A stretch of DNA of 64,000 bases, taken from Tubulanus polymorphus. Taxonomy: Eukaryota; Nemertea; Palaeonemertea; Tubulaniformes; Tubulanidae. Each line of letters begins with the position of its first letter. Position 1 is the first letter of the stretch. The stretch covers positions 2,110,001-2,174,000 of the forward strand of contig NC_134036.1 in NCBI RefSeq assembly GCF_964204645.1. The letters are read 5' to 3'. Both the position numbers and the translations under genes were made by a program. Positions 1 through 64,000 of the stretch are shown here, in pieces. Under the pieces are notes generated by a model. The model was not told the origin of the DNA. It saw only the letters and a list, made by a program, of their open reading frames with translations, and searched no databases.

Positions 1-3000
1 TTTCTGGGAAAACAAATTCTGTCGATGCCTAATCTGACGTCACTTAAGAAGTCACGTGACGCGATTCTATCACCGATCGCTGCTTGACAACCGTTTAACA
101 ATGATTAATACGGTTGTCAATGGATACGAAAGCGGAATTATCGCCGTCACGTGAATTGTTGTTGTTTCGCGAAATTATGAAAAATGACGTTACACAAAGT
201 TTCATAGCGGATTGTGAAGATCGACGTTACATCGCGGCGGCAACTACGTCTATTTGTCACGGTAATTTACAAAAACCGACGCAACACGCACTAGCGCGAT
301 CGTGCGATTGTTACAATAGTGGCGATCGTTACCGCGTAACTGGGGTTATTAATCTCGGAGTATCTGCTGATTAATGCCGGGATTAACTGACGGTCGGAAG
401 AACGGCGTGAAAAATGGCGCCCTCACCGGAAGTTCGTTAGGTTAGGAGAGTAGGTCTGTCTAACAAGCGAGTTAACAATAGATTGTGGTTGCCCTACTTT
501 AGAAGTGGAAAAGATATCCGTGGCTCAGTGGAAATGCTGACCGTGATTCAGGCAGAATTTCTATCCATGATCCATTCAAAATGATATCCTTGGTTCGGTC
601 AAAATTCAGCCCATGATTCAGTGACAATTCTGCTAATGGCTCTGTTAAGATTCTGCCCATGGTCCAGAAAACTTTTCAGTACTTTACATTAGTAAAAACC
701 TAGAAACCAGACAAAGCCATTTCGAGACTGGCTTTTAAGATCTCATTCCCAGATAGCAGCCTTTACCAGCACCCAGGCTTAGCCAGGTACAATAACGAAA
801 TAATTCAAAATCAACCAGAACAAAAAAAAAATTCATTCCTAAAATATTCCAAGCACAAGGTCGAGTCCAAGGTCAAAGCGTCGATTTTCTGATCATCGAT
901 AATAACCACGATATCCCGGAACCCCGTCGCCACACAACGCGGTACAACCGAAAGTTCAGCAAGTAGGCCACGCATGCGCATCGATCACTGTCCGATGGCG
1001 GATATGATACAGATCGATCATCGCGCGCGCGCGCGGTAAAATGTGTCGCCTGCCTCTCTACGAGCAGACGATGATTTATAACGTCCTATTCACAGTCGAA
1101 TCTATCTCCCGATATGTAAACAAAACCTTATCGTACTGATTAGGTAAACAAACATATTTGGTCCCTTACCCAAGTGGCTTTAACATAAATCAATTAGGAT
1201 GACCAATTTACTAATTCCCCGAGATTTCCATGTTATGATACGAAATTTCCTTTATGATTCTGCAGCATGTGAATGATAAAATTCCAATAATTCCAGGTTT
1301 TTTCAAATTCAAAGTTTGTCAAAGTTTTTTCCTCTAATTTTCTTTCTAGAATTTTGTTCTGATTTGCCGATTTTTGAAAGCTTTCTAAAGGTTTTTCGAG
1401 TAAAATTGGCGAAATTCCTTTTTTTACTTGACTTTTACTTTTTCTTATTCAGAGAATTTGCAATATACAGATTAAGAACAGCAGCAGTTAGTCTGGCTGT
1501 GTTATAAAAGGAAATAAATGTGGCCATTTTTAACCATTCCGGGACAAACTGAGCACAAAAATCATCTTTTCTGTAAGATATCAGAATAACACTGACGACT
1601 TATGACTGATGACCGATGACGAAGATTGATGAGACTTACAGGACACCTAATCTCAACCGTTGAAAAATATCGAGTACTTACGTAAAGTTTATTGGCCAAA
1701 TCAACCAACCAATCAACGAGGCGAACGCGGTGACATTTATAGTCACGTGACACGCGTCGACGTCGTTAAAACTGAAGTGTTGTCGTAACCGAGTAAAGTG
1801 TTAAGGGCGATGTGGAGCCCATTAGAGACGGCGCACTCGAGAGAACCCTGATGGGAATCAGTTTTACACCTATCGACACCCGGAGTGGTTCTTTACTGGG
1901 CGAAACTTCTTTTTTTTCGTGCGTTGAAAAGTCTCGCGTTACCGAGCGACGGCGCGTGCGCGCGATCTTCAACCGTTTCGATTATTGTATAGTCGTGTCG
2001 GATTATTACCGTCGGTTGCCTGGTAACCAGGTGCGTGAAATGGCGATAAAAATACCGTAAATGCGAGATATATACGGATATACAGGAGTAAAAATTATCC
2101 CAAAGCTCCGGCGTGACCTTCAGCTGCGGTGACAGTAAATTACGGCAAAGTGGCTCCAATATAGAAATGGTTTGCACCGACACCTTACCTGTAGAACGTT
2201 GGGCTTGTAACATACCGTATATGGGTAATGCAAAGTGCTTACATGAGCAAGCAAGAATTAGAATATTCTCGACAGAAACATAAGAAAATCTGGACAAAAA
2301 ACCCGACTGTCCACACATTGAGATAATGGGAAATTAGGGAATTAAGGAAAAGATTTTTTAAAATTGTTTAAAAACTTACCTACACGGATAAGACATCAGA
2401 AAGTACCGGAAAAGATAAAAACAGAATTGCATTTGTTAGAATTAAGTTAGAATAGAAACGATTACATTAAGAAAGGCAATCGAGCAAGGGGAGTGGGTGA
2501 GGGTAAGGGCGTTTATGGGGAAAGGTCGTAAAAGTTAAGGAACCAACATCTCCATTTGCCAGGTCAGTTTCCTGCAGCGCGATAAAAAACACAGTTAAAA
2601 CAGACGACCTCTAAAAGTTGGACAGCAGACGAATTAATGAAACGTTGTCATCACTTCATCAACGAAATGCGCGCGCGTTCAGTTCGTCTCAGTTCAAATC
2701 TCAGCGCTACCGGCACGAGGCTAGTTACAAACGGTCGTACCTGTTGAATCGTACGACGGTGCGTAACCACGGCAACCGCGTGCCGGAGCGTTCTCTGATT
2801 ATTATTGTGTCGAGGGTTGTTTTTTTGCGTTGTTGTCATTTTCTCTGGAAGCGACTTTGCGAAGATTCGAGTTTCATGTTTCGCAATTTGAACAGTCACG
2901 AAAGTTTGTCGTAGCGCAGACGATGCCACGCAGGGAGAGGTGGCAGACGACTGCTTACGGGGTTAATTTCACCCAGTCCTCACCAAAATAATTTACTCAC

Positions 3001-3425
3001 TAAAGAAATTGTTACTTTATGTTTTCAATGACGGAAGTACTTCAGAGTGAAACGTTGCGATCATTAGCTTTTTTCAAATGCCGTTGAACGAGCCCATTTC
3101 ATTTTAGTGCCACCAGATGGCGTCACCCGTTAATTTACCTTTTTCTTTTTTTTCAAATTAGATAAAACCTACACATTTTTTACCACACAATTGTTGATTT
3201 CAACAAAGCATTTGAACCCGGTTTGTAGGCAGGAAGGGTAACTTTACGAAAGAAATAACTGACTAACATATTACAGGAAACTTTTAAAATGTGGTTAAAA
3301 AACTCGTCGAAATCGTGCGTAAAAGTTTAATGGTAGCACTTCACAATATTGCGCAGCAGACCGAGGCTGTATTTCGCCTTACAGCCACCAGATGGCATCA
3401 CCGGCCGGTGTATCCTACTACTTAC
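1..3425 (-). other. Start of intron 1 of the NPR-like gene; no exon seen
   Basis: This stretch follows the GT donor of the receptor exon in transcription order. No open frame in it resembles the next part of the NPR ectodomain, the transmembrane segment or a kinase-homology/cyclase domain. It holds a short CG dinucleotide run (1022-1035), loosely repeated 50-60-bp text at 500-670, two nearly identical CCACCAGATGGC sites (3110-3125 and 3385-3400) and four copies of the GCAGACGA octamer (1064, 2625, 2916, 2943). It is probably incomplete, since intron 1 should continue beyond base 1. Confidence 0.6.
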
Positions 3426-4236
3426 TTCTAGCTTGGTGTTTAAGTTGGCTGACGATCTGTTTAAAACGTCGTCTTTTGAGCGGCAACGGAAATTCCAAGT
3501 TGAATTTATGGATATGTTCGCGGGCCACCATTTTCTTAACGATTTTGTACAGGGCCTCTAGCGCGAAAAAGCAGGCGGTATGTTTCTGATCCGGGTACTC
3601 CTCGTAAACGAACGCCAGACGATTCCAATCGAATTCCCGCAACGTCAGATATTCCATATGCGCGAACGTGTCGTAATTACCGACGATACGCGTCAGCAAC
3701 GGGAATTCCGTTTTATCGGCGAACGCGTGTACTAAAGCCCCGCTCGAGATTATGGGGATTCCCCAGAAAACGCTGAAACGTGCGACCGGCGCTACGGCGT
3801 AGTCACAACTCGGTCCAATAAACACGTGCGCCTCTTGTTGTATGTAGAAGTTAATAGCGTTCATCGGACCGTAGGTTTCCGAACAGCGCGAATCGGCGTA
3901 GTTTAACTGGAACGTATAGCCGTCCAGTAGTCCCGACGTCCGTTCCACAGTATCGACCGCTATTTCAATAGCGGGCGCTACTTTATACGTCGACCACATG
4001 TATTTAGTAGCGGTCGGTAGGTTGATACCGATTTTTATCACTTTATTCGGATCGTACGTGACGTCACTGTCACCGCCGCCTTTAAACGCGCCACCTAGCG
4101 GCGGTTTATTCACCGTGAACGACGACGTCTGATCGACACGTGACATGGCGACCGTTACTAGAATAACGGTAGAAACGAAATTCAAAATGGCGGAGTCGTT
4201 ATTCAGCAGTAATAGACGGCAACGAGCGTTAAACAT
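3426..4236 (-). CDS. Natriuretic peptide receptor-like ectodomain, first coding exon (partial gene)
   Basis: The reading frame encodes 270 residues plus one base before a GTAAGT splice donor (intron begins at 3425 on the minus strand); past the donor the frame stops within a few codons. Residues 17-30 are hydrophobic and could be a signal peptide. From about residue 66 (KVIKIGINLP) the protein resembles the ANF_receptor ligand-binding fold of natriuretic peptide receptors: VAPAIEIAV (86-94), DSRC (115-118), FIGPSCDYAVAPVAR (139-153), PIISSGALV (161-169), LTRI (181-184) and CFFALEALYKI (222-232). Cys118 and Cys144 match the first conserved disulfide of NPR proteins. In the family this extracellular domain binds a peptide hormone and controls either an intracellular guanylate cyclase (NPR-A/B type) or no catalytic domain (NPR-C type); this exon cannot tell which. 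The ATG at 4236 has A at -3. No further exon was found in 1-3425. Confidence 0.88.
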
Positions 4237-4269
4237 TTTTATCGAGGTTATTATGCGTCTGTCATGATT

Positions 4270-4580
4270 TTCTCAACCAGGCGTCGCTAGTCTCTTTTCA
4301 ATCTTTCTTCTCTCACAAGGTGTCGCTAGTCTCACGACGACCCTAATCTCCCGCAAGGTGTCGCCAGTATACCTACGACTTTCTCCCGAAAGATGTCGTT
4401 AGATTCAATCAATATATATGTTTTCTCTCGATGCAATCGATGATGTACCTCCAGATTCATCCACCAGGTGTCGCTTGAATCCCATCTATATATTCCTGAC
4501 TAGATGTCGCTGTATTCGTTACCTCTTTTTTTATCTTGAGCACTCTGATAATATTATTTCACTCACTAGAGGTCGCTGAT
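4270..4580. promoter_or_regulatory. Array of CTCF-like AGGTGTCGCTAG motifs upstream of the receptor gene
   Basis: Seven related motifs lie just 5' of the receptor start codon: CCAGGCGTCGCTAG (4277), CAAGGTGTCGCTAG (4316), CAAGGTGTCGCCAG (4354), AAGATGTCGTTAG (about 4389), CCACCAGGTGTCGCTT (4461), AGATGTCGCTG (about 4502) and CACTAGAGGTCGCTG (about 4563). The first spacings are about 39, 38 and 35 bases, with linkers that no longer match. CCACCAGGTGTCGC differs by one base from the CTCF core CCASYAGRKGGCRS. Either an old minisatellite retained its core or the core is under selection. Promoter position follows from the gene, not from any TATA or Inr call. Confidence 0.55.
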
Positions 4581-4599
4581 TGTCGTCCTAATGCACACA

Positions 4600-5925
4600 C
4601 TCACTCACGTGTACGTGCGCACGGGAAGTAGGTCCTCAATTAGTGCTTGTATTTATCCGCGTTAAAATAGTGACGCGGTTCGAGCACTTTGCGGTTTCCT
4701 GTCAATAATCAAGAGTTCACTTGTTGCCATGGAAAATATGAATCCTTTTAACAACTCGGAATATTCCGCCGTTCTTCGCGGGGGAGATAGCTCGGTGTAC
4801 GGGAGGAACCTAGATCGCGTTTTCTATTCTTTCCGTTAGCTCGTGTCGAACGTCGTAGATCGTATGTCGCACGACTATCACCCGTGAAATTGTTTATCGA
4901 ATGATTGAATATCGTAAGTCGTAAATCTTGGTGAATATCGTTTAATGATATGTCGTGAATCGTATGTTAAGAAATCGAATGTCTATTAAAAAATTCTGAT
5001 CATGAGTTGAGGTCACTTTTCGGTACATTATACAACATTCCAGCTAGTTTTAATCGTAGCTTAATTTGCATAACTCTGATCGAAGGCGCCACCTAACGGG
5101 GTTATTTGCGTCACTTTTCCCGACGTATTACGTCATTGTTTGATGAGATCTAATTTGAATCGCATTCAGCGGACGTAGATCCGTCGTACGTGTCGAGTGT
5201 TTGCGTACTACGTCATTTTCACAAGTCGCTACCAACATGGCCGCCTATTGAAGCGAGAAAAACTTTCATCTTAAAAAATTGTAGGAAAAAGCGAAAATGA
5301 TACATTTTTCGAGCAGGTGACTTTTAGAATGTGGTTTCCGTCCTTAGAGTAATGAAAAGCCGATAATTCTAACTAACTAAACGCGTTACGAATATGTGAC
5401 TTAAAAAAAAATTGCCAAGTCAAACTTTTTTTCTCACGTATAAATGAAAATGTGCCCAAAAATATAATGATTCAATTGACTCACCTATTGCACTCATCAA
5501 ACCTACAATCAAGCGAAGACCTTAACTTTTTATTTTCCGGAATTTTACTCATCAATTCAAAACTTATAACGCAAAAAGTAAAGGTAACGTTCTTTTGTGA
5601 AAAAATCACCGAAAATGTCAGTAATAAAGTTTCCTTTGATTCAGGAAACTTTTCGCAACCATTATTTGCCCCCTCGAGGCGCACAAACAAATTGACCTGA
5701 TCTACAAATTGATTTCATTAAAAAACACCCAAAATGACATTTCGCCCGGAAGCTGGAAGCAAACGAACGCTCTTACGAATAATCAAAAGGGAGAACGACC
5801 TTGATGCAAATCAGCGCCTCTAGCTTACATCACTTCGTAACCGTAAAGTTAATGAGGTATACAGAGGTGGAGAAAGCGTCAAGTTTTCATTGAAACACCT
5901 TCAATCCTCTGAGGCTCACAACGCC
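4600..5925. other. Intergenic, upstream of the receptor; no gene seen
   Basis: No recognisable coding segment. The stretch has a CG-containing zone near 4600-4860, repeated short text of the type ATCGTA/TCGTATGTCG at 4850-4980, and one CTCF-like site on the minus strand (GGCGCCACCTAACGGG, 5085-5100). Small open frames at 5450-5700 lack protein-like features. Confidence 0.4.
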
Positions 5926-5929
5926 TGAT

Positions 5930-6455
5930 ATCCCGCATAAAGGCGAGTCCGGTGGACGGGAACTGGTTCCGTCTACCCTCGCCCACCTGACCGGCTGTTG
6001 GCTCTTAAAGGAGCCATACTCTGGGAACTAATCAAAGGCAGGTGAAGGCTAAGGTGATGTTACTTATACGTTTAACAAGTTCCCTAGAGTAGTCTGGGCT
6101 TCAAAGGTTAAATCCCAATGGGAGCCATCTAATTATATTCAACTAATTAATATAGATAACTCTCGCATTTCGTTCGAAAAAGGAATGACTTCTATGGCGA
6201 CCTCTATCGGTGACAACTATGACGTCAGTGTGCTTAGTAAAATCCCAGAACGATGTCATTTGGCACGATGATGCTCTTTGGGAAACGGGAAGGTTAGCCG
6301 TACCCTCACAAATAGGCTGAACATGCCTTATGGCATAGACGAAGTGAACCGTCTGCTCTATGCCTATAAGGACACTTGAAATACTGGTCACTTGTTTGAA
6401 CCCAGGCGAGATTGACCGCACTCTATGAGGAAATACTGGTCACTTGTTTGAGCTG
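5930..6455. mobile_element. Unclassified interspersed element with internal direct repeat
   Basis: A GC-richer block (5935-6080) with short complementary words (GGTGGACGGGAAC and GTCTACCCTCGCCCACC; GGCTCTTAAAGGAGCC) looks structured, unlike its flanks. GAAATACTGGTCACTTGTTTG occurs twice, at about 6377 and 6430, roughly 52 bases apart, as expected for a partial tandem duplication or target-site duplication. There is no open reading frame. A SINE-like or foldback element is possible; the class is not recognised. Confidence 0.3.
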
Positions 6456-6479
6456 ATTACCGAACAAGCCGTTTGTTTA

Positions 6480-6735
6480 TCAGATTTACTGCATTAACGT
6501 CGTAGCCAAGAGAAACGACGTCTTAACCATAACTAACAATGACAGACGAGTCATTAACGTAAGCGTAACGTAAAAACCTCTCGACGCGTTTATCAACGTC
6601 TCGATTACTACGTCATTAAGTTATATCGTTTCGCGATCTGATATTTTTACGTTAACGTCTGACCGTCAACGTCAGTTACGCAACGTTAACGTCTCGCACG
6701 CGTATAAATTTACGTTAACGCGATATTGAACGTCG
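6480..6735. repeat. ACGTTAACG-rich patch
   Basis: Within about 250 bases the words AACGT, ACGTTAACG, GTTACG and TCAACGTC recur many times without a fixed period, giving a local CpG density far above the flanks. Similar patches occur near 13170-13330, 17100-17360, 30000-30140, 30300-30470, 31070-32290, 46180-46280, 53230-53560 and 55260-55720. This one leads into CG-containing sequence to 6910 with no recognisable protein. Confidence 0.5.
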
Positions 6736-8399
6736 TCCCCAGCGTAGGTCGGATTACGGTAACGGACGTCGTCAGGTGTTTTGGTTTTTTCGCAGCGCTG
6801 TCATCGGCGGCGAGTTTGTTTTCTAGTCTCGAGGGATGCGTGCGCATCACCGCCCGATATCGGAGATCCGATTGCGGATGTCGTCTGCCTAATCCGGGGG
6901 CAATACGTCACAGCTGTCGTCGATGGATTTCAGACAGAAACGGAAACTGGAAATGGAATGCTTCGAGGAAATAAAAAAAAATAATCGGGATAATGATCAA
7001 TTCCACAATATTTTCTATTTTGCTGGTGACGCGACGATTTTCGAATATTTTTGGCGAATGGGTGACATTCAAGGAATTGTAGCAATTTGCTGCAGTTTGT
7101 CCTATGAGAAAAATCAATTTAAAAACAGAACCTCCTTCATGAGTTACGGCCATTAATCCTACAAGTAATAGGGAATAATGAGCAATCAAAAAGTTTATTT
7201 TTTTGACAGTTCGCTTTGCTTAATTCACTGGAAAGGTCTCAATATACTGACGACTTCGGCTAGATGTAAAGTTATTGTAGCGACAATATCATAGACCCTA
7301 CAGCACCCTATAGTATGAGGTGTTTCAGGAGCTGTTATATTGCATTATAAGCCTCACTCGAACTGAAGGTGTATAATACTGCAGCGTGCACGTGACTCGG
7401 AATTGAAAACGCTAATAATAGCTACGAAAGATCGTGACTGGAATCCGGAACCACGTGACCGGAATCTGTCGGCTATGTCGTTATTATCGTTTATTAAAAT
7501 GGGAGATAAGTTCAACAAGTTCTAGTTTTTTTTTTTTGTAGGAAAGGTATTATTTCCGGGGATGATTAATATGTAACGCAAGGAACCTGCAGCCTTTCAG
7601 AATTCCATGATTTGTAGCGAGGAGTGTGGACGATCATTTTTAGAATATTTAAGTCGATGCAGGTGCATCTTTAAGGAGAATCGGAATTAGTTTTAATTTC
7701 GACGTTTAAACTATGAATATAAGATTAGAAATTGGATTGAGAATGAAGCATCAGATATCTTGGAAGATGAGGGGGTTCAGGGGGTTCATTACAAAGACGG
7801 ATCCGGGAAAACAAGAAGACCAGTTTGACCTTTTGACTTTCTAAGTCTTAAGAAAAAGGGCCACCTTAATGGGAAGGCTAGGGTTCGGACCCCATAGACC
7901 ACCCAACACTCATCCACCCCCTGCAATAAATATGCTGTAAAAGCCCGTTTGCAAATTATTAACCAGCAGACGGCTTGGCAAGTCTAACAACATTTCATTC
8001 GTCGGTTATAAATATAGTTTTGTTTCAGCCTCGTCTGCGCAGTGTAATGCTATATAACCTAAAAGTGTTGTTATCGATTTCAAATCGATCAATAAAAAAC
8101 AGTTGATACCATAAGCAGACGACATCGAGAACAAATCGTTTTTTAACGACCAGTTTACGTGCATATATATAGAGATATAGTAATATTTATATGTCAAAGT
8201 TTTCGCACGGCATAAAGGCAGCCAGTTACAGTAGGCAAGGTGGCTTAGATTAGAAGACCAACTTCGGCTTGCAAGTCTCCGGTTTAAAGGTTATGTTTAC
8301 GGTGTAACACTTGACTGTTATCAATTCTTGTATGGCTTCAATTGAGTTAAATTTACATTCAGTCAAATTTAACCTTTACCACAATACGAGTTTCTACAA
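6736..8399. other. Intergenic; no gene seen
   Basis: CG-containing sequence to about 6910 is followed by AT-rich text without protein-like frames. TCGTCTGC/GCAGACGA octamers are at 6891, 8031 and 8115. A stretch near 8225-8285 (GGTGGCTTAGATTAG followed by GTCTCCGGTTTAAAGG) weakly recalls a tRNA A-box and B-box but cannot be folded as a tRNA. Confidence 0.35.
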
Positions 8400-8404
8400 T
8401 TACA

Positions 8405-8970
8405 AAGCATTTCATCTCTGACTCCTCCGCCAGTCCTTTGTGTCCCATCCCTTACAACATCTCCATCTCTCTCTCCTGGCTCTCCCTCTCTACTCTCCCC
8501 TCTCCTGGCTCTCCCTCTCTACTCTCTCAGCACCCCTCTCTACTAGTCCCTCGCTCCACACTCTCTCCTTACCACTCTTACGCACCGACATTCGCTCAGG
8601 CCGTTGTGTCTGGTGGAGAGGATCAGTGGAAGCAACATAAATTCACTCAAACACTGTGATGTTAAATTCAACAGAGCAGCAGCCATCCATTTTTTTATTG
8701 CCAACTCACTACTAACCTACATTGTTTATACCAGGGGGCAGCACTAGCTGGACCAGCAAAATTCTCTCCTTATCAGTGTCCCATTCCATCCCTTTCAACA
8801 TCTCTATCATTTCTGGTCCCTCTCCTGGTTCTCCCTCTCTTCTGGTCGTTTTCCCTCACCATTTCCTAGCCCCTCTCTCTCTCCACTCTCTCTCTCAGTC
8901 CCCCTCTCCCTCTCTCCACTCTTACGACCCACTCACGTTCGTTAATTCCGTTTTTAAGAACGCGCAAATA
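8405..8970. repeat. Diverged direct duplication, CT-rich
   Basis: Two CT-rich blocks (about 8435-8610 and 8770-8945) share ordered words: GTCCCATCCCTTACAACAT and the related GTCCCATTCCATCCCTTTCA, then TCTCCTGG(C/T)TCTCCCTCTC, and finally CCACTCTTACG before a CG-containing end. They look like a 330-base direct duplication. Between them is a CTCF-like site at 8731-8750 (CCAGGGGGCAGCACTAGCTG). Confidence 0.5.
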
Positions 8971-9223
8971 TAGAACGCAAATATTTATACGAATCGGTAA
9001 TCGATAACTAGTTGGATAGAGAGCAATGTTGTTTATTCTGCGCTGTCGCCTCCACACACACACACCGGGTGTGTCACTCTCGTTTCGCAGTGGTACATTA
9101 TACCCTAAACCTCAAAAACACCGCTACTATATGGCCATGCTTGAAGAAATACTACCGATTCCAAAAATCATGGCCATTAATGCGGGTGGCCCTGTGTTTA
9201 ACCAGTTTTTATGAAGACCCTTA

Positions 9224-9337
9224 GGGCCCAATTTCACAAAAATGTTTAACACCTAACTAGATTTAATTATTTAATTTCTTCATTAATTCAGTTTATCTTA
9301 AATCGATTTAGACCTTTATCCTTTATGTGAAAGGACT
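9224..9337 (-). mobile_element. MITE family C, diverged copy
   Basis: The left end is GGGCCCAATTTCACAAAAAT; the right end is decayed (TTATGTGAAAGGACTG). The interior AATTTCTTCATTAATTCAG and TTTATCTTAAATCGATTTA is the reverse complement of the interior of the copy at 59966-60074. Non-autonomous, with no coding capacity. Confidence 0.65.
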
Positions 9338-9404
9338 GTAACTATTACATGAAATCCCCCCCCAAAAAAAGACCGGAAATATTTCTTTGAACTAGTTATG
9401 GTCT

Positions 9405-9455
9405 GCATTCGACGACGTTTCGACAATATCTTTATAGTCATCTTCAGAAGAGCAC
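9405..9455 (-). mobile_element. Possible Penelope-like element end with hammerhead-like core
   Basis: On the minus strand CTGAAGATGACTATAAAG is followed by ATATTGTCGAAACGTCG. CUGANGA, a short stem and GAAAC are the catalytic-core words of type I hammerhead ribozymes, and such cores are known in terminal repeats of Penelope-like retroelements. Stem II here is imperfect. A related copy lies near 13691-13732. Confidence 0.4.
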
Positions 9456-9880
9456 TTCCGCGTAACATACGAAAAAATTATGAAAAATAATAACATATCA
9501 TAAATATGGCTGCTATAGTAGCCATCTTAGATTAGAAAATGAAAAAAAAACTAATCTTTAGTCATGTGTAAGAAAATGGCTAATGGCATTCGAGTCAATT
9601 CGTAATACTGCATTCTCACCTTTTTTCGTTTTAACGTAGCATTTTTTTGCTATTCCAAGAACAGTGATTACAGTCTATCACTTATATATATATAATCAAC
9701 ACGATGTGTGAGTTCCGTATCCGGTGAAAGCCATACGCGGATCGTGATGTTGAATTATTATCAGCGAGAGCGCAAGGTGTGAACTTTCATGAATAATTAA
9801 AAAGAAATTCGTGAGTCAGGCGAGCAATGCACGTTCACGACGCATTCTTAATATTGCTCGTTCCTGTTGTACAGAACTAA
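9456..9880. other. Intergenic; no gene seen
   Basis: AT-rich sequence with no protein-like frame. A loosely palindromic segment near 9690-9870 has repeated words around GTTCACGACGC and ATTGCTCG, but no element boundaries could be set. Confidence 0.3.
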
Positions 9881-9884
9881 TCAA

Positions 9885-10440
9885 ATAATTTGACACGATA
9901 TATCTTGCAGAGTCGGAGGCTTTCTATATTCAAACTAACGAATGTCATTTTTTTGAAGAGCTGACACAAGTAGATACTCTAATTGTAGAAGTCATGTTCA
10001 CTCTTCGATGCAGTTCTGAGTTTCAATAAAAAAGTTAACAACCCATTGAAAATCAGCTTATACCAACTCAAGAGTTAACCGTGGAACTGGATTCTGAGTT
10101 CAGAGTTAGCTCTTACTCACAACTGACACGAAATATCTTGCAGAATTTTTCAATATTTATTAAAACCAACGAATGTCATTTTTCGAAAAAATGACAGTAG
10201 ATACTCTTGTAATAATAGTCATGTTCACTGGTATTCAACAGTTCACAACCCATTGTAAATATGCTTATACAAGCTCAAGAGTGACTGTGCAACTGTATCC
10301 AGATTTCAGAGTTAGCTCTTACTCACAACTGTGGAACTGAACCCTGAGTTCAGAGTTAGCTCTTACTCACAACTGTGGAACTGAACCCTGAGTTCAGAGT
10401 TAACTCTAACTCACAGCTGTAAAACCGGATCCCAAGTTCA
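9885..10440. repeat. Tandem duplication of about 240 bp with a 46-bp subrepeat at its end
   Basis: The block starting near 9890 (GACACGATATATCTTGCAGA, AACGAATGTCATTTTT, GTAGATACTCT, GTCATGTTCACT, AACCCATTG) is repeated from about 10125 with the same word order. Its 3' part contains a shorter tandem unit of about 46 bases (GTGGAACTGAACCCTGAGTT, CAGAGTTAGCTCTTACTCA), present about four times between 10080 and 10440. A MITE begins at 10441, directly where the array ends. Confidence 0.75.
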
Positions 10441-10580
10441 GGGGCCGGTTGTATAGTCATGGCTTAGACTTAAGACCAGTCTAAGACCAACTTAGTTCTA
10501 TAGCCAATCTAACAACTTAAGACCGGTCTTAAGATTTATGACCACTTTTGGACTTAAGTCACGACTGTGCAACTGGCCCC
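10441..10580 (+). mobile_element. MITE family A
   Basis: A 140-base element with inverted ends GGGGCCGGTTG...GTCATGGCTTAGACTTAAG and CTTAAGTCACGACTGTGC, AACTGGCCCC. A second copy at 42264-42401 is nearly collinear. Both are flanked by CAG if the terminus is taken as GGGCC, which could be a 3-bp target duplication or part of the end. The interior carries AAGACCAGTCTAAG and CCAATCTAACAACTTAAGAC, the same words that form the 47-bp satellites at 16725 and 29150. Confidence 0.8.
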
Positions 10581-13500
10581 AGAGTTTTAAGTCTAACTCA
10601 GTAGCATAGAATTGGATCCTGGTTCGGGAACTCCACCAGCTTCGAAGACTTTGAAAAGCCACCTTCCCTTAAGTTTACATTCAACCAAAGCTGATGTCGC
10701 GTACAACGACTCAACACTTTCAGAAATCCCATTTCCACTCAAGTACTCGTAGCTTTCTAACTTCCTCGCTTATACAAGAGATTTCGCTGGTTTTTGAAAT
10801 GAGATTTGTACATCCCCGCAACCTTTATGGCTACACTAGGCCAATTAGGTTTTATCAGCCAACCGATACATCTACGTACAGCCAGGGAAGTGTGATGAGA
10901 CTTCCCTGGTACAGCATAGAAAGATATAAAAATGCCACCGGGCATATTTCTTTGTCGACTATCGCCAAAGTGGCTTCAATTTTTTTCCATATCGTCGTTT
11001 GGCAAGAAGGTAGATTGCATTACAGTTTATGTTGGCACCGGCGAAGCACACGACACTGCATTAATAGCGAATGGTGCAGTTTAACGAATCGTCCATTAAG
11101 ACGAGTTTATTTGTTTTAAAAATGTTGGCGCTGTGTGTAAAGTGTGGGTTAATTAGCGGAGAAAGCAAGATCGAAGAAGTGGCTTTTAATGACATCGTTT
11201 CCAGAATGTTTGCCAGCATCGCCTTGTTGATACCCCAGCTAGCGAACAAGATGGCCACATTGTTCAATAAAGTATAGATTATGATAACAAAGAAATAGTC
11301 TAATAACAAGCCTTTATAATAAACCAATAGATGACAAAGACCAAATAATAACTCAAGTCTCGCTGAAGCTTAATTTACTGATGTCCACAGTGAATGGGAC
11401 GTAAGGCTGGGATTAAGTCAGGGTTATGCCTGGGCTAAGGTTAAACAAGGTCTTTTTGACAAACCAATTGATGGCAGAGATGAACCCAAAGAAATCCGCG
11501 TACTGGAGTCGCTACCATGCACGAATAGGTCATGCGGCGTTCTACACCGACAAGTTCATCATTGTGCCTGATTTAAAATTCACCTCCAATAAACCTCAGG
11601 ACTGATTGAATACGAGCAGCGCGAGTGACACGTGACACGAGACGTGAAGCAGACGACTTCAAACGGTTCACGCATCACGACAGACGACAATTCAATTTCG
11701 TGCCCATAAAATCCTAACAAAGTCAACAACCTCAATCGCGCCCCAAACTACTGATTCCTCGGGAGAACGACCAGACATCTAAAGAGGAACCATCAACCTA
11801 CTTCACGATTCTCAAAGGACGTTCAAAGTCCTTGGGTTCAAGGTCCTTGGGTTTCGTTACTTACTACTTGATAAAGATCAACTATAATTTCTGTAAAGAA
11901 GGATTTAGTCCAAGGTGCATTCAGTTTAGTCGTTATAAGTTGGTTTGTTTTCTTCTAGCCGGCTTTGTCCAAGTTTTTTTTTTTCATCTTGGCGACATAT
12001 AACCACCAACCAACTTTATGACCTAACAAGGACAACCAAGCTGATTCCGTTTTGTCACCCCTACTTCCTTAGCAAGATTTTCCAAGCTCGACGATTAGAG
12101 GCGTATTAAGCATAATCACCGTTAGCTGATATGTTCTTGGCTCTATTTAAGGAACAGCAGGACCTTCCCCTGTCATCAATTCCTATGGAGACACGAGCTA
12201 CAAACACCCCTCATTGGTGGTATATTATTTTTTTCCAAATCTCAATTTCTCTCTTGAATGTCCCAATATCGTTTAAACTCTATCAATCGTAAGAGCTATT
12301 TAAGAGCTAGCAGTTCATCAAGTACTGTTTACCAATCAAATTATAAACATGACTTCTTCTCCCAGCAGGTAGTAAATAGAAATATGTTTTTTTTACTGAT
12401 TAACTCCGCGCGACGTGAGGTCCTTAACAGTTATACTAATGTCATTCATTGACGACGCAGCGACGACATCGTCATTGACGGCGGTGGTTTCATTACCAGT
12501 AACTTACAATCGATAATTTATTGAATCGTTTAATTAAACCAGTAGATTACATATGCATACACCTTGGCAGACGACAAGCTGTGATGGTCGCATGAGTTTT
12601 TTCGATACACTATTCCCGCTATTCAAACTCCCGATCTTGCTCGAAGGAGAAAAACATGCCCACCATCTGTAATAGGTCCCTTTATGGCATTCAGCATAAA
12701 GGCTACGACAGAACACTATATCGCATTGCAATATCACCCAGATGTTCCTAAATATCACTTTTAAGATATCGTCGAAATATTGAATAAACATCATCTCAAA
12801 CAAACACTTTGGTCATTACTAAGTGTACTGTTTAATCTAGGAATAATTCATATTGTTACGGCAGTTTATACCGTATTTGAAATTACAAAAGATGTTTGTA
12901 TCAAATCTTATTAAAGTCATAATGAGTGTTATTGTTCTGGTCAGTACGTTTTTATATTACCACTAATTTGTATCACATCTTTTGCTTATTGGGATTAAGT
13001 CGAAACGTCACGACATTCATACTAGATCATTATGGTTTAACACGACACAATAATCATCACATAAAGGAAGGGTCCTTAATGTTATACGCATTTCATCATT
13101 GACGCCAAAAGTCCAATATCGTGATGTGCATCTCTTCGTAGCGATAACCGAAGCTATTGTTGCAGCGTCATTGTTGTGTCATATATATATTGACGTTAAA
13201 ACAATGTCTACTTCATGTGACGATAATGGCAACAATAAAAACAACAACGGCAACGGCGACAACGTGGAGATTACTCGACAACGTTAAAACAACGTTAAGT
13301 ATCATCGTGCCGACGTATCGTGTTATCACGTACGTATTGTTGGCGACGGACGACGGCGATTGTTGCGTTAACGCTGTATCTAAGAGGTTCTCGTGTGACA
13401 AGAATACCATATGTTTATATACGTCTAAACGGTGGCATAGTTTTCATTCTTGGATACACATATATATAGCCACATGTTTATTGTACAATAGTCTACGGTT

Positions 13501-13640
13501 GCGATGCTTATGAGTCCGATCTCCCCTTCAGTTCATTTTCTACTGAATCCACACAACTTTCGCACGTTTTACGTCACGCGTCTATATCCGCTATCCACTT
13601 TTTCTCAAATTCCACTTTATCCATGTAGAGAGAATCCCAC
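10581..13640. other. Intergenic; no gene seen
   Basis: About 3 kb without a recognisable gene. The longest open frame (10694-11119, plus, 141 residues) has no recognisable family, domain or supporting splice signal and overlaps other open frames. GCAGACGA octamers are at 11649 and 12567. A CpG-containing ACGTTA/CGTTAAC patch at 13170-13330 joins the patch series. Confidence 0.35.
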
Positions 13641-13649
13641 AATTATAAC

Positions 13650-13735
13650 GAAAAAGTCCGAAAATGAAACTTCGAGATAGTGGTTTATTTCAACGTTTCT
13701 ACTATAAATAGTCATCTTCAGGAATAAGATTATTA
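13650..13735 (-). mobile_element. Possible Penelope-like element end with hammerhead-like core
   Basis: Read on the minus strand: CCTGAAGATGACTATTTATA then GTAGAAACGTTGAAAT. CUGAAGA fits the hammerhead box CUGANGA, ACTAT-TT-ATAGT is a perfect 5-bp stem II, and GAAAC follows. The continuing sequence TAAACCACTATCTCGAAG resembles terminal text I associate with Penelope-like elements. Activity and element identity are inferred. Confidence 0.5.
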
Positions 13736-13929
13736 CTGATTGCACGCGATCCACATTTTTATTGTATTCTACTCATTAAGGTTCAAAAGAGACCAGACTC
13801 ATTAACAAACTCTCTGCTTCCAATTCGCTCCTCTCAGCGCTCCCTCCATTCCATCACTCTTGAGGCTTTCTTTAATTCGTAGACTCATTACCTTCTAAAG
13901 AGTTTCTCGGGTTGGCTTAAGATCTATAA

Positions 13930-15425
13930 ACCACTCTCTCTCTCCCTCTCCCTCTCCGGCTCTCCCTCTCCCTCTCCCTCTCCCTCTCCCTCTCTCTCTC
14001 TCTCTCTCCCTCTCTCCATTTCACTCGTCCCTCTTTTTTTCCTCTCTCACTTACTCCCTCCTTTCACTCCCCCTCTCCCTCACTCACTACCCCCTCCTTC
14101 TCTCCCTCTCTCTCTCTCACTCACTCACTACCCCCTCCTTCTCTCCCTCTCTCTCTCTCACTCACTCACTACCCCCTCCTTCTCTCCCTCTCCCTCTCCC
14201 TACACCCTCTTCTCTCCTTCTCTCCCTCTCCCTCACTCACTACACCCTCCTTCTCTCCTTCTCTCCCTCTCCCTCACTCACTACACCCTCCTTCTCTCCC
14301 TCTCTCTCTCTCACTCACTCACTACCCTCTCCTTCTCTCCCTCTCCCTCTCCCTACACCCTCTTCTCTCCTTCTCTCCCTCTCCCTCACTCACTACACCC
14401 TCCTTCTCTCCTTCTCTCTCTCTCACTCACTCACTACCCTCTCCTTCTCTCCCTCTCCCTCTCCCTACACCCTCTTCTCTCCTTCTCTCCCTCTCCCTCA
14501 CTCACTACACCCTCTTCTCTCCTTCTCTCCCTCTCACTCACTCACTACCCTCTCCTTCTCTCCCTCTCCCTCTCCCTACACCCTCTTCTCTCCTTCTCTC
14601 CCTCTCCCTCACTCACTACACCCTCCTTCTCTCCTTCTCTCTCTCTCACTCACTCACTACCCTCTCCTTCTCTCCCTCTCCCTCTCCCTACACCCTCTTC
14701 TCTCCTTCTCTCCCTCTCCCTCACTCACTACACCCTCTTCTCTCCTTCTCTCCCTCTCACTCACTCACTACCCTCTCCTTCTCTCCCTCTCCCTCTCCCT
14801 ACACCCTCTTCTCTCCTTCTCTCCCTCTCCCTCACTCACTACACCCTCTTCTCTCCTTCTCTCCCTCTCCCTCACTCACTACACCCTCCTTCTCTCCCTC
14901 TCCCTCTCTCTCTCACTCACTCACTACCCTCTCCTTCTCTCCCTCTCCCTCTCCCTACACCCTCTTCTCTCCTTCTCTCCCTCTCCCTCACTCACTACAC
15001 CCTCCTTCTCTCCTTCTCTCTCTCTCACTCACTCACTACCCTCTCCTTCTCTCCCTCTCCCTCTCTCTCTCACTCACTCACTACCCTCTCCTTCTCTCCC
15101 TCTCCCTCTCCCTACACCCTCTTCTCTCCTTCTCTCCCTCTCCCTCACTCACTACACCCTCCTTCTCTCCTTCTCTCTCTCTCACTCACTCACTACCCTC
15201 TCCTTCTCTCCCTCTCCCTCTCCCTACACCCTCTTCTCTCCTTCTCTCCCTCTCACTCACTCACTACCCTCTCCTTCTCTCCCTCTCCCTCTCCCTACAC
15301 CCTCTTCTCTCCTTCTCTCCCTCTCCCTCACTCACTACACCCTCCTTCTCTCCTTCTCTCCCTCTCCCTCACTCACTACACCCTCCTTCTCTCCCTCTCT
15401 CTCTCCCTCTCCGGCTCTCCCTCTC
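13930..15425. repeat. Polypyrimidine minisatellite of about 111-bp higher-order period, G-free for 1.38 kb
   Basis: The plus strand is almost only C and T with CACTCACTAC and CTACACC interruptions. Words such as CCCTACACCCTCTTCTCTCC recur at 14201, 14354, 14466, 14577, 14689, 14800, 14956, 15113, 15225 and 15296: mostly 111-112 apart, with 153-157 and 71 variants. No G occurs between 14028 and 15412. Both ends carry the same motif CTCTCCGGCTCTCCCTCTCC (near 13953 and 15408). Open frames within it are artefacts of composition. Confidence 0.9.
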
Positions 15426-15570
15426 CCTCTCTCTCTCCTCTTCCCGCACCCCGTGTCTCGAGTTCTCTTTCCCTCTCCCTCTCTCTCTCCTCTTCCCCCA
15501 TCCCTGTCTCGAGTTCTCTCCCTCTCTCTCTCTCTCCTCTTCCCGCACCCCGTGTCTCGAGTTCGGCCAG
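15426..15570. repeat. Three copies of a 50-60-bp unit with CTCGAG
   Basis: CTCTTCCCGCACCCCGTGTC followed by TCGAGTTC occurs three times (about 15438, 15490 with CCCCATCCCTG, and 15538), separated by CT-rich spacers. It closes the polypyrimidine tract and is probably an older part of the same expansion. Confidence 0.7.
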
Positions 15571-16052
15571 ACGCTTGTTTTCCTGTCGATCCCGATATTT
15601 CCGCTTTACAACTGTTTGACATGAAAAGAACGACGGCGAAGAGAACGGTCGCTTGCCGCAGTTAGAATTACGCGCTACACGACCAGCGAGCAGACGACAG
15701 ATGCTGAAATTCTCAACGACCGAAAACACGACAATACGATATATCAATATCAATATCAAACAACGCGGCATTAATTTCGATATTCTCGGTTTTTGTAGCT
15801 TTTGATTTGCGGCAATATCAAACCAATGTAATAAAGCGCGGTCTTAATAATAACAGTTTTCATTATGATATATCAATATCAAACTGCACAATTACGATAT
15901 TCCATTTTCCCATTCGATATTTACTAAGGAAAAAACAACGACGATATTGATGAATATTTATGATGAGGCTATCTTTTTAAGATTTTCGAATTTTCGAGTT
16001 GTGCCAGATTAGTGTCTGTTAAAAACTGTATCAGGTCGTCAAACCCGCCAAC

Positions 16053-16135
16053 AGATCTATTGGTTCAATGGTTAGCACGCTAGCCTTTGAGCTGGGGGAC
16101 CCGGGATCGAGTCCCGGTGCATGCAGGTCATTGCT
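16053..16135 (+). pseudogene. tRNA-Gln-like sequence (SINE head or tRNA pseudogene)
   Basis: CAATGGTTAGCACGCTAGCC, TTTGAGC and a perfect T-arm (CCGGG ATCGAGT CCCGG) align with eukaryotic tRNA-Gln, with TTG at the anticodon position. The anticodon loop is one base short and the acceptor ends do not pair. It is therefore a decayed tRNA or the promoter head of a tRNA-derived SINE. Confidence 0.6.
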
Positions 16136-16724
16136 TTAAAGAAAAATTCCGCCTCCATGAAAATATTTTTATCAAAAAGTCCGAGGACATCGTATCATCC
16201 CCGTAATATCTCAAGTCCGAATGATATTTGATATTCGAGCTTTTGATATCATCATGTACCATAAGATAGTTGACCTAAGGTATTTCAAATCTGAGACAAA
16301 AGCCTCTTAGATGTCCTCTTCCGTCCGAAGGGCAAACCGACTTTCACCAGACGAGTTCGAAAAATAAAAATCGAAATTTCTTTTCAAAACGAAGGATGTC
16401 TGTCTGCTGCAACCAGCGCAACCACAGCAGCAGCAACAGAAGCAGCATCACAGCCAGCATCCAAGATCAGTAGATACGGGGATGAATTATCGCTGGACCA
16501 ATGAATCATCATCAAACGTTTTCGAACACGGAAATGCTTTTTCAATCTCGTCTGCGCGTAGTTCATTTAAAGATCGTCTGCTTCAAGGAACTGGTCTTTA
16601 GATCTACAGTCAGACCAGAACCGATAAATAACTACCTAGCTACCTGTCTCTGTGATCTGTGAAAAAAACTACACTGTCTTATCTATCGACTCTGTAAAAT
16701 CGATAGCCACGGGTTCGTCGGGTT

Positions 16725-16945
16725 GTAGCCAATCTAACAACTTAAGACCAGTCTAAGCGCATCATGGTTCTATAACCAATCTAACAACTTAAGACCAGTC
16801 TAAACTCATTTTGATTCGATAACTAATCTAACAACTTAAGACCAGTCTAAGCTCATTTTGTTTGTAAAACCAACTTAACAGCTTTAAACCAGTCTAAGCT
16901 TATTTTGGTTCCGTAGCCAAGCTACAAATTGAAGACCAGACAATG
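16725..16945 (-). repeat. 47-bp satellite, short array (about four units)
   Basis: GGTTCTATAACCAATCTAAC followed by AACTTAAGACCAGTCTAA recurs with 47-base spacing, diverging toward 16945. It is the reverse complement of the array at 29150-29830 and matches the interior of MITE family A. Confidence 0.85.
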
Positions 16946-17099
16946 GAAGAGTAAATACAATATATTAATCTTTCCTTATTAAAGCATTCTTCTTCTACTC
17001 AAGAAAAAGCCCTGTTTTCAAAACGTTTCGGACCAAAGTTTGTTCTTTTTTTGCCAGCACCGGCCATAAAACTCAGCCGGTCTATATTTATTAGCCCGG

Positions 17100-17640
17100 C
17101 GTAAAACGAACAATGCACCTGATAACGCCGTTACTAAGGCGATTACTACGTTTGACGACACCTTCGAGTGACGTATAACGTAGATTAACGCTTACGGTAA
17201 CGCGTTACAATGGCACCTTAGCGACGACGGACCGCTCGTCCTCGTTCCAGTAAAACATAACCCGGCCGTATTGTCTTATTTACGAGGGTAACACCTGTTG
17301 TGCGTCGTTGCCTGGCATCGACGTTTGACGTTCACGTAATGATTGATGTCCGGCGTTTCACGACGTCTCAGATTAACGAATGAATCAGTTTCAAATATCT
17401 TTTTCGTCGACGATTAGAAATATCGAAGTCATATCCGATTAACAAGAGAGTTAGATCATTATTTCAGAGTTAATGAGCAAAATCCACCGTTGACGGTTCG
17501 ACAATTTAATTTCTGACGGTTTAAACTTCATCAACAAGAGAATCGAAATCATTCATCGTTTTCGAGCAGAAATCGTTCTAAACCAGGGTTATATTTGACT
17601 GTAGTGAACTGATATAAATCTCAGTTAACAAATAAAAAAT
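17100..17640. other. ACG-rich patch followed by AT-rich intergenic sequence
   Basis: 17100-17360 is rich in AACG, ACGTTTGACG and GCGTTAC words without a set period. After 17400 the sequence is AT-rich with repeats of TCGA-containing words. No gene seen. A degenerate CTGAAGATGAAGTTTAGAAT on the minus strand near 17680-17695 recalls the Penelope-like ends but lacks GAAAC. Confidence 0.4.
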
Positions 17641-17924
17641 CCACAGCAGATTTGTGGAAAAAAGTATATATTCTAAACTTCATCTTCAGAGGAACTAATG
17701 TATCTATATATAATATATTATGAAATATATTACTTATTTCCTAAAATAAATAATATTTATTTATCGGTAATTATAACGTTGAACCGAGATGTTGTATCGT
17801 TTATTCTTGATATTGGTTTTATACAAAATCCCCATATGACGTCATCGAATTGAAGTGTTGATCTAGACGACACTTCTGAACGGCTGGTTGGTAATTGGTA
17901 AGACATTAGGCACAGACATGTCGG

Positions 17925-18114
17925 ATGTCGCAACGATTTCCGTTCGTCATTAGACCTTCGACGAAACCAGCAATGCGACCAGACGAAAAAAAAGATGCCA
18001 TCACCATTGGCGACGACGATGTGATTGTTGAGAAACAATCGGTGTTCGTTCAACGTGAACGTAGAAATTCATGGCACGACGAGTCTTCGGTAAGCGAGTA
18101 TGAGAACGTCTCTG
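17925..18114 (+). CDS. Candidate first coding exon, unknown protein
   Basis: An ATG at 17925 opens a 63-residue frame ending at a good donor, TCTG|GTAAGC (18114/18115). The composition is protein-like: acidic and polar with few hydrophobic runs (MRPDEKKDAITIGDDDVIVE, then RERRNSWHDESSVSEYENVS), and RERRNSW looks like a basic phosphorylation or 14-3-3-type site. The same ten bases GGTAAGCGAG also occur 25 bases upstream (18089), so two donors compete. No family is recognised, no acceptor or next exon was found, and chance cannot be excluded. Confidence 0.28.
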
Positions 18115-18439
18115 GTAAGCGAGGAAAGTGTCAACGACATTTGCGACGTAGTAGACGGGTATAGATAAGGAGCTTATTGAGTTAACGGTTTAGGGAGGCA
18201 CCGTGTTCACTACAATACTATTATTACTATCAGATTTAGATAAAAAAACGATCGTCATTTCAGCATTACGCGCTGCCTATACTGCACGATTGCCTAGCAA
18301 CACAGCATCAATGTAATCACCGATACAGCAGCTGCAGCAGCAGCAGCATCGGCGTAGCTGTGATTGTGATGGATTAATTACTTTAAACTAATTAAAGATG
18401 ATATAGTGAAGCGAAAGGGCGAGATAGGATTTGACTTCC

Positions 18440-18830
18440 CCGACGCTAGCACCACATCTGGTGGATTCTTACGTGCTACAGCGGTTTATACCTGTACTGC
18501 ACGCTAGCGACAACTGGCGGATCCTCACGTGCAACAGGAGTTTATGCCTCTACTGTTCACTAGTGACACCTGGCGGATCCTCACGTGCAACAGGAGTTTA
18601 TGCCTCTACCGTTCACTAGTGGCATCTGGAGGACCATCACGTGACAGTAGTTTATATCTGTACTGTACACTAGTGACACCTGGCGGATCCTCACGTGCCA
18701 CAACATCGTTGCCGAGTGATCCTTTAAACGGTCTGTCTTATTAAGAGACTCTCAAATAGAATTCCCAATTTTTATAATAGTTTATATGGCCTACAGCACA
18801 CTAGCGACACCTGTTCAGGGCAGCTTCACT
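18440..18830 (+). repeat. Minisatellite of about 56 bp with E-box and CTCF-like core
   Basis: Units begin at CTAGY: 18446, 18504, 18560, 18616, 18670 and a separated copy at 18801. Each carries CTAGTGACACCTGGCGG or a variant, and most carry TCACGTGCAACAGGAGTTTA. The first word is the reverse complement of the AGGTGTCGCTAG motif upstream of the receptor. CACGTG is the canonical E-box. Open frames here are repeat artefacts. Confidence 0.8.
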
Positions 18831-19218
18831 TGCCACAATCGGGTTGCCGGAGTCAGAAGAAACCGAATCATTGAATAGACGCTTCACTTGACACAGAAGG
18901 TTTCCCGACGATTGAATGAGAGTTAATTAAGTGAAGTGAGATCTCGATAAATAGGATTAATTCGTCTGCGATTGAGAGATTTACCTGTCATACGGATTAA
19001 CAGGGAGAGCGCTCCACAATCTCTCGGGAGGTCGTGACTGAATGTGACCTTCCTCACGAGTAATACGTAAATACGACGCCGACAAGTCGCGCACATTTAT
19101 ATCATCCAGATACCGGATTCACACAAGGTTTCATCTAATCATCTCCACATTATATTAAAATGTCTCAGTTTTGTATATCTTTATGTCATGTTGTAATTCA
19201 TTGTGGAAATAAATCATT

Positions 19219-19219
<1 letters not shown>

Positions 19220-19258
<39 letters not shown>

Positions 19259-19315
19259 TAATAATAATAATAATCAATATTATTAATATTATCATTATTA
19301 TTATTATTATTATTA

Positions 19316-19364
<49 letters not shown>

Positions 19365-19366
19365 TT
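19220..19366. repeat. AAT/ATT microsatellite forming a long inverted repeat
   Basis: A plus-strand (AAT)n run is followed by a centre CAATATTATTAATATTATC and then an (ATT)n run, each with matching GAT/ATC interruptions. The two arms are largely complementary over about 60-70 bases, so the tract can form a cruciform or hairpin. Confidence 0.85.
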
Positions 19367-20029
19367 TCAATATTATCTCCAGATACCGGATTCAGCGATG
19401 AGTGTTTTACTGGAATTTAGTTCAGTCTGATGTGAAGAATGGATAATCAGTTATCACGTCTTTCTAAATGTTTCAACTCCAGGAACCAATTGTGAGCTTA
19501 GATTCGACTAGTTTTAAAATCTACTATATACAAAATTAAACGATTAAGCGCGATTTAGAATCAGGTCATTCGAAAAGTTGCTTCGATTCCAGAATTCAAA
19601 CTACTTTAAGGACGACAGGGTCACGAAGTCCGCACCTCAGGGAGAAGATCTTTATCAACAACGATTTTGGGATGAAATCAATTTCGTGTAAAATTCGTAG
19701 CCTCGCATTTATCGGAATAGCTTCCCACTCGATACACGCAGCAGCAGACGAAGAGTTCACGACGAGGTTATCGCCGATTCGAATCATAAATCGGGATTCG
19801 AACCCAATCGAATTACAATCAGTTAACAACGATTTCGTTCTGAATCGATCGATCGATACTCGCACCCGCCGATAACGATCTATATATATCTAATTGCATT
19901 CCGACGATAATTAAATCACGTGATGCGTAATTACTTACTACTAGCAGTATACCACGTGAGCAATAAATCGACGTATGCTACTTGCGGGGACAGTCGCCAT
20001 TGTGTGAATTCGACAAAACGTCTTCAAAT

Positions 20030-20540
20030 ATGTGATGACGTCATAGGGGGAACTATGAAGTCGGCCATCTTTCCCGGAAAGTCTCTATCGACTTGACAAT
20101 TTTTAGAAGCAGTCACCTTTTGCTATAAGTGTTTATTATCGGTATCAATTTGCAGACGACATTCAAAGCAGCTCAATCACCGAATCAAATAGATGCCGCC
20201 ATTCTGAAAGCAGCGATCCATTCACTGACACTAAAGGGGGATTCATGGAGGCAGCCATGTTTTCTAGAAGTTTTTACGTTATCATTTGATTATGTCAAAG
20301 AGGGATTAAAGGAAGTGGTCATCTTTCCTGCCATGCCAGTATCACCAAATCAAGTTGTTGATATAATAGGATTTTGAATAGGCGGCCATCTTTTTTTTTC
20401 TCAGTTACATCACATTGATGATGTCATAGGGGGATTTTGGAGGCAGATATCTCCTTCGTAAGTATCACCACTAGAACTTGATGACGTCATTAGGGGATTT
20501 ACGGATGCGGCCATCGATTCTGGCGATGTCTAAATCGCCG
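20030..20540 (+). repeat. CRE-core dispersed repeat, tandem copies
   Basis: Imperfect units carry TGATGACGTCATAGGGGG or TGATGATGTCATAGGGGG, then GATTT, then GGCGGCCATCTTT or CAGCCATGTTT, then a linker with AGTATCACC. TGACGTCA is exact at 20036 and 20482. The same family occurs at 17830-17880 (minus), 22050-22440, 35385-35690 (minus), 37905-38235 and weakly at 59320-59450. Confidence 0.8.
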
Positions 20541-22049
20541 AAGGCCTTGATAAGCATCATTTACATATAATGTCATAATCCGCCCAGAAGGCGTGAGGGA
20601 AAATCAATTCAATTCATGAATTTATTCATAAGTCATATCTATATGTATATATACACACGCATATATCGGCATAGTGTGATTATACTTACTCCCGGAGTAG
20701 CGTATGGCGCCTGGATTAAATTCCAACCCCGAGAGTAAGCGACACTTGATTACCTTAAATTCATTAGGCGAACGACATTGAAGTGACTTAAAACCGATAA
20801 TAACAACTACGCGGCCAACAATCGAGTCAGTTGGTAACGCAGGGAACCACGAGCCGGTTTGTTTATTTATTCACGAATGCATTTAGTAAATTATCAGTTT
20901 CATTGTCTCTCATCTCACAATCTCACTATCACTCTCACAATCTCCCAAAGTGAAGCATCCACTCAAAAATACAAAAACATATATAGCAATTAACACGACT
21001 CAGAAAGCTATACAAGTATGAGCGTTATGGCGATTAAGTCACGTTTTAAATCGCTCCCCGAAGAATCGCGCTGTTTTTATTGAGAATTTCAGCGAGAATT
21101 TCATACGAGTCGTTTACACAATAACACTCAATCCTCTATAATACAGACAGGGCGGGTACAAGGCCTATTTGTGATGGTCTTGTAACGCGTTCAAGGGTAT
21201 TTCTATCGTTGAAACGGTATTTTGTGTGGGCTTTGAAAATCGTTGATGGGAAATAAAAAAGCTAAGAGGTCAATTCAAAAGAATCTAAGTAGAAAGTTAA
21301 GCATTCTTTAAGAAAGGGGCAGCTCAAAACAGGTTTTGGAATTAAGGATCACAAAACAGCATAATTGTTCCCTTCAATAAGTAATATTTATGTCACATTT
21401 TCCCATCCGCCAAAGCGGCGCTAGTCGACTCCTCATTCTAGTTCCATCTTTCCATTTATGGCTCGACGCCAGAATAATGCATCGCTAATGACAACGCCGA
21501 CGAAAAATAACGACACTACAACAATACAGACGGTTAACAATGTGCTGATTCGATTATCTCTCTCTCTGTCTCTGTTTCTGTATGCTACTCGGGGTGATGG
21601 CGAGTGCGCACGCCATCACCATCACGTGTTTTACGAAATATCCTAATTTGGAAGCGAAAGTCGAGTTATTACGGATCGTAAAATTATTTTTATCACCGCG
21701 ACCAGGCGATGGCGTAGGTCTGGAACAGACGGTGCGCGCATCCCTAAAGCGCCGCGGGGACTGCGAATACGGGATATAAACGGATTTTCATGTCGGCGCT
21801 ATAGCGGACCTACCAGACCGGTGGGAGGGAGAGAGTTGAGAGATGGAAGGTCAGGTTAATAACAAGCGGAAAGAAGGATATATGGTTTTATGCGCCGTTT
21901 ACTGCCAAAGGTCTGTTCAACGTCAGAGATATTAAAAATTGATTCGTGATAGAGTTAACAGTATGATTCGATGATTTTCACATTCTTTATTATAGAAACG
22001 TCTATATAATAGCCCCCCCCATAATTGAAGCTATGGATGTGGATTTATG

Positions 22050-22440
22050 TTTATATCATCCATTGCAAATGTTTCCACATCAATTTGCTGATGTCATAGG
22101 TAGATTTCAGAAGGCATCCATTTTGTGTTTATATCATCCGTTGCAAGTGTTTCCACGTCAGTTTGCTGATGTCATAGATGGATTTCAGAAGGCATCCATT
22201 TTGTGTTTATATCATCCGTTGCAAGTGTTTCCACGTCAGTTTGCTGATGTCATAGGTAGATTTCAGAAGGCATCCATTTTGTGTTTATATCCTCCATTGC
22301 CAGTATTTCCATATCAGTTTGCTGATGTCATAGGTGGATTCCAGAAGGCATCCATTTTGTGTTTATATCATCCATTGCAAGTGTCTCCACATCCTTTTGC
22401 TGATGTCATAGGTGGATTCCAGAAGGCATCCATTTTTCTG
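22050..22440 (+). repeat. CRE-core repeat, five 78-bp units in one open frame
   Basis: Five units with the words TTTGCTGATGTCATAGGT, GATTTCAGAAGGCATCCATT, TTGTGTTTATATCATCC and TTGCAAGTGTTTCCAC repeat every 78 bases. Since 78 is a multiple of three, a frame (22033-22497) stays open for 154 residues with a 26-residue repeat. I take the frame as a by-product of the satellite, because relatives at other loci have other periods and stops. Confidence 0.85.
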
Positions 22441-22799
22441 TCAGCAGTGTCGTACAGTGTACTCAGAGCACCAGCAGCAGCCGCGATAAAACATTAAACC
22501 GTTTAGTCAGTCGTGTTAATTTATCGATTCGACCAAACGATGCTTGATACTCCTCGCCTGTGTTAAACGCGCCGTATAATTTAACCATAATGAATCCGAC
22601 TTGAAAAGATTGTTGTTCATGACAGAGAAAAACGACACTACTCACTCTCTCTCTCACTCTCTCACTATGAGCTCCTCGATGTTAGCAAGTCCATTCATCA
22701 GTAACAGATCTACTAACGATGCTGTGTTCTAGTTCATGTAAATGATACTGATAATCAAATAATCAGATGAGTCGACACCAGATAAGTCGACATCAGAAA

Positions 22800-23115
22800 A
22801 GTCCAATTAATCAAAACATCATTGGTTACATTATATTGAATTTGTCTCTATTTTGAGTATTAATTTATATTTTGCTTTCAAACTTGCTAATGACGTACCG
22901 GTAAGTCGCCATTTCGTTATAAGTCATCAACAAACTATCCAACACAACTACGACGACTTGATGGAGGTTGATTGTTTCTAGAATCAGTGCTGCTAAACTC
23001 TCTTCTCTCCATCCATTCGCTTTACTGCATTATAATTACGAATTTTTGAGTCCCAATTTATGAGTGCAATTTAATTTACTAAAAAATCGCGTAAGTCGTA
23101 ATTTGGATGAAGAGC
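22800..23115. repeat. Diverged repeat with CAATTTAATTTACTAA and AAGTCG words
   Basis: Words GAGTCCCAATTTATGAGT, CAATTTAATTTACTAA and GTAAGTCG appear here and, in the same order, at 44450-44715, where two to three units of about 100 bases can be seen. The copies are degenerate. Confidence 0.45.
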
Positions 23116-23174
23116 AACATAATAATCACGAGCATGGTCCGAACAATGACTAATTAAACTGCTAGTTTTATTGT

Positions 23175-23680
23175 AGTCTTATGTTATGAAGATGCCATTT
23201 TCAGCCATAAGATTACATCGATGGCAAGATGAGTCGAGTCGAGTGAATGAAGGAGATGAACATGATCGAGAGATTTGTGCCGATGTGGTTACTGGTGCGG
23301 ATGCCGGTTGGGCGAGAGCAAATTCGAAAAGGAAATGAATATGGGGAAAACAGGACAGAATCGAAGAGCTGGTTGTTGGGAGTAGCATCAGCGAGCAAGA
23401 AAATGAGGAGAAAAAAAGGATAAAGCGTGGTGGGCAAGGAAATGAAGATAAGAGGGGAAAAAGGGGATGCTTGAAGTTGCAGCGACATCAGCGAGGTATG
23501 GTGAGGTGACAAGATGAGAAAAGGGAAATTTCATAATTGAACTTGCGGCAGCAGCATCAGAGGGGATGGTGTGGTGAGCAGGGTGACAAGAAAAAGAGAA
23601 ATCTTAAAATTGAAGTTGCATCATCAGTAGTGATGGATGATAGACACAAGATGGTTAGCTGATGTGTTTGATGGTCCATG
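23175..23680. repeat. GA-rich degenerate tandem repeat
   Basis: Units of about 70-80 bases share TGAAGTTGCAGCGACATCAG, a GGTGAGGTGACAAGATGAG-like word and a GAAAAGGGAAAT-like word (near 23470, 23545 and 23610), decaying outward. The minus-strand frames have no recognisable protein. Confidence 0.45.
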
Positions 23681-24619
23681 GTAGTATAGGCGACGCGAGT
23701 TAAGTAAATGAGGAGACATGTGCTATTGTAAGATTTTGGTGCGAAAGCTGGAAGTTACATCAGTATTAGTAGCGATGGAGAGAATAAGAAGAACAAGATG
23801 AATGATGATGGGTTAGCAGGTGAGGGATGGTTTGGACAGGGAGTGAAGGTAGTTTACCACCAGTGTGGCAGGTGGTTAAATGAGGTTGCAGTCGGCATAT
23901 TTCCCGAATCTAGATAATGATAGCCATCTACAGGTAGGCGGGACAAGGTAAACGCACTCGATAAGACGGTGAAATTGAGGAGGGTGTCATTACTGTAGTG
24001 GACAGCTAGATTGAGACATAACGCCTCGCGGGATAATAGTCCTCGAAGATTGAGTTTCTTCTCTTCGAGCGAGAAAAGGGAATTTGACGTCTTGTGTCAC
24101 TGGTCGCACAATTTACAACAACTAACAACAATCTGTAAGCGTGAGAGGAAAGAGAATACACGTTCGGGGCTGTAAAACGAACAGTGATATTTCCTCTAAT
24201 ACTCGAGAGGTTATTTATCCAGTTGGCGAAAGATAAAAGGCATAAAAACTACTCGAAGGTGAAGGTATTATTTCGTGTAATGCTATTCGCCATTCAGCCA
24301 TCGCTCCCAGGACATTCGTTGCCATTTCCTTCGCATACCCCTCTCCATATCCTTCCTTCTATATTCATTTCCTTCATTACTCCACTCCTTATTTCACTTC
24401 CTTTAAAGCCCTTCTACTTCCAGCATGTGAATCCTTATAACGAATGATGATTTTTACATAGCCCATACGCATACTTGTGCCCATACGCAACCCTAACTAC
24501 CCTAATAATAATACAAGCGCGTATCACATTTACTAATACATCGTTACCCTGCGTTAACCCTGCCATCTCCCTCCACATGGGCACGTAGGACAACAAACAC
24601 GTAGTTTGCCTCATCTTTA

Positions 24620-25260
24620 AGATTCCCAAATACTACAATAGCTCTGCATTCTTGTCCTAACACACGGAATAGAAGATGACAAGCCAACAGTTCACATCAC
24701 AACGAGATTTATGTATCAGCATTCTTTTCCCAACATTATCTAGTTACCCAATATCTTACTACATAATGGATCTGCATTCTTGCTCCAATACTTGGGATAG
24801 AAGATGACTGATCGCAGTGAGACAGTGGCTCAGCATAATGGCCCCAACACCTTTGAGCATTGAGGTCCCTCACTAGGCAATTATTCTCGATAAATCTTTC
24901 ACTAGCCCACGGATCGCCCTCGATTTAGAAACAGGCAATCGCATGTCCAACAGTTTACAGTTTCACACCTAGATGATGTTTCGGCATAATTTTCGCAACA
25001 CCTTTAAGTTTTCATATATCTTACAATGCAAATTTTCAATAAATCCTCCTGACTCAGATCCCAGATATGGGAACAGAAGATGACAAGCCAACAGTTATCA
25101 TCACAGTAAGACATAACTTTCGAAACACCTTTAAGTTTTAAGTTTTCGAAGCCCATTACTATGCAACTATTCTTAAACCTTCATCACCGGCTCTTGAGAC
25201 CTCCCTTCACACAGGAGATGACAAGCTCGCCATTTGCATGACAGTAAGATAAATGGCGGC
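24620..25260. repeat. Degenerate tandem repeat of about 125-140 bp
   Basis: GAAGATGACAAGCCAACAGTT (in part) recurs near 24672, 24800, 25077 and 25205, each followed by a variant of CATCACAGTAAGAC and preceded by GCATTCTTG or CTCAGATCCC. The unit is highly diverged. No gene seen in or around it. Confidence 0.55.
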
Positions 25261-25989
25261 TATCTTTACATACACACAGAGTATCGGTTCAGTTATATTT
25301 ACTAATCACCCGTCCCTTACTGATTGGTCTATTAAACGTCACTCCATCAAATATATCTTTAACCACGAGTCATTAATGACAATTCATCACCCTGGAGGGT
25401 TGTTTATACGCGCGGTATAAAGCCTTCTTTCAACGTCGAACGCTGAAGCTATCGACCCTTACCCTCCTCCTTGATATAGCCACACTTACGCGAGTTAGAC
25501 GGGTCCTCGGAGAGAATGAAATGTAACCGCATTATCGTCGCAAGTCAAGTTGACTTTGTGTTCCAACAAACAAACACCAGTGGCGACCACGGTCATTTCA
25601 TATAATGATGTAATAAAGCGGATAGTCTTCGGCTTAGACTCCAATGAGCGTTTAAATTACAGTAATGGCCTCGATAAGAAGACGATGTACTAAGAGTTCC
25701 AAGTACGTTGAATGCGAAATAACTGATTCATTGACAATTAGAAATGAATTGTCATAATCTCATTTATCCTGCTGATTACCTTGGTGTTTAAGCTTTCCTT
25801 AAACAAAGTCATCCATATTTTGTCAGTTGAACTTCATGCGAATTGGGTTTTTATCTAATTGCTTCGTAACAAAATATGGGCCATCAATCTAAATAGCGCT
25901 GTGCAACTGGCTAAAAATCTGCCAAATAAAAAGAACGGCCTAATTGACACAAGGCTTAGACTAAAAATACAAATTGAGATCTCTTTTAT

Positions 25990-26280
25990 GAAGTTGTAAG
26001 CCCCAGAAAACCCGTCCATAATCCATCATCAGCAATCTTGACAAAGATTACGATTCAACAATGCGCGTCGATAATGTTTGAATATAAGTCGCCATGGTTA
26101 AAATATTGAGTGAGAGTATAAACACGTCTGCGTGCTTAAAAGCCCGTCCCTTATCTATCATTACCGAAGTTGCCAAAGGTTGGGCTTCAACAATGCCTTT
26201 CGTTAATGTTTGAATATTTGTCGCTATGGTAAAACACCGTGGGAGGGTTGTATAAGGAACGTCTGCGAACTGAACAAAAA
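25990..26280. repeat. Direct duplication of about 140 bp
   Basis: AAAACCCGTCC...CATCATC, TTCAACAATGC, TAATGTTTGAATAT and GTCGCCATGG recur as AAAGCCCGTCC, TTCAACAATGC, TAATGTTTGAATAT and GTCGCTATGG about 150 bases later, each followed by ACGTCTGCG. Confidence 0.6.
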
Positions 26281-26694
26281 ATGAGCGGTCGAATTCGTCT
26301 TGATAAATCCAACCATCTATAACTAACCGAATCTAGTCGTCTGCGCGAATTTGAATAAAGTGATTTGACGGTCTCAACGGAGCACGATACAGGAAATCTA
26401 AATGATTGAGAGTGCGGAGAGAGTGAGAGAGAGAGTGAAAGGGAGAGGAGAGAGAGGAGTTGTAGCTAGTGCTGGTGTTGGAAGTGTCACGCTTCTCTTG
26501 AGACTATACTACGCGAGACATAAACGAATAAATTCATTCGCTACGTTACGGAAGTGCGAATCACTTTTCTAATACGACGTTTGTATTTGAGTTGTAAGTT
26601 GTAAGTTGTCGTTCGTTATTCGAGTTCCGACGTTAATTCACAAGAAATGATGCAAGTTCACAAATTTTGTAATTTAAATGTCAAATCGAAGTAG

Positions 26695-26965
26695 CATCGA
26701 ATCCGGAAGTGTACCAAACCCGGAAGTAAATATTCCTAAAGTTCAATGTAAAAAAGTTTTGTTTTAGATCATCGTCAATGAGAAAAAAACTTCAAAACTT
26801 CAAAACTTCAAACCGTATATCAACATAATCAAGTTAAATGCCGAAAAAAGGTTTAACCAATCCAAACCTGGAAGTTAGATGAAACCGGAAGTGAAAATGA
26901 CAATTACTTTCTTCTGACAGCGAAAAAAAATGATTAAAAAGTCTCTTCGTATCAAACCCGGAAGT
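26695..26965 (+). promoter_or_regulatory. Cluster of CGGAAGT (ETS-like) sites
   Basis: CCGGAAGT occurs at about 26703, 26720, 26883 and 26959, with CTGGAAGT at 26868; spacing is irregular and each is preceded by AAACC or AATC. CCGGAAGT is the ETS-family consensus and clusters near many animal promoters. AACCCGGAAGTA-type repeats of a decayed satellite are the alternative. No transcription unit is visible beside it. Confidence 0.4.
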
Positions 26966-27136
26966 AGAAACGAATTCAGACTGCTCCAATAAACTACATC
27001 ACTAATCTAATAGAGATTTCCGATATTTAAGTGTGAGATTGAATTTACTTTTTTGACCAAATCTTATTAACGTCTGGTCGTCTGCTATTGATACGAAATC
27101 TAATTCAGCTGATGGAAATGTGGTGAAGTAGAAAGG

Positions 27137-27200
27137 ATGGGAAAGGAGGACAGGCAGGGAAAGGAGGACAGGCAGGGAAAGGAGGTAAGACAGGGGAAGG
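27137..27200 (+). repeat. 18-bp minisatellite, GGGAAAGGAGGACAGGCA
   Basis: About three to four copies of an 18-base purine-rich unit; the frame through it encodes a GKEDRQ repeat that I attribute to the minisatellite. Confidence 0.7.
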
Positions 27201-28191
27201 AGGAAAACAGGGAAAGGATGATAGTTAGTTTTGAAAAAAAAAACTCTGCAAATGTCAACGGATTTTTTGCTGTCGTCTGCTCAGAAACGGTATCGATCAG
27301 TCAAGAGGAGGATGGAGAGAGAGAGAGGATCTTCCTGACTTTTATCAGTTTCAGACAGCTGTAGTGTCGACCACACGACCCACGAGTGTCGCGTGAATCA
27401 AATCAGTCTATTCAACACCGAAATTTGTTTTTACACATCGCCGAACACAAGTCGATGAGGCGTGGTTGAGAGCGAGAGGGGAGATAGAGTGGAAAGGCAG
27501 AGAGGGGAGAGGAGTGAGTGGGAGTGAAAATCGGAGCAAAAATTCGATTTCAGATCGAGCATGTCTTATAGATGTATCTGTTTTGGATTCTGGGTAATTG
27601 GAGATGTGATGATGGCTCTGAATCAGATGACATTTTGGATGGCTGCACGAAAATAGTCCAGGCCCAGCTCAGATTCCTTAGCATGAACATCAAATATTTA
27701 GGCCTAGGACTAATTTAGTCCCAGGTGATTTTTTATAAGACGGATAAATGAAAAGAGTTGAAATCCGATATAGCCGATTACTAGACCAACTAAATCGATA
27801 CTGGTTTCTGATTGGCTGACGATATTTAGCGATCGTCTGCTCTATCCGTTGTCACTGTAGGTACATCGTATTTACCCGTCCACATCCGGGACATCAACGC
27901 AATAACCGGCAATCTACAGCGATCGATCACGTGACATCCGGCGAGACGGCGCATCAATCAATGCTAACTTCCGGTCCCCTACGGGGGCGACACGTACCGC
28001 GAATTAGAACGGTATTTGTTTACCCCGAAACCTAAACACTCACATTCACAGCGATCGAGAAGTTTTATTGTCTTTGACATGGACGTTTTAGATGAAACAG
28101 TTTGATATGCTGGATATTGAAATCTGAAGACTTGGCCTTGCGCCGCTCTACCCTGGACCCCAGTATCCGTGCTGCATTCTTCTAATTGGTG

Positions 28192-28735
28192 AACGTCCAC
28201 ACTTCACATATTGTGTTCAGTGCTTCACCTGAGACATTTCAAATTGAAAATGAACTACAAACACCAGATATTAGACATTTTATCAGCACACTTTCAAAAA
28301 CTGATCGTCCACACTTCACATGTGTTCAGTGCTTCATCTGAGACATTTCTAATTGAAAATGAACTACAAACACCAGATATTAGATATCTTATCAGCTCGC
28401 TTTGAAAAACTGATCGTCCACACTTCACATGTGTTCAGTGCTTCATCTGAGACATTTCTAATTGAAAATGAACTACAAACACCAGACATTAGATATTTCA
28501 TCAGTACACTTTCAAAAACTGATCGTCCACACTTCACATGTGTTCAGTGCTTCACCTGAGACATTTCAAATTGAAAATGAACTACAAACACCAGACATTA
28601 GACATTTTATCAGAACACTTTCAAAAACTGATCGTCCACACTTCACATGTGTTCAGTGCTTCACCTGTGACATTTTTAATTGAAAATGAACTACAAACAC
28701 CAGATATCAGCACACTTTCAAAAACTGATCCTGTA
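28192..28735 (+). repeat. 109-bp satellite, about five units
   Basis: CGTCCACACTTCACATGTG starts units at about 28194, 28306, 28415, 28524 and 28633, with exact 109-base spacing for the last three steps. Units share TTCAGTGCTTCACCTGAGAC, AATTGAAAATGAACTACAAA and CACCAGATATTAGACATTTT. The last unit has an internal deletion. The period is not a multiple of three, so frames in it are not coding. Confidence 0.92.
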
Positions 28736-29126
28736 GGTTCAATCCGCTATCAAATGCCTAAGATTTCAACGTAATTGCAACGCGAAATGATTACGTAGCA
28801 CTTAAATGTCTAGCAAAAAAATGCACAACGTTTGAAAACGCTATAGAATTTCATACGAACAATCGTTACCGTTAGAATTTAAACATCTGTTGCCATAGAG
28901 AATACAATGTAGTCGGTATTCATTGTTTATTGTAAATCTTCTTTAACTGACATTAATTTCGATCGAAACAAAACCGCCGAGCAGACGATCTGAAATATTC
29001 CCGACGATAAAAATCTAATAAACAAAGTTGCACACCTGTGACAGACGATATTGCAGGGTTATCTTGCAATAGATTGTTGTCGGTAAAAAAAAATTGCGAC
29101 GAAACAAAACGTTTAACACAATCCAA

Positions 29127-29835
29127 CGAGCTTTAGAGTGATCTAAAATGTGCTAAGTTTTTAGATCACAACTACAATGAGCTTAGACTGGTCTTAAGTT
29201 GTTAGATTGGCTATAGAACCAAAATGAGCTTAGACCAGTCTTAAGTTGTTAGATTGGTTATAGAACCAAAATGAGCTTAGACTGGTCTTAAGTTGTTAGA
29301 TTGATTATAGAACCAAAATGAGCTTAGACTGGTCTTAAGTTGTTAGATTGATTATAGAACCAAAATGAGCTTAGACTGGGCTTAAATTGTTAGATTGGTT
29401 GTAGAACCAAAATGAGCTTAGACTGGTCTTAAGTTGTTAGATTGGCTATAGAACCAAAATGAGCTTAGACCAGTCTTAAGTTGTTAGATTGGTTATAGAA
29501 CCAAAATGAGCTTAGACTGGTCTTAAGTTGTTAGATTGATTATAGAACCAAAATGAGCTTAGACTGGGCTTAAATTGTTAGATTGGTTGTAGAACCAAAA
29601 TGAGCTTAGACTGGTCTTAAGTTGTTAGATTGATTATAGAACCAAAATGAGCTTAGACTGGGCTTAAATTGTTAGATTGGTTGTAGAACCAAAATGAGCT
29701 TAGACTGGTCTTAAAGTTGTTAGATTGGTTATAGAACCAAAACTTAGACTTAAGCTGTTAAATTAGTTATAGTACTAACTAGGTTGGTCTTAAGCTGTTA
29801 GATTGGCTATAAAACTGTGGGTCTTAGATCTGCAA
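29127..29835 (+). repeat. 47-bp satellite, long array (about 13-14 units)
   Basis: The unit GAACCAAAATGAGCTTAGAC followed by TGGTCTTAAGTTGTTAGATT and GATTATA repeats every 47 bases. Variants (GGGCTTAAATTGTTAG, GGCTATAG) recur in the same order, suggesting a 2-4-unit higher-order duplication. Edges are decayed. The sequence matches the inside of MITE family A. Confidence 0.93.
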
Positions 29836-29999
29836 CCCAACTCCAGACTTTGGAATATTTCCCAGAATAGTTGGACTCCTAAGAATGCGGCAGAAATGAA
29901 GTGATATACCCACTCCATCCCCTCCCCGGGTCTACAAAAATAATCATCTCAGACGAGTTTATAATTATCCGCAATCCAATCTCCGCGTCTATCATCGGC

Positions 30000-32290
30000 G
30001 CGTCAACTTTTTTTTTACAACGTATTCAACGCTTCAACGTCATCCACCGGAAGTTAGCTGTCGTTATACGTTAACGCTACATCGGTATTTATCACCGCAA
30101 CACGAACGCGTCGAAGCGTTTTTACGTTATCAACGTTACGTCGACGTAAAGCGACGCGAAATGAAAATTATCCAGCGGCAACAACGTCAACGCCGAACGC
30201 AGACTTCTACGTTTCTCTTCCGGAAATGTTCGACAATGAACAACAATGCCGGCAGTTTTTTTTCAATAATAGAAAACCTCGAGCGCAACAATCGAGTAAA
30301 CGTTTCGACGTCTGATGATGAAGTTATCATCCGTTAAAACGTTTCTTTTTTCCCGATTTCGTTAACGTCTAATTTAGGAAACGTTTTGACGTTAACGCAT
30401 GGCAACGTATACGGATTAGCGTTGACGCCACTTATCGTCGATTGGCGTTATTCGATATAAAAATGAAATAACGTCTTGGAATGATATTGATATATCGATA
30501 TCAATATCCGATATTTCAACAGCGCGTATTGAGAGCCGTTTTTTTTCGATTGCGCAAAATAGAAGTAATTTCAACGTACAATAGACAAGAGCGATACTCG
30601 ATAGAACGTCGTTGCGAGGAGACAGGAGAACAATGACTGGGTAGTGTTGCGGATAAGATCGGCGTGTTTTGCGGGGAATCGGGATGATGCGATCTTTTGA
30701 GTCAGTCTGCAATTTGAAGATGAAGATTTCGAAGATAAGACAGATGAAAGCATATCTTCTGCCGTTGCTGCTGCTGCTGCTGCGCTACTTGTTGATAGCC
30801 AGCGTTTTGAGATAATAATGAATATAAAGCCATATCCGTCTATTAGCGTTATCCAGTCGGCCGTCGATAAAATCAATTCGGATTTTTCTTTACTGAACCT
30901 ACTCCCCCCATATCCTCCCTCTCCGCCCCAATCTCCCCCACTCCTCTCAACTTTCATCCTCCCTCCCTCTTGCCTCCCATCTCCTCTCTATCTATCTCTC
31001 CCCTCTCAACCTTCAAAATACAACAGCGATTGTTGTACGTATATACGTAACGCTGTATCGTAAACTAAATATCAGTTTTTACGTTAACGCTGAAACGAAC
31101 GAACGAGTAAGTGGGTCCACTCGACGTCGACGTAAGCGTAAACGCGCATCCTCGCTGTAATTATCAATACGTCACTGTAGTATTCGATTACCAGTACTTA
31201 TAACGGTATACTCGTCCGCTTTCTCGCTCAATGATCGTTAACTTGGGCAAATATTTTTTCCCGATTTTCCAATCTAGTCAAGTATTAAAAACGATGTTTA
31301 TTAGAAAATCACGTTCGCCAGCTATTATCGGCATGTGTAACTATCGATCTCACATCATCCCCTTCCTGTTCCTCTCTCTCTCTCTGCTTTTGTCTTCCTC
31401 TCTCATTCTCTCTTCTCTTTCCTTTCCTCTTATCTTCAGCCTCCTCTATTCTCCCTCGCTCTCTCTTTCCTCTCCTGTCTCCTCCATCATCCTCTCCCCT
31501 CTTCTCTTCCGCCTCCTCTATTCTCTTATCACTTCCGCCTCCTCTCTCACTCTTCTGATAATTACTCTACCCTTTTCTCCAAACATTATCCGTTGTACAC
31601 ACGTATATTATAACCGTCGAGCTATGAGACATAATTTATCTAAGAAACTATTTTTAACATTCAGTTTCAACTAAAATGAAAAGTCAACAGTCGTTCCTTT
31701 AAAATCCCTCAACCCCAACGCTTTCGCGAAAAAACCCAACAATCTCCTTCATCAGAAATCAGAAAGGCCCCAACTTCAAATATTTTGTTCTCCCACGCTT
31801 CTAAAAGAAAACATCGATGGCCTTGAAAATACTTCAAACTTTTCCATTTTCGACAAAATTCAACGTCGAAAGTAATTATTACTTCGAAAAAAAATTTAAT
31901 TACGTTATCTCGCCTTTTTGATTCTGACGTTGACGTCACACGACGTATTTTACGGTCGACGGCGTTCGCGACGTTACCGCTGCCGCCGACGTCGTTAACG
32001 TAAAATCGACTCTAACGCTGTTCATCTTACGCTTCGACGGACGACAAATTGAAATCACGTTCCGGCGTTGATAATTACGTCGAACAGCGTTTTTACGTTA
32101 ACGGCAACAGTGTATTTTTACGCTACGTTGATTCGCGTCGTACGCTGAGAGTTTTGACTTCCGATAAGCGTTGTATTTTTCAGGAGAACACGTTTTACCG
32201 AAGTGGTTTTCATCTCGACGAAGAACCTTCAAGCGAACCCCTTTAAATCGAAAATACTTATTTACGTTAACGGAAAATGGTCCGTCGGAC
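30000..32290. other. Intergenic: ACGTTAACG patches and CT-rich tracts
   Basis: TTTTTACGTTAACG-type words recur at 30120, 31075, 32090 and 32265, with dense ACG/CGT text at 30000-30200, 30360-30430, 31070-31150 and 31930-32110. CT-rich tracts at 30900-31010 and 31370-31560 are simple sequence. A (CTG)n run is at 30764-30782. No frame here has protein-like character. Confidence 0.5.
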
Positions 32291-33149
32291 TATCTGATCG
32301 CGGACTAGTCACCGAAATGGTCCATGATTTGAGCAACGGCCTTTTACACCTGAGACACACATAATTCAACCTATTGAAACACTTTTGCATTCATTTTTAT
32401 AACATTCCATATCTTATATCTGTCACTTCAATAACTTGTGCATTATCCTAAAGATCCTAAGAAATCTAAATTTTTCTCTGATATTGCTGGAAACAAGACT
32501 TGTCTCCAGCACAGCTAACTGAACCAAAAATTTCAGATTCAAAAATAATTTTTCGCGAAGCAAATGTAAGTAATTTCTTTTTCTATAAATAAAGCTTTCC
32601 ATAAAATATTACTGCATTAGTCAACAGAACCAGAAAATTCGAGATTAAATTTTCGATGGAACTGGGTTCCTTCTTCGTGAACATCCAAATGATTATCTTT
32701 CAGAATCGGAAGAAGCCTTCATTAAGCCATGACGACTATTTGTTTAAAGCCACAAGAAGATCCCGACGGTGATATTTACGTTTGATATTTACACTTAAAC
32801 GAAAACATTTCGAGATCACAGTCGAAATGGAGTCCAAACAGACCCAACACCAAATTAAACCAATATTTAAACAGACAGATAGGCATATAATTATGAAGCC
32901 ATGTATGTACTATTGAATTAGGAACACACTATATCGACGTGCCGATGTTTTAAAGCGAAAATCCTTGAACAAAATTTTTGAAAATATTTTCGAAAAATTT
33001 ATTGAAAATGTAACGATAAAACTCGATGTTTTTCAATAATTTCACCGAAAATATTTATCAGATTTTATTCCGAGGATTTCTAAATTTCGATATTGGCAAA
33101 TTAATCTCAGGTAGAATTTTGAAATCGAGCAAGTCGCTCAAAACTCCAA

Positions 33150-33247
33150 GGGCCGGTTGTAAAGACTGGTATTATCTTTAACTCAATTGATAATGAATTG
33201 AGTTAGCCCCGGGGTTAAAGGTAATACTAGTCTATAAAACCGGGCCC
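33150..33247 (+). mobile_element. MITE family B
   Basis: A near-palindromic element of 98 bases: GGGCCGGTTGTAAAGACTGG...TAATACTAGTCTATAAAACC, GGGCCC. The middle AACTCAATTGATAATGAATT is also palindromic. A relative is at 44288-44398 and a decayed one at about 52010-52066. Confidence 0.8.
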
Positions 33248-33863
33248 AACGCTATAACAATTGAAAATGCATTTTAACCATGGTATTTGTCCAACAATCA
33301 ACCTTTTGAACAACGTTATCCCTAGGAATAACTTCTACTTTAATACAAGGTCTTTCGATCCGCGCCCAATTAGAAAGATGTCTGGTCTCATGTTTAGCCT
33401 AAGAACTAAAAGCCTATATTGACTTTTAAACCTAGACACTACAGAGGTTGACATTCGACCAAAGCACATTCGGACTAAGTAATGCCATCCATCCTTTAAT
33501 CTCTGTTTACAAACATTATGATTTTAAATAGGGTAATTTACACCCATAACTCCTACTCGGGATGAAAGGACCGATTGCCTTTATGGGTATCAAGTCGATT
33601 ACCGTCAAATAGGCGGATAATTGCGCGCGCATGATGTCCACACCGTTAGATCGTATACTGTTAATTATACCAGTTTTATGGATGGCAGATACTGTAGATG
33701 CTTAATACACAGTTATATAGAGCAGCCCGGTACACTTAGGCTGTGGAGAGAATGATGGCCGTAGCATTAAAACCACGATTAACTTCAAATATCTCACGGC
33801 ACTGTTCCGAGATTACCTATAGTTATAGAGATTGTCAGAACAACAATGGCACCGAGTATGACA

Positions 33864-33936
33864 GGGGAACTAGCTCAGATGGTAGAGCGCTCGCTTAGCA
33901 TGCGAGAGGTACCGGGATCGATGCCCGGGTTCTCCA
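33864..33936 (+). tRNA. tRNA-Ala (anticodon AGC)
   Basis: A 73-base gene with a complete cloverleaf: acceptor GGGGAAC pairs with GTTCTCC, including G3:U70, the alanine identity pair; D-arm GCTC...GAGC; anticodon arm CTCGC TTAGCAT GCGAG with AGC; T-arm CCGGG ATCGATG CCCGG; discriminator A. No intron. A Pol III terminator (TTTTTT) lies about 20 bases downstream near 33957. The sequence closely follows the usual invertebrate tRNA-Ala. It stands alone, without neighbouring tRNAs. Confidence 0.97.
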
Positions 33937-33939
33937 TGA

Positions 33940-35380
33940 ATTTATTTGTCATTTTGTTTTTTAACAAGACTAAAGGCTCGATGGGAGAAGGGGCGCGATA
34001 AGGGAACGGGGAGTCGATTGTGTAAAGTACCATTGATCGTTTTTAAGTCTCCACTAACACGAAGTCAACACAGCTGTCTATGAAACCAGTGATTACAATA
34101 GGAGGCTTCGATATTAGCTTCGCTGTTAAGCTTCGGTTCCATCTCGAGTATAAAGAAAATACTGAACCTAACTACTAACACGCTCTATTTAGTCGCGGTA
34201 TCCGTCTGCGGGCAAAGGGTGATTCGTGAGACATGTTAGAGAGAGGGGGAGAGAGAGAGGGAGAGGAGGGGGAGGGGGAAATATTTGGAAGCAGACAATG
34301 AAGGCAAGTCGATGAACCAGGGCCTTCACCCATAATCACAATTCCAGCAACAATTTTATTGCCCGTTTTCGCGCTATTTCAGCGCAACGGTTCTCATTGT
34401 TAACGGCTGCTACGGTACACGCCGTCGTTAGGCGTCGATAACAAACAATTATTATTATTACGCAATCAATTCCAAATCTCGGAGTAAAGCTAATAATAAT
34501 AATGATGATAATATACACCCGAGTTAAATATTAATCGCGTGAAAACATTTATTTTACTCGAGAGTAAATATTTAATAACCATTAACAGCGCGAGAAATGA
34601 CGAGATTTGAACGAGAGCGGATTACAGGGGTGATTGTCAATAGGTGCTCCTCGCTTTAGGAATCCAATTCCACAATTTTACGGTAAAGTTCCAGATCCAA
34701 AGTTTTTAGGGCGAAAAAATTAATTAATTAAAAAATACGATTATTTTTAAAATTTGGGTAACGATTTTATACTATTCAAATTCAATTGAAAATCCATCAC
34801 AAAAAGAAAATTAGATTTCAATTTAATCTTACCTCTAACCGAAATAAAAATGAATATAAGGTATATTTAGTTGAAAAAAATTCTAATTTTCTGAAACAAA
34901 ATGTTAAATTCAAACGATAAAACTATAATTCGATTTCACAGTCAAATCAACCTACAAAAATTCGAAGTATCAAAAAGAGACAATTCTCTGTCAGACAGAA
35001 ATATTGAATTTTAATTTTACGAAATAGATTTTTGCCTTTGTCGCTGAATTTGACAAAAACATAAAACAATTCCAAAGACAACTAGTCTTAATGGCGAGAC
35101 AAAGAGAAATCGTTTGTTTGTGAAATTCCAAATCGAGTAGGCAGAGACGACAATTCGCAAAACCGATTGAATTTGTCTTCAAGGCAAAAACAACAGTCGT
35201 CTGCTGTATCCGTTTTCTCATTGACGATATACACAATATTTTACGGGGTAATTTAGTTATCGATTTTCCAATCATTTTAAGACCGGTTTTATCAATATTG
35301 TTCTGTAATATACTAATAAAGAGACCTGTAGCGAAACTTCGAAATCAAACTCCGATAAACCCTGTGCTGAAAACATGGCT
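33940..35380. other. Intergenic, AT-rich; no gene seen
   Basis: A short GA-rich run lies at 34235-34285, and ATTATTATT words surround 34450-34510. The rest (34650-35300) is AT-rich with scattered GAAATT-like words. One TCGTCTGC octamer is at 35197. Minus-strand frames around 35000-35270 have no family resemblance. Confidence 0.35.
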
Positions 35381-35384
35381 GCCA

Positions 35385-35690
35385 CAATCGATCCACCTAT
35401 GACATCATCATCCATCAAATTGATATGGTGACATTGATACTTCCTGAAAAATATGGCTGCCTCCATTAACCTCCCTATACGACCACAGCATTATATTGAA
35501 ACTTCCAGTAAAGATGTCAGCCCCTATAGATCCACCTATGACATCATCAAATAGATGTAGTGATATAGGTCCTTCCTGATAAGATGGCCGCCCTGACAAA
35601 TCCACATATGACGTCATCAAATTTATGTGGTGATGATTCCAGAAAAAATACTGCATTGATAAATTCCCCTATGACGTCATAAAATTGTAG
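35385..35690 (-). repeat. CRE-core dispersed repeat, minus-strand array
   Basis: On the plus strand, ATGGCTGCC, ATCCACCTATGACATCATC and their variants recur about every 65-70 bases (near 35384, 35452, 35515, 35583 and 35645). TGACGTCA is exact at 35609 and 35672. Same family as 20030-20540 in opposite orientation. Confidence 0.8.
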
Positions 35691-36034
35691 GATTCCGGCT
35701 CTGGTGCAGGTTGGGTAACGGTCCGCGGGAATTCCGTGCCGTTGGGAAACCCCCCTCCCCCTCTCTCTCACTCCCCCGACTAAATACACACTATAGACTG
35801 TTAGTAATCAAACATCGACATGTGATATGTAAATATATTTACTCATATCGTTAATTCGATAAACAGAATTTCGAGCTGTTGGTATTAGATAGCGAGTTGT
35901 ATGACGATGAAGGAGAGATAGGGCGATGGCAGACGAGAAGGCTTTTAATCCAGCCTACATAAGACATAAGACATAATTCGTTATTCAAAGAAAAAGAAAA
36001 AAAGAAAACGTTTGATGTAATTGATATGAGAAAA

Positions 36035-36130
36035 GGCAAGAGGGAGGGATGGGGGGGGGGCTGGGTGAGGGGGCAGGATGAAGAGGTGACTGAGACAGGG
36101 TGAGGGGGGTTTGGAGGGGAGTTGGGACAT
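36035..36130 (+). other. G-run tract, possible G-quadruplex
   Basis: At least five G-runs of three or more lie in 95 bases (GGGAGGGATGGGGGGGGGGC, GGGTGAGGGGGC, GGGTGAGGGGGG, GGAGGGGAG, GGG), with loops short enough for quadruplex folding on the plus strand. Confidence 0.6.
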
Positions 36131-36284
36131 GTATGATACTTTTCTCCGATATAAATAAGTTCACAATTGATCAGCACTTTTTGAAGAACAAGCCTTCTAT
36201 GTATATGCATTATTCTCAATTCGCGTAAACATTAATTACAAAAAGAAACAATGAAAAAAAGTGTTTCACTTAAAAATACAAGAA

Positions 36285-36325
36285 CAACAATAGACATCGT
36301 TAGCGCACAACAATAGACATCGTTA
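36285..36325 (+). repeat. Short direct duplication
   Basis: ACAACAATAGACATCGTTA occurs twice in direct succession, separated by GCGC-type bases; likely a small tandem duplication. Confidence 0.7.
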
Positions 36326-36329
36326 TAGT

Positions 36330-37900
36330 TCTAGGCAACACGTTTTTTAACGTTTATAACGCATAAACAGTCGGCTTTTTAATCTACTGTCTGTTTTGAA
36401 CGCTGCTGAGTTGAAAGGCACCCCTGGCAGGTGGTATTGAGCCCACAAAAAGGCCGCCACACGCCACAGTTTAGCCTAGCTCCGGCACAACGGCTGCTAA
36501 AGTACCAGCAGCAACGGTACCGGTAGTAGCGGCCTCATCACGGCATCTGCGTTAAAGACAGGCCAGAAAACAGATGAGTTTTTAACGATGCGGGTATATA
36601 TGAACTGTCTGCGTGTGTACTGCAGGAGAGAGTGAGGGTAAGATAAAACGGCGGCAGTTTTTCCGTTTTTTCTTTCCTGAACCGCGATCGAGATTCTGTT
36701 CCGCGTTGAAAACGAACACACGTAACAGCGTAAACAACATTTCCAACAATGCTGAACGTTTTTCACACTTTGAAAGCCTTTTATTTTGAAACGTCGTAGT
36801 AACAGAGTTAAATGGATTTAAATTCGTGATGTTTTAGTTTAGCTACCCTTCTCCACCCTTCTCCGCTAGTTCTTTAAAGATATGAGCTAGGACACCTTAA
36901 GTCAGGTTTAAAAAGACATCATAGGCACACAAGTTGTATCTCCATTTGAAAAGCATGTACCGGAACGCAAGGCCGCACGCGTGGGCTCCGCAGACGGCGG
37001 ACACACTCCGGACACGCGAGTTGACTCAAGCCGAACAGGTTTCAACTCGCTTTGACATTTCTAGCGATGACAATAACACGCGATTCGTTGTCACGCCACG
37101 CACCTGCGTAACAGGTTGACAACCCTTAGGCTAGTATAGACTCTTTGACTTAAATATCAATCTGTTGAACTTTGTTTGGAGCTTACGAAAGGGACACGAA
37201 TCAGTGATTTACTCCAAGGTTTAAGGCACTATCACTATCAGGAAGCTATGTAAACATTTAGGTTACACACACATGTCCAACTTTTGTCCATGGGCAGCCC
37301 ATTGCCCTTGTAGGCATATCGGCCAGCCAGCAAGTAGAAATCACTATAAATACTTTTCGGGCAAACAAACCGCGAGCAAGGCCTCCATTTCCGCAAAATG
37401 ATTTTACAAAGATATAATAATGTACAGCGGTGTAGCCCAAAACTTGCTATTTAGGCGTATCGGCCAACCGGCCAGTAGTACTCAAAGTACATAATTTCTG
37501 GACAAAGCGTTATTTTACCCACAGATTGGCCCAAAACTAGCTATATTCTCGCCGATACAGGGGAACACTATCTGTAATGTAAACCTATAGGCTACACACA
37601 CGCGCGCATGTCCTGGTCTGATATAGATCTGTAATTAACAGGTCGCGCGGACAGTTTTGTCTCTTTATGAACAAAAAAGAAACCGATTTGTCAATTTTGA
37701 CATTTTTACGACGAAGCTTCTTTAACAATGTACAATGTATTATTACACTGTGGGGAAATTCTAAGTACACAAACTCACACACATATACGGCGGCAATAAA
37801 ACTACCGATATACCCCCTATAGACTATACGTATGCATTTTTATGGACATTTTTCTAATACGTTTAATTCCGAGACTTTGCTAGAGAAATCTGAAGATTTA
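36330..37900. other. Intergenic; no gene seen
   Basis: Mixed-composition sequence without protein-like frames. GGCGTATCGGCCAACCGGCC at 37453-37472 repeats the earlier GGCATATCGGCCAGCCAGC (37311-37329), with similar following text, suggesting a 140-base duplication. The variant octamer GCAGACGG is at about 36990. Confidence 0.35.
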
Positions 37901-37904
37901 TTGA

Positions 37905-38235
37905 GTCAGGCATCTTTTCTGGAAGGTGTCATGAAATCAATGATGTCATAAGGGGATTTATGGGGGTAGACATCTTTACTAGAAGTGTCAATTTTTAGTA
38001 TCGTTATATATGATGATGTCATAGGGAGGTTCATGAAGGCAGACATCTTTTCTGGAAGTGTCTATATCACTTCATCTATTTATTGATGTCATAGGGGGAT
38101 TTATGGGGCAGCCACAATCTCTAGTTTTGTCTCTTTTGAGAGTAATGGAGGCTACCGTCTTTCTCAGAAGCAACACACTCATTTTGACAATGATGTCATA
38201 GGTGGATCTTATGCAGGTTGCCATCTTGAAGAATA
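37905..38235 (+). repeat. CRE-core dispersed repeat, plus-strand array
   Basis: Words TGATGTCATAAGGGGATTTA, TGATGTCATAGGGAGGTTCA, TGATGTCATAGGGGGATTTA and TGATGTCATAGGTGGATCTT lie near 37943, 38013, 38083 and 38191, each followed by a TGGGGGTAGACATCTTT- or CAGCCACAATC-like word. The period is about 70 bases, with one unit longer. Confidence 0.8.
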
Positions 38236-38239
38236 ATTT

Positions 38240-41200
38240 ACAAACAGGTTACTGCACCCACTTTCAAACGGAAGTCACGTGCCAGTCAGTCAGATGAAGT
38301 CTCGGTCCGAGGGGAAAAATTATCGTCGTTTCGTTCAGAAATCATTTATTTACGATAAAAAAGGGAACCTAACACCGTCGTCGTTTCGCGTGGGAGTTTT
38401 AACGATTTTATTTATTCACACACAGTCTCGAGTCCATTAGCCAGAGAACACGTGACCGGAAACGCTGATTACTTGCACAGCAGACGAAAAAATGATTTCC
38501 ACGACTGCGGAATTCAAGAATAGTAATTTTTTGAAAGATTTTTATCAAAACCTCTTATCATCGTGGGGGAGGGGTGGCCATTGCCGTAGTTGATATGAAA
38601 GTTTAGCTAGAAAGTTTAATTAGATAAGAATTAGGAAATTTTAAAAAAAAGAAAAAAAACTAGCAATGCAGTTCATGAAGCTTCGATAAAAACGTAAGCT
38701 TACTTAGTTTAAGCCCAGTCTTGAAAATTAATTGAGTTAAATTATGTCAGATTAAGCCTAAGCTTTCAAAGATAAAGTTTAAGCTTAGAGAAAATCAGAG
38801 TTTGATGTTTTTCATTAAAAATGAACCCAAGCGTTCGGAGATCATCTCTTAACATTCCGTTATCTACAGATGTAGATAATTTCAGCAAGCGACACCTGTT
38901 GGCAGCTTTTGCAAATCCGAACGAATTAATCTCGAATTAGAAAAAGTAAAATTGCAAATTGATCATTTGAAGCAGATTTTTTTTCCAAATGAATCGAAAA
39001 TTAAAACTTCCCATTTGAAGTTACTTTTACAACAACTAATTCTTAAAAAAAACAACTTTCGACATCCAACGTTCGCCGATATTCAAGCCGTTATTAGCCA
39101 GAGCAGACGATCCCCAAACCGCTCAAAGATACGGATTAGATTTCAAACTGATCAAACATGGGATTCGTGAAAAAAACCCGCAATTTCAATCTAGTACCAT
39201 CATTTTGCGTTGGTTGCGCGGAAGACTGTCTTTTCAATTTCCCTTTGACGGAGATTGTGTAAGAAAATCCCAACAGCGAAAAGAAATTAGCACGGAATCA
39301 TTAGTCAATTGAGGCAAACCCCCCGCGGTGTCGAGAAACTCGAATCGAAAATCTGAAATCGTAAATTCTCCTTTTGTTAGGCGGTTTATTTTGATGTCGT
39401 TCGCGAGGCGCGCGTCGCAGGTTTTTTCCCTCGCCGAGATTAAAATTGCTTTTAGAATCGAAATTGTGAATTGAATAAAAAAGTTCCTGCACAGCGTTCG
39501 AAAGCTGCTTCTATGGCGATGTTAATTACCGCTGCGCGTGCGTGTTCAAATTGACGCTGCCGCGCTACAATGTAGTCGGTTTGTAACCGTCGGGTATTGT
39601 TGTAAATTCGTTGTCACGTCGACGCAACTGCGGAAAATTTGAAAAATGGATATCTTTTCTTCGTTGTCAATGTTAACTTTGAAGTCTGAATTAAGCTTTT
39701 AAAAGATATTAAATCTACTTTTTGGGTATTTACTTTTCTATAACTCTCGGCTACAATGCTGTCGGTTTTGAAAAAAAGGCCTTTCTTTCCTTTTGTGCGA
39801 AAACCTCGAACAGTCATTGTCGTTTTTATCCGGTTGCGTAGCGACTGAAATCGATCGCAGACGACATTCCCTTAGCGCTATACACTTCAAAATACCGTCA
39901 GAGTTTTCGAAAAAATATAATAACCGAAATATTGTCCGTTTTGAGGATTAACAACAGGCAACACGACCCTTCACCGGACTTTATAATGGTATTATCATGT
40001 CTGGTTTATAACACAGACGCGAAAAGGTCTGGAATAACATGATTTTGGTCTTTGTTGCCACTGCTGCTGCTGCTGATGGTACAAACTCTTAAAGGTTTTT
40101 TTTTAATTTTCCTGCAAACTGCGGTCGTCGGCATTTTATGGATAATATTTTGAACGTGTAACAAACAACAGCAGCGACCGTTACTTATGGTCACTATGAG
40201 ACTTTTTTGTGAGGTCATTTTGATTAATGATAATATTTTATCTCTTAGTAAAAGATATCGCTTCTAAACAATTATCAGCGTCGATAGAATATTGACATCC
40301 ACTCTGGTAGGAACAGCAGATATTTTTCAAGGTGTAGCTGATTTTCTAGGAGGTGTCTGATTTTCAAAGGGGTGGATGTAAAAGTGAAAGTGTTGGCCAG
40401 CCCTCGAAAACCAGTTGTGGGTAACACTGAACTGATCTATTTCTTTATCTCTTAATAAAAGATTTCGCTCCTGAACTTATGAAATTGTTCATCATGTTAT
40501 CAGTACATGGCCGAATATGAGTTACTATTTGTCGAACCTTCTACAGCTAAAAGTTCACGTAGATTAAAACGCGCACTTCAAATTTCATCGTTTCGTGCAA
40601 TTATAAATCAGTTTGCGCTGGGTAAATATGAACAAACGGCTGGAAATGGCGCCTAGAACAGGCTATCCATACGATATGCACACATAAACCCCTCTAGTAA
40701 ATATAAGAGAGATATAAGGGGGGGGGGCAGGTGGCCGAGTCATGGAACACCTTTACATTTCGTTGTCACCTCTCGAATCAGAAATGAATTGATTTTTTTT
40801 TCGGTAATATTTCATTGAAATATGACGAATTTAAAAGTTCAGATTAATCAGTTATGAACAGTTACAACTTTCATATATCTCTGTTCTAATAGTAATCGAC
40901 AGTTAGATCCTCACAATTTACATTTTACAGGGGATGGTTACAGCACCAAATAAGGAAGTAAAAGGATTTACGAATAATTCTCGGTAAATTTCTCGATTTT
41001 AGTTGAAATGTCTCGAGTTTCGAGGTAAATAATTGACGTCGGAAGAAAGGTGCTAATTATGCAGAGAATTCTATCAGCAATTTACAGAATTATTGAGCCT
41101 GCGTCATGAGTAACAGGTTTAAATGTCGTCTGTGAAATAGTTTGAACCCGTCCTGGGGGTCCGGTGATACAGTGGCACAGTTTTGCTATGAATCGAAAAA

Positions 41201-41670
41201 GCAGCACCGTAAATATTGTTTGGTATCTGAAAGATTTTGGAATGGAGTTTTGACTTAACATTATAGGCACCAAGTGAAGCTTCCCACTGGTATACCATAG
41301 GCAGTTACTATAAGTTAAGCTTCCAATTCTTAGCCAAGTATTTGTAGAAGACACCCTGTATTTCTAGGAGATTTTCTGACGCAGGTTTATGACGGGAATA
41401 TCGTTTGCTATATGGTGAAACAGGATTTAATCTATGATGGATGTCCGATGTAAAACCTCACAGTTCAAGGAGATAAAAACCCGTTATATATATACCGATA
41501 TATTATACCAGGTTTTATCGGGGAACCTGAGCAATAAATTATAGAACCGAAATGTTTTCCCCTAAAGCGATTTCTTTATCAGAAAACTGTGAGGAAAAAG
41601 GCAGCACCGATGCAGCACATGTGTGTTCGTCTGGCCTGTTAATCTCGGTTGTAAACTAGAATTACTAGTC
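38240..41670. other. Intergenic; no gene seen
   Basis: No recognisable coding segment in 3.4 kb. Octamers GCAGACGA lie at 38480, 39103 and 39857. A short CTG run is at 40061-40075. A poly-G run (40719-40728) adjoins GGTGGCCGAGTCATGG, which resembles a tRNA-Ser/Leu A-box without a matching B-box. 38700-38800 contains AAGCTTA/TAAGCTT words in both orientations that could be a decayed MITE. Confidence 0.35.
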
Positions 41671-41678
41671 ACACTATT

Positions 41679-41688
41679 GCTGTTGCTG

Positions 41689-41728
<40 letters not shown>

Positions 41729-41796
41729 TATAGTATTCGATTCGATTAGCTTTTAAAATTGTCAAATTATTTTCATGATGCTGCTGCTGCTGTTAG

Positions 41797-41838
<42 letters not shown>
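41679..41838 (+). repeat. CTG trinucleotide arrays (two blocks)
   Basis: (CTG)n with few interruptions spans 41690-41726 and 41779-41837; a third imperfect block is at 41975-42018. On the minus strand this is CAG. No open frame with start and splice signals uses it, so a polyglutamine exon is not supported. Confidence 0.9.
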
Positions 41839-42263
41839 ACAATTACATCTTGCCAAGTTCTAAATAGTGAAATTAACCACAATCTACACTTTGATAAACC
41901 CCTGTTTTACAAAACAGTGTTAGTAGCCCTTTAGTATTTCAATCATAAGTACAATTTAAAGATCCAAACAATAGCAGTGCTGTTGCAGTTGCTGCTACTG
42001 CTGTTGTTACTGCTGCTGAATTCATCACGTCTAAATAGTCAAATTGTTATCACGGTTATCCCTGTTCATTCCCCTCTGATCTGTGGGATCGATTATCACG
42101 GATTTATCAGGTATTACAAGATTTGCACCGCTAGCACTGCGGAATAAGCTATCCTTAATAAAACTCTTCACCCACAAGAGAACGCATTGATGATATACAT
42201 AATCTCATCCATCAGTTACATCACCATGTTTTGCAATCATCAAGTCAAAAGTCATAAGCCACA

Positions 42264-42401
42264 GGGGCCGGTTGCAGTCATGGCTTAGACTTAAGACCAG
42301 TCTAAGACCAACTTGGTTCTAAAGCCAATCTAAAAACTTAAGACCAGCCTAAAGATTAAAGACCACCTTTAGACTAAAGTCACGACTGTGCAACTGGCCC
42401 C
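42264..42401 (+). mobile_element. MITE family A, second copy
   Basis: GGGGCCGGTTGCAGTCATGG...ACGACTGTGCAACTGGCCCC, 138 bases, with the same interior order as 10441-10580 (AAGACCAGTCTAAG, CCAATCTAAAAACTTAAGAC). Flanked by CAG on both sides; ATAAGCCACAG also occurs in both flanks. Confidence 0.85.
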
Positions 42402-43207
42402 AGTAACAAAATTCATAAGCCACAGGTTATAAGTCACAAGCAGCTGAAATAACTAAACTTAGCTCGCAATAGTAGTTTCAAAATAACTAGGTCCTTACGG
42501 GGACTATGGTTTGACAGTGGATTAAGAATAAAACAGGGATTTAGAAAAGATTAAGCTCGGGTAAACCCTCGTAAAAATGTGGGCAACGCCCACTGGGGCC
42601 AAATTCAAAACGGCCGCCAAAATATGACCTACAGCCCATATTTGGTAAGAGTATCTAAAAGGAAAATGTGCATTGGTAACAATTACAAACTTCTTGAGCC
42701 GACGATTGAAGCAAGTTCATGCTTTCAAAGCTTTGTTAGCAAAATGGAAAACTACTTGAGCTGGGACTCTAACTTTTAGAACCAATTTACCGAGCAGAGA
42801 GCTTCTTCAAACTGGACCGACTGATCATTTTCAGAACCGAAACGATTCTTTCATTTTGCATTATTTCATTCTGATAACACAACATTTGCACCTCTGTGAA
42901 AAGTCGACGATAAGTCGATGCGTGATAACCTTATAAAGAACACATCACAGCAGATACCGTTACACTGAGGTTGGGCGTGTGTGTGTTTATTCAAACACGA
43001 TCTAGCGAATTGATATAACACCCGCCCCGGGGAACCCTTTCTTCCATCTCCATCTCTCGCTCTATGGCAGACGACATTATTCTAGCCTATGTCTATTTAT
43101 AATAATAATAATAATACTATTTTATATCCGGAGGAATCGATTTTTTCATTTCGTTTAACGTTCGACGCTTCGAGCTCTGAGCAGAAAAAAAAGTGAAAAG
43201 GGGAGAG

Positions 43208-43279
43208 GAGAGAGAGAGAGAGAGAGAGGGAGGGAGGGAGAGAGGGAGGGAGGGAGAGGGAGGGAGGGAGGGAGGGAGG

Positions 43280-43352
<73 letters not shown>
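43208..43352 (+). repeat. GA/GGGA microsatellite
   Basis: A pure purine run: AGAGAG blocks alternate with GGGAGGGA blocks, then an uninterrupted (GA) run to about 43346 and a G-run. Six-frame translations are composition artefacts. Confidence 0.95.
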
Positions 43353-43355
<3 letters not shown>

Positions 43356-43961
43356 CAGAGAAACATGGGAGTGGAGGGTGTGAAAAAAAAGGCATAGCCA
43401 TATCAGTTTGTGTAACATGTTAAAATGTCAATGAAAGAAGGGAAATGTGAGAAGGGAGAATGGTAAAAATACCGCCATTTTATCTTTTGTCATAAAATGT
43501 CATCTAAAGTGAAAAAAATTTTAACAATAATTGAAATAATATAAGGATATCATATTTGTTATTCGGTATTTTGTTGCCGAGGTTGGGAAAAAAGGTTCAA
43601 CCATATCGGTTTAACTTGAGTCATATCAAAATGCCAATCCCCATCAGTGAAAAAAATATTAATGATAATAATTTTAATGATATAAAAATATTAAATTTAT
43701 TTCTTAGCATTTTGATGCCGATACAAATGTCGCCCACACACATGTATAACGTGATAGCAGTCTAAAGGGCTTATATTGGCGTGACGTTGCCCGAGCCTGA
43801 AGCACGCCCAAGGGCGCCAGAAATTAAAGGTCTTTATTGATCGTTGTCTTAAATCTGTTCCATCTAATCGAAAATTATATTTGTATCTGCTGTTTTCGTG
43901 ACGTTCGTCACCGCATAAGTGAATACTTCGTCACATTTTACTGAAGCCATGAGAGAAAAGA

Positions 43962-44064
43962 GACTCCATGATTTGAAAGTTTAACAATATGTTTCCATGC
44001 CTACCAACTGAAGTTTGGTACGTAGGCATGGAAACATATTGTTAAACTTTCAAATCATGGAGTC
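43962..44064. repeat. Perfect inverted repeat, 43-bp arms, 17-base loop
   Basis: The left arm 43962-44004 (GACTCCATGATTTG...CCATGCCTAC) is the exact reverse complement of the right arm 44022-44064. The loop includes CAACTGAAGTTTGG, which can itself pair partly. Complete identity suggests a recent event or selection on the hairpin. No promoter or reading frame is evident. Confidence 0.95.
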
Positions 44065-44149
44065 ACATCTCATCATTTAACCCCTTTCAGTGAAGACTTT
44101 TTGGATATCCTTCAATACAGTTTCAAATGGATTAAAGAAATGATGATTT

Positions 44150-44197
44150 AGGTCGACTGCCCGTCCTTTCTGGTCCTATTAAGACCATTATCAGGTA
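44150..44197 (-). mobile_element. Possible Penelope-like end or hammerhead-like stem
   Basis: On the minus strand CCTGATAATGGTCTTAATAG is followed by GACCAGAAAGGACGGGC. CTGATAA with a GGTC/GACC stem and GAAA resembles a decayed hammerhead core. It lies 90 bases from the perfect hairpin. Confidence 0.3.
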
Positions 44198-44287
44198 TGT
44201 ACTACCAAAAATGAGCGAGCTAAGCCACTCGGAATGTTCTCAAGTCAGGTTGAAATAGACATTAGGAAGTATATAAGATAAATACCT

Positions 44288-44398
44288 GGGCCCGGTTTTA
44301 TAGACTGGTAATACCTTCAGCCCGAGGGCTAACTCGATTTAAATTAAATTGAGTTAGCTCCCGGCTTAAAGGTAATACCGGTTTATAATACCGGGTCC
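44288..44398 (+). mobile_element. MITE family B, second copy
   Basis: GGGCCCGGTTTTATAGACTG...GGTAATACCGGTTTATAATA, CCGGGTCC; interior TTTAAATTAAATTGAGTTAG. 111 bases; same family as 33150-33247. Confidence 0.85.
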
Positions 44399-44449
44399 AG
44401 ATGTATTCCTAGGTAGGCCTATATCAATTTACAAAATCATCATCTGCAT

Positions 44450-44715
44450 AAGTTGTCACAATACTGAAGTCATCTCTATTTTTGAGTCTCAATTTGTATT
44501 AAAAATTCAATTTACTAAGTGTATGTCATTATTGGTATTAATATAAGTCGTCACATTGCTGAAGTTAAATCTCAATTAGTTATTCTGATGATTGAATTCA
44601 CTTACAAAATACAAATCATTATAATATAAGTGGTCACATGACCGAAGTCGAAAATATTTTCTGATCCCAAATTGGTTGCGTCTCTAATTCAATCTACAAA
44701 GTTTACACCTGATAA
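44450..44715. repeat. Tandem repeat of about 100 bp, AT-rich
   Basis: AAGTCGTCACA or AAGTGGTCACA, TGAAGTCATCTC or CCGAAGTCG, and CAATTTACTAAG or CAATCTACAAAG recur three times. Related to 22800-23115. Confidence 0.55.
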
Positions 44716-45309
44716 GAAATCGATGACTAAATGATCGCCCAAAAATTATCTATTTTACGATTCTAAAAACGAAACTGAAACACCCACACGATCGATATCT
44801 TTAGGGTTACTAGAGTTTACGATTATTGATTTTTCGATTTATTGCCATAAAACGAATATATTCAAATAAAAAATGAATTACTGAACTTCACTTAACCTGC
44901 TTCATAAGTTACCGGAGAAATTTTCACGCCTCTCATTTATTTCTAAACGAAAACCACGATCTAAAAGTCACCAGAGTCGATATATCAAATTTCGCGTTTA
45001 ACATTTTGATATATCACATATCAGCATATGAATAGCAGCAGATTTGGGCGAATTGGAAAAAGAAGTTGCAAGAGACTCTCTTTGGGAATCGATTTTCGTC
45101 CCAGTTTATCACCTATGATCCAAGCAGGCCCCAGTTTCACGAGAAAGCTAACTGAAAGTTTATTGGTTCAATAGCTGACATTGGTTTCAAACGAGAACAC
45201 AACAATATTCAAACTTAACGGTTTTAAGCTTGTAAACTTGTTCATGGAACTGTCGACCGTGATCACGTGGTTTATGCCTTTAACATTTTCAAGAACTATT
45301 ATGTAGGCG

Positions 45310-45580
45310 TTATCAGAGAAGAATGCTACATTCGAAAATTCGAATTAGAAATCTTTTCGGACCTTCGGTGAAATTCTAGATTCGGTTTAAATTGGTATTT
45401 TGCTCTCGAAGAAGGTTGTTTTGAGAGTCATAACATTTTCACGAAGGACCCATAATTGAGGGTTTTTACAGGGACGAATGCTACATTCGAAAATTCGTAA
45501 TTGATTTCGGACTTGGTATCATTCTAGAGTAGTTTGGTTTAAATTGGCATTTTGCAGAATGACTTTTAAAAAAACCGTCT
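45310..45580. repeat. Direct duplication of about 160 bp
   Basis: GAATGCTACATTCGAAAATT, TTCGGACCTT/TTCGGACTTG, ATTCTAGA and GTTTAAATTGGTATTTTGC appear near 45322 and again near 45476 in the same order. Confidence 0.7.
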
Positions 45581-45859
45581 TCGTGAGCGAAATGTTTTGG
45601 ATCCAGACAAACAATGATGGATTCAGTTCCAAAGTTATATGAGTTAAGATTTTACTCGAAACAAAGTTGGAAATGAAATATTCTGACTTGATAAATCTCG
45701 ACTTAATAATAGAATCAAAACATTGGCAATAAACTTTATGATTCGAACTTAGATGATTTGGAATCGAACTCATTCACCGAACTAAACTGAAACTTTTCAA
45801 GAAATCGAAAAACAACTTTTCCAAAAATTTTCCAATTCGCCCACATCACACATTTTTGA

Positions 45860-47220
45860 TTAATTCCTACGTTACCCCAGGTGATACTACGAGAGTAGTC
45901 GCGTCGATGTTATTATCTATCGAGGATTAGTTGCCGAGCGATCGGGAAGAGTAATTCGGATTATTGCGAACGAAAAAATTAATTCACGTTTCACACGTCG
46001 AGTAGATTAGCGAATACTCCGAGATTAAATCCTCACGGGCCTAGTAGCCATAGCAATCATAATCCGTGGAGTAAAAAAATAATCCGGGATTAATCCTTTC
46101 TCGCGCTCTAAGTATATAGATACATGTAGACGTAATCCGGTGGTAAAGTAATCCACGTGCAGCAAGCGCGCTTACAACCGAATGTCAACGCTTTACAACA
46201 ACGTAAGCGTTGGATAGCGTTATTATAACGTCAACGTCGCACACGGCGGTAGTAACGTTGCGTTTACGTACGTTTAAAAGCTGCACGAGTCGACCGCAGC
46301 GCTCAGCGCAACCGGCGAGCGAGGTATTCACCGTCGACTCGATCGCCACCTGGTGACTTAACCGAGAAACATTTGATTCGACGCATCGCACGCGTAGTTA
46401 GCGGTTAATACGATAGATGGCGCAGTAATTTAGGCAGGATGGCGTTAAATTGACACCAAAATAGTATTTAGATTTTTAACTAAAAAGAAGTAATTTCCTG
46501 ACTAACACTCTTAGACATTTCAAAACCAACCTTGTGACCCTCGTTTAAATATACCCTTTGCTACCATGGTGTCATAATAGTTAGATTGACATAGCCATAT
46601 CTCACTCCATTAGCGCCGGATCCAAGGACGTTAAGACTTATTTTCATTTTTAACAGCCTTCCAAGTAAGCACAATCAAGAGCCTGAAGACGGAACGGACT
46701 CTGGTAAAACCTTAGAAAGCCCAAAGACAAAGCCTTATATTATTACATCAATTAGAATTTCTAACAACTTCGAGATTTTGCATCTCATTATTTTTAGCAT
46801 CTGAAAAAATCGATTGTAAAATTCAACAAAGGTCTATTTTATCACGGATAACAAATGCAACGACGTCCAAAGAAGAACTCGGTTTTGTCGGCCGTATCAG
46901 TCTAATATCGTGTCTTAAAGGCGAGTGGAGGTAAGGCTGTTGTCATAGTGAAAATTATTTGATCCAGTCACCTCCGATGATGAAAGGCAGACCCCTCCCC
47001 CTCTATCTCAGCGCCCCTAAGGTGCTACCAGGTATATTTACAGAGACAGCGCGCGAAGACGATACGCACCGATAAAGTTCATCTGTCTCATCATATAACA
47101 TGTAACATTTAAGGTCGTCTGCTTAAAAAGAGACGTAGGTAGTTTTTTTATCGATAGAGAAGGGCAGACGATTTTTTTACTTTCTGCAGAGCGGCGATTG
47201 TGAGTGCGTAATTACTAGAT
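45860..47220. other. Intergenic with ACG patch and CTCF-like site; no gene seen
   Basis: 46180-46290 is dense in AACG and ACGTC. A CTCF-like word GATAGATGGCGCAG is at 46412-46425, near GGATGGCGTT. Octamers TCGTCTGC (47115) and GCAGACGA (47164) lie 49 bases apart in opposite orientation. No protein-like frame. Confidence 0.4.
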
Positions 47221-47222
47221 CT

Positions 47223-47515
47223 AAAGACGGATAGATTCAGGAGAGGAAAGGGTAGAGAGGGAGGTGAGGAGGGAGAGAAAGCGATGGGAGGTGATGGAGA
47301 GAGCAGGGGAGAGAGGAAAGGACGACAGAACGGAACGGAGAAAGAATAGGAGAGGAAGAGGGGGCGGCGTGAGAGAGGAGGGAGGGAGATAAAGCAGGTC
47401 AGGGAGAACAGAGGATGGAGAGAGGGTCAGAGAGAGAAGGAGAGAGCGAGAGAAAAGGGGAGAGCAGGTCAGGGAGGGAGGTGAGATGAGAGCGAATGGA
47501 GAATGGCCAGAGAAT
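47223..47515 (+). repeat. GA-rich purine tract
   Basis: Degenerate GGAGAGAG text with AGCAGGTCAGGGAG recurring (47393 and 47463). The minus-strand frame of 142 residues over 47469-47897 starts at TTG, runs through this tract and is not considered a gene. Confidence 0.7.
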
Positions 47516-48194
47516 GGGTGTGAGATCCTAGTCGAAGACTTAAATAGGGCGGGACGTAAATGGCAAAAAAGGTGAGTGAAATAGGGATAGTAAAAGTGGG
47601 ATGAAAGGTCAGGGAACTTGACAAGTAGCCCCTATACAACAAACGAATATAGTCAATAGTTCGTTCGATTTTGTTTTGATCCTCGTTTTTCCGGAAATCG
47701 ACTATTTGTACAATAACAAGATAATAGAGACAAAAAAACCCGGGCAGAAAACAATTCGTAGAAATCTGATTTGCGGCCGTCGTGAAGCCGTTTAACCTCT
47801 GATAGCCGCGTGAAAGGCTGCCTGGCTGGATACTGCCTCTGCTGCTGCTGCTGATGTTGCGGTTGATTTGATGATACGGCGCAGATAAAGTAGCCAAATA
47901 AAACCGTTACATCTTACCCGCAGGCGTCGAAATAGTCCGTCTCCATATTAGGCATCGGCAATTGAATTAGGTCGGCTTTTTTTCTCCTTTCTTGTTTTAT
48001 TATTGGCTTTGACCACACGACGTCCAAGCAACACGTATTCGATATATCCCCCTCTAGGTGCAATTGCTCTCTCTCAAGAGACTGACCTCGATCGTGAACA
48101 AACGTCAAACGTCATGAAAGCGACAATGAAAAATCGCCATGGAAATAACGGCTACATTTTTTCTTGTTGTTTGAAATAGATTTCACCTTTAAAA

Positions 48195-48690
48195 TTAGAT
48201 TTATGGGCATTACTAAAAATAGATTTAATTTAAGTCTCCAAATATTGCATTACTAAAAATAGATTTAATTGAAATCTGCAAATATGGGCATTACTAAAAA
48301 TAGATTTAATTTAAGTCTCCAAATATTGCATTACTAAAAATAGATTTAATTGAAATCTGCAAATATGGGCATTACTAAAAATAGATTTAATTTAAATCTC
48401 TCCAAATATGGATATTACTCAAAATAGATTTAATTGACACTTACAAATATGGACATTACTAAGAATAGATTCGAAAGATCCAAATATGGGCATTACAAAA
48501 AATAGATTTAATTTAAATCTCTCCAAATATGGATATTACTAAAAATAGATTTAATTGACACTTACAAATATGGACATTACTAAGAATAGATTCGAAAGAT
48601 CCAAATATGGGCATTACTAAACATAGTCATTGACATACTTACAAATATGGACATAACTAATTATAGATTCAAAATATCCAAATAAGGATA
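48195..48690 (+). repeat. AT-rich minisatellite, 40/41-bp units
   Basis: GCATTACTAAAAATAGATTT recurs at 48208, 48248, 48289, 48329 and 48370, alternating 40 and 41 bases (AAGTCTCCAAATATTG against GAAATCTGCAAATATGGG), that is an 81-bp dimer. It then passes into a second pattern with GACACTTACAAATATGGACA and AGATTCGAAAGATCCAAATA. Related words recur at 52890-52950. Confidence 0.9.
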
Positions 48691-49069
48691 TTTCTGGAAA
48701 TCGATGTTGGGAAATGTTCTATACAATTTCGGCAGAAAAAAAAAACAAGATAGATGCCACCAACTTCGTGAGACTCAAGAGGAGAAAGTGGAGAGACAGT
48801 TTGTGTCAAGTGGATATTTTTTCTTGTGGCAATATTTTCTTGTTGGCATCGCGATTATGTTGACAGTAATTTTACGGGTCACGTGAGACAGCCGAGTTTA
48901 GGTTCAGCGCACCGCACTGCGCCAAACTACGTTTTGTATGTGTAAGATTAAATTGTTTTTTTTCCTGCGAAAGACATAAATTTAGAAGACAGTTTTATGA
49001 GTCCCAAACAATGCAAACAAACACGTTATGATTACAGATACGCGGGGATGATTTATAAAAGGACCACAA

Positions 49070-49142
49070 GAGGAAAAGATCCAATTGTTCTTTCGACATG
49101 TGGATTCTAAGGAAAAGATCCAATTGTTCTTTCCACATGTCG
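49070..49142 (+). repeat. Direct duplication, about 40 bp
   Basis: GGAAAAGATCCAATTGTTCT followed by TTCGACATGTG occurs twice, with one substitution in the tail (TTCCACATGTC). Confidence 0.85.
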
Positions 49143-49149
49143 TTTAATT

Positions 49150-49640
49150 GGGGGTATGCAATCTTCCAAAGCTAGATAATTTATTGTACAATAACTTCAC
49201 GAGACAAACCATTTGGCAACTTTTAAGCCAGTTATATTATGACTGGTTGAAAAGTTGACAAAATAGTTTTTTGGGGGTATGCAATCTTCCAAAGCTAGAT
49301 AATTTACTGGATAAAAGCATCACGAGACAAACCAATATATAACTGGTTAAAAAGTTGCCAAAGTAGTTTTTTTTTCGGAGGGGGGAGGGTTGCAATCTTT
49401 CAGAGCTAGATAAATTACAGGACGTAACATAGGTTTACGAGACCTTTGAGAGAAACCATGTATTATTACATATATAACTAGTTAAAAAGTTGCCGATTTT
49501 TTTTTTGGGGGGGGGGGGAGGGGGTGCAATCTCTCTTTCTGAGATAAAAACAGTCAGATAAATTATGGGGCAGTGTTTTACGAGACCTTTGAGAACGACT
49601 CGTGCAAACAGCAAAACTCTCAGGGTTACTGTAAGATGAT
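49150..49640 (+). repeat. Tandem repeat of about 123 bp, four diverging units
   Basis: GGGGGTATGCAATCTTCCAA then AGCTAGATAATTTA at 49150 and 49273 (123 apart), with decayed relatives near 49385 and 49520 preceded by longer T and G runs; each unit includes ACGAGACAAACCA or ACGAGACCTTTGAGA and a TATAACTGGTTAAAAAGTTG word. Confidence 0.8.
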
Positions 49641-51155
49641 TTATACCAGCAAGTCGCCGTTTCGGGCACACGCGGAGGCAACAAATCTCGGTTCTCATTT
49701 TATGAAATCCCGGCGGAGGTCAGAATCGATGAGGTTTTTATATAAACAATAATACCCGCCGACGAGCGAACGCTTGACGACACTTTTACGACTATATCAT
49801 CCCGAATAGATTTTACGACAAATGACCGTTTTGTTTTACGGCTTATTTCGTAAACGCGGATAATGGTGTTTTATTGGACGATATTGGATATCTGTCAGAT
49901 GGATAGAGAAGGTGGTCTGGAAGTCCAATCTCTCGATCGAGATCTATGTGGAAACGTTTCCACAATGTGTCCTAAGTCACAGATGGGTCGGACGAAATCA
50001 TAATATCATGAGTCTGGGTCTACAATATTATCTCAATTGGTCCCAATGACGTTCGGAAGTTCAAGCTCTGGACCATGGTCCATCTGAAACCCTGTACAAA
50101 CCATGTCCAAAGTCACAGCTGTAGAAATGGATGCAACAAAATCAAAATATCATGAATCTCAGACAGGGGGGTCTGGGAGTCCAAGCCATGGCCCAGATCC
50201 ATCTGGAACCGTGTCCAAAGTCACCACAATTGGGACAAAAGTCTCAACTCGGGCAAAAGTGAGAATTGTGGAAATCGTAGAGCTAAAAAAAAGGGTGTAA
50301 TTGAGTTTATGTGCCCATAGTGACGAGTCTTGAATCGAGTGCAGAGCCATAACTTCAGAACAGAGTCCAGAATGCCATGCGTGGAGTCACAAGTGTAGAT
50401 CTAACGAAACGAGTCCAAAGTGATAACCGTGAAACTTAATCCAAAATGTGACATCAATCATTTCATTTTCTGGGAATCCAAATGCCGTGTTTGAAACCTG
50501 AGTCCGAAGTCATAAACTTGAAACAGGATCCTGAATGTGACATCTTTCATTTGGTTTTCCGCGAAACCCGTTACCGGGGTGACTGCACTAATAGGACAAC
50601 AATCAACGAATCGACGTCACAAATCACAAACGACGTCCGCGCTGGAGTAAATTCACTCTCGGATTTACGACCATGGAATTTACTACTCCGGTAGTAATTT
50701 TACGACGCGTTAATATTGGATGTCGTAAAATCTGCTATCTAACGACGGCCGTAAAACGGTCGGAGGATGCGGAAAGTTACGGGAACGGCGAGAGAAACGG
50801 ACAAGTACCCCCGGTATCATCGACTCATAAATCAATAACCAGAGCAGACGATAGGTTCATAATGGAAGATCCTATTGCATTGTTGTCCAAATAACAGAAT
50901 AAACAGAATGAACACTAGTAGAATAAGAAGTACTTTCAAACGGAGCTCCTTTTTATAATTGATAATATGCAAATACGTTCGTGTAACATTTTTTATGAAT
51001 TCTTCTTTGGCACAAAAACTGAAAAAAGTTGTCTACTGTTTTTTTAATGTAAAATTACGATATTGGAATTGGGTCCTCATTGAAATTTCTATCCGACTAA
51101 TTTGAGATATCTGAGACGACCCGAGGAAAATGTGGTCTACAATATTATTGAACAA
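49640..51155. other. Intergenic, loosely repeated text around 49970-50560; no gene seen
   Basis: Words GTCCAAAGTCACAGCTGTAG, GTCCAAAGTCACCAC, GTCCAAAGTGATAACC and GTCCGAAGTCATAAAC recur at irregular spacing, suggesting an old satellite. The open frame at 50103-50300 follows it and is not considered coding. Octamer GCAGACGA at 50844. Confidence 0.35.
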
Positions 51156-51157
51156 CC

Positions 51158-51400
51158 TCTTTTCCCTCCATATCTATGGTAGCAGCGCCTTCCGCTCCAT
51201 TCAGAATAAATCTAATTTTCTATTTTCAAGAACATTTTTTTACATTTGCCTCCACATCTATGGAAGCAGTGTCATAATTTACAATCCCCTCCATTCAGAT
51301 AATTTCTTATTTATTCTTTTCAAGAATATTTCTTTTTCACATTTCCCTCCACATCTATGGTAGCAGCGCCCTACTTAAACTGCCACTCCATTCAGAATAT
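51158..51400 (+). repeat. Three copies of an 85-100-bp unit with ATCTATGGTAGCAGCGCC
   Basis: CCTCCATATCTATGGTAGCA, CCTCCACATCTATGGAAGCA and CCTCCACATCTATGGTAGCA are each followed within 20-45 bases by CTCCATTCAGA. Copies lie near 51166, 51250 and 51347. Confidence 0.75.
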
Positions 51401-52009
51401 TTCTTATTCTTTTACGAAATAAAAGTCAAACAAATGGACAATACAAATCATATTAAACTCCCAATATCCAGTGCATCTAGGCACCCGATTGTTGGGAATC
51501 GTTGCTACCCAACGTATCTAACAACAAAATGCTCTTAACGACATCGCGGAACGGATCGGAACATTTTACCGGGTCCTCGCATTATCGATCGTGTATTCTC
51601 AGTAGGACAGTGTCGCCAGGGGGTAAAAACAAAACATGTCATGTCATGTCGCAAAACTAGAAATAATATCAGACCTCATAAAATCTGGTTTTTAGGTTTC
51701 TTCCTGGACAGGGTGTGTCGTTGGAGTAGGTGGAATGGCACGGCTTGTGGTAAATAGGGATGTATGGGTTACCGTGAGAACATGATGGGAGAATTTGAAA
51801 AAAAAAAAAAATTTAACTTACCTGTTTTTGCGTGTGCGACAAGTTTAAACAGCACCGGAAAAGAAAAAAAAGGAGAAAAACAAATTAGTTTCGAAATCGA
51901 AAATTTTAAAGGAATTAATTTTTTACATGTGTCAAACAATTTTTTGGTTGGGTTTTCGAATGCGTTGACTTAAAATGGACCAGTTTCATTGAACCTTTAT
52001 GATAACAAA

Positions 52010-52066
52010 ATTGAGTTAGCCACAAAGGTAAAAGTTTATACCAGTCTAAAAACTGGGTACAAGATA
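52010..52066. mobile_element. Decayed end of MITE family B
   Basis: ATTGAGTTAGCC, CAAAGGTAAAAGTTTATACC and AGTCTAAAAACTGGGTAC match the right half of the family B element in order. Confidence 0.5.
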
Positions 52067-52114
52067 TTTCACATTCTGCCACCAGAAACGGTCTCTTTAA
52101 GGCCAAAAAAAAAT

Positions 52115-52308
52115 TGATACCTTGTTTCTCCGCTCTGCTGAGCTTAAATGTTGACCCGGCCGGCCGCCTATCTACCCTATACATTACTTTTTTTAAAATC
52201 GTGATCAATTTCACCATAACTGACCCGGCCGCTATAGAAATGAACTGTTTATAAATTTTATCATATTTTACAAAAATGACCCGGCCGCTGCGGAGAAACA
52301 AGGTATCA
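52115..52308. mobile_element. Foldback or MITE-like element with TGATACCTTGTTTCTCCGC ends
   Basis: The left arm 52115-52133 (TGATACCTTGTTTCTCCGC) is the exact reverse complement of 52290-52308, and the A-rich/T-rich flanks extend the inversion. Three copies of GACCCGGCCG lie inside (about 52154, 52222 and 52278). A minus-strand frame (51915-52460) crosses it and is not protein-like. Confidence 0.75.
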
Positions 52309-53229
52309 TTTTTGTTTAGCCTAAAAATTGAAAAAAAACCCTTGAAACACGGGTGATGATTTACTTTCATATTCATTTGATTTGTGTGTTTTATTTGGCC
52401 ACAAAACAGTCCAATGAATTTTTGCAATTTTTGACCTGCCAATAAAACGTTTCGTGGCATTTCTTAGAAAGACAAGTCCAGAAAGGTAAAAGGCTTCTTC
52501 TGTGAGAGAGCAATGAGATAAACGGAGGGAAAGTGTGATGTTTTATCGTCTGTTGAACACCCCGTAAATTATTCATCTACACTAAAGTGCGCGTGTCTTC
52601 CGTCCATTAACATCCTACAGCGGATAATAGGTGACGGTAACGGGCGCCATTTTACCGATTGTAAACAGACAAATGACCCGTAATGACGTCTATTTACTGC
52701 CCAGTGGTCAGCGCTAGTCAAACACTGGTCAGCAATGGTCAATAAAATAACCAATAGGCAGTTCATCACGTGTAGTCATCAGGACACAGAGGACATGGCT
52801 TTTTTTTCAAAATAACTTCCGAATGTGAACATTTCCTAAGATGTGATTCGTCAAAACCCTAAAATGCACATTTCTTAAAAAGGTAAGATTTACTCCCAAA
52901 TATGGACATTCTGAAAATAGATTTACTTCCATATATGGAAATTTCGAAATCAAAATGGAATTCGTCAAAACCTCCAAAATATCTTAAGTCCGAAATAGAT
53001 ATGACCGTGGCCTGATAGCGGCCATGTTAGAAAAAGTAATTCTTACAAAACCTGTTTCCTAAACATCTTGAATGCAGCGGATATATTCACAACTTATAAC
53101 TGATGTCGAATATCTAATGACTGATATCTGAGACTTATAACTAATGACGTGATTTTTTCTTAAACAGTTATCTCTTACGACTTGGTGAACGAATAAATGA
53201 CCCGCCGGCGTTCTGTCCCAGGGGACAAT

Positions 53230-53620
53230 TTTACTAAATCGACAACGTCGCTCGCACCGTCGTTAATCACGACGTTACGTCATTTACGTCAACCGACGTA
53301 AGGAAACCATTTATTTCATACGTTATATAAACCGTATTACATACGTTAACGTTAGAATCCTAATCAAACGTTCAACAATCGCTACGGTTATTTTTCCCCG
53401 AACGTTAACGCTGCCGACGGGGTAAGAATATTCCGAACGGGTGACGTCATCGGCGGAAACGCCGACGGTACTTCCGGCGAAGGTAACGTACGCGTTGGGC
53501 TTATCTTTTACGTTAAATTTCCGGCGTTACCCGTTAGTCGCCCGTCGTCTGTTGGCCGCCGTTGCCGGGAGATATTTTCTAAGTCGCAGACGAGCAGGTA
53601 CCCGCAGACGACTGTAAAAC
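53230..53620. other. ACGTTAACG patch, CpG-rich
   Basis: Dense AACGTTA, ACGTCA, CGTTAACGCTGCCGACG and CCGGCG text. Two GCAGACGA octamers (53586 and 53604) lie 18 bases apart at its right edge, and a TGACGTCA is at 53442. Could be a CpG-island-like regulatory region; no exon is recognised. Confidence 0.4.
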
Positions 53621-54330
53621 GAGAACCTTTAAGGCGGTGCATGAAACGACGGGATTTCTGTATTTTTATCTCATCTCACCCAGGGTCGGTTCGATATTTC
53701 AAAGAGGAAGTTTTCCTTTCATTATTTCATCCAGTTGCGACTGCGAAGGTTTTTTCTAGCAAAGATTGAACAGCACTTCACAATCACGCGACTATAATTT
53801 AGATTGTTCGAATAAGTAACCGTTTGAAATTGGATTTATTCAACTTTGTTTCAGAAACCCGGCGAAATCTTTGTTTCTAGAAATCTTATCTAAATACAGC
53901 AAAAAGATTAACTTTCATTCTTTTCATCTCGGTATCATTTTCAGATATTTTTTTTCCGATGTAAATTCTTTAATGCAGTTTTCAAAGAGTTAAATGAACT
54001 TTCTTATTTTATTTTTTGTTTAAAAGTCGCTAGCAATTGGATTTTAATCTCAGCGAAAAACTGTGAAAGTTTCCTTTTGATTTTAACCAAATCCAATACG
54101 GTTCGAGGCTACATTTGTTTAAAACGGAAGCTACGACGACGTTGCAGGCATTTTTTTCAAACAAAGTCTAGAAGAAATTTTCTTTTGAAAGCGAGTTATT
54201 TCTTAGTCTTTCATCATAACAAACAGACATTAAACCATTTTTTTTATCCAGGCCCCGAGCGAACGAACTTCCCTTAAACGCAGTCGAAATGGCCTTTAGC
54301 ACGTGAACGGAAGAAGATAGGATATCTTTG

Positions 54331-54412
54331 TAGCTGCTGCTGCTGTTGTTGTTGCTGCTGCCGCTGCTACTGCTGCTGGTGCTGCTTCTATTGTTGCTGC
54401 TGCTGCTGCTTT
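54331..54412 (+). repeat. Imperfect CTG/TTG trinucleotide array
   Basis: TGCTGCTGCTGTTGTTGTTG-type repeats with CCG, CTA and GGT interruptions. No coding frame is associated. Confidence 0.9.
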
Positions 54413-54689
54413 GTTGATATGAATAATGTACGGGGATGATTTATTTGACGTTGCGGTGCGTTACATCATTTTAGTTGACGGTTATTCGGCTAATGCGAGC
54501 GCATTAATATGAAATATTCGTGCGCAGCGGTCGCGTCGCTAATCCGGAATTATTTGTCAACAATGTCGCCTAATGCGACAATTAACGTCAAAACAAAAGA
54601 CAAACTGTCAGACGAAACGCTGAGATGGGGAGATACAGAGAGTTATCGAGATGGCATTTTGAGAATACAACTGTACTTTGTATTTCAAT

Positions 54690-54900
54690 AAGAGATGGAG
54701 AGGGAGAGAGTGGGGAGGGAGAGGGGAGAGGAGGAAGGGAGGGAGAGGGAAGTGAGTGGGGAAGGAAGGGGGATGGAGGTAGGGGGAAGATTACGGGGCT
54801 TTTTGTCGCTTACACAAAGATGATGTCAGTCGAAAGTTGATAGAAAGTGGGAGAGGGAGTGGGGGAGAGAGGGAGACGGAGAGTGGGAGAGAAAGAGTCA
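54690..54900 (+). repeat. GA-rich purine tract
   Basis: Degenerate GGAGAGGGAGAG text interrupted by a short CT-containing segment at 54795-54835. Confidence 0.8.
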
Positions 54901-54937
54901 AAGGAGTTGATTCTTCTTTGACTTTTCAGACGATAAA

Positions 54938-55060
54938 ATGTCGACGCAAAAGCGGAAATTACAGTTCTTCCGCACCAAAAAACCGACGGACGAACTTGAT
55001 AATAAAACTACAGCAGAGTTCTTTCTCAAGAGTCTGAATCTGATAAACGGATTAAAAGTT
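54938..55060 (+). CDS. Very weak candidate exon, unknown protein
   Basis: TTCTTTGACTTTTCAG, a good-looking 3' splice site, precedes an ATG at 54938 by eight bases. The frame (MSTQKRKLQFFRTKKPTDEL, continuing TTAEFFLKSLNLINGL) is polar and lysine-rich and could be coding, but it remains open only to 55120, no clear donor was found and no family is recognised. Chance is more likely; the end given here is arbitrary. Confidence 0.12.
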
Positions 55061-55259
55061 TCGTTTTTCTCTATCAAACTAAAATCATCGAAATCGTTCA
55101 AAAAAGCGAGACGCGATTGAACACGACGAAACTCGTCTGCGCTTCACCTCATCTCTCCGCTATCTGTCTATCTACCCCTCTAACTCACCGACAGATACCA
55201 CACAAGTGTTTGAACGCGATCTCGAGGTCTGACGAACCCGACTTGTTCGTTTACGGCGA

Positions 55260-55720
55260 TTTAACCCAAACAAGCGGCTAAAACTTTACGCCGTCGTTAA
55301 TACCAGGGTAACGACGTTTGATTGATGGCGCGGATAAACCTGCGTCATCAGATACCGCTAAAGTTTATAAGCGTTAACGTGAAGAAAATATGCCGCTTAC
55401 GTTCTAACGGTATCTGATCGTTAAATTCGACGTTATTTTTTCGCGTCCGCAATCTTTACGCAATTAATCGTATGTTTGAGGCGGATGGCGTAACGTTGGA
55501 TTAGACGTAAATCGACGTTTACGTAAAAAAAAGTTACATCCGCGAAGACGTGTTTACACCGCCGACGACGTAACGTCTCAATAACAAACCGCTGATAACG
55601 TTCGTTACGTTACGTTTACGTGAATTTATCATTCGCGGTTCAATTCATTCCGCATCATACGCCGTCGCGAGTTTGAATTTGACGTTAGTTGACGTTGACG
55701 GCGGAAGAAATCCGTATAAA
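55260..55720. other. ACGTTA-rich CpG patch
   Basis: Recurrent AACGT, GTTACGTTACG and TTTACGTGAA words, CpG-dense, without period or frame. Part of the patch series described at 6480. Confidence 0.45.
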
Positions 55721-56377
55721 CTGATGATGTGTTTTTTTCGAAGGTGTCAATTTGAGAGAATATGGCAAGAACTCGCAGACAAAGGAACTGACGAAACAAA
55801 TCGTCGAAGGACAAAGATGTAGCCATTGTTTCATTCAATAATTCAGATTGTTGTACCTAATCCTGATAGAAGTTGTCTGTCTGTTGGGGGTTATACAGCT
55901 CAACGGTGCAGTGATTCTCATCCATCAAACCTCAAAACACTAATTACGCTCAGACTTATCATATTGACGTTCATTGAGACCCTCACTACAGGTGTCTATA
56001 GGTAATGGCTTTTAGTAGCTAGCGCGTCCTCCTGTAGTAGCCACATCGTGAATGGGGCTGTGACAGAAATCATTGTCCTCCGGTAACACATCAACCGAGC
56101 AGCTCCACGATCCCCACGATCATGAGGAGAAATCGTTTACCTGTCGACTGCCTGGTTGAATTTACGCGTTGGAATTGGTCAACAATTCAAACAGTTGACA
56201 CCCGTCTGTTGGCTCCAGGACACGGAGAGTGTCTGATACGGTTAGTTCCCAGGGGCAGACACCGTAACCGAGGTAATTACGATAACGACCCACAGGGGAC
56301 GCTGCAGTGTTCCAGGTGAGTAGGTTTTAAATGGACGGTTGGTGGCAATTGACAAAACGCGCATTAATTTTGAAGTA

Positions 56378-56748
56378 GGTGGTGCAGATCGAAAGTAGAG
56401 GTTGCAAATCGAATGTAGAAGTTGGAAATCGAAAGTAGAAGTTGGAAATCGAAAGTAGAAGTTGTAACTCGAAAGAAGAAGTCGTTACCCGAAAGCAGAA
56501 GTTGTAACTCGAAAGTAGACGTTATAAATCGAAAGTAGAAGTTGTAACTCGAAAGTAGAAGTTGGAAATCGAAAGTAGAAGTTGTAAATGGAAAGTAGAA
56601 GTTGTAAATAGAAAGTAGAAGTTATAAATCGAAAGTAGATATTGTGACTCGAAAGTAGAAGTTGTAAATCGAAAGTAGAAGTTGTAAATCGAAAGTAGAA
56701 GTTGTAACTCGAAAGTAGAAGTTGTAAGTAGAAAGTAGAAGTTGCAGA
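56378..56748 (+). repeat. 20-bp minisatellite GAAAGTAGAAGTTGTAAATC
   Basis: About 18 copies of a 20-base unit with variants (TTGGAAATC, TTGTAACTC, TTATAAATC). The minus-strand frame through it is open with a 20-residue repeat, since three units make 60 bases; this is explained by the repeat. Confidence 0.95.
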
Positions 56749-56749
56749 A

Positions 56750-58300
56750 AGAAGGTAAAGATGTTCGAGAAACTAGAATTCCATTACAACAAATCACAGC
56801 ATCGCTTCTCGTCATCCTATACCTGCCAACAGTCGTTGTCATGCCGATAATTGTTGATAATAACGTTATTAACGTCGTTGTCATCGTCGTTTACTCCGCA
56901 ACAATGCAACAGAAACGCAATAATACGGTTAATTATTGCTAGGTGATTTTTCGTTTGTCTACAGTTCCAATTAGCATCGTTATCGTCTGCCTCGGGATCG
57001 CGGTTGCTAATGGAGACAGAAAAACGAAACGAGAAGGACGGCGCGAAAAAAAATCAAGGTCAAGAATTTTGTTTTTCAAACATTTGGACTTGATTGGCAT
57101 TCCGGTAATCACAACTTACTGCATTGCTACAGTTGCATTCAATGATGTTTACATCTTTTAAAAGCTTTTGAGCAAATGCGTCCAGAGCCTTTTTGTTGGG
57201 TAGATTTTACAGCATTGTAATGTTTTTAACAACGGAGCCGTTAATGATTTAACGGAATTGTCGAAATGTTGTCAGCAATTTTCTAACTGTTCATTTATCA
57301 GTTTTTGAGGACAAAGGACCTAAAAATTAGTGAGTTCCATTTTCGAAACGCTTTAAGAAAGTTACAACACAATGGTCGACTTGTTTTCAGCAATCTTTTA
57401 ACCGTTCATTTATTGGTTTTTTACTAACTTTTCTCAAAACAATTCCGGAGCGTCGGTTAAAAAAACAGGGTCAATCCAAATTCAGAGAATATTGGCAAAA
57501 ACCAAGGAAGGAAGTAACGATTTCATCAGGAGAAGCATAAACTATTGGGTGCACAGAACTCGAAGGAAATATGAGTTCCATTTCTGTTACATTTTGAGAA
57601 CGTCACAAAACATTTGAGATCGTGACGTTTATCTTTTATTTTAGAATATGGGCGATTCATCAGGACAAGCATGCTTTACAGCATCTGTTATCCTTTATCT
57701 TATCGTATCTCACCGTTATCTTATCGTAAAGAGGAGAGGAGAAAGAAAAACAAACTTTCATGAAAAAAGTTAAATCGAACACGAACGCGAATTAAATCTA
57801 AATCTAAATCTAATACCGACAGCAGACGGCGGAGAACCTGTCACGTGTCACGCGCATTAACGTCTAGGTACAAATTAACGGATGATGGTTGCTGTGTTGC
57901 AGTTAGCAGCGACGTGGTGCACGCTCGGTTGGAGATTAAGTTCGTCTGCTGGTACACGCCGGTACGGTGAATAATGAGCCGTTCGCGTGACGCAACTGGT
58001 ATCGTCAGCCTCGGTCGTAATAATTACCGCCGTGTACCGTTAATAATTGGGATAATGATTTAAAATGTGCTTTGCACGCGGCCGCGGTGACAGCAGCGAC
58101 GTGCGTAGACTTATCACCCTAAACTATCGGAATCTCTACAGACCGGTAAACAAACATGTAACGCTATTTTGAGATGGTGCTGAAAATCGGCGAGATGTGA
58201 AGATAAAGAGATGAAACGTGTTCGATCGGTCGTGACTCGCGACAAGATCGGGTCAAGTTAAGAATGAGTCGACCCAAGACCAAGTCGAGCAGATAACAGA
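56750..58300. other. Intergenic; no gene seen
   Basis: Small frames at 56742-57161 contain hydrophobic runs but no family resemblance. ATCTAAATCTAAATCTAA is a small tandem repeat near 57795. Octamers TCGTCTGC at 56983 and 57942. Confidence 0.35.
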
Positions 58301-58304
58301 TGAA

Positions 58305-58490
58305 GTCAAGCTCTGGTAAAGCCAAATTCTGCTAAAGCCAAGACTTTGTAAAGCAAAGTTCTGGTAAAGCCAAGGCTTTGTAAAGCCAAATTCTGGCTAA
58401 GCCAATACTTCGTAAAGTCAACTTGTAAAGACAAATTCTTGTAAAGTTAAGACCAGGCCAAGTCAAGATCCAGTAAAGCCATGATATCAA
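58305..58490 (+). repeat. Short-unit repeat, GTAAAGCCAA
   Basis: TCTGGTAAAGCCAAATTCTG, CTAAAGCCAAGACTTTG and TAAAGCCAAGGCTTTG words repeat about every 20-25 bases, decaying after 58430. Confidence 0.8.
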
Positions 58491-59319
58491 ACGGATATTG
58501 GCTTTGGTCTAATCAGAGATAAGGATAGCCAGGTGCCGGGGATTCACGGATACTTCTGATATTCTACATTAACTTTTATTTGTATCAGTTATCAATAAAT
58601 TAGGCACATAACACAGCATCTAGTAGTTCCCTATATTTCTTGATAAATACTCATAAGTATTCGATATATCAAGAACGACAACGATTTTTAAACGTTCCCA
58701 GGAGCAGACGACTTGTCTCACAATCTCTGAAACTCAGAGGCGCTTTAAAGCCGGTTACGCAATATTAAAACTGCAGCATTAAATTTCCCGGAGGAGCAAA
58801 ATTTACAAGACTTCGCGAAATTTCGTTACAGCGCGAAAAAAATTACTTTCTAGATTTCTTAATTTTCTGCGTCTATTTCTCAACGGGACCGTATATTGCC
58901 GACCGACATGCGCCGACAAATTGTATTCTCGTGTTGTCTCGTTAACGACGAGATTTAAGACGGGATCGCTAATTCCCGCGCTGCCCGTTTACCGACAGCG
59001 AACACATGCGACACGTGTGAAAGGGTCATAAATTCGAGAAATAGACCCCGAAATCGAATCCGGGTCGACGGAAAATGGTTAAGTAACTTTCGCTGTTCGG
59101 AAAATGGACGGAAATAATAAAAAAACATGTTCTTTTTTCTAATTGCAACCCAACGATTTTTAACTGATTTACAATTTCCGGTACAAAATAACGATTTGCT
59201 GAAATTGGGACCAATTGCACATAGTCATGACTTAGAGATTTGAGACCAGTCTATGTCCAACACAACTAATTTTTTGTAAGCAGCCATTTTCTAAAGTGAT
59301 TCGCAACACTTCAAAAGGG

Positions 59320-59455
59320 AGGTTTGATGGTCAATTCAATAGGGAGGGTTCATGGAGGCAGCCATTTTTTTCTTGGTAGTCACAACATCACCACATCAAT
59401 TTGATAATGTCATTGGGACTTGTTAATGTAGGCAGCCATTTGACAAAAGTTGTCT
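59320..59455 (+). repeat. CRE-core repeat relic
   Basis: AGGGAGGGTTCATGGAGGCA then GCCATTTTTTTC, a CACAACATCACCACATCAAT linker, TTGATAATGTCATTGGGACT and GTAGGCAGCCATTTG keep the unit order of the family, but the core is now TAATGTCATT. Confidence 0.6.
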
Positions 59456-59751
59456 GATAAAAATAGCTCAGAATATCATAGAATAATTCTATAAAATATC
59501 ATATGAAAATGAACTATGATTTCACAAAGCAATATCGACGTTTCGACTCTCGATTTACGTCTTGTCCGTTCGTCGTTTCGTCCGACGTAATAATATATAA
59601 ATTCCCGATTTTCTATCGCCGTCGCCGCCGGTACCGCAGACGAAGATTAATTCAGTTTTAGCAATCGTCGGAAATGTACCGAGTCATCGAGAATGAGACG
59701 ATGAATTCGGACCCCGCGGGCACCTGCCCGTTTATATAATGTCGCTATGCA

Positions 59752-59756
<5 letters not shown>

Positions 59757-59782
<26 letters not shown>
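59757..59782. repeat. TA dinucleotide run
   Basis: CATATATATATATATATATA and onward; simple sequence. Confidence 0.95.
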
Positions 59783-59965
59783 GCAACGGGTGCTAAGTAA
59801 CGGATCCGTTCGCTCTGTTGTAATCTCGTCTGGAGTCGGAGGTCGGTAACATAATAATTTAATAAATGAAAACAGCCGAAAATATCTTGAAACATATTTC
59901 CATTTTTGCCTCGAGCATTCCGAGCGTTTGTCAAAGGTTACGGCAAACATGGTCACGACGAGTCT

Positions 59966-60074
59966 GGGCGCAGTTTCACAAAAGGTATTAAGACCTAAAT
60001 TGATTTAAGATAAACTGAATTAATGAAGAAATTAAATCGATTTAACATTAAATCCTATTTGTGAAACTGGGCCC
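59966..60074 (+). mobile_element. MITE family C, well-preserved copy
   Basis: Inverted ends GGGCGCAGTTTCACAAAAGG and TTTGTGAAACTGGGCCC frame an interior of TTGATTTAAGATAAACTGAA and TTAATGAAGAAATTAAATCG. 109 bases, no coding capacity. A diverged copy in reverse is at 9224-9337, and GGCCCCAGTTTCACGAG at about 45130 may be an isolated end. Confidence 0.85.
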
Positions 60075-61120
60075 TGGAGTCAAAACTGGAAGGCCTATCT
60101 TATGAGAGAAGCTCCTATATTTACTTAGGTGATCGAGGCGTTTGCTAAAAGTTACGGAAACAGCTTTGAGTCAAGTCAAAACTGGTAGCTCGATATAGCT
60201 CAGGACAGAAATGACTCCAACGCGTGTAAAGCCAGTTAGAGCTTCTCTGATTGGCTAAATTTGTTTTGTTGGTATCACAATACCTCAGATGCAAAGAAAA
60301 CTACCAGGCGAAATTATCTCAGGCGAAATGAGAGCCAACCATTTGCACTGTCAGATACAGCTCAAGGCCTGGAAACGAATGTTGTAAGACTAAAGTAGAT
60401 GTTACAAAAGTAGTCAAAGGTTAAGAATCTCTTCGGGCGAATGAATCATATTTTCTTCATAAGCACGTTACGTTTCACTTTTCCGATTTAACTCTTAAAA
60501 CAGGATTAATTCTCACTGTTGAACCGAGGCGGACAGTCGAGATTTAGAGAATGTTGCCATCGGCGACAGACTTTTCACTTTAATAAAAGGAAATGAGAGA
60601 ATAACTCTTACTGTTGAATCGGACTAGGATTGTCACCACGAGCAACTGATAATAAACCATAATGTTGCTGCGTGTTGTTTCCGAAGACAGAAAAAAAAAC
60701 CGGCAGCGGTCGGGTTGAATTCCACATCAGCAGACGATCCCCGGGGTCCGTACCCTGGATGCCAGACACAAATACCGGAAATGTCAGCGAAAACCGGAAA
60801 GCAAGAAAACAAATTGAGAACAGTGGGAAAGATTAGAACCCTGGAAGTAAAACCGGATCGCTATGTTTCTGAAGTTAGTTAATCCCGGAGTAATATAACC
60901 CGCTACTGCTGGATAATCGTCACCGTTACTTATTCACGAATGTTGCTAGAAATAAAATCCCCAGGGAGACGAGTTATCTGATATATCCGATACCGTTAAA
61001 ACGATATCTCATTGTTTATAACGATGTAAAGTTGATATTTCTGTATAGTGAATTATTCAATATGTGGTCGACTATCAATACTAGCCGTCTCTTAGCTGTC
61101 CATTATCGGCAACCATTATT

Positions 61121-61182
61121 AGGCTGGTTAGTAGTCCACTTGCTCTGTCCACACGAGTCCCGGGTTCGAATCTCAATCAAGC
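61121..61182 (+). pseudogene. tRNA-like promoter relic (A-box and B-box)
   Basis: GGCTGGTTAGTAGTCCACTT resembles a Pol III A-box region and CCCGGGTTCGAATCTC a B-box (GGTTCGAAT). The stems around them do not form a cloverleaf. It fits the head of a tRNA-derived SINE. Confidence 0.5.
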
Positions 61183-62399
61183 GGTCATTTTTTTTTCAAT
61201 TTAAGGATTTTATTTTGTTTAAATAAAGGATAAATTCAAAATATTATTGCGCTTATTGTTATTCTATTCACGTCGTTTTTGCTACGAGACGAAGTAATGC
61301 AACAATACGCTCGACACACGCCGCTGCTACAGCAACCAACGGTCTCCTTAAGCAACAGTCAATAAATAAATTCAAACCTAACGACTTCCCATATTTCCCG
61401 TCATCCATCATTGTGGCTTTGTTTAAAATGGCGGTTTCTAATCTACGGTTCGCTGGGAAGTTTTTGTCGGAACAGGATTCGATTTGAATAGAATTGTTTA
61501 CAATCGGAGAGACTGTACGGAGATTAAAACGGAATCGGGTTGAATGAGGTAGAACCCAAACAGCGGAAGGCAATCGGTTTATTTTACCTGAGCAGATTTT
61601 TTTGAAAAAAAAATGTTCAAGAGTTCAAGCGAGATCACTGGTGGGATTTATACAACCAATACCATCATCGATTTAAAGGAAGTAGGCTATTTTGAAAAAT
61701 GCAAACATTGTCTATCTGATGACGTGTGATATTTATATAACACCTGAACTGCCGAAGCAAGTCAGTTATTCAAACTGGCGAAACATCCAAAAGTTCCACC
61801 AAAATCGTTGATGGCATTTACAGAAATAGCTTCGTACTAATCGTGTGGCAATTTGTACTCGCACAGAATTTTTGGCCATCTCTCCCTCTCTCTCCTTCCC
61901 TCATCTCTCACTCTTCTCATCAATGTAAGCACATGACGGAGTGAATGCCAGTAAATAAACAGCCGAGATCACGTGATGAAGTTTGAAAAGTTCACGCGTT
62001 AAATAAAAAAAAAAGATTCCAGAAACTCCAATTAAAATTCTATTTCACGAACAGCTCTCTCGGTATCTTTTCAAGAGTTGACGTTCGAATATTATCTTTT
62101 TAAAAAGATTTAATTAGTCAAATCAAGTTGCAAATCCGAGTTGCAATTAGGTTTAAGACAATTAAAGGCAAGTCTAACGGTTTACGACAACTTTCGGAGT
62201 CTAAAACTGCGCCGAAAGACACCATCCCATGCACTGAACACGCGTGCTGTTGTTACTGCGATGACCTGTTGTACTGCCAACAGTTATTGGCATGCAACAC
62301 GACACATTTCACTTCCGGCAATGGGCGACGCTTCCTCCGACCGGAAACACGGTCATAATAGCCGGAAATAGGTCCGGTGTATCAATACGCGTAGAACAG

Positions 62400-62600
62400 C
62401 GGGCGTTATTAGGCTCGACCAGGAAGTGCAATAGTTTCCTAAGTGGCGTTAGAACAGAGTACTCGCGACTAGCGATCGCAGCGCCGCCCTAGCGACAGTT
62501 TCACTCGACTAGTGAATGCTGGAAAAGGCCGCAGTAGGAAATGGCGACTGCAGCGCCACCATATCGACATGCTAGCTCCACCTATTGAGCACACAATTTT
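62400..62600. promoter_or_regulatory. Cluster of CTCF-like GCGCC/CTAGCG words
   Basis: CGCAGCGCCGCCCTAGCGAC, ACTCGACTAGTGAATGCTGG and CTGCAGCGCCACCATATCGA lie within 110 bases. They share GCAGCGCC with the 51158 repeat and CTAGCGACA with the 18440 array. A CTCF-like word with better match, GCCCCCTAGTGGTC, is at 63387-63400. Confidence 0.35.
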
Positions 62601-62954
62601 GTTTTAACTTCAAATTTTTTCGCTAAACTTCTAGTGAATGGGACGAAAATCTCTTCTCGACAATGGGTCGAAAATCGAAAATTTTATTTTGGTCGTTCTT
62701 AAATTCTAGAACAAACTTATGTTAGGTATGATGTTAGGAATAATGTTAGGTTTTTCGGAGAAGGACAATCATCTTCTGGCAATCTCGCCGATTCGATGGA
62801 AAATGGCGTCATTTTTTTCAAAGAATAAAGAAATTTCTTTTCTCTCGAAAAACTGGAATATTATTAGAATAATTATAATTCTACGTCGAAAACGCAATTA
62901 ATTTCTTAATTTCTTTATCGGTTAATTACGAGAGATAATTTCAAAGTTTGCCGG

Positions 62955-63025
62955 TTTTTACGGGATTCGAACCGCCGGCGTTCTACGAACATTGTTAACC
63001 GAGGCGTGCTCGTCGTTCACTGTAG
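62955..63025 (-). pseudogene. tRNA-like promoter relic, minus strand
   Basis: On the minus strand CACGCCTCGGTTAACAATG is followed by GTTCGTAGAACGCC and GGCGGTTCGAATCCCG. The B-box is perfect, but the T-stem pairs over only two bases and no acceptor stem exists. Probably a SINE fragment. Confidence 0.5.
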
Positions 63026-63139
63026 TTTAATCATCACTTAGATTAAACTAATGACGTCATCGAGTTGAAAGAACGTTTTTCCCTAGAAATTTCCGGGTTT
63101 TTCTCGGTGCGTATTTCTTCTAAGAAAATAACGTGAGTA

Positions 63140-63350
63140 AATTTTGAAACTGCGAGAAGTTCTTGAAACGTGCTCATAACCAAGACCAGGACCCCTCGTT
63201 TATAATTAAAAGAATCCCGCCTTGGAAAGGAGAAGACTTCCTACAAGAAAAAACAAGTGTTGCCAACCACACCAGCTGACCAGGAAACGCAATAACTTCT
63301 TGAAACGTGCTCAAAGGCTAAAGAGAAGCTCCTTAGTCGTAAAGCAATCG
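63140..63350. repeat. Direct duplication of about 135 bp
   Basis: AGTTCTTGAAACGTGCTCAT and AACTTCTTGAAACGTGCTCA lie about 135 bases apart; each is followed by AAGACC or AAGAGAAG text and later GTTGCCAACC or GTTGGCAACC. Confidence 0.65.
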
Positions 63351-64000
63351 TTGGCAACCTGGAAATTACAGTACCACTTCACCAGAGCCCCCTAGTGGTC
63401 ACAGTAGGATAAATTCAGTTGAAATTAGTGAATTTCTAATTCATAACCTATCCCCATCAGAAATGGAGTATTTATCAGTAAGTTTTGCATTTTGAGGGCC
63501 TTGATAAGGGCATTATAAGGTAAGGAAAGATTTTCAAAGATTGCCACACTCGTCCAGTTGACCTTTATTTCGACCGTCAAGAAAATAGGTTATTCCTTTA
63601 TCAAAAAAGACAGCTTCCATTTACCGTACGGGTCACCGACATAAAAGTAATCGGACTATTTTTACGAACGTTTATCAACGTAATATCGACGGTGATTCGG
63701 TTTCGTTTTATGGCCGAATCTCGCGCATGAATACACACATCTTTACGACAGACGATGGTCACTCGTCCGGTAAAGTGTCGATATTCCGCTGGGGAAATGG
63801 ATTTTTACGCTCGCGCGAGTCTAGTTCGATGAACCGGTCGCAAGAGGCGAACATCAGAACAAAAAGAAAAAAAACAGAACCAGAAAAAAAACATAAACAG
63901 CAAAGGCTGTTTGTGATGAATTGTCGTGACCAGTTTCGTAAAAAAAAACAACGCAGTATCCGTCCAGGGGCGAATTTAAAGGGGGGTCTCGGGGGTAAGG

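Follow-up and report, generated by a model that had tools for sequence, protein, structure and literature searches.

The octamer GCAGACGA is concentrated in one domain of contig C12 of the nemertean Tubulanus polymorphus, where 118 copies in 187 kb compare with 34 per Mb across the genome (approximately 18-fold, the unbiased figure). The domain has a sharp left edge at C12:2,087,269, extends to at least C12:2,395,369, and takes in the 5' part of a gene that appears to encode a receptor guanylyl cyclase. Our leading, still tentative, reading is that the copies are sites for a single protein, forming a homotypic field of very large size that probably regulates the receptor locus.

The window (the whole 64-kb stretch of DNA that was analyzed) contains 37 exact copies, 23 on the plus strand and 14 on the minus strand. 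Dinucleotide shuffles gave an expectation of 1.35 (standard deviation, 0.96) and 37 was reached in 0 of 100 shuffles, which upholds the strong over-representation noted in an earlier, sequence-only reading. That reading placed 36 of the 37 copies exactly; the remaining start, given as 6891, is 6881. The close same-strand pairs that it reported at distances of 27, 26, and 18 bases are correct. It also described the preceding base as often A or G. A is indeed the most frequent (19) and G occurs 7 times, but C (10) exceeds G, and the real pattern is the avoidance of T (1). The features of the window are as follows.

1..64000 (C12:2110001-2174000): whole window, inside the motif domain
1064..1071, +: GCAGACGA, exact match
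2600..2607, +: variant ACAGACGA, one of eight in the window
2625..2632, +: GCAGACGA, exact match
2916..2923, +: GCAGACGA, exact match, pair with 2943 (27 bp)
2943..2950, +: GCAGACGA, exact match, pair with 2916
3426..4236, -: N-terminal ligand-lobe cassette exon of the apparent receptor guanylyl cyclase (PF01094 positions 2-135); phase-1 donor starting at 3425, no octamer within
6881..6888, -: GCAGACGA, exact match
8031..8038, -: GCAGACGA, exact match
8115..8122, +: GCAGACGA, exact match
11649..11656, +: GCAGACGA, exact match
12567..12574, +: GCAGACGA, exact match
15690..15697, +: GCAGACGA, exact match
16548..16555, -: GCAGACGA, exact match, pair with 16574 (26 bp)
16574..16581, -: GCAGACGA, exact match, pair with 16548
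18962..18969, -: GCAGACGA, exact match
19744..19751, +: GCAGACGA, exact match
20152..20159, +: GCAGACGA, exact match
26337..26344, -: GCAGACGA, exact match
27078..27085, -: GCAGACGA, exact match
27273..27280, -: GCAGACGA, exact match
27833..27840, -: GCAGACGA, exact match
28981..28988, +: GCAGACGA, exact match
35197..35204, -: GCAGACGA, exact match
35929..35936, +: GCAGACGA, exact match
38480..38487, +: GCAGACGA, exact match
39103..39110, +: GCAGACGA, exact match
39857..39864, +: GCAGACGA, exact match
43067..43074, +: GCAGACGA, exact match
47115..47122, -: GCAGACGA, exact match
47164..47171, +: GCAGACGA, exact match
50844..50851, +: GCAGACGA, exact match
53586..53593, +: GCAGACGA, exact match, pair with 53604 (18 bp)
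53604..53611, +: GCAGACGA, exact match, pair with 53586
55133..55140, -: GCAGACGA, exact match
56983..56990, -: GCAGACGA, exact match
57942..57949, -: GCAGACGA, exact match
58704..58711, +: GCAGACGA, exact match
59636..59643, +: GCAGACGA, exact match
60730..60737, +: GCAGACGA, exact match
Starts at 6542 (+), 11680 (+), 29041 (+), 41126 (-), 52546 (-), 53545 (-), and 63748 (+): remaining seven of the eight ACAGACGA sites

Markov models of orders 0 to 4 predict 1.1 to 3.0 copies in the window; orders 5 and 6 predict 14.5 and 33.3 because they contain most of the octamer. With DNA repeated inside the 264 kb read masked out, GCAGACGA ranks first among over-represented dispersed 8-mers (z = 18.3 in the window and 30.6 in the 187-kb domain), and the best unrelated 8-mer reaches 6.0 and 9.4, respectively. 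The top 8-mer of the masked left flank has a z of 4.9.

At the chromosome scale, the 77 kb to the left of C12:2,087,269 contain no copy, and the 187 kb beyond it contain 118 (6.3 expected under Markov-3). The 16.5 kb between the constant gene body and the edge are likewise empty, against approximately 10 expected. Copies continue as far right as the last position given above, so the domain spans at least 0.31 Mb; extrapolating 0.63 per kb across 308 kb gives approximately 195 sites. Three 12-mer subsamples of the motif had no matches from 2.37 to 11.55 Mb of C12, and 25 of their 224 matches fell within 0.28 Mb of C12, with 6 in 0.26 Mb of C10 as the runner-up (by eye). Individually they matched 97, 50, and 77 times (reversed controls, 63, 39, and 10); they were picked for flanks frequent in the domain and therefore locate it but overstate the enrichment. 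The whole genome holds 9,210 copies in 267.8 Mb (7,847 of the reversed word), or 2.2 per 64 kb. This whole-genome count near expectation, which the earlier reading set as a refuting outcome, overturns the proposed genome-wide excess but leaves the local excess standing; the strong excess is one domain of approximately 0.3 Mb. We thus rejected a genome-wide motif; of the suggested genome-wide binding site, what survives is its site-like character, with an exact core, soft flanks, and a variant sharing those flanks.

The motif is approximately 11 bp long, V[G/a]CAGACGA[Y][A]. Within 200 bp on either side of 154 sites, only positions -1, +8, and +9 pass the Bonferroni bound beyond the core. The 24 single-mismatch forms pooled are near background in the 187-kb domain (143 versus 130 expected under Markov-3), with two standing out, ACAGACGA (31 versus 7.7) and GCAGACGG (13 versus 3.2). 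ACAGACGA is specific to the domain, with 1 copy in the left flank, and its outer bases resemble those of the octamer: in the 30 of 31 sites outside a minisatellite, -1 is not T in 29, +8 is C or T in 22, and +9 is A in 16. The sister word GCAGACGG reaches the same density outside the domain (7 copies in the 77-kb left flank) as within it (13 in 187 kb).

Clusters of sites for one transcription factor usually occupy enhancers or promoters and reach a few kilobases at most. The domain resembles them in its one short site repeated on both strands with unrelated flanks, in its excess in DNA that is unrepeated in the stretch (the z of 30.6 above), and in the graded specificity seen in a tolerated variant, ACAGACGA, with common flanks; it differs in size and in its number of sites (at least 0.31 Mb and an extrapolated 195). 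We infer that a protein binds the sites, that they are under selection, and that they act on the receptor guanylyl cyclase gene. The octamer would then be the core of an approximately 11-bp site, present on both strands, for one putative sequence-specific DNA-binding protein. This protein would coat the 5' part of the gene, with the five N-terminal cassettes described below, and act locus-wide as an activator, repressor, or architectural tether. A possible outcome would be cassette promoter choice or the timing of locus activity. If the sites are bound, a 0.3-Mb domain would be written by sequence alone in a short, exact, and countable code with a sharp left edge, offering a direct handle on how large chromatin domains are specified. 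No such locus-specific code came up among the papers listed, and a search for the octamer itself returned one unrelated match.

The constant part of the apparent gene lies at C12 2,070.9-2,083.0 kb, and each of its eight queried pieces occurred once in the 264 kb and the two additional 7-kb samples. N-lobe sequences occur at five places, all on the minus strand (approximately 2,113.6, 2,180.8, 2,271.0, 2,317.9, and 2,426.5 kb). Each of the three readable cassettes of the five ends in a phase-1 GTAAGT donor, and the first constant exon starts with a phase-1 acceptor. The 2,271-kb cassette also has an earlier phase-1 GTAAG candidate, and the 2,426-kb match has an internal stop. With these predicted junctions, the cassettes would draw on a common constant part. 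A single constant part is settled for the 2,113-, 2,181-, and 2,271-kb cassettes only; a second one may serve those at 2,318 and 2,426 kb, because C12:2.274-2.427 Mb was sampled by just two 7-kb reads and the PF01094 search missed three of the four C-lobe exons identified at 2,081-2,083 kb. The UGT1 and protocadherin clusters (PMC1885805) have a similar layout of tandem upstream cassettes and one constant 3' part, which here holds for the DNA read, with compatible splice phase at three cassettes as predicted from DNA; here the variable part is the ligand lobe of an apparent receptor guanylyl cyclase, and an octamer field accompanies the gene. Such a cyclase would bring a signaling receptor into the variable-first-exon gene clusters.

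The left edge of the domain has a cassette on one side and the constant exons on the other; the match in extent between the domain and the cassette array is approximate, since the right edge lies beyond the DNA read. Octamers are not concentrated at the cassettes (3, 5, and 1 within 2 kb of the three cassette starts examined). Two rhodopsin-like receptor open reading frames (ORFs) inside the domain carry two octamers each, and the domain is thus not exclusive to one gene. Both octamers are retained in both copies of the duplicated receptor ORFs, but so are 36% of all 8-column windows, which makes this conservation uninformative. A more specific version of the binding-site reading, which we regard as rather improbable, is that a dedicated protein reads the 11-bp word across the variable-cassette region and controls cassette choice, as in protocadherins but with its own architectural motif replacing CTCF.

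That the copies descend from a single decayed repeat family is extremely improbable, although the copies share a short word and some minisatellites exist. The flanks have nothing in common beyond +9, near-matches are close to background as given above, and none of the 37 window copies touches DNA repeated within the 264 kb, which makes up 15.4% of the window. The earlier statement that the copies avoid satellites and MITEs thus holds for repeats visible within the 264 kb, the statement that they do not come from one repeat is supported, and the longer decayed repeat named there as a refutation did not emerge from flanks, near-matches, or masking. A functionless origin, in which the word was seeded locally by mutation, tandem duplication, or conversion, seems quite doubtful to us. 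A minisatellite made of the octamer exists at C12:2,091,559, and close GCAGACGG pairs are direct in 173 rows and convergent at 3 places, which shows that words of this kind do spread by tandem duplication. Against this, 108 of the 118 domain sites sit in DNA that is not repeated in the stretch and have unrelated flanks, and copying would not be expected to give the domain-specific ACAGACGA the same outer preferences.

An explanation at the level of the chromosome, with the sites serving a chromosome-handling protein (meiotic pairing center, origin, insulator, or dosage) and the receptor locus a bystander, is unlikely, though the likeliest of the alternatives. In meiotic prophase, a C2H2 protein occupies pairing centers of the Caenorhabditis elegans type. 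The scale, the single dominant domain, and the use of both strands fit, as does the location, 2.1-2.4 Mb inward from an end of C12, a contig of 11.55 Mb that is probably the smallest of chromosome size. C. elegans pairing centers (HIM-8/ZIM motifs; PMC9071541) likewise have short motifs, of 12 bases, enriched across one region at chromosome ends; in that species every chromosome carries one close to an end, whereas here one dominant domain overlaps a gene locus, and the 12-mers revealed no equal domain on other chromosomes. The related word AGCAGACGGATA is absent from C12 and concentrated on C10: of its 71 rows, 15, representing 8 distinct places, fall within C10:12.40-12.96 Mb, at a distance of 1.3-1.9 Mb from the contig end. 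However, a 7-kb piece within that concentration lacks both GCAGACGA and GCAGACGG, and a second piece (12.800 Mb) is satellite-like DNA. The sister-word maps conflict, since the 11-mer GGCAGACGGCT is dispersed over 84 places, none in the C12 domain. Per 7 kb, GCAGACGG occurs 9 times at C10:1.095 Mb (4 in a degenerate tandem repeat), once at C9:2.010 Mb, and not at C10:12.645 Mb; other domains may be built on it. The chromosome-level explanation also has to accommodate a left edge that splits a cassette from the constant exons of one gene.

A promoter element of many short noncoding RNA genes, like the 8-nucleotide Ruby motif (CTGTTTCA) of C. elegans piRNA loci, is very unlikely. The match is superficial: Ruby is also an exact 8-nucleotide core found domain-wide on both strands (PMC4015492), but its loci combine an A/T-rich spacer with a 5' U approximately 40 bp downstream and lie mostly outside coding regions, whereas the octamer also occurs within the two receptor ORFs. 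Around the 154 sites, we found neither the spacer nor a downstream start signal: the A/T profile is flat out to 200 bp, no position outside -1 to +9 passes the Bonferroni bound, and the best nonmotif word, GACTG at +140 (14 versus 2.7), is one of tens of thousands tested. Rfam at gathering thresholds gave one tRNA in the window.

The octamer also contains CAGAC. SMAD-binding elements are often palindromic, with a second half-site; no fixed second half-site was found around the 154 sites. The excess requires the following G and A, as CAGACGA with any first base is 10-fold denser per kb in the domain (172 in 187 kb versus 7 in the 77-kb left flank) and CAGACG with C, G, or T as the next base only 2-fold (59 versus 12). 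In this the octamer differs from a SMAD-binding element, for which AGAC or CAGAC suffices (PMC11607640); in that paper the word occurs once, in a synthetic reporter.

Site orientation gave mixed evidence. Runs of sites on one strand, a possible sign of transcripts, were not significant (P = 0.28; 0.16 after thinning). Close GCAGACGA pairs number 128 rows genome-wide, below the 353 of the reversed word, and paired copies are oriented alike in 9 of 10 cases at less than 60 bp and in 7 of 19 at 60-200 bp. Among the matches listed, small secondary clusters of GCAGACGA occur elsewhere in the genome.

The window (C12:2110001-2174000 of the Tubulanus polymorphus genome) contains 37 copies of the octamer GCAGACGA (reverse complement TCGTCTGC), 23 on the plus strand and 14 on the minus strand; dinucleotide shuffles predict 1.35 copies and a third-order Markov model predicts 1.9. 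The sequence-only reading had reported this excess, and 36 of the 37 coordinates it listed were right; the true start of the remaining copy is 6881 (-). Its observation that the copies avoid satellites and MITEs also held on the scale read: with repeats defined by recurrence inside the 264 kb surrounding and including the window, none of the 37 touches repeated DNA. The suggestion of a genome-wide excess did not survive the count: the whole assembly holds 9210 copies in 267.8 Mb (7847 for the reversed word, used as a control), or 2.2 per 64 kb compared with 37 in the window. The strong excess is therefore local. Other features of the window are as follows.

Window 33864-33936, plus strand: tRNA gene
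Window 13934-15441, 16729-16939 and 29176-29742: two kinds of satellite, one CT-rich and the other a 47-bp unit in two arrays of opposite orientation

We read 100 kb on each side of the window on C12 (contig NC_134036.1); with further samples, about 290 kb was read outside the window, all in one genome. The octamer was absent from the whole stretch read between 2,010,001 and 2,087,268, and from 2,087,269 on it was abruptly and lastingly dense (118 copies in 187 kb). Two samples of 7 kb farther right contained eight octamers (2.340-2.347 Mb) and three (2.390-2.397 Mb), of which the rightmost lies at 2,395,369. Three 12-mers carrying the motif had 25 of their 224 genome-wide matches within C12:2.087-2.370 Mb (11/97, 6/50, and 8/77), and the 9.2 Mb of C12 to the right of 2.370 Mb had no match. 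Because their flanks had been chosen as frequent ones within the domain, these 12-mers inform on location only. The right edge of the domain lies beyond 2,395,369, and the absence of these 12-mers farther right places it probably before about 2.45 Mb. Extrapolation of 0.63 sites per kb over 308 kb gives a total of about 195 sites. To the left of the domain, C12:2011058-2055679 holds a tandem gene-family array (MATSNPDRFEISVPFKGRRV...) with repeated EERLNRFCTEQQL units.

The 24 single-mismatch forms of the octamer summed to 143 copies in the 187 kb of domain read (130 expected), with two standing out: ACAGACGA (31 versus 7.7 expected) and the sister word GCAGACGG (13 versus 3.2). In the 77-kb left flank, GCAGACGG was as dense as in the domain (7 copies), unlike ACAGACGA, which had a single copy there. 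Across 154 sites of the two R-CAGACGA forms (the octamer and ACAGACGA), position -1 was T in only 8, position +8 was C or T in 115, and position +9 was A in 75; no other position within 200 bp on either side passed the Bonferroni bound. The 30 ACAGACGA sites alone had the same preferences at -1, +8, and +9. Read from the sequence, this profile is that of a putative protein site of about 11 bp, V[G/a]CAGACGA[Y][A]. With no conserved position beyond -1 to +9 within 200 bp, it does not resemble the profile of a repeat, nor that of a promoter whose second element lies at a fixed distance. CpG was not depleted (observed/expected of 1.07 and 1.18), and the absence of CpG-decay products is therefore uninformative. 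Within 100 bp of the sites, ATCGATC (20 versus 2.9) and GCGCGC (20 versus 3.6) were enriched relative to the rest of the domain, which may mean that the sites lie in regulatory DNA, although a few local tracts could also produce the enrichment.

Octamer gaps below 50 bp were in excess in the domain stretch (10 versus 3.3 expected), and pair members were alike in orientation in 9 of 10 cases below 60 bp, compared with 7 of 19 at 60 to 200 bp. Direct close pairs of GCAGACGG were mostly tandem duplicates, and genome-wide the reversed word had more close pairs (353) than GCAGACGA (128), so close spacing does not have to reflect cooperative binding. A minisatellite at C12:2091559-2091704, with a unit of about GTATAGCAGACGAGAGAGAGG, holds six octamer copies.

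The 264 kb read contains, on the minus strand, one constant part of a receptor guanylyl cyclase (C12:2070900-2083044), whose C-terminal ligand-lobe, transmembrane, kinase-like, and cyclase exons start at 2,083.0 kb and run to about 2,070.9 kb. All eight queried pieces of it were single in the 264 kb and two 7-kb samples. A whole-genome PF01094 search, with 115 of 127 candidates scored, gave a single C-lobe match in C12:2.07-2.43 Mb (2,081.4 kb, minus strand), a further set on the plus strand at 2.965 Mb, and five N-lobe cassettes.

About 2,113.6 kb, minus strand: cassette 1, PF01094 (window ORF 3418-4236, cassette 3426-4236)
About 2,180.8 kb, minus strand: cassette 2, PF01094
About 2,271.0 kb, minus strand: cassette 3, PF01094
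About 2,317.9 kb, minus strand: cassette 4, PF01094
2,426.2-2,427.0 kb, minus strand: cassette 5, PF01094, with a stop inside the match

All three cassettes with readable ends close with a phase-1 donor (GTAAGTAG, GTAAGTAG, and GTAAGTAT), and the first constant exon begins with a phase-1 acceptor. The 2,271-kb cassette has a second, earlier phase-1 donor candidate, and the 2,181-kb cassette opens with an ATG of its own, its leader being in our judgement a signal peptide. Judged from the DNA, the anatomy appears to be that of a variable-first-exon cluster, as in UGT1 and the protocadherins (PMC1885805), here with five N-lobe cassettes as apparent alternatives. A second constant part could possibly serve the two outer cassettes (2,317.9 and 2,426 kb), because the search recovered a single C-lobe exon where four are known (2,081-2,083 kb) and the reading of 2.274-2.427 Mb covered two 7-kb samples. 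In NCBI the window cassette is annotated as a protein of its own, "atrial natriuretic peptide receptor 3-like".

The octamer field extends across the cassette region from a point 4.2 kb upstream of the first constant exon. No copy lies in those 4.2 kb or in the constant part, versus about 10 expected at domain density. The field probably consists of binding sites for one protein. Such a protein would regulate the receptor guanylyl cyclase locus, a proposal that we regard as evenly balanced; two rhodopsin-like receptor ORFs also lie inside the field. The main competing reading is a role at the level of the chromosome, for instance as a pairing centre, with a precedent in C. elegans (PMC9071541). 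In the three 12-mer maps no other chromosome has an equal octamer domain, but a related word is concentrated on contig C10. The AGCAGACGGATA map had 15 of its 71 matches, in eight separate places, within C10:12.40-12.96 Mb. The other sister-word map (84 places) had no such concentration, and a 7-kb sample from inside the interval contained neither octamer. This may be a second, sparser domain, with one map in support and the other against. A small-RNA domain like that of the Ruby motif (PMC4015492) is disfavored by the flat flanks around the sites, and an unselected local process is a possible source of the field.

Genome-wide, GAGCAGACGATC had 77 matches versus 10 for its reversed control and AGCAGACGGATA had 71 versus 17, reversed words being an imperfect control. 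Matches to the three 12-mers were generally commoner on smaller chromosomes (37 of 224 on C10, 14.3 Mb; 11 of 224 on C1, 32.1 Mb), and their second-best concentration, by eye, was six in 0.26 Mb at C10:11.61-11.87 Mb. The sister word GCAGACGG, considered as a possible second code, reached nine copies in a 7-kb sample at C10:1.095 Mb, where a degenerate tandem repeat accounts for four; two more 7-kb samples had one and zero. Among the 100 matches listed of 173, C9:0.79-2.34 Mb showed many unrelated minisatellites with units containing GCAGACGG, and a 7-kb sample between them was not enriched in the word. The AT-rich stretch C10:12800001-12807000 (33.5% GC), into which one further sample for the sister word fell, has many recurring words and is probably satellite. 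Among the matches listed, sites of the GCAGACGA type also form minor clusters at C10:11.61-11.66 Mb, C9:3.327-3.353 Mb, and C4:18.699-18.710 Mb.
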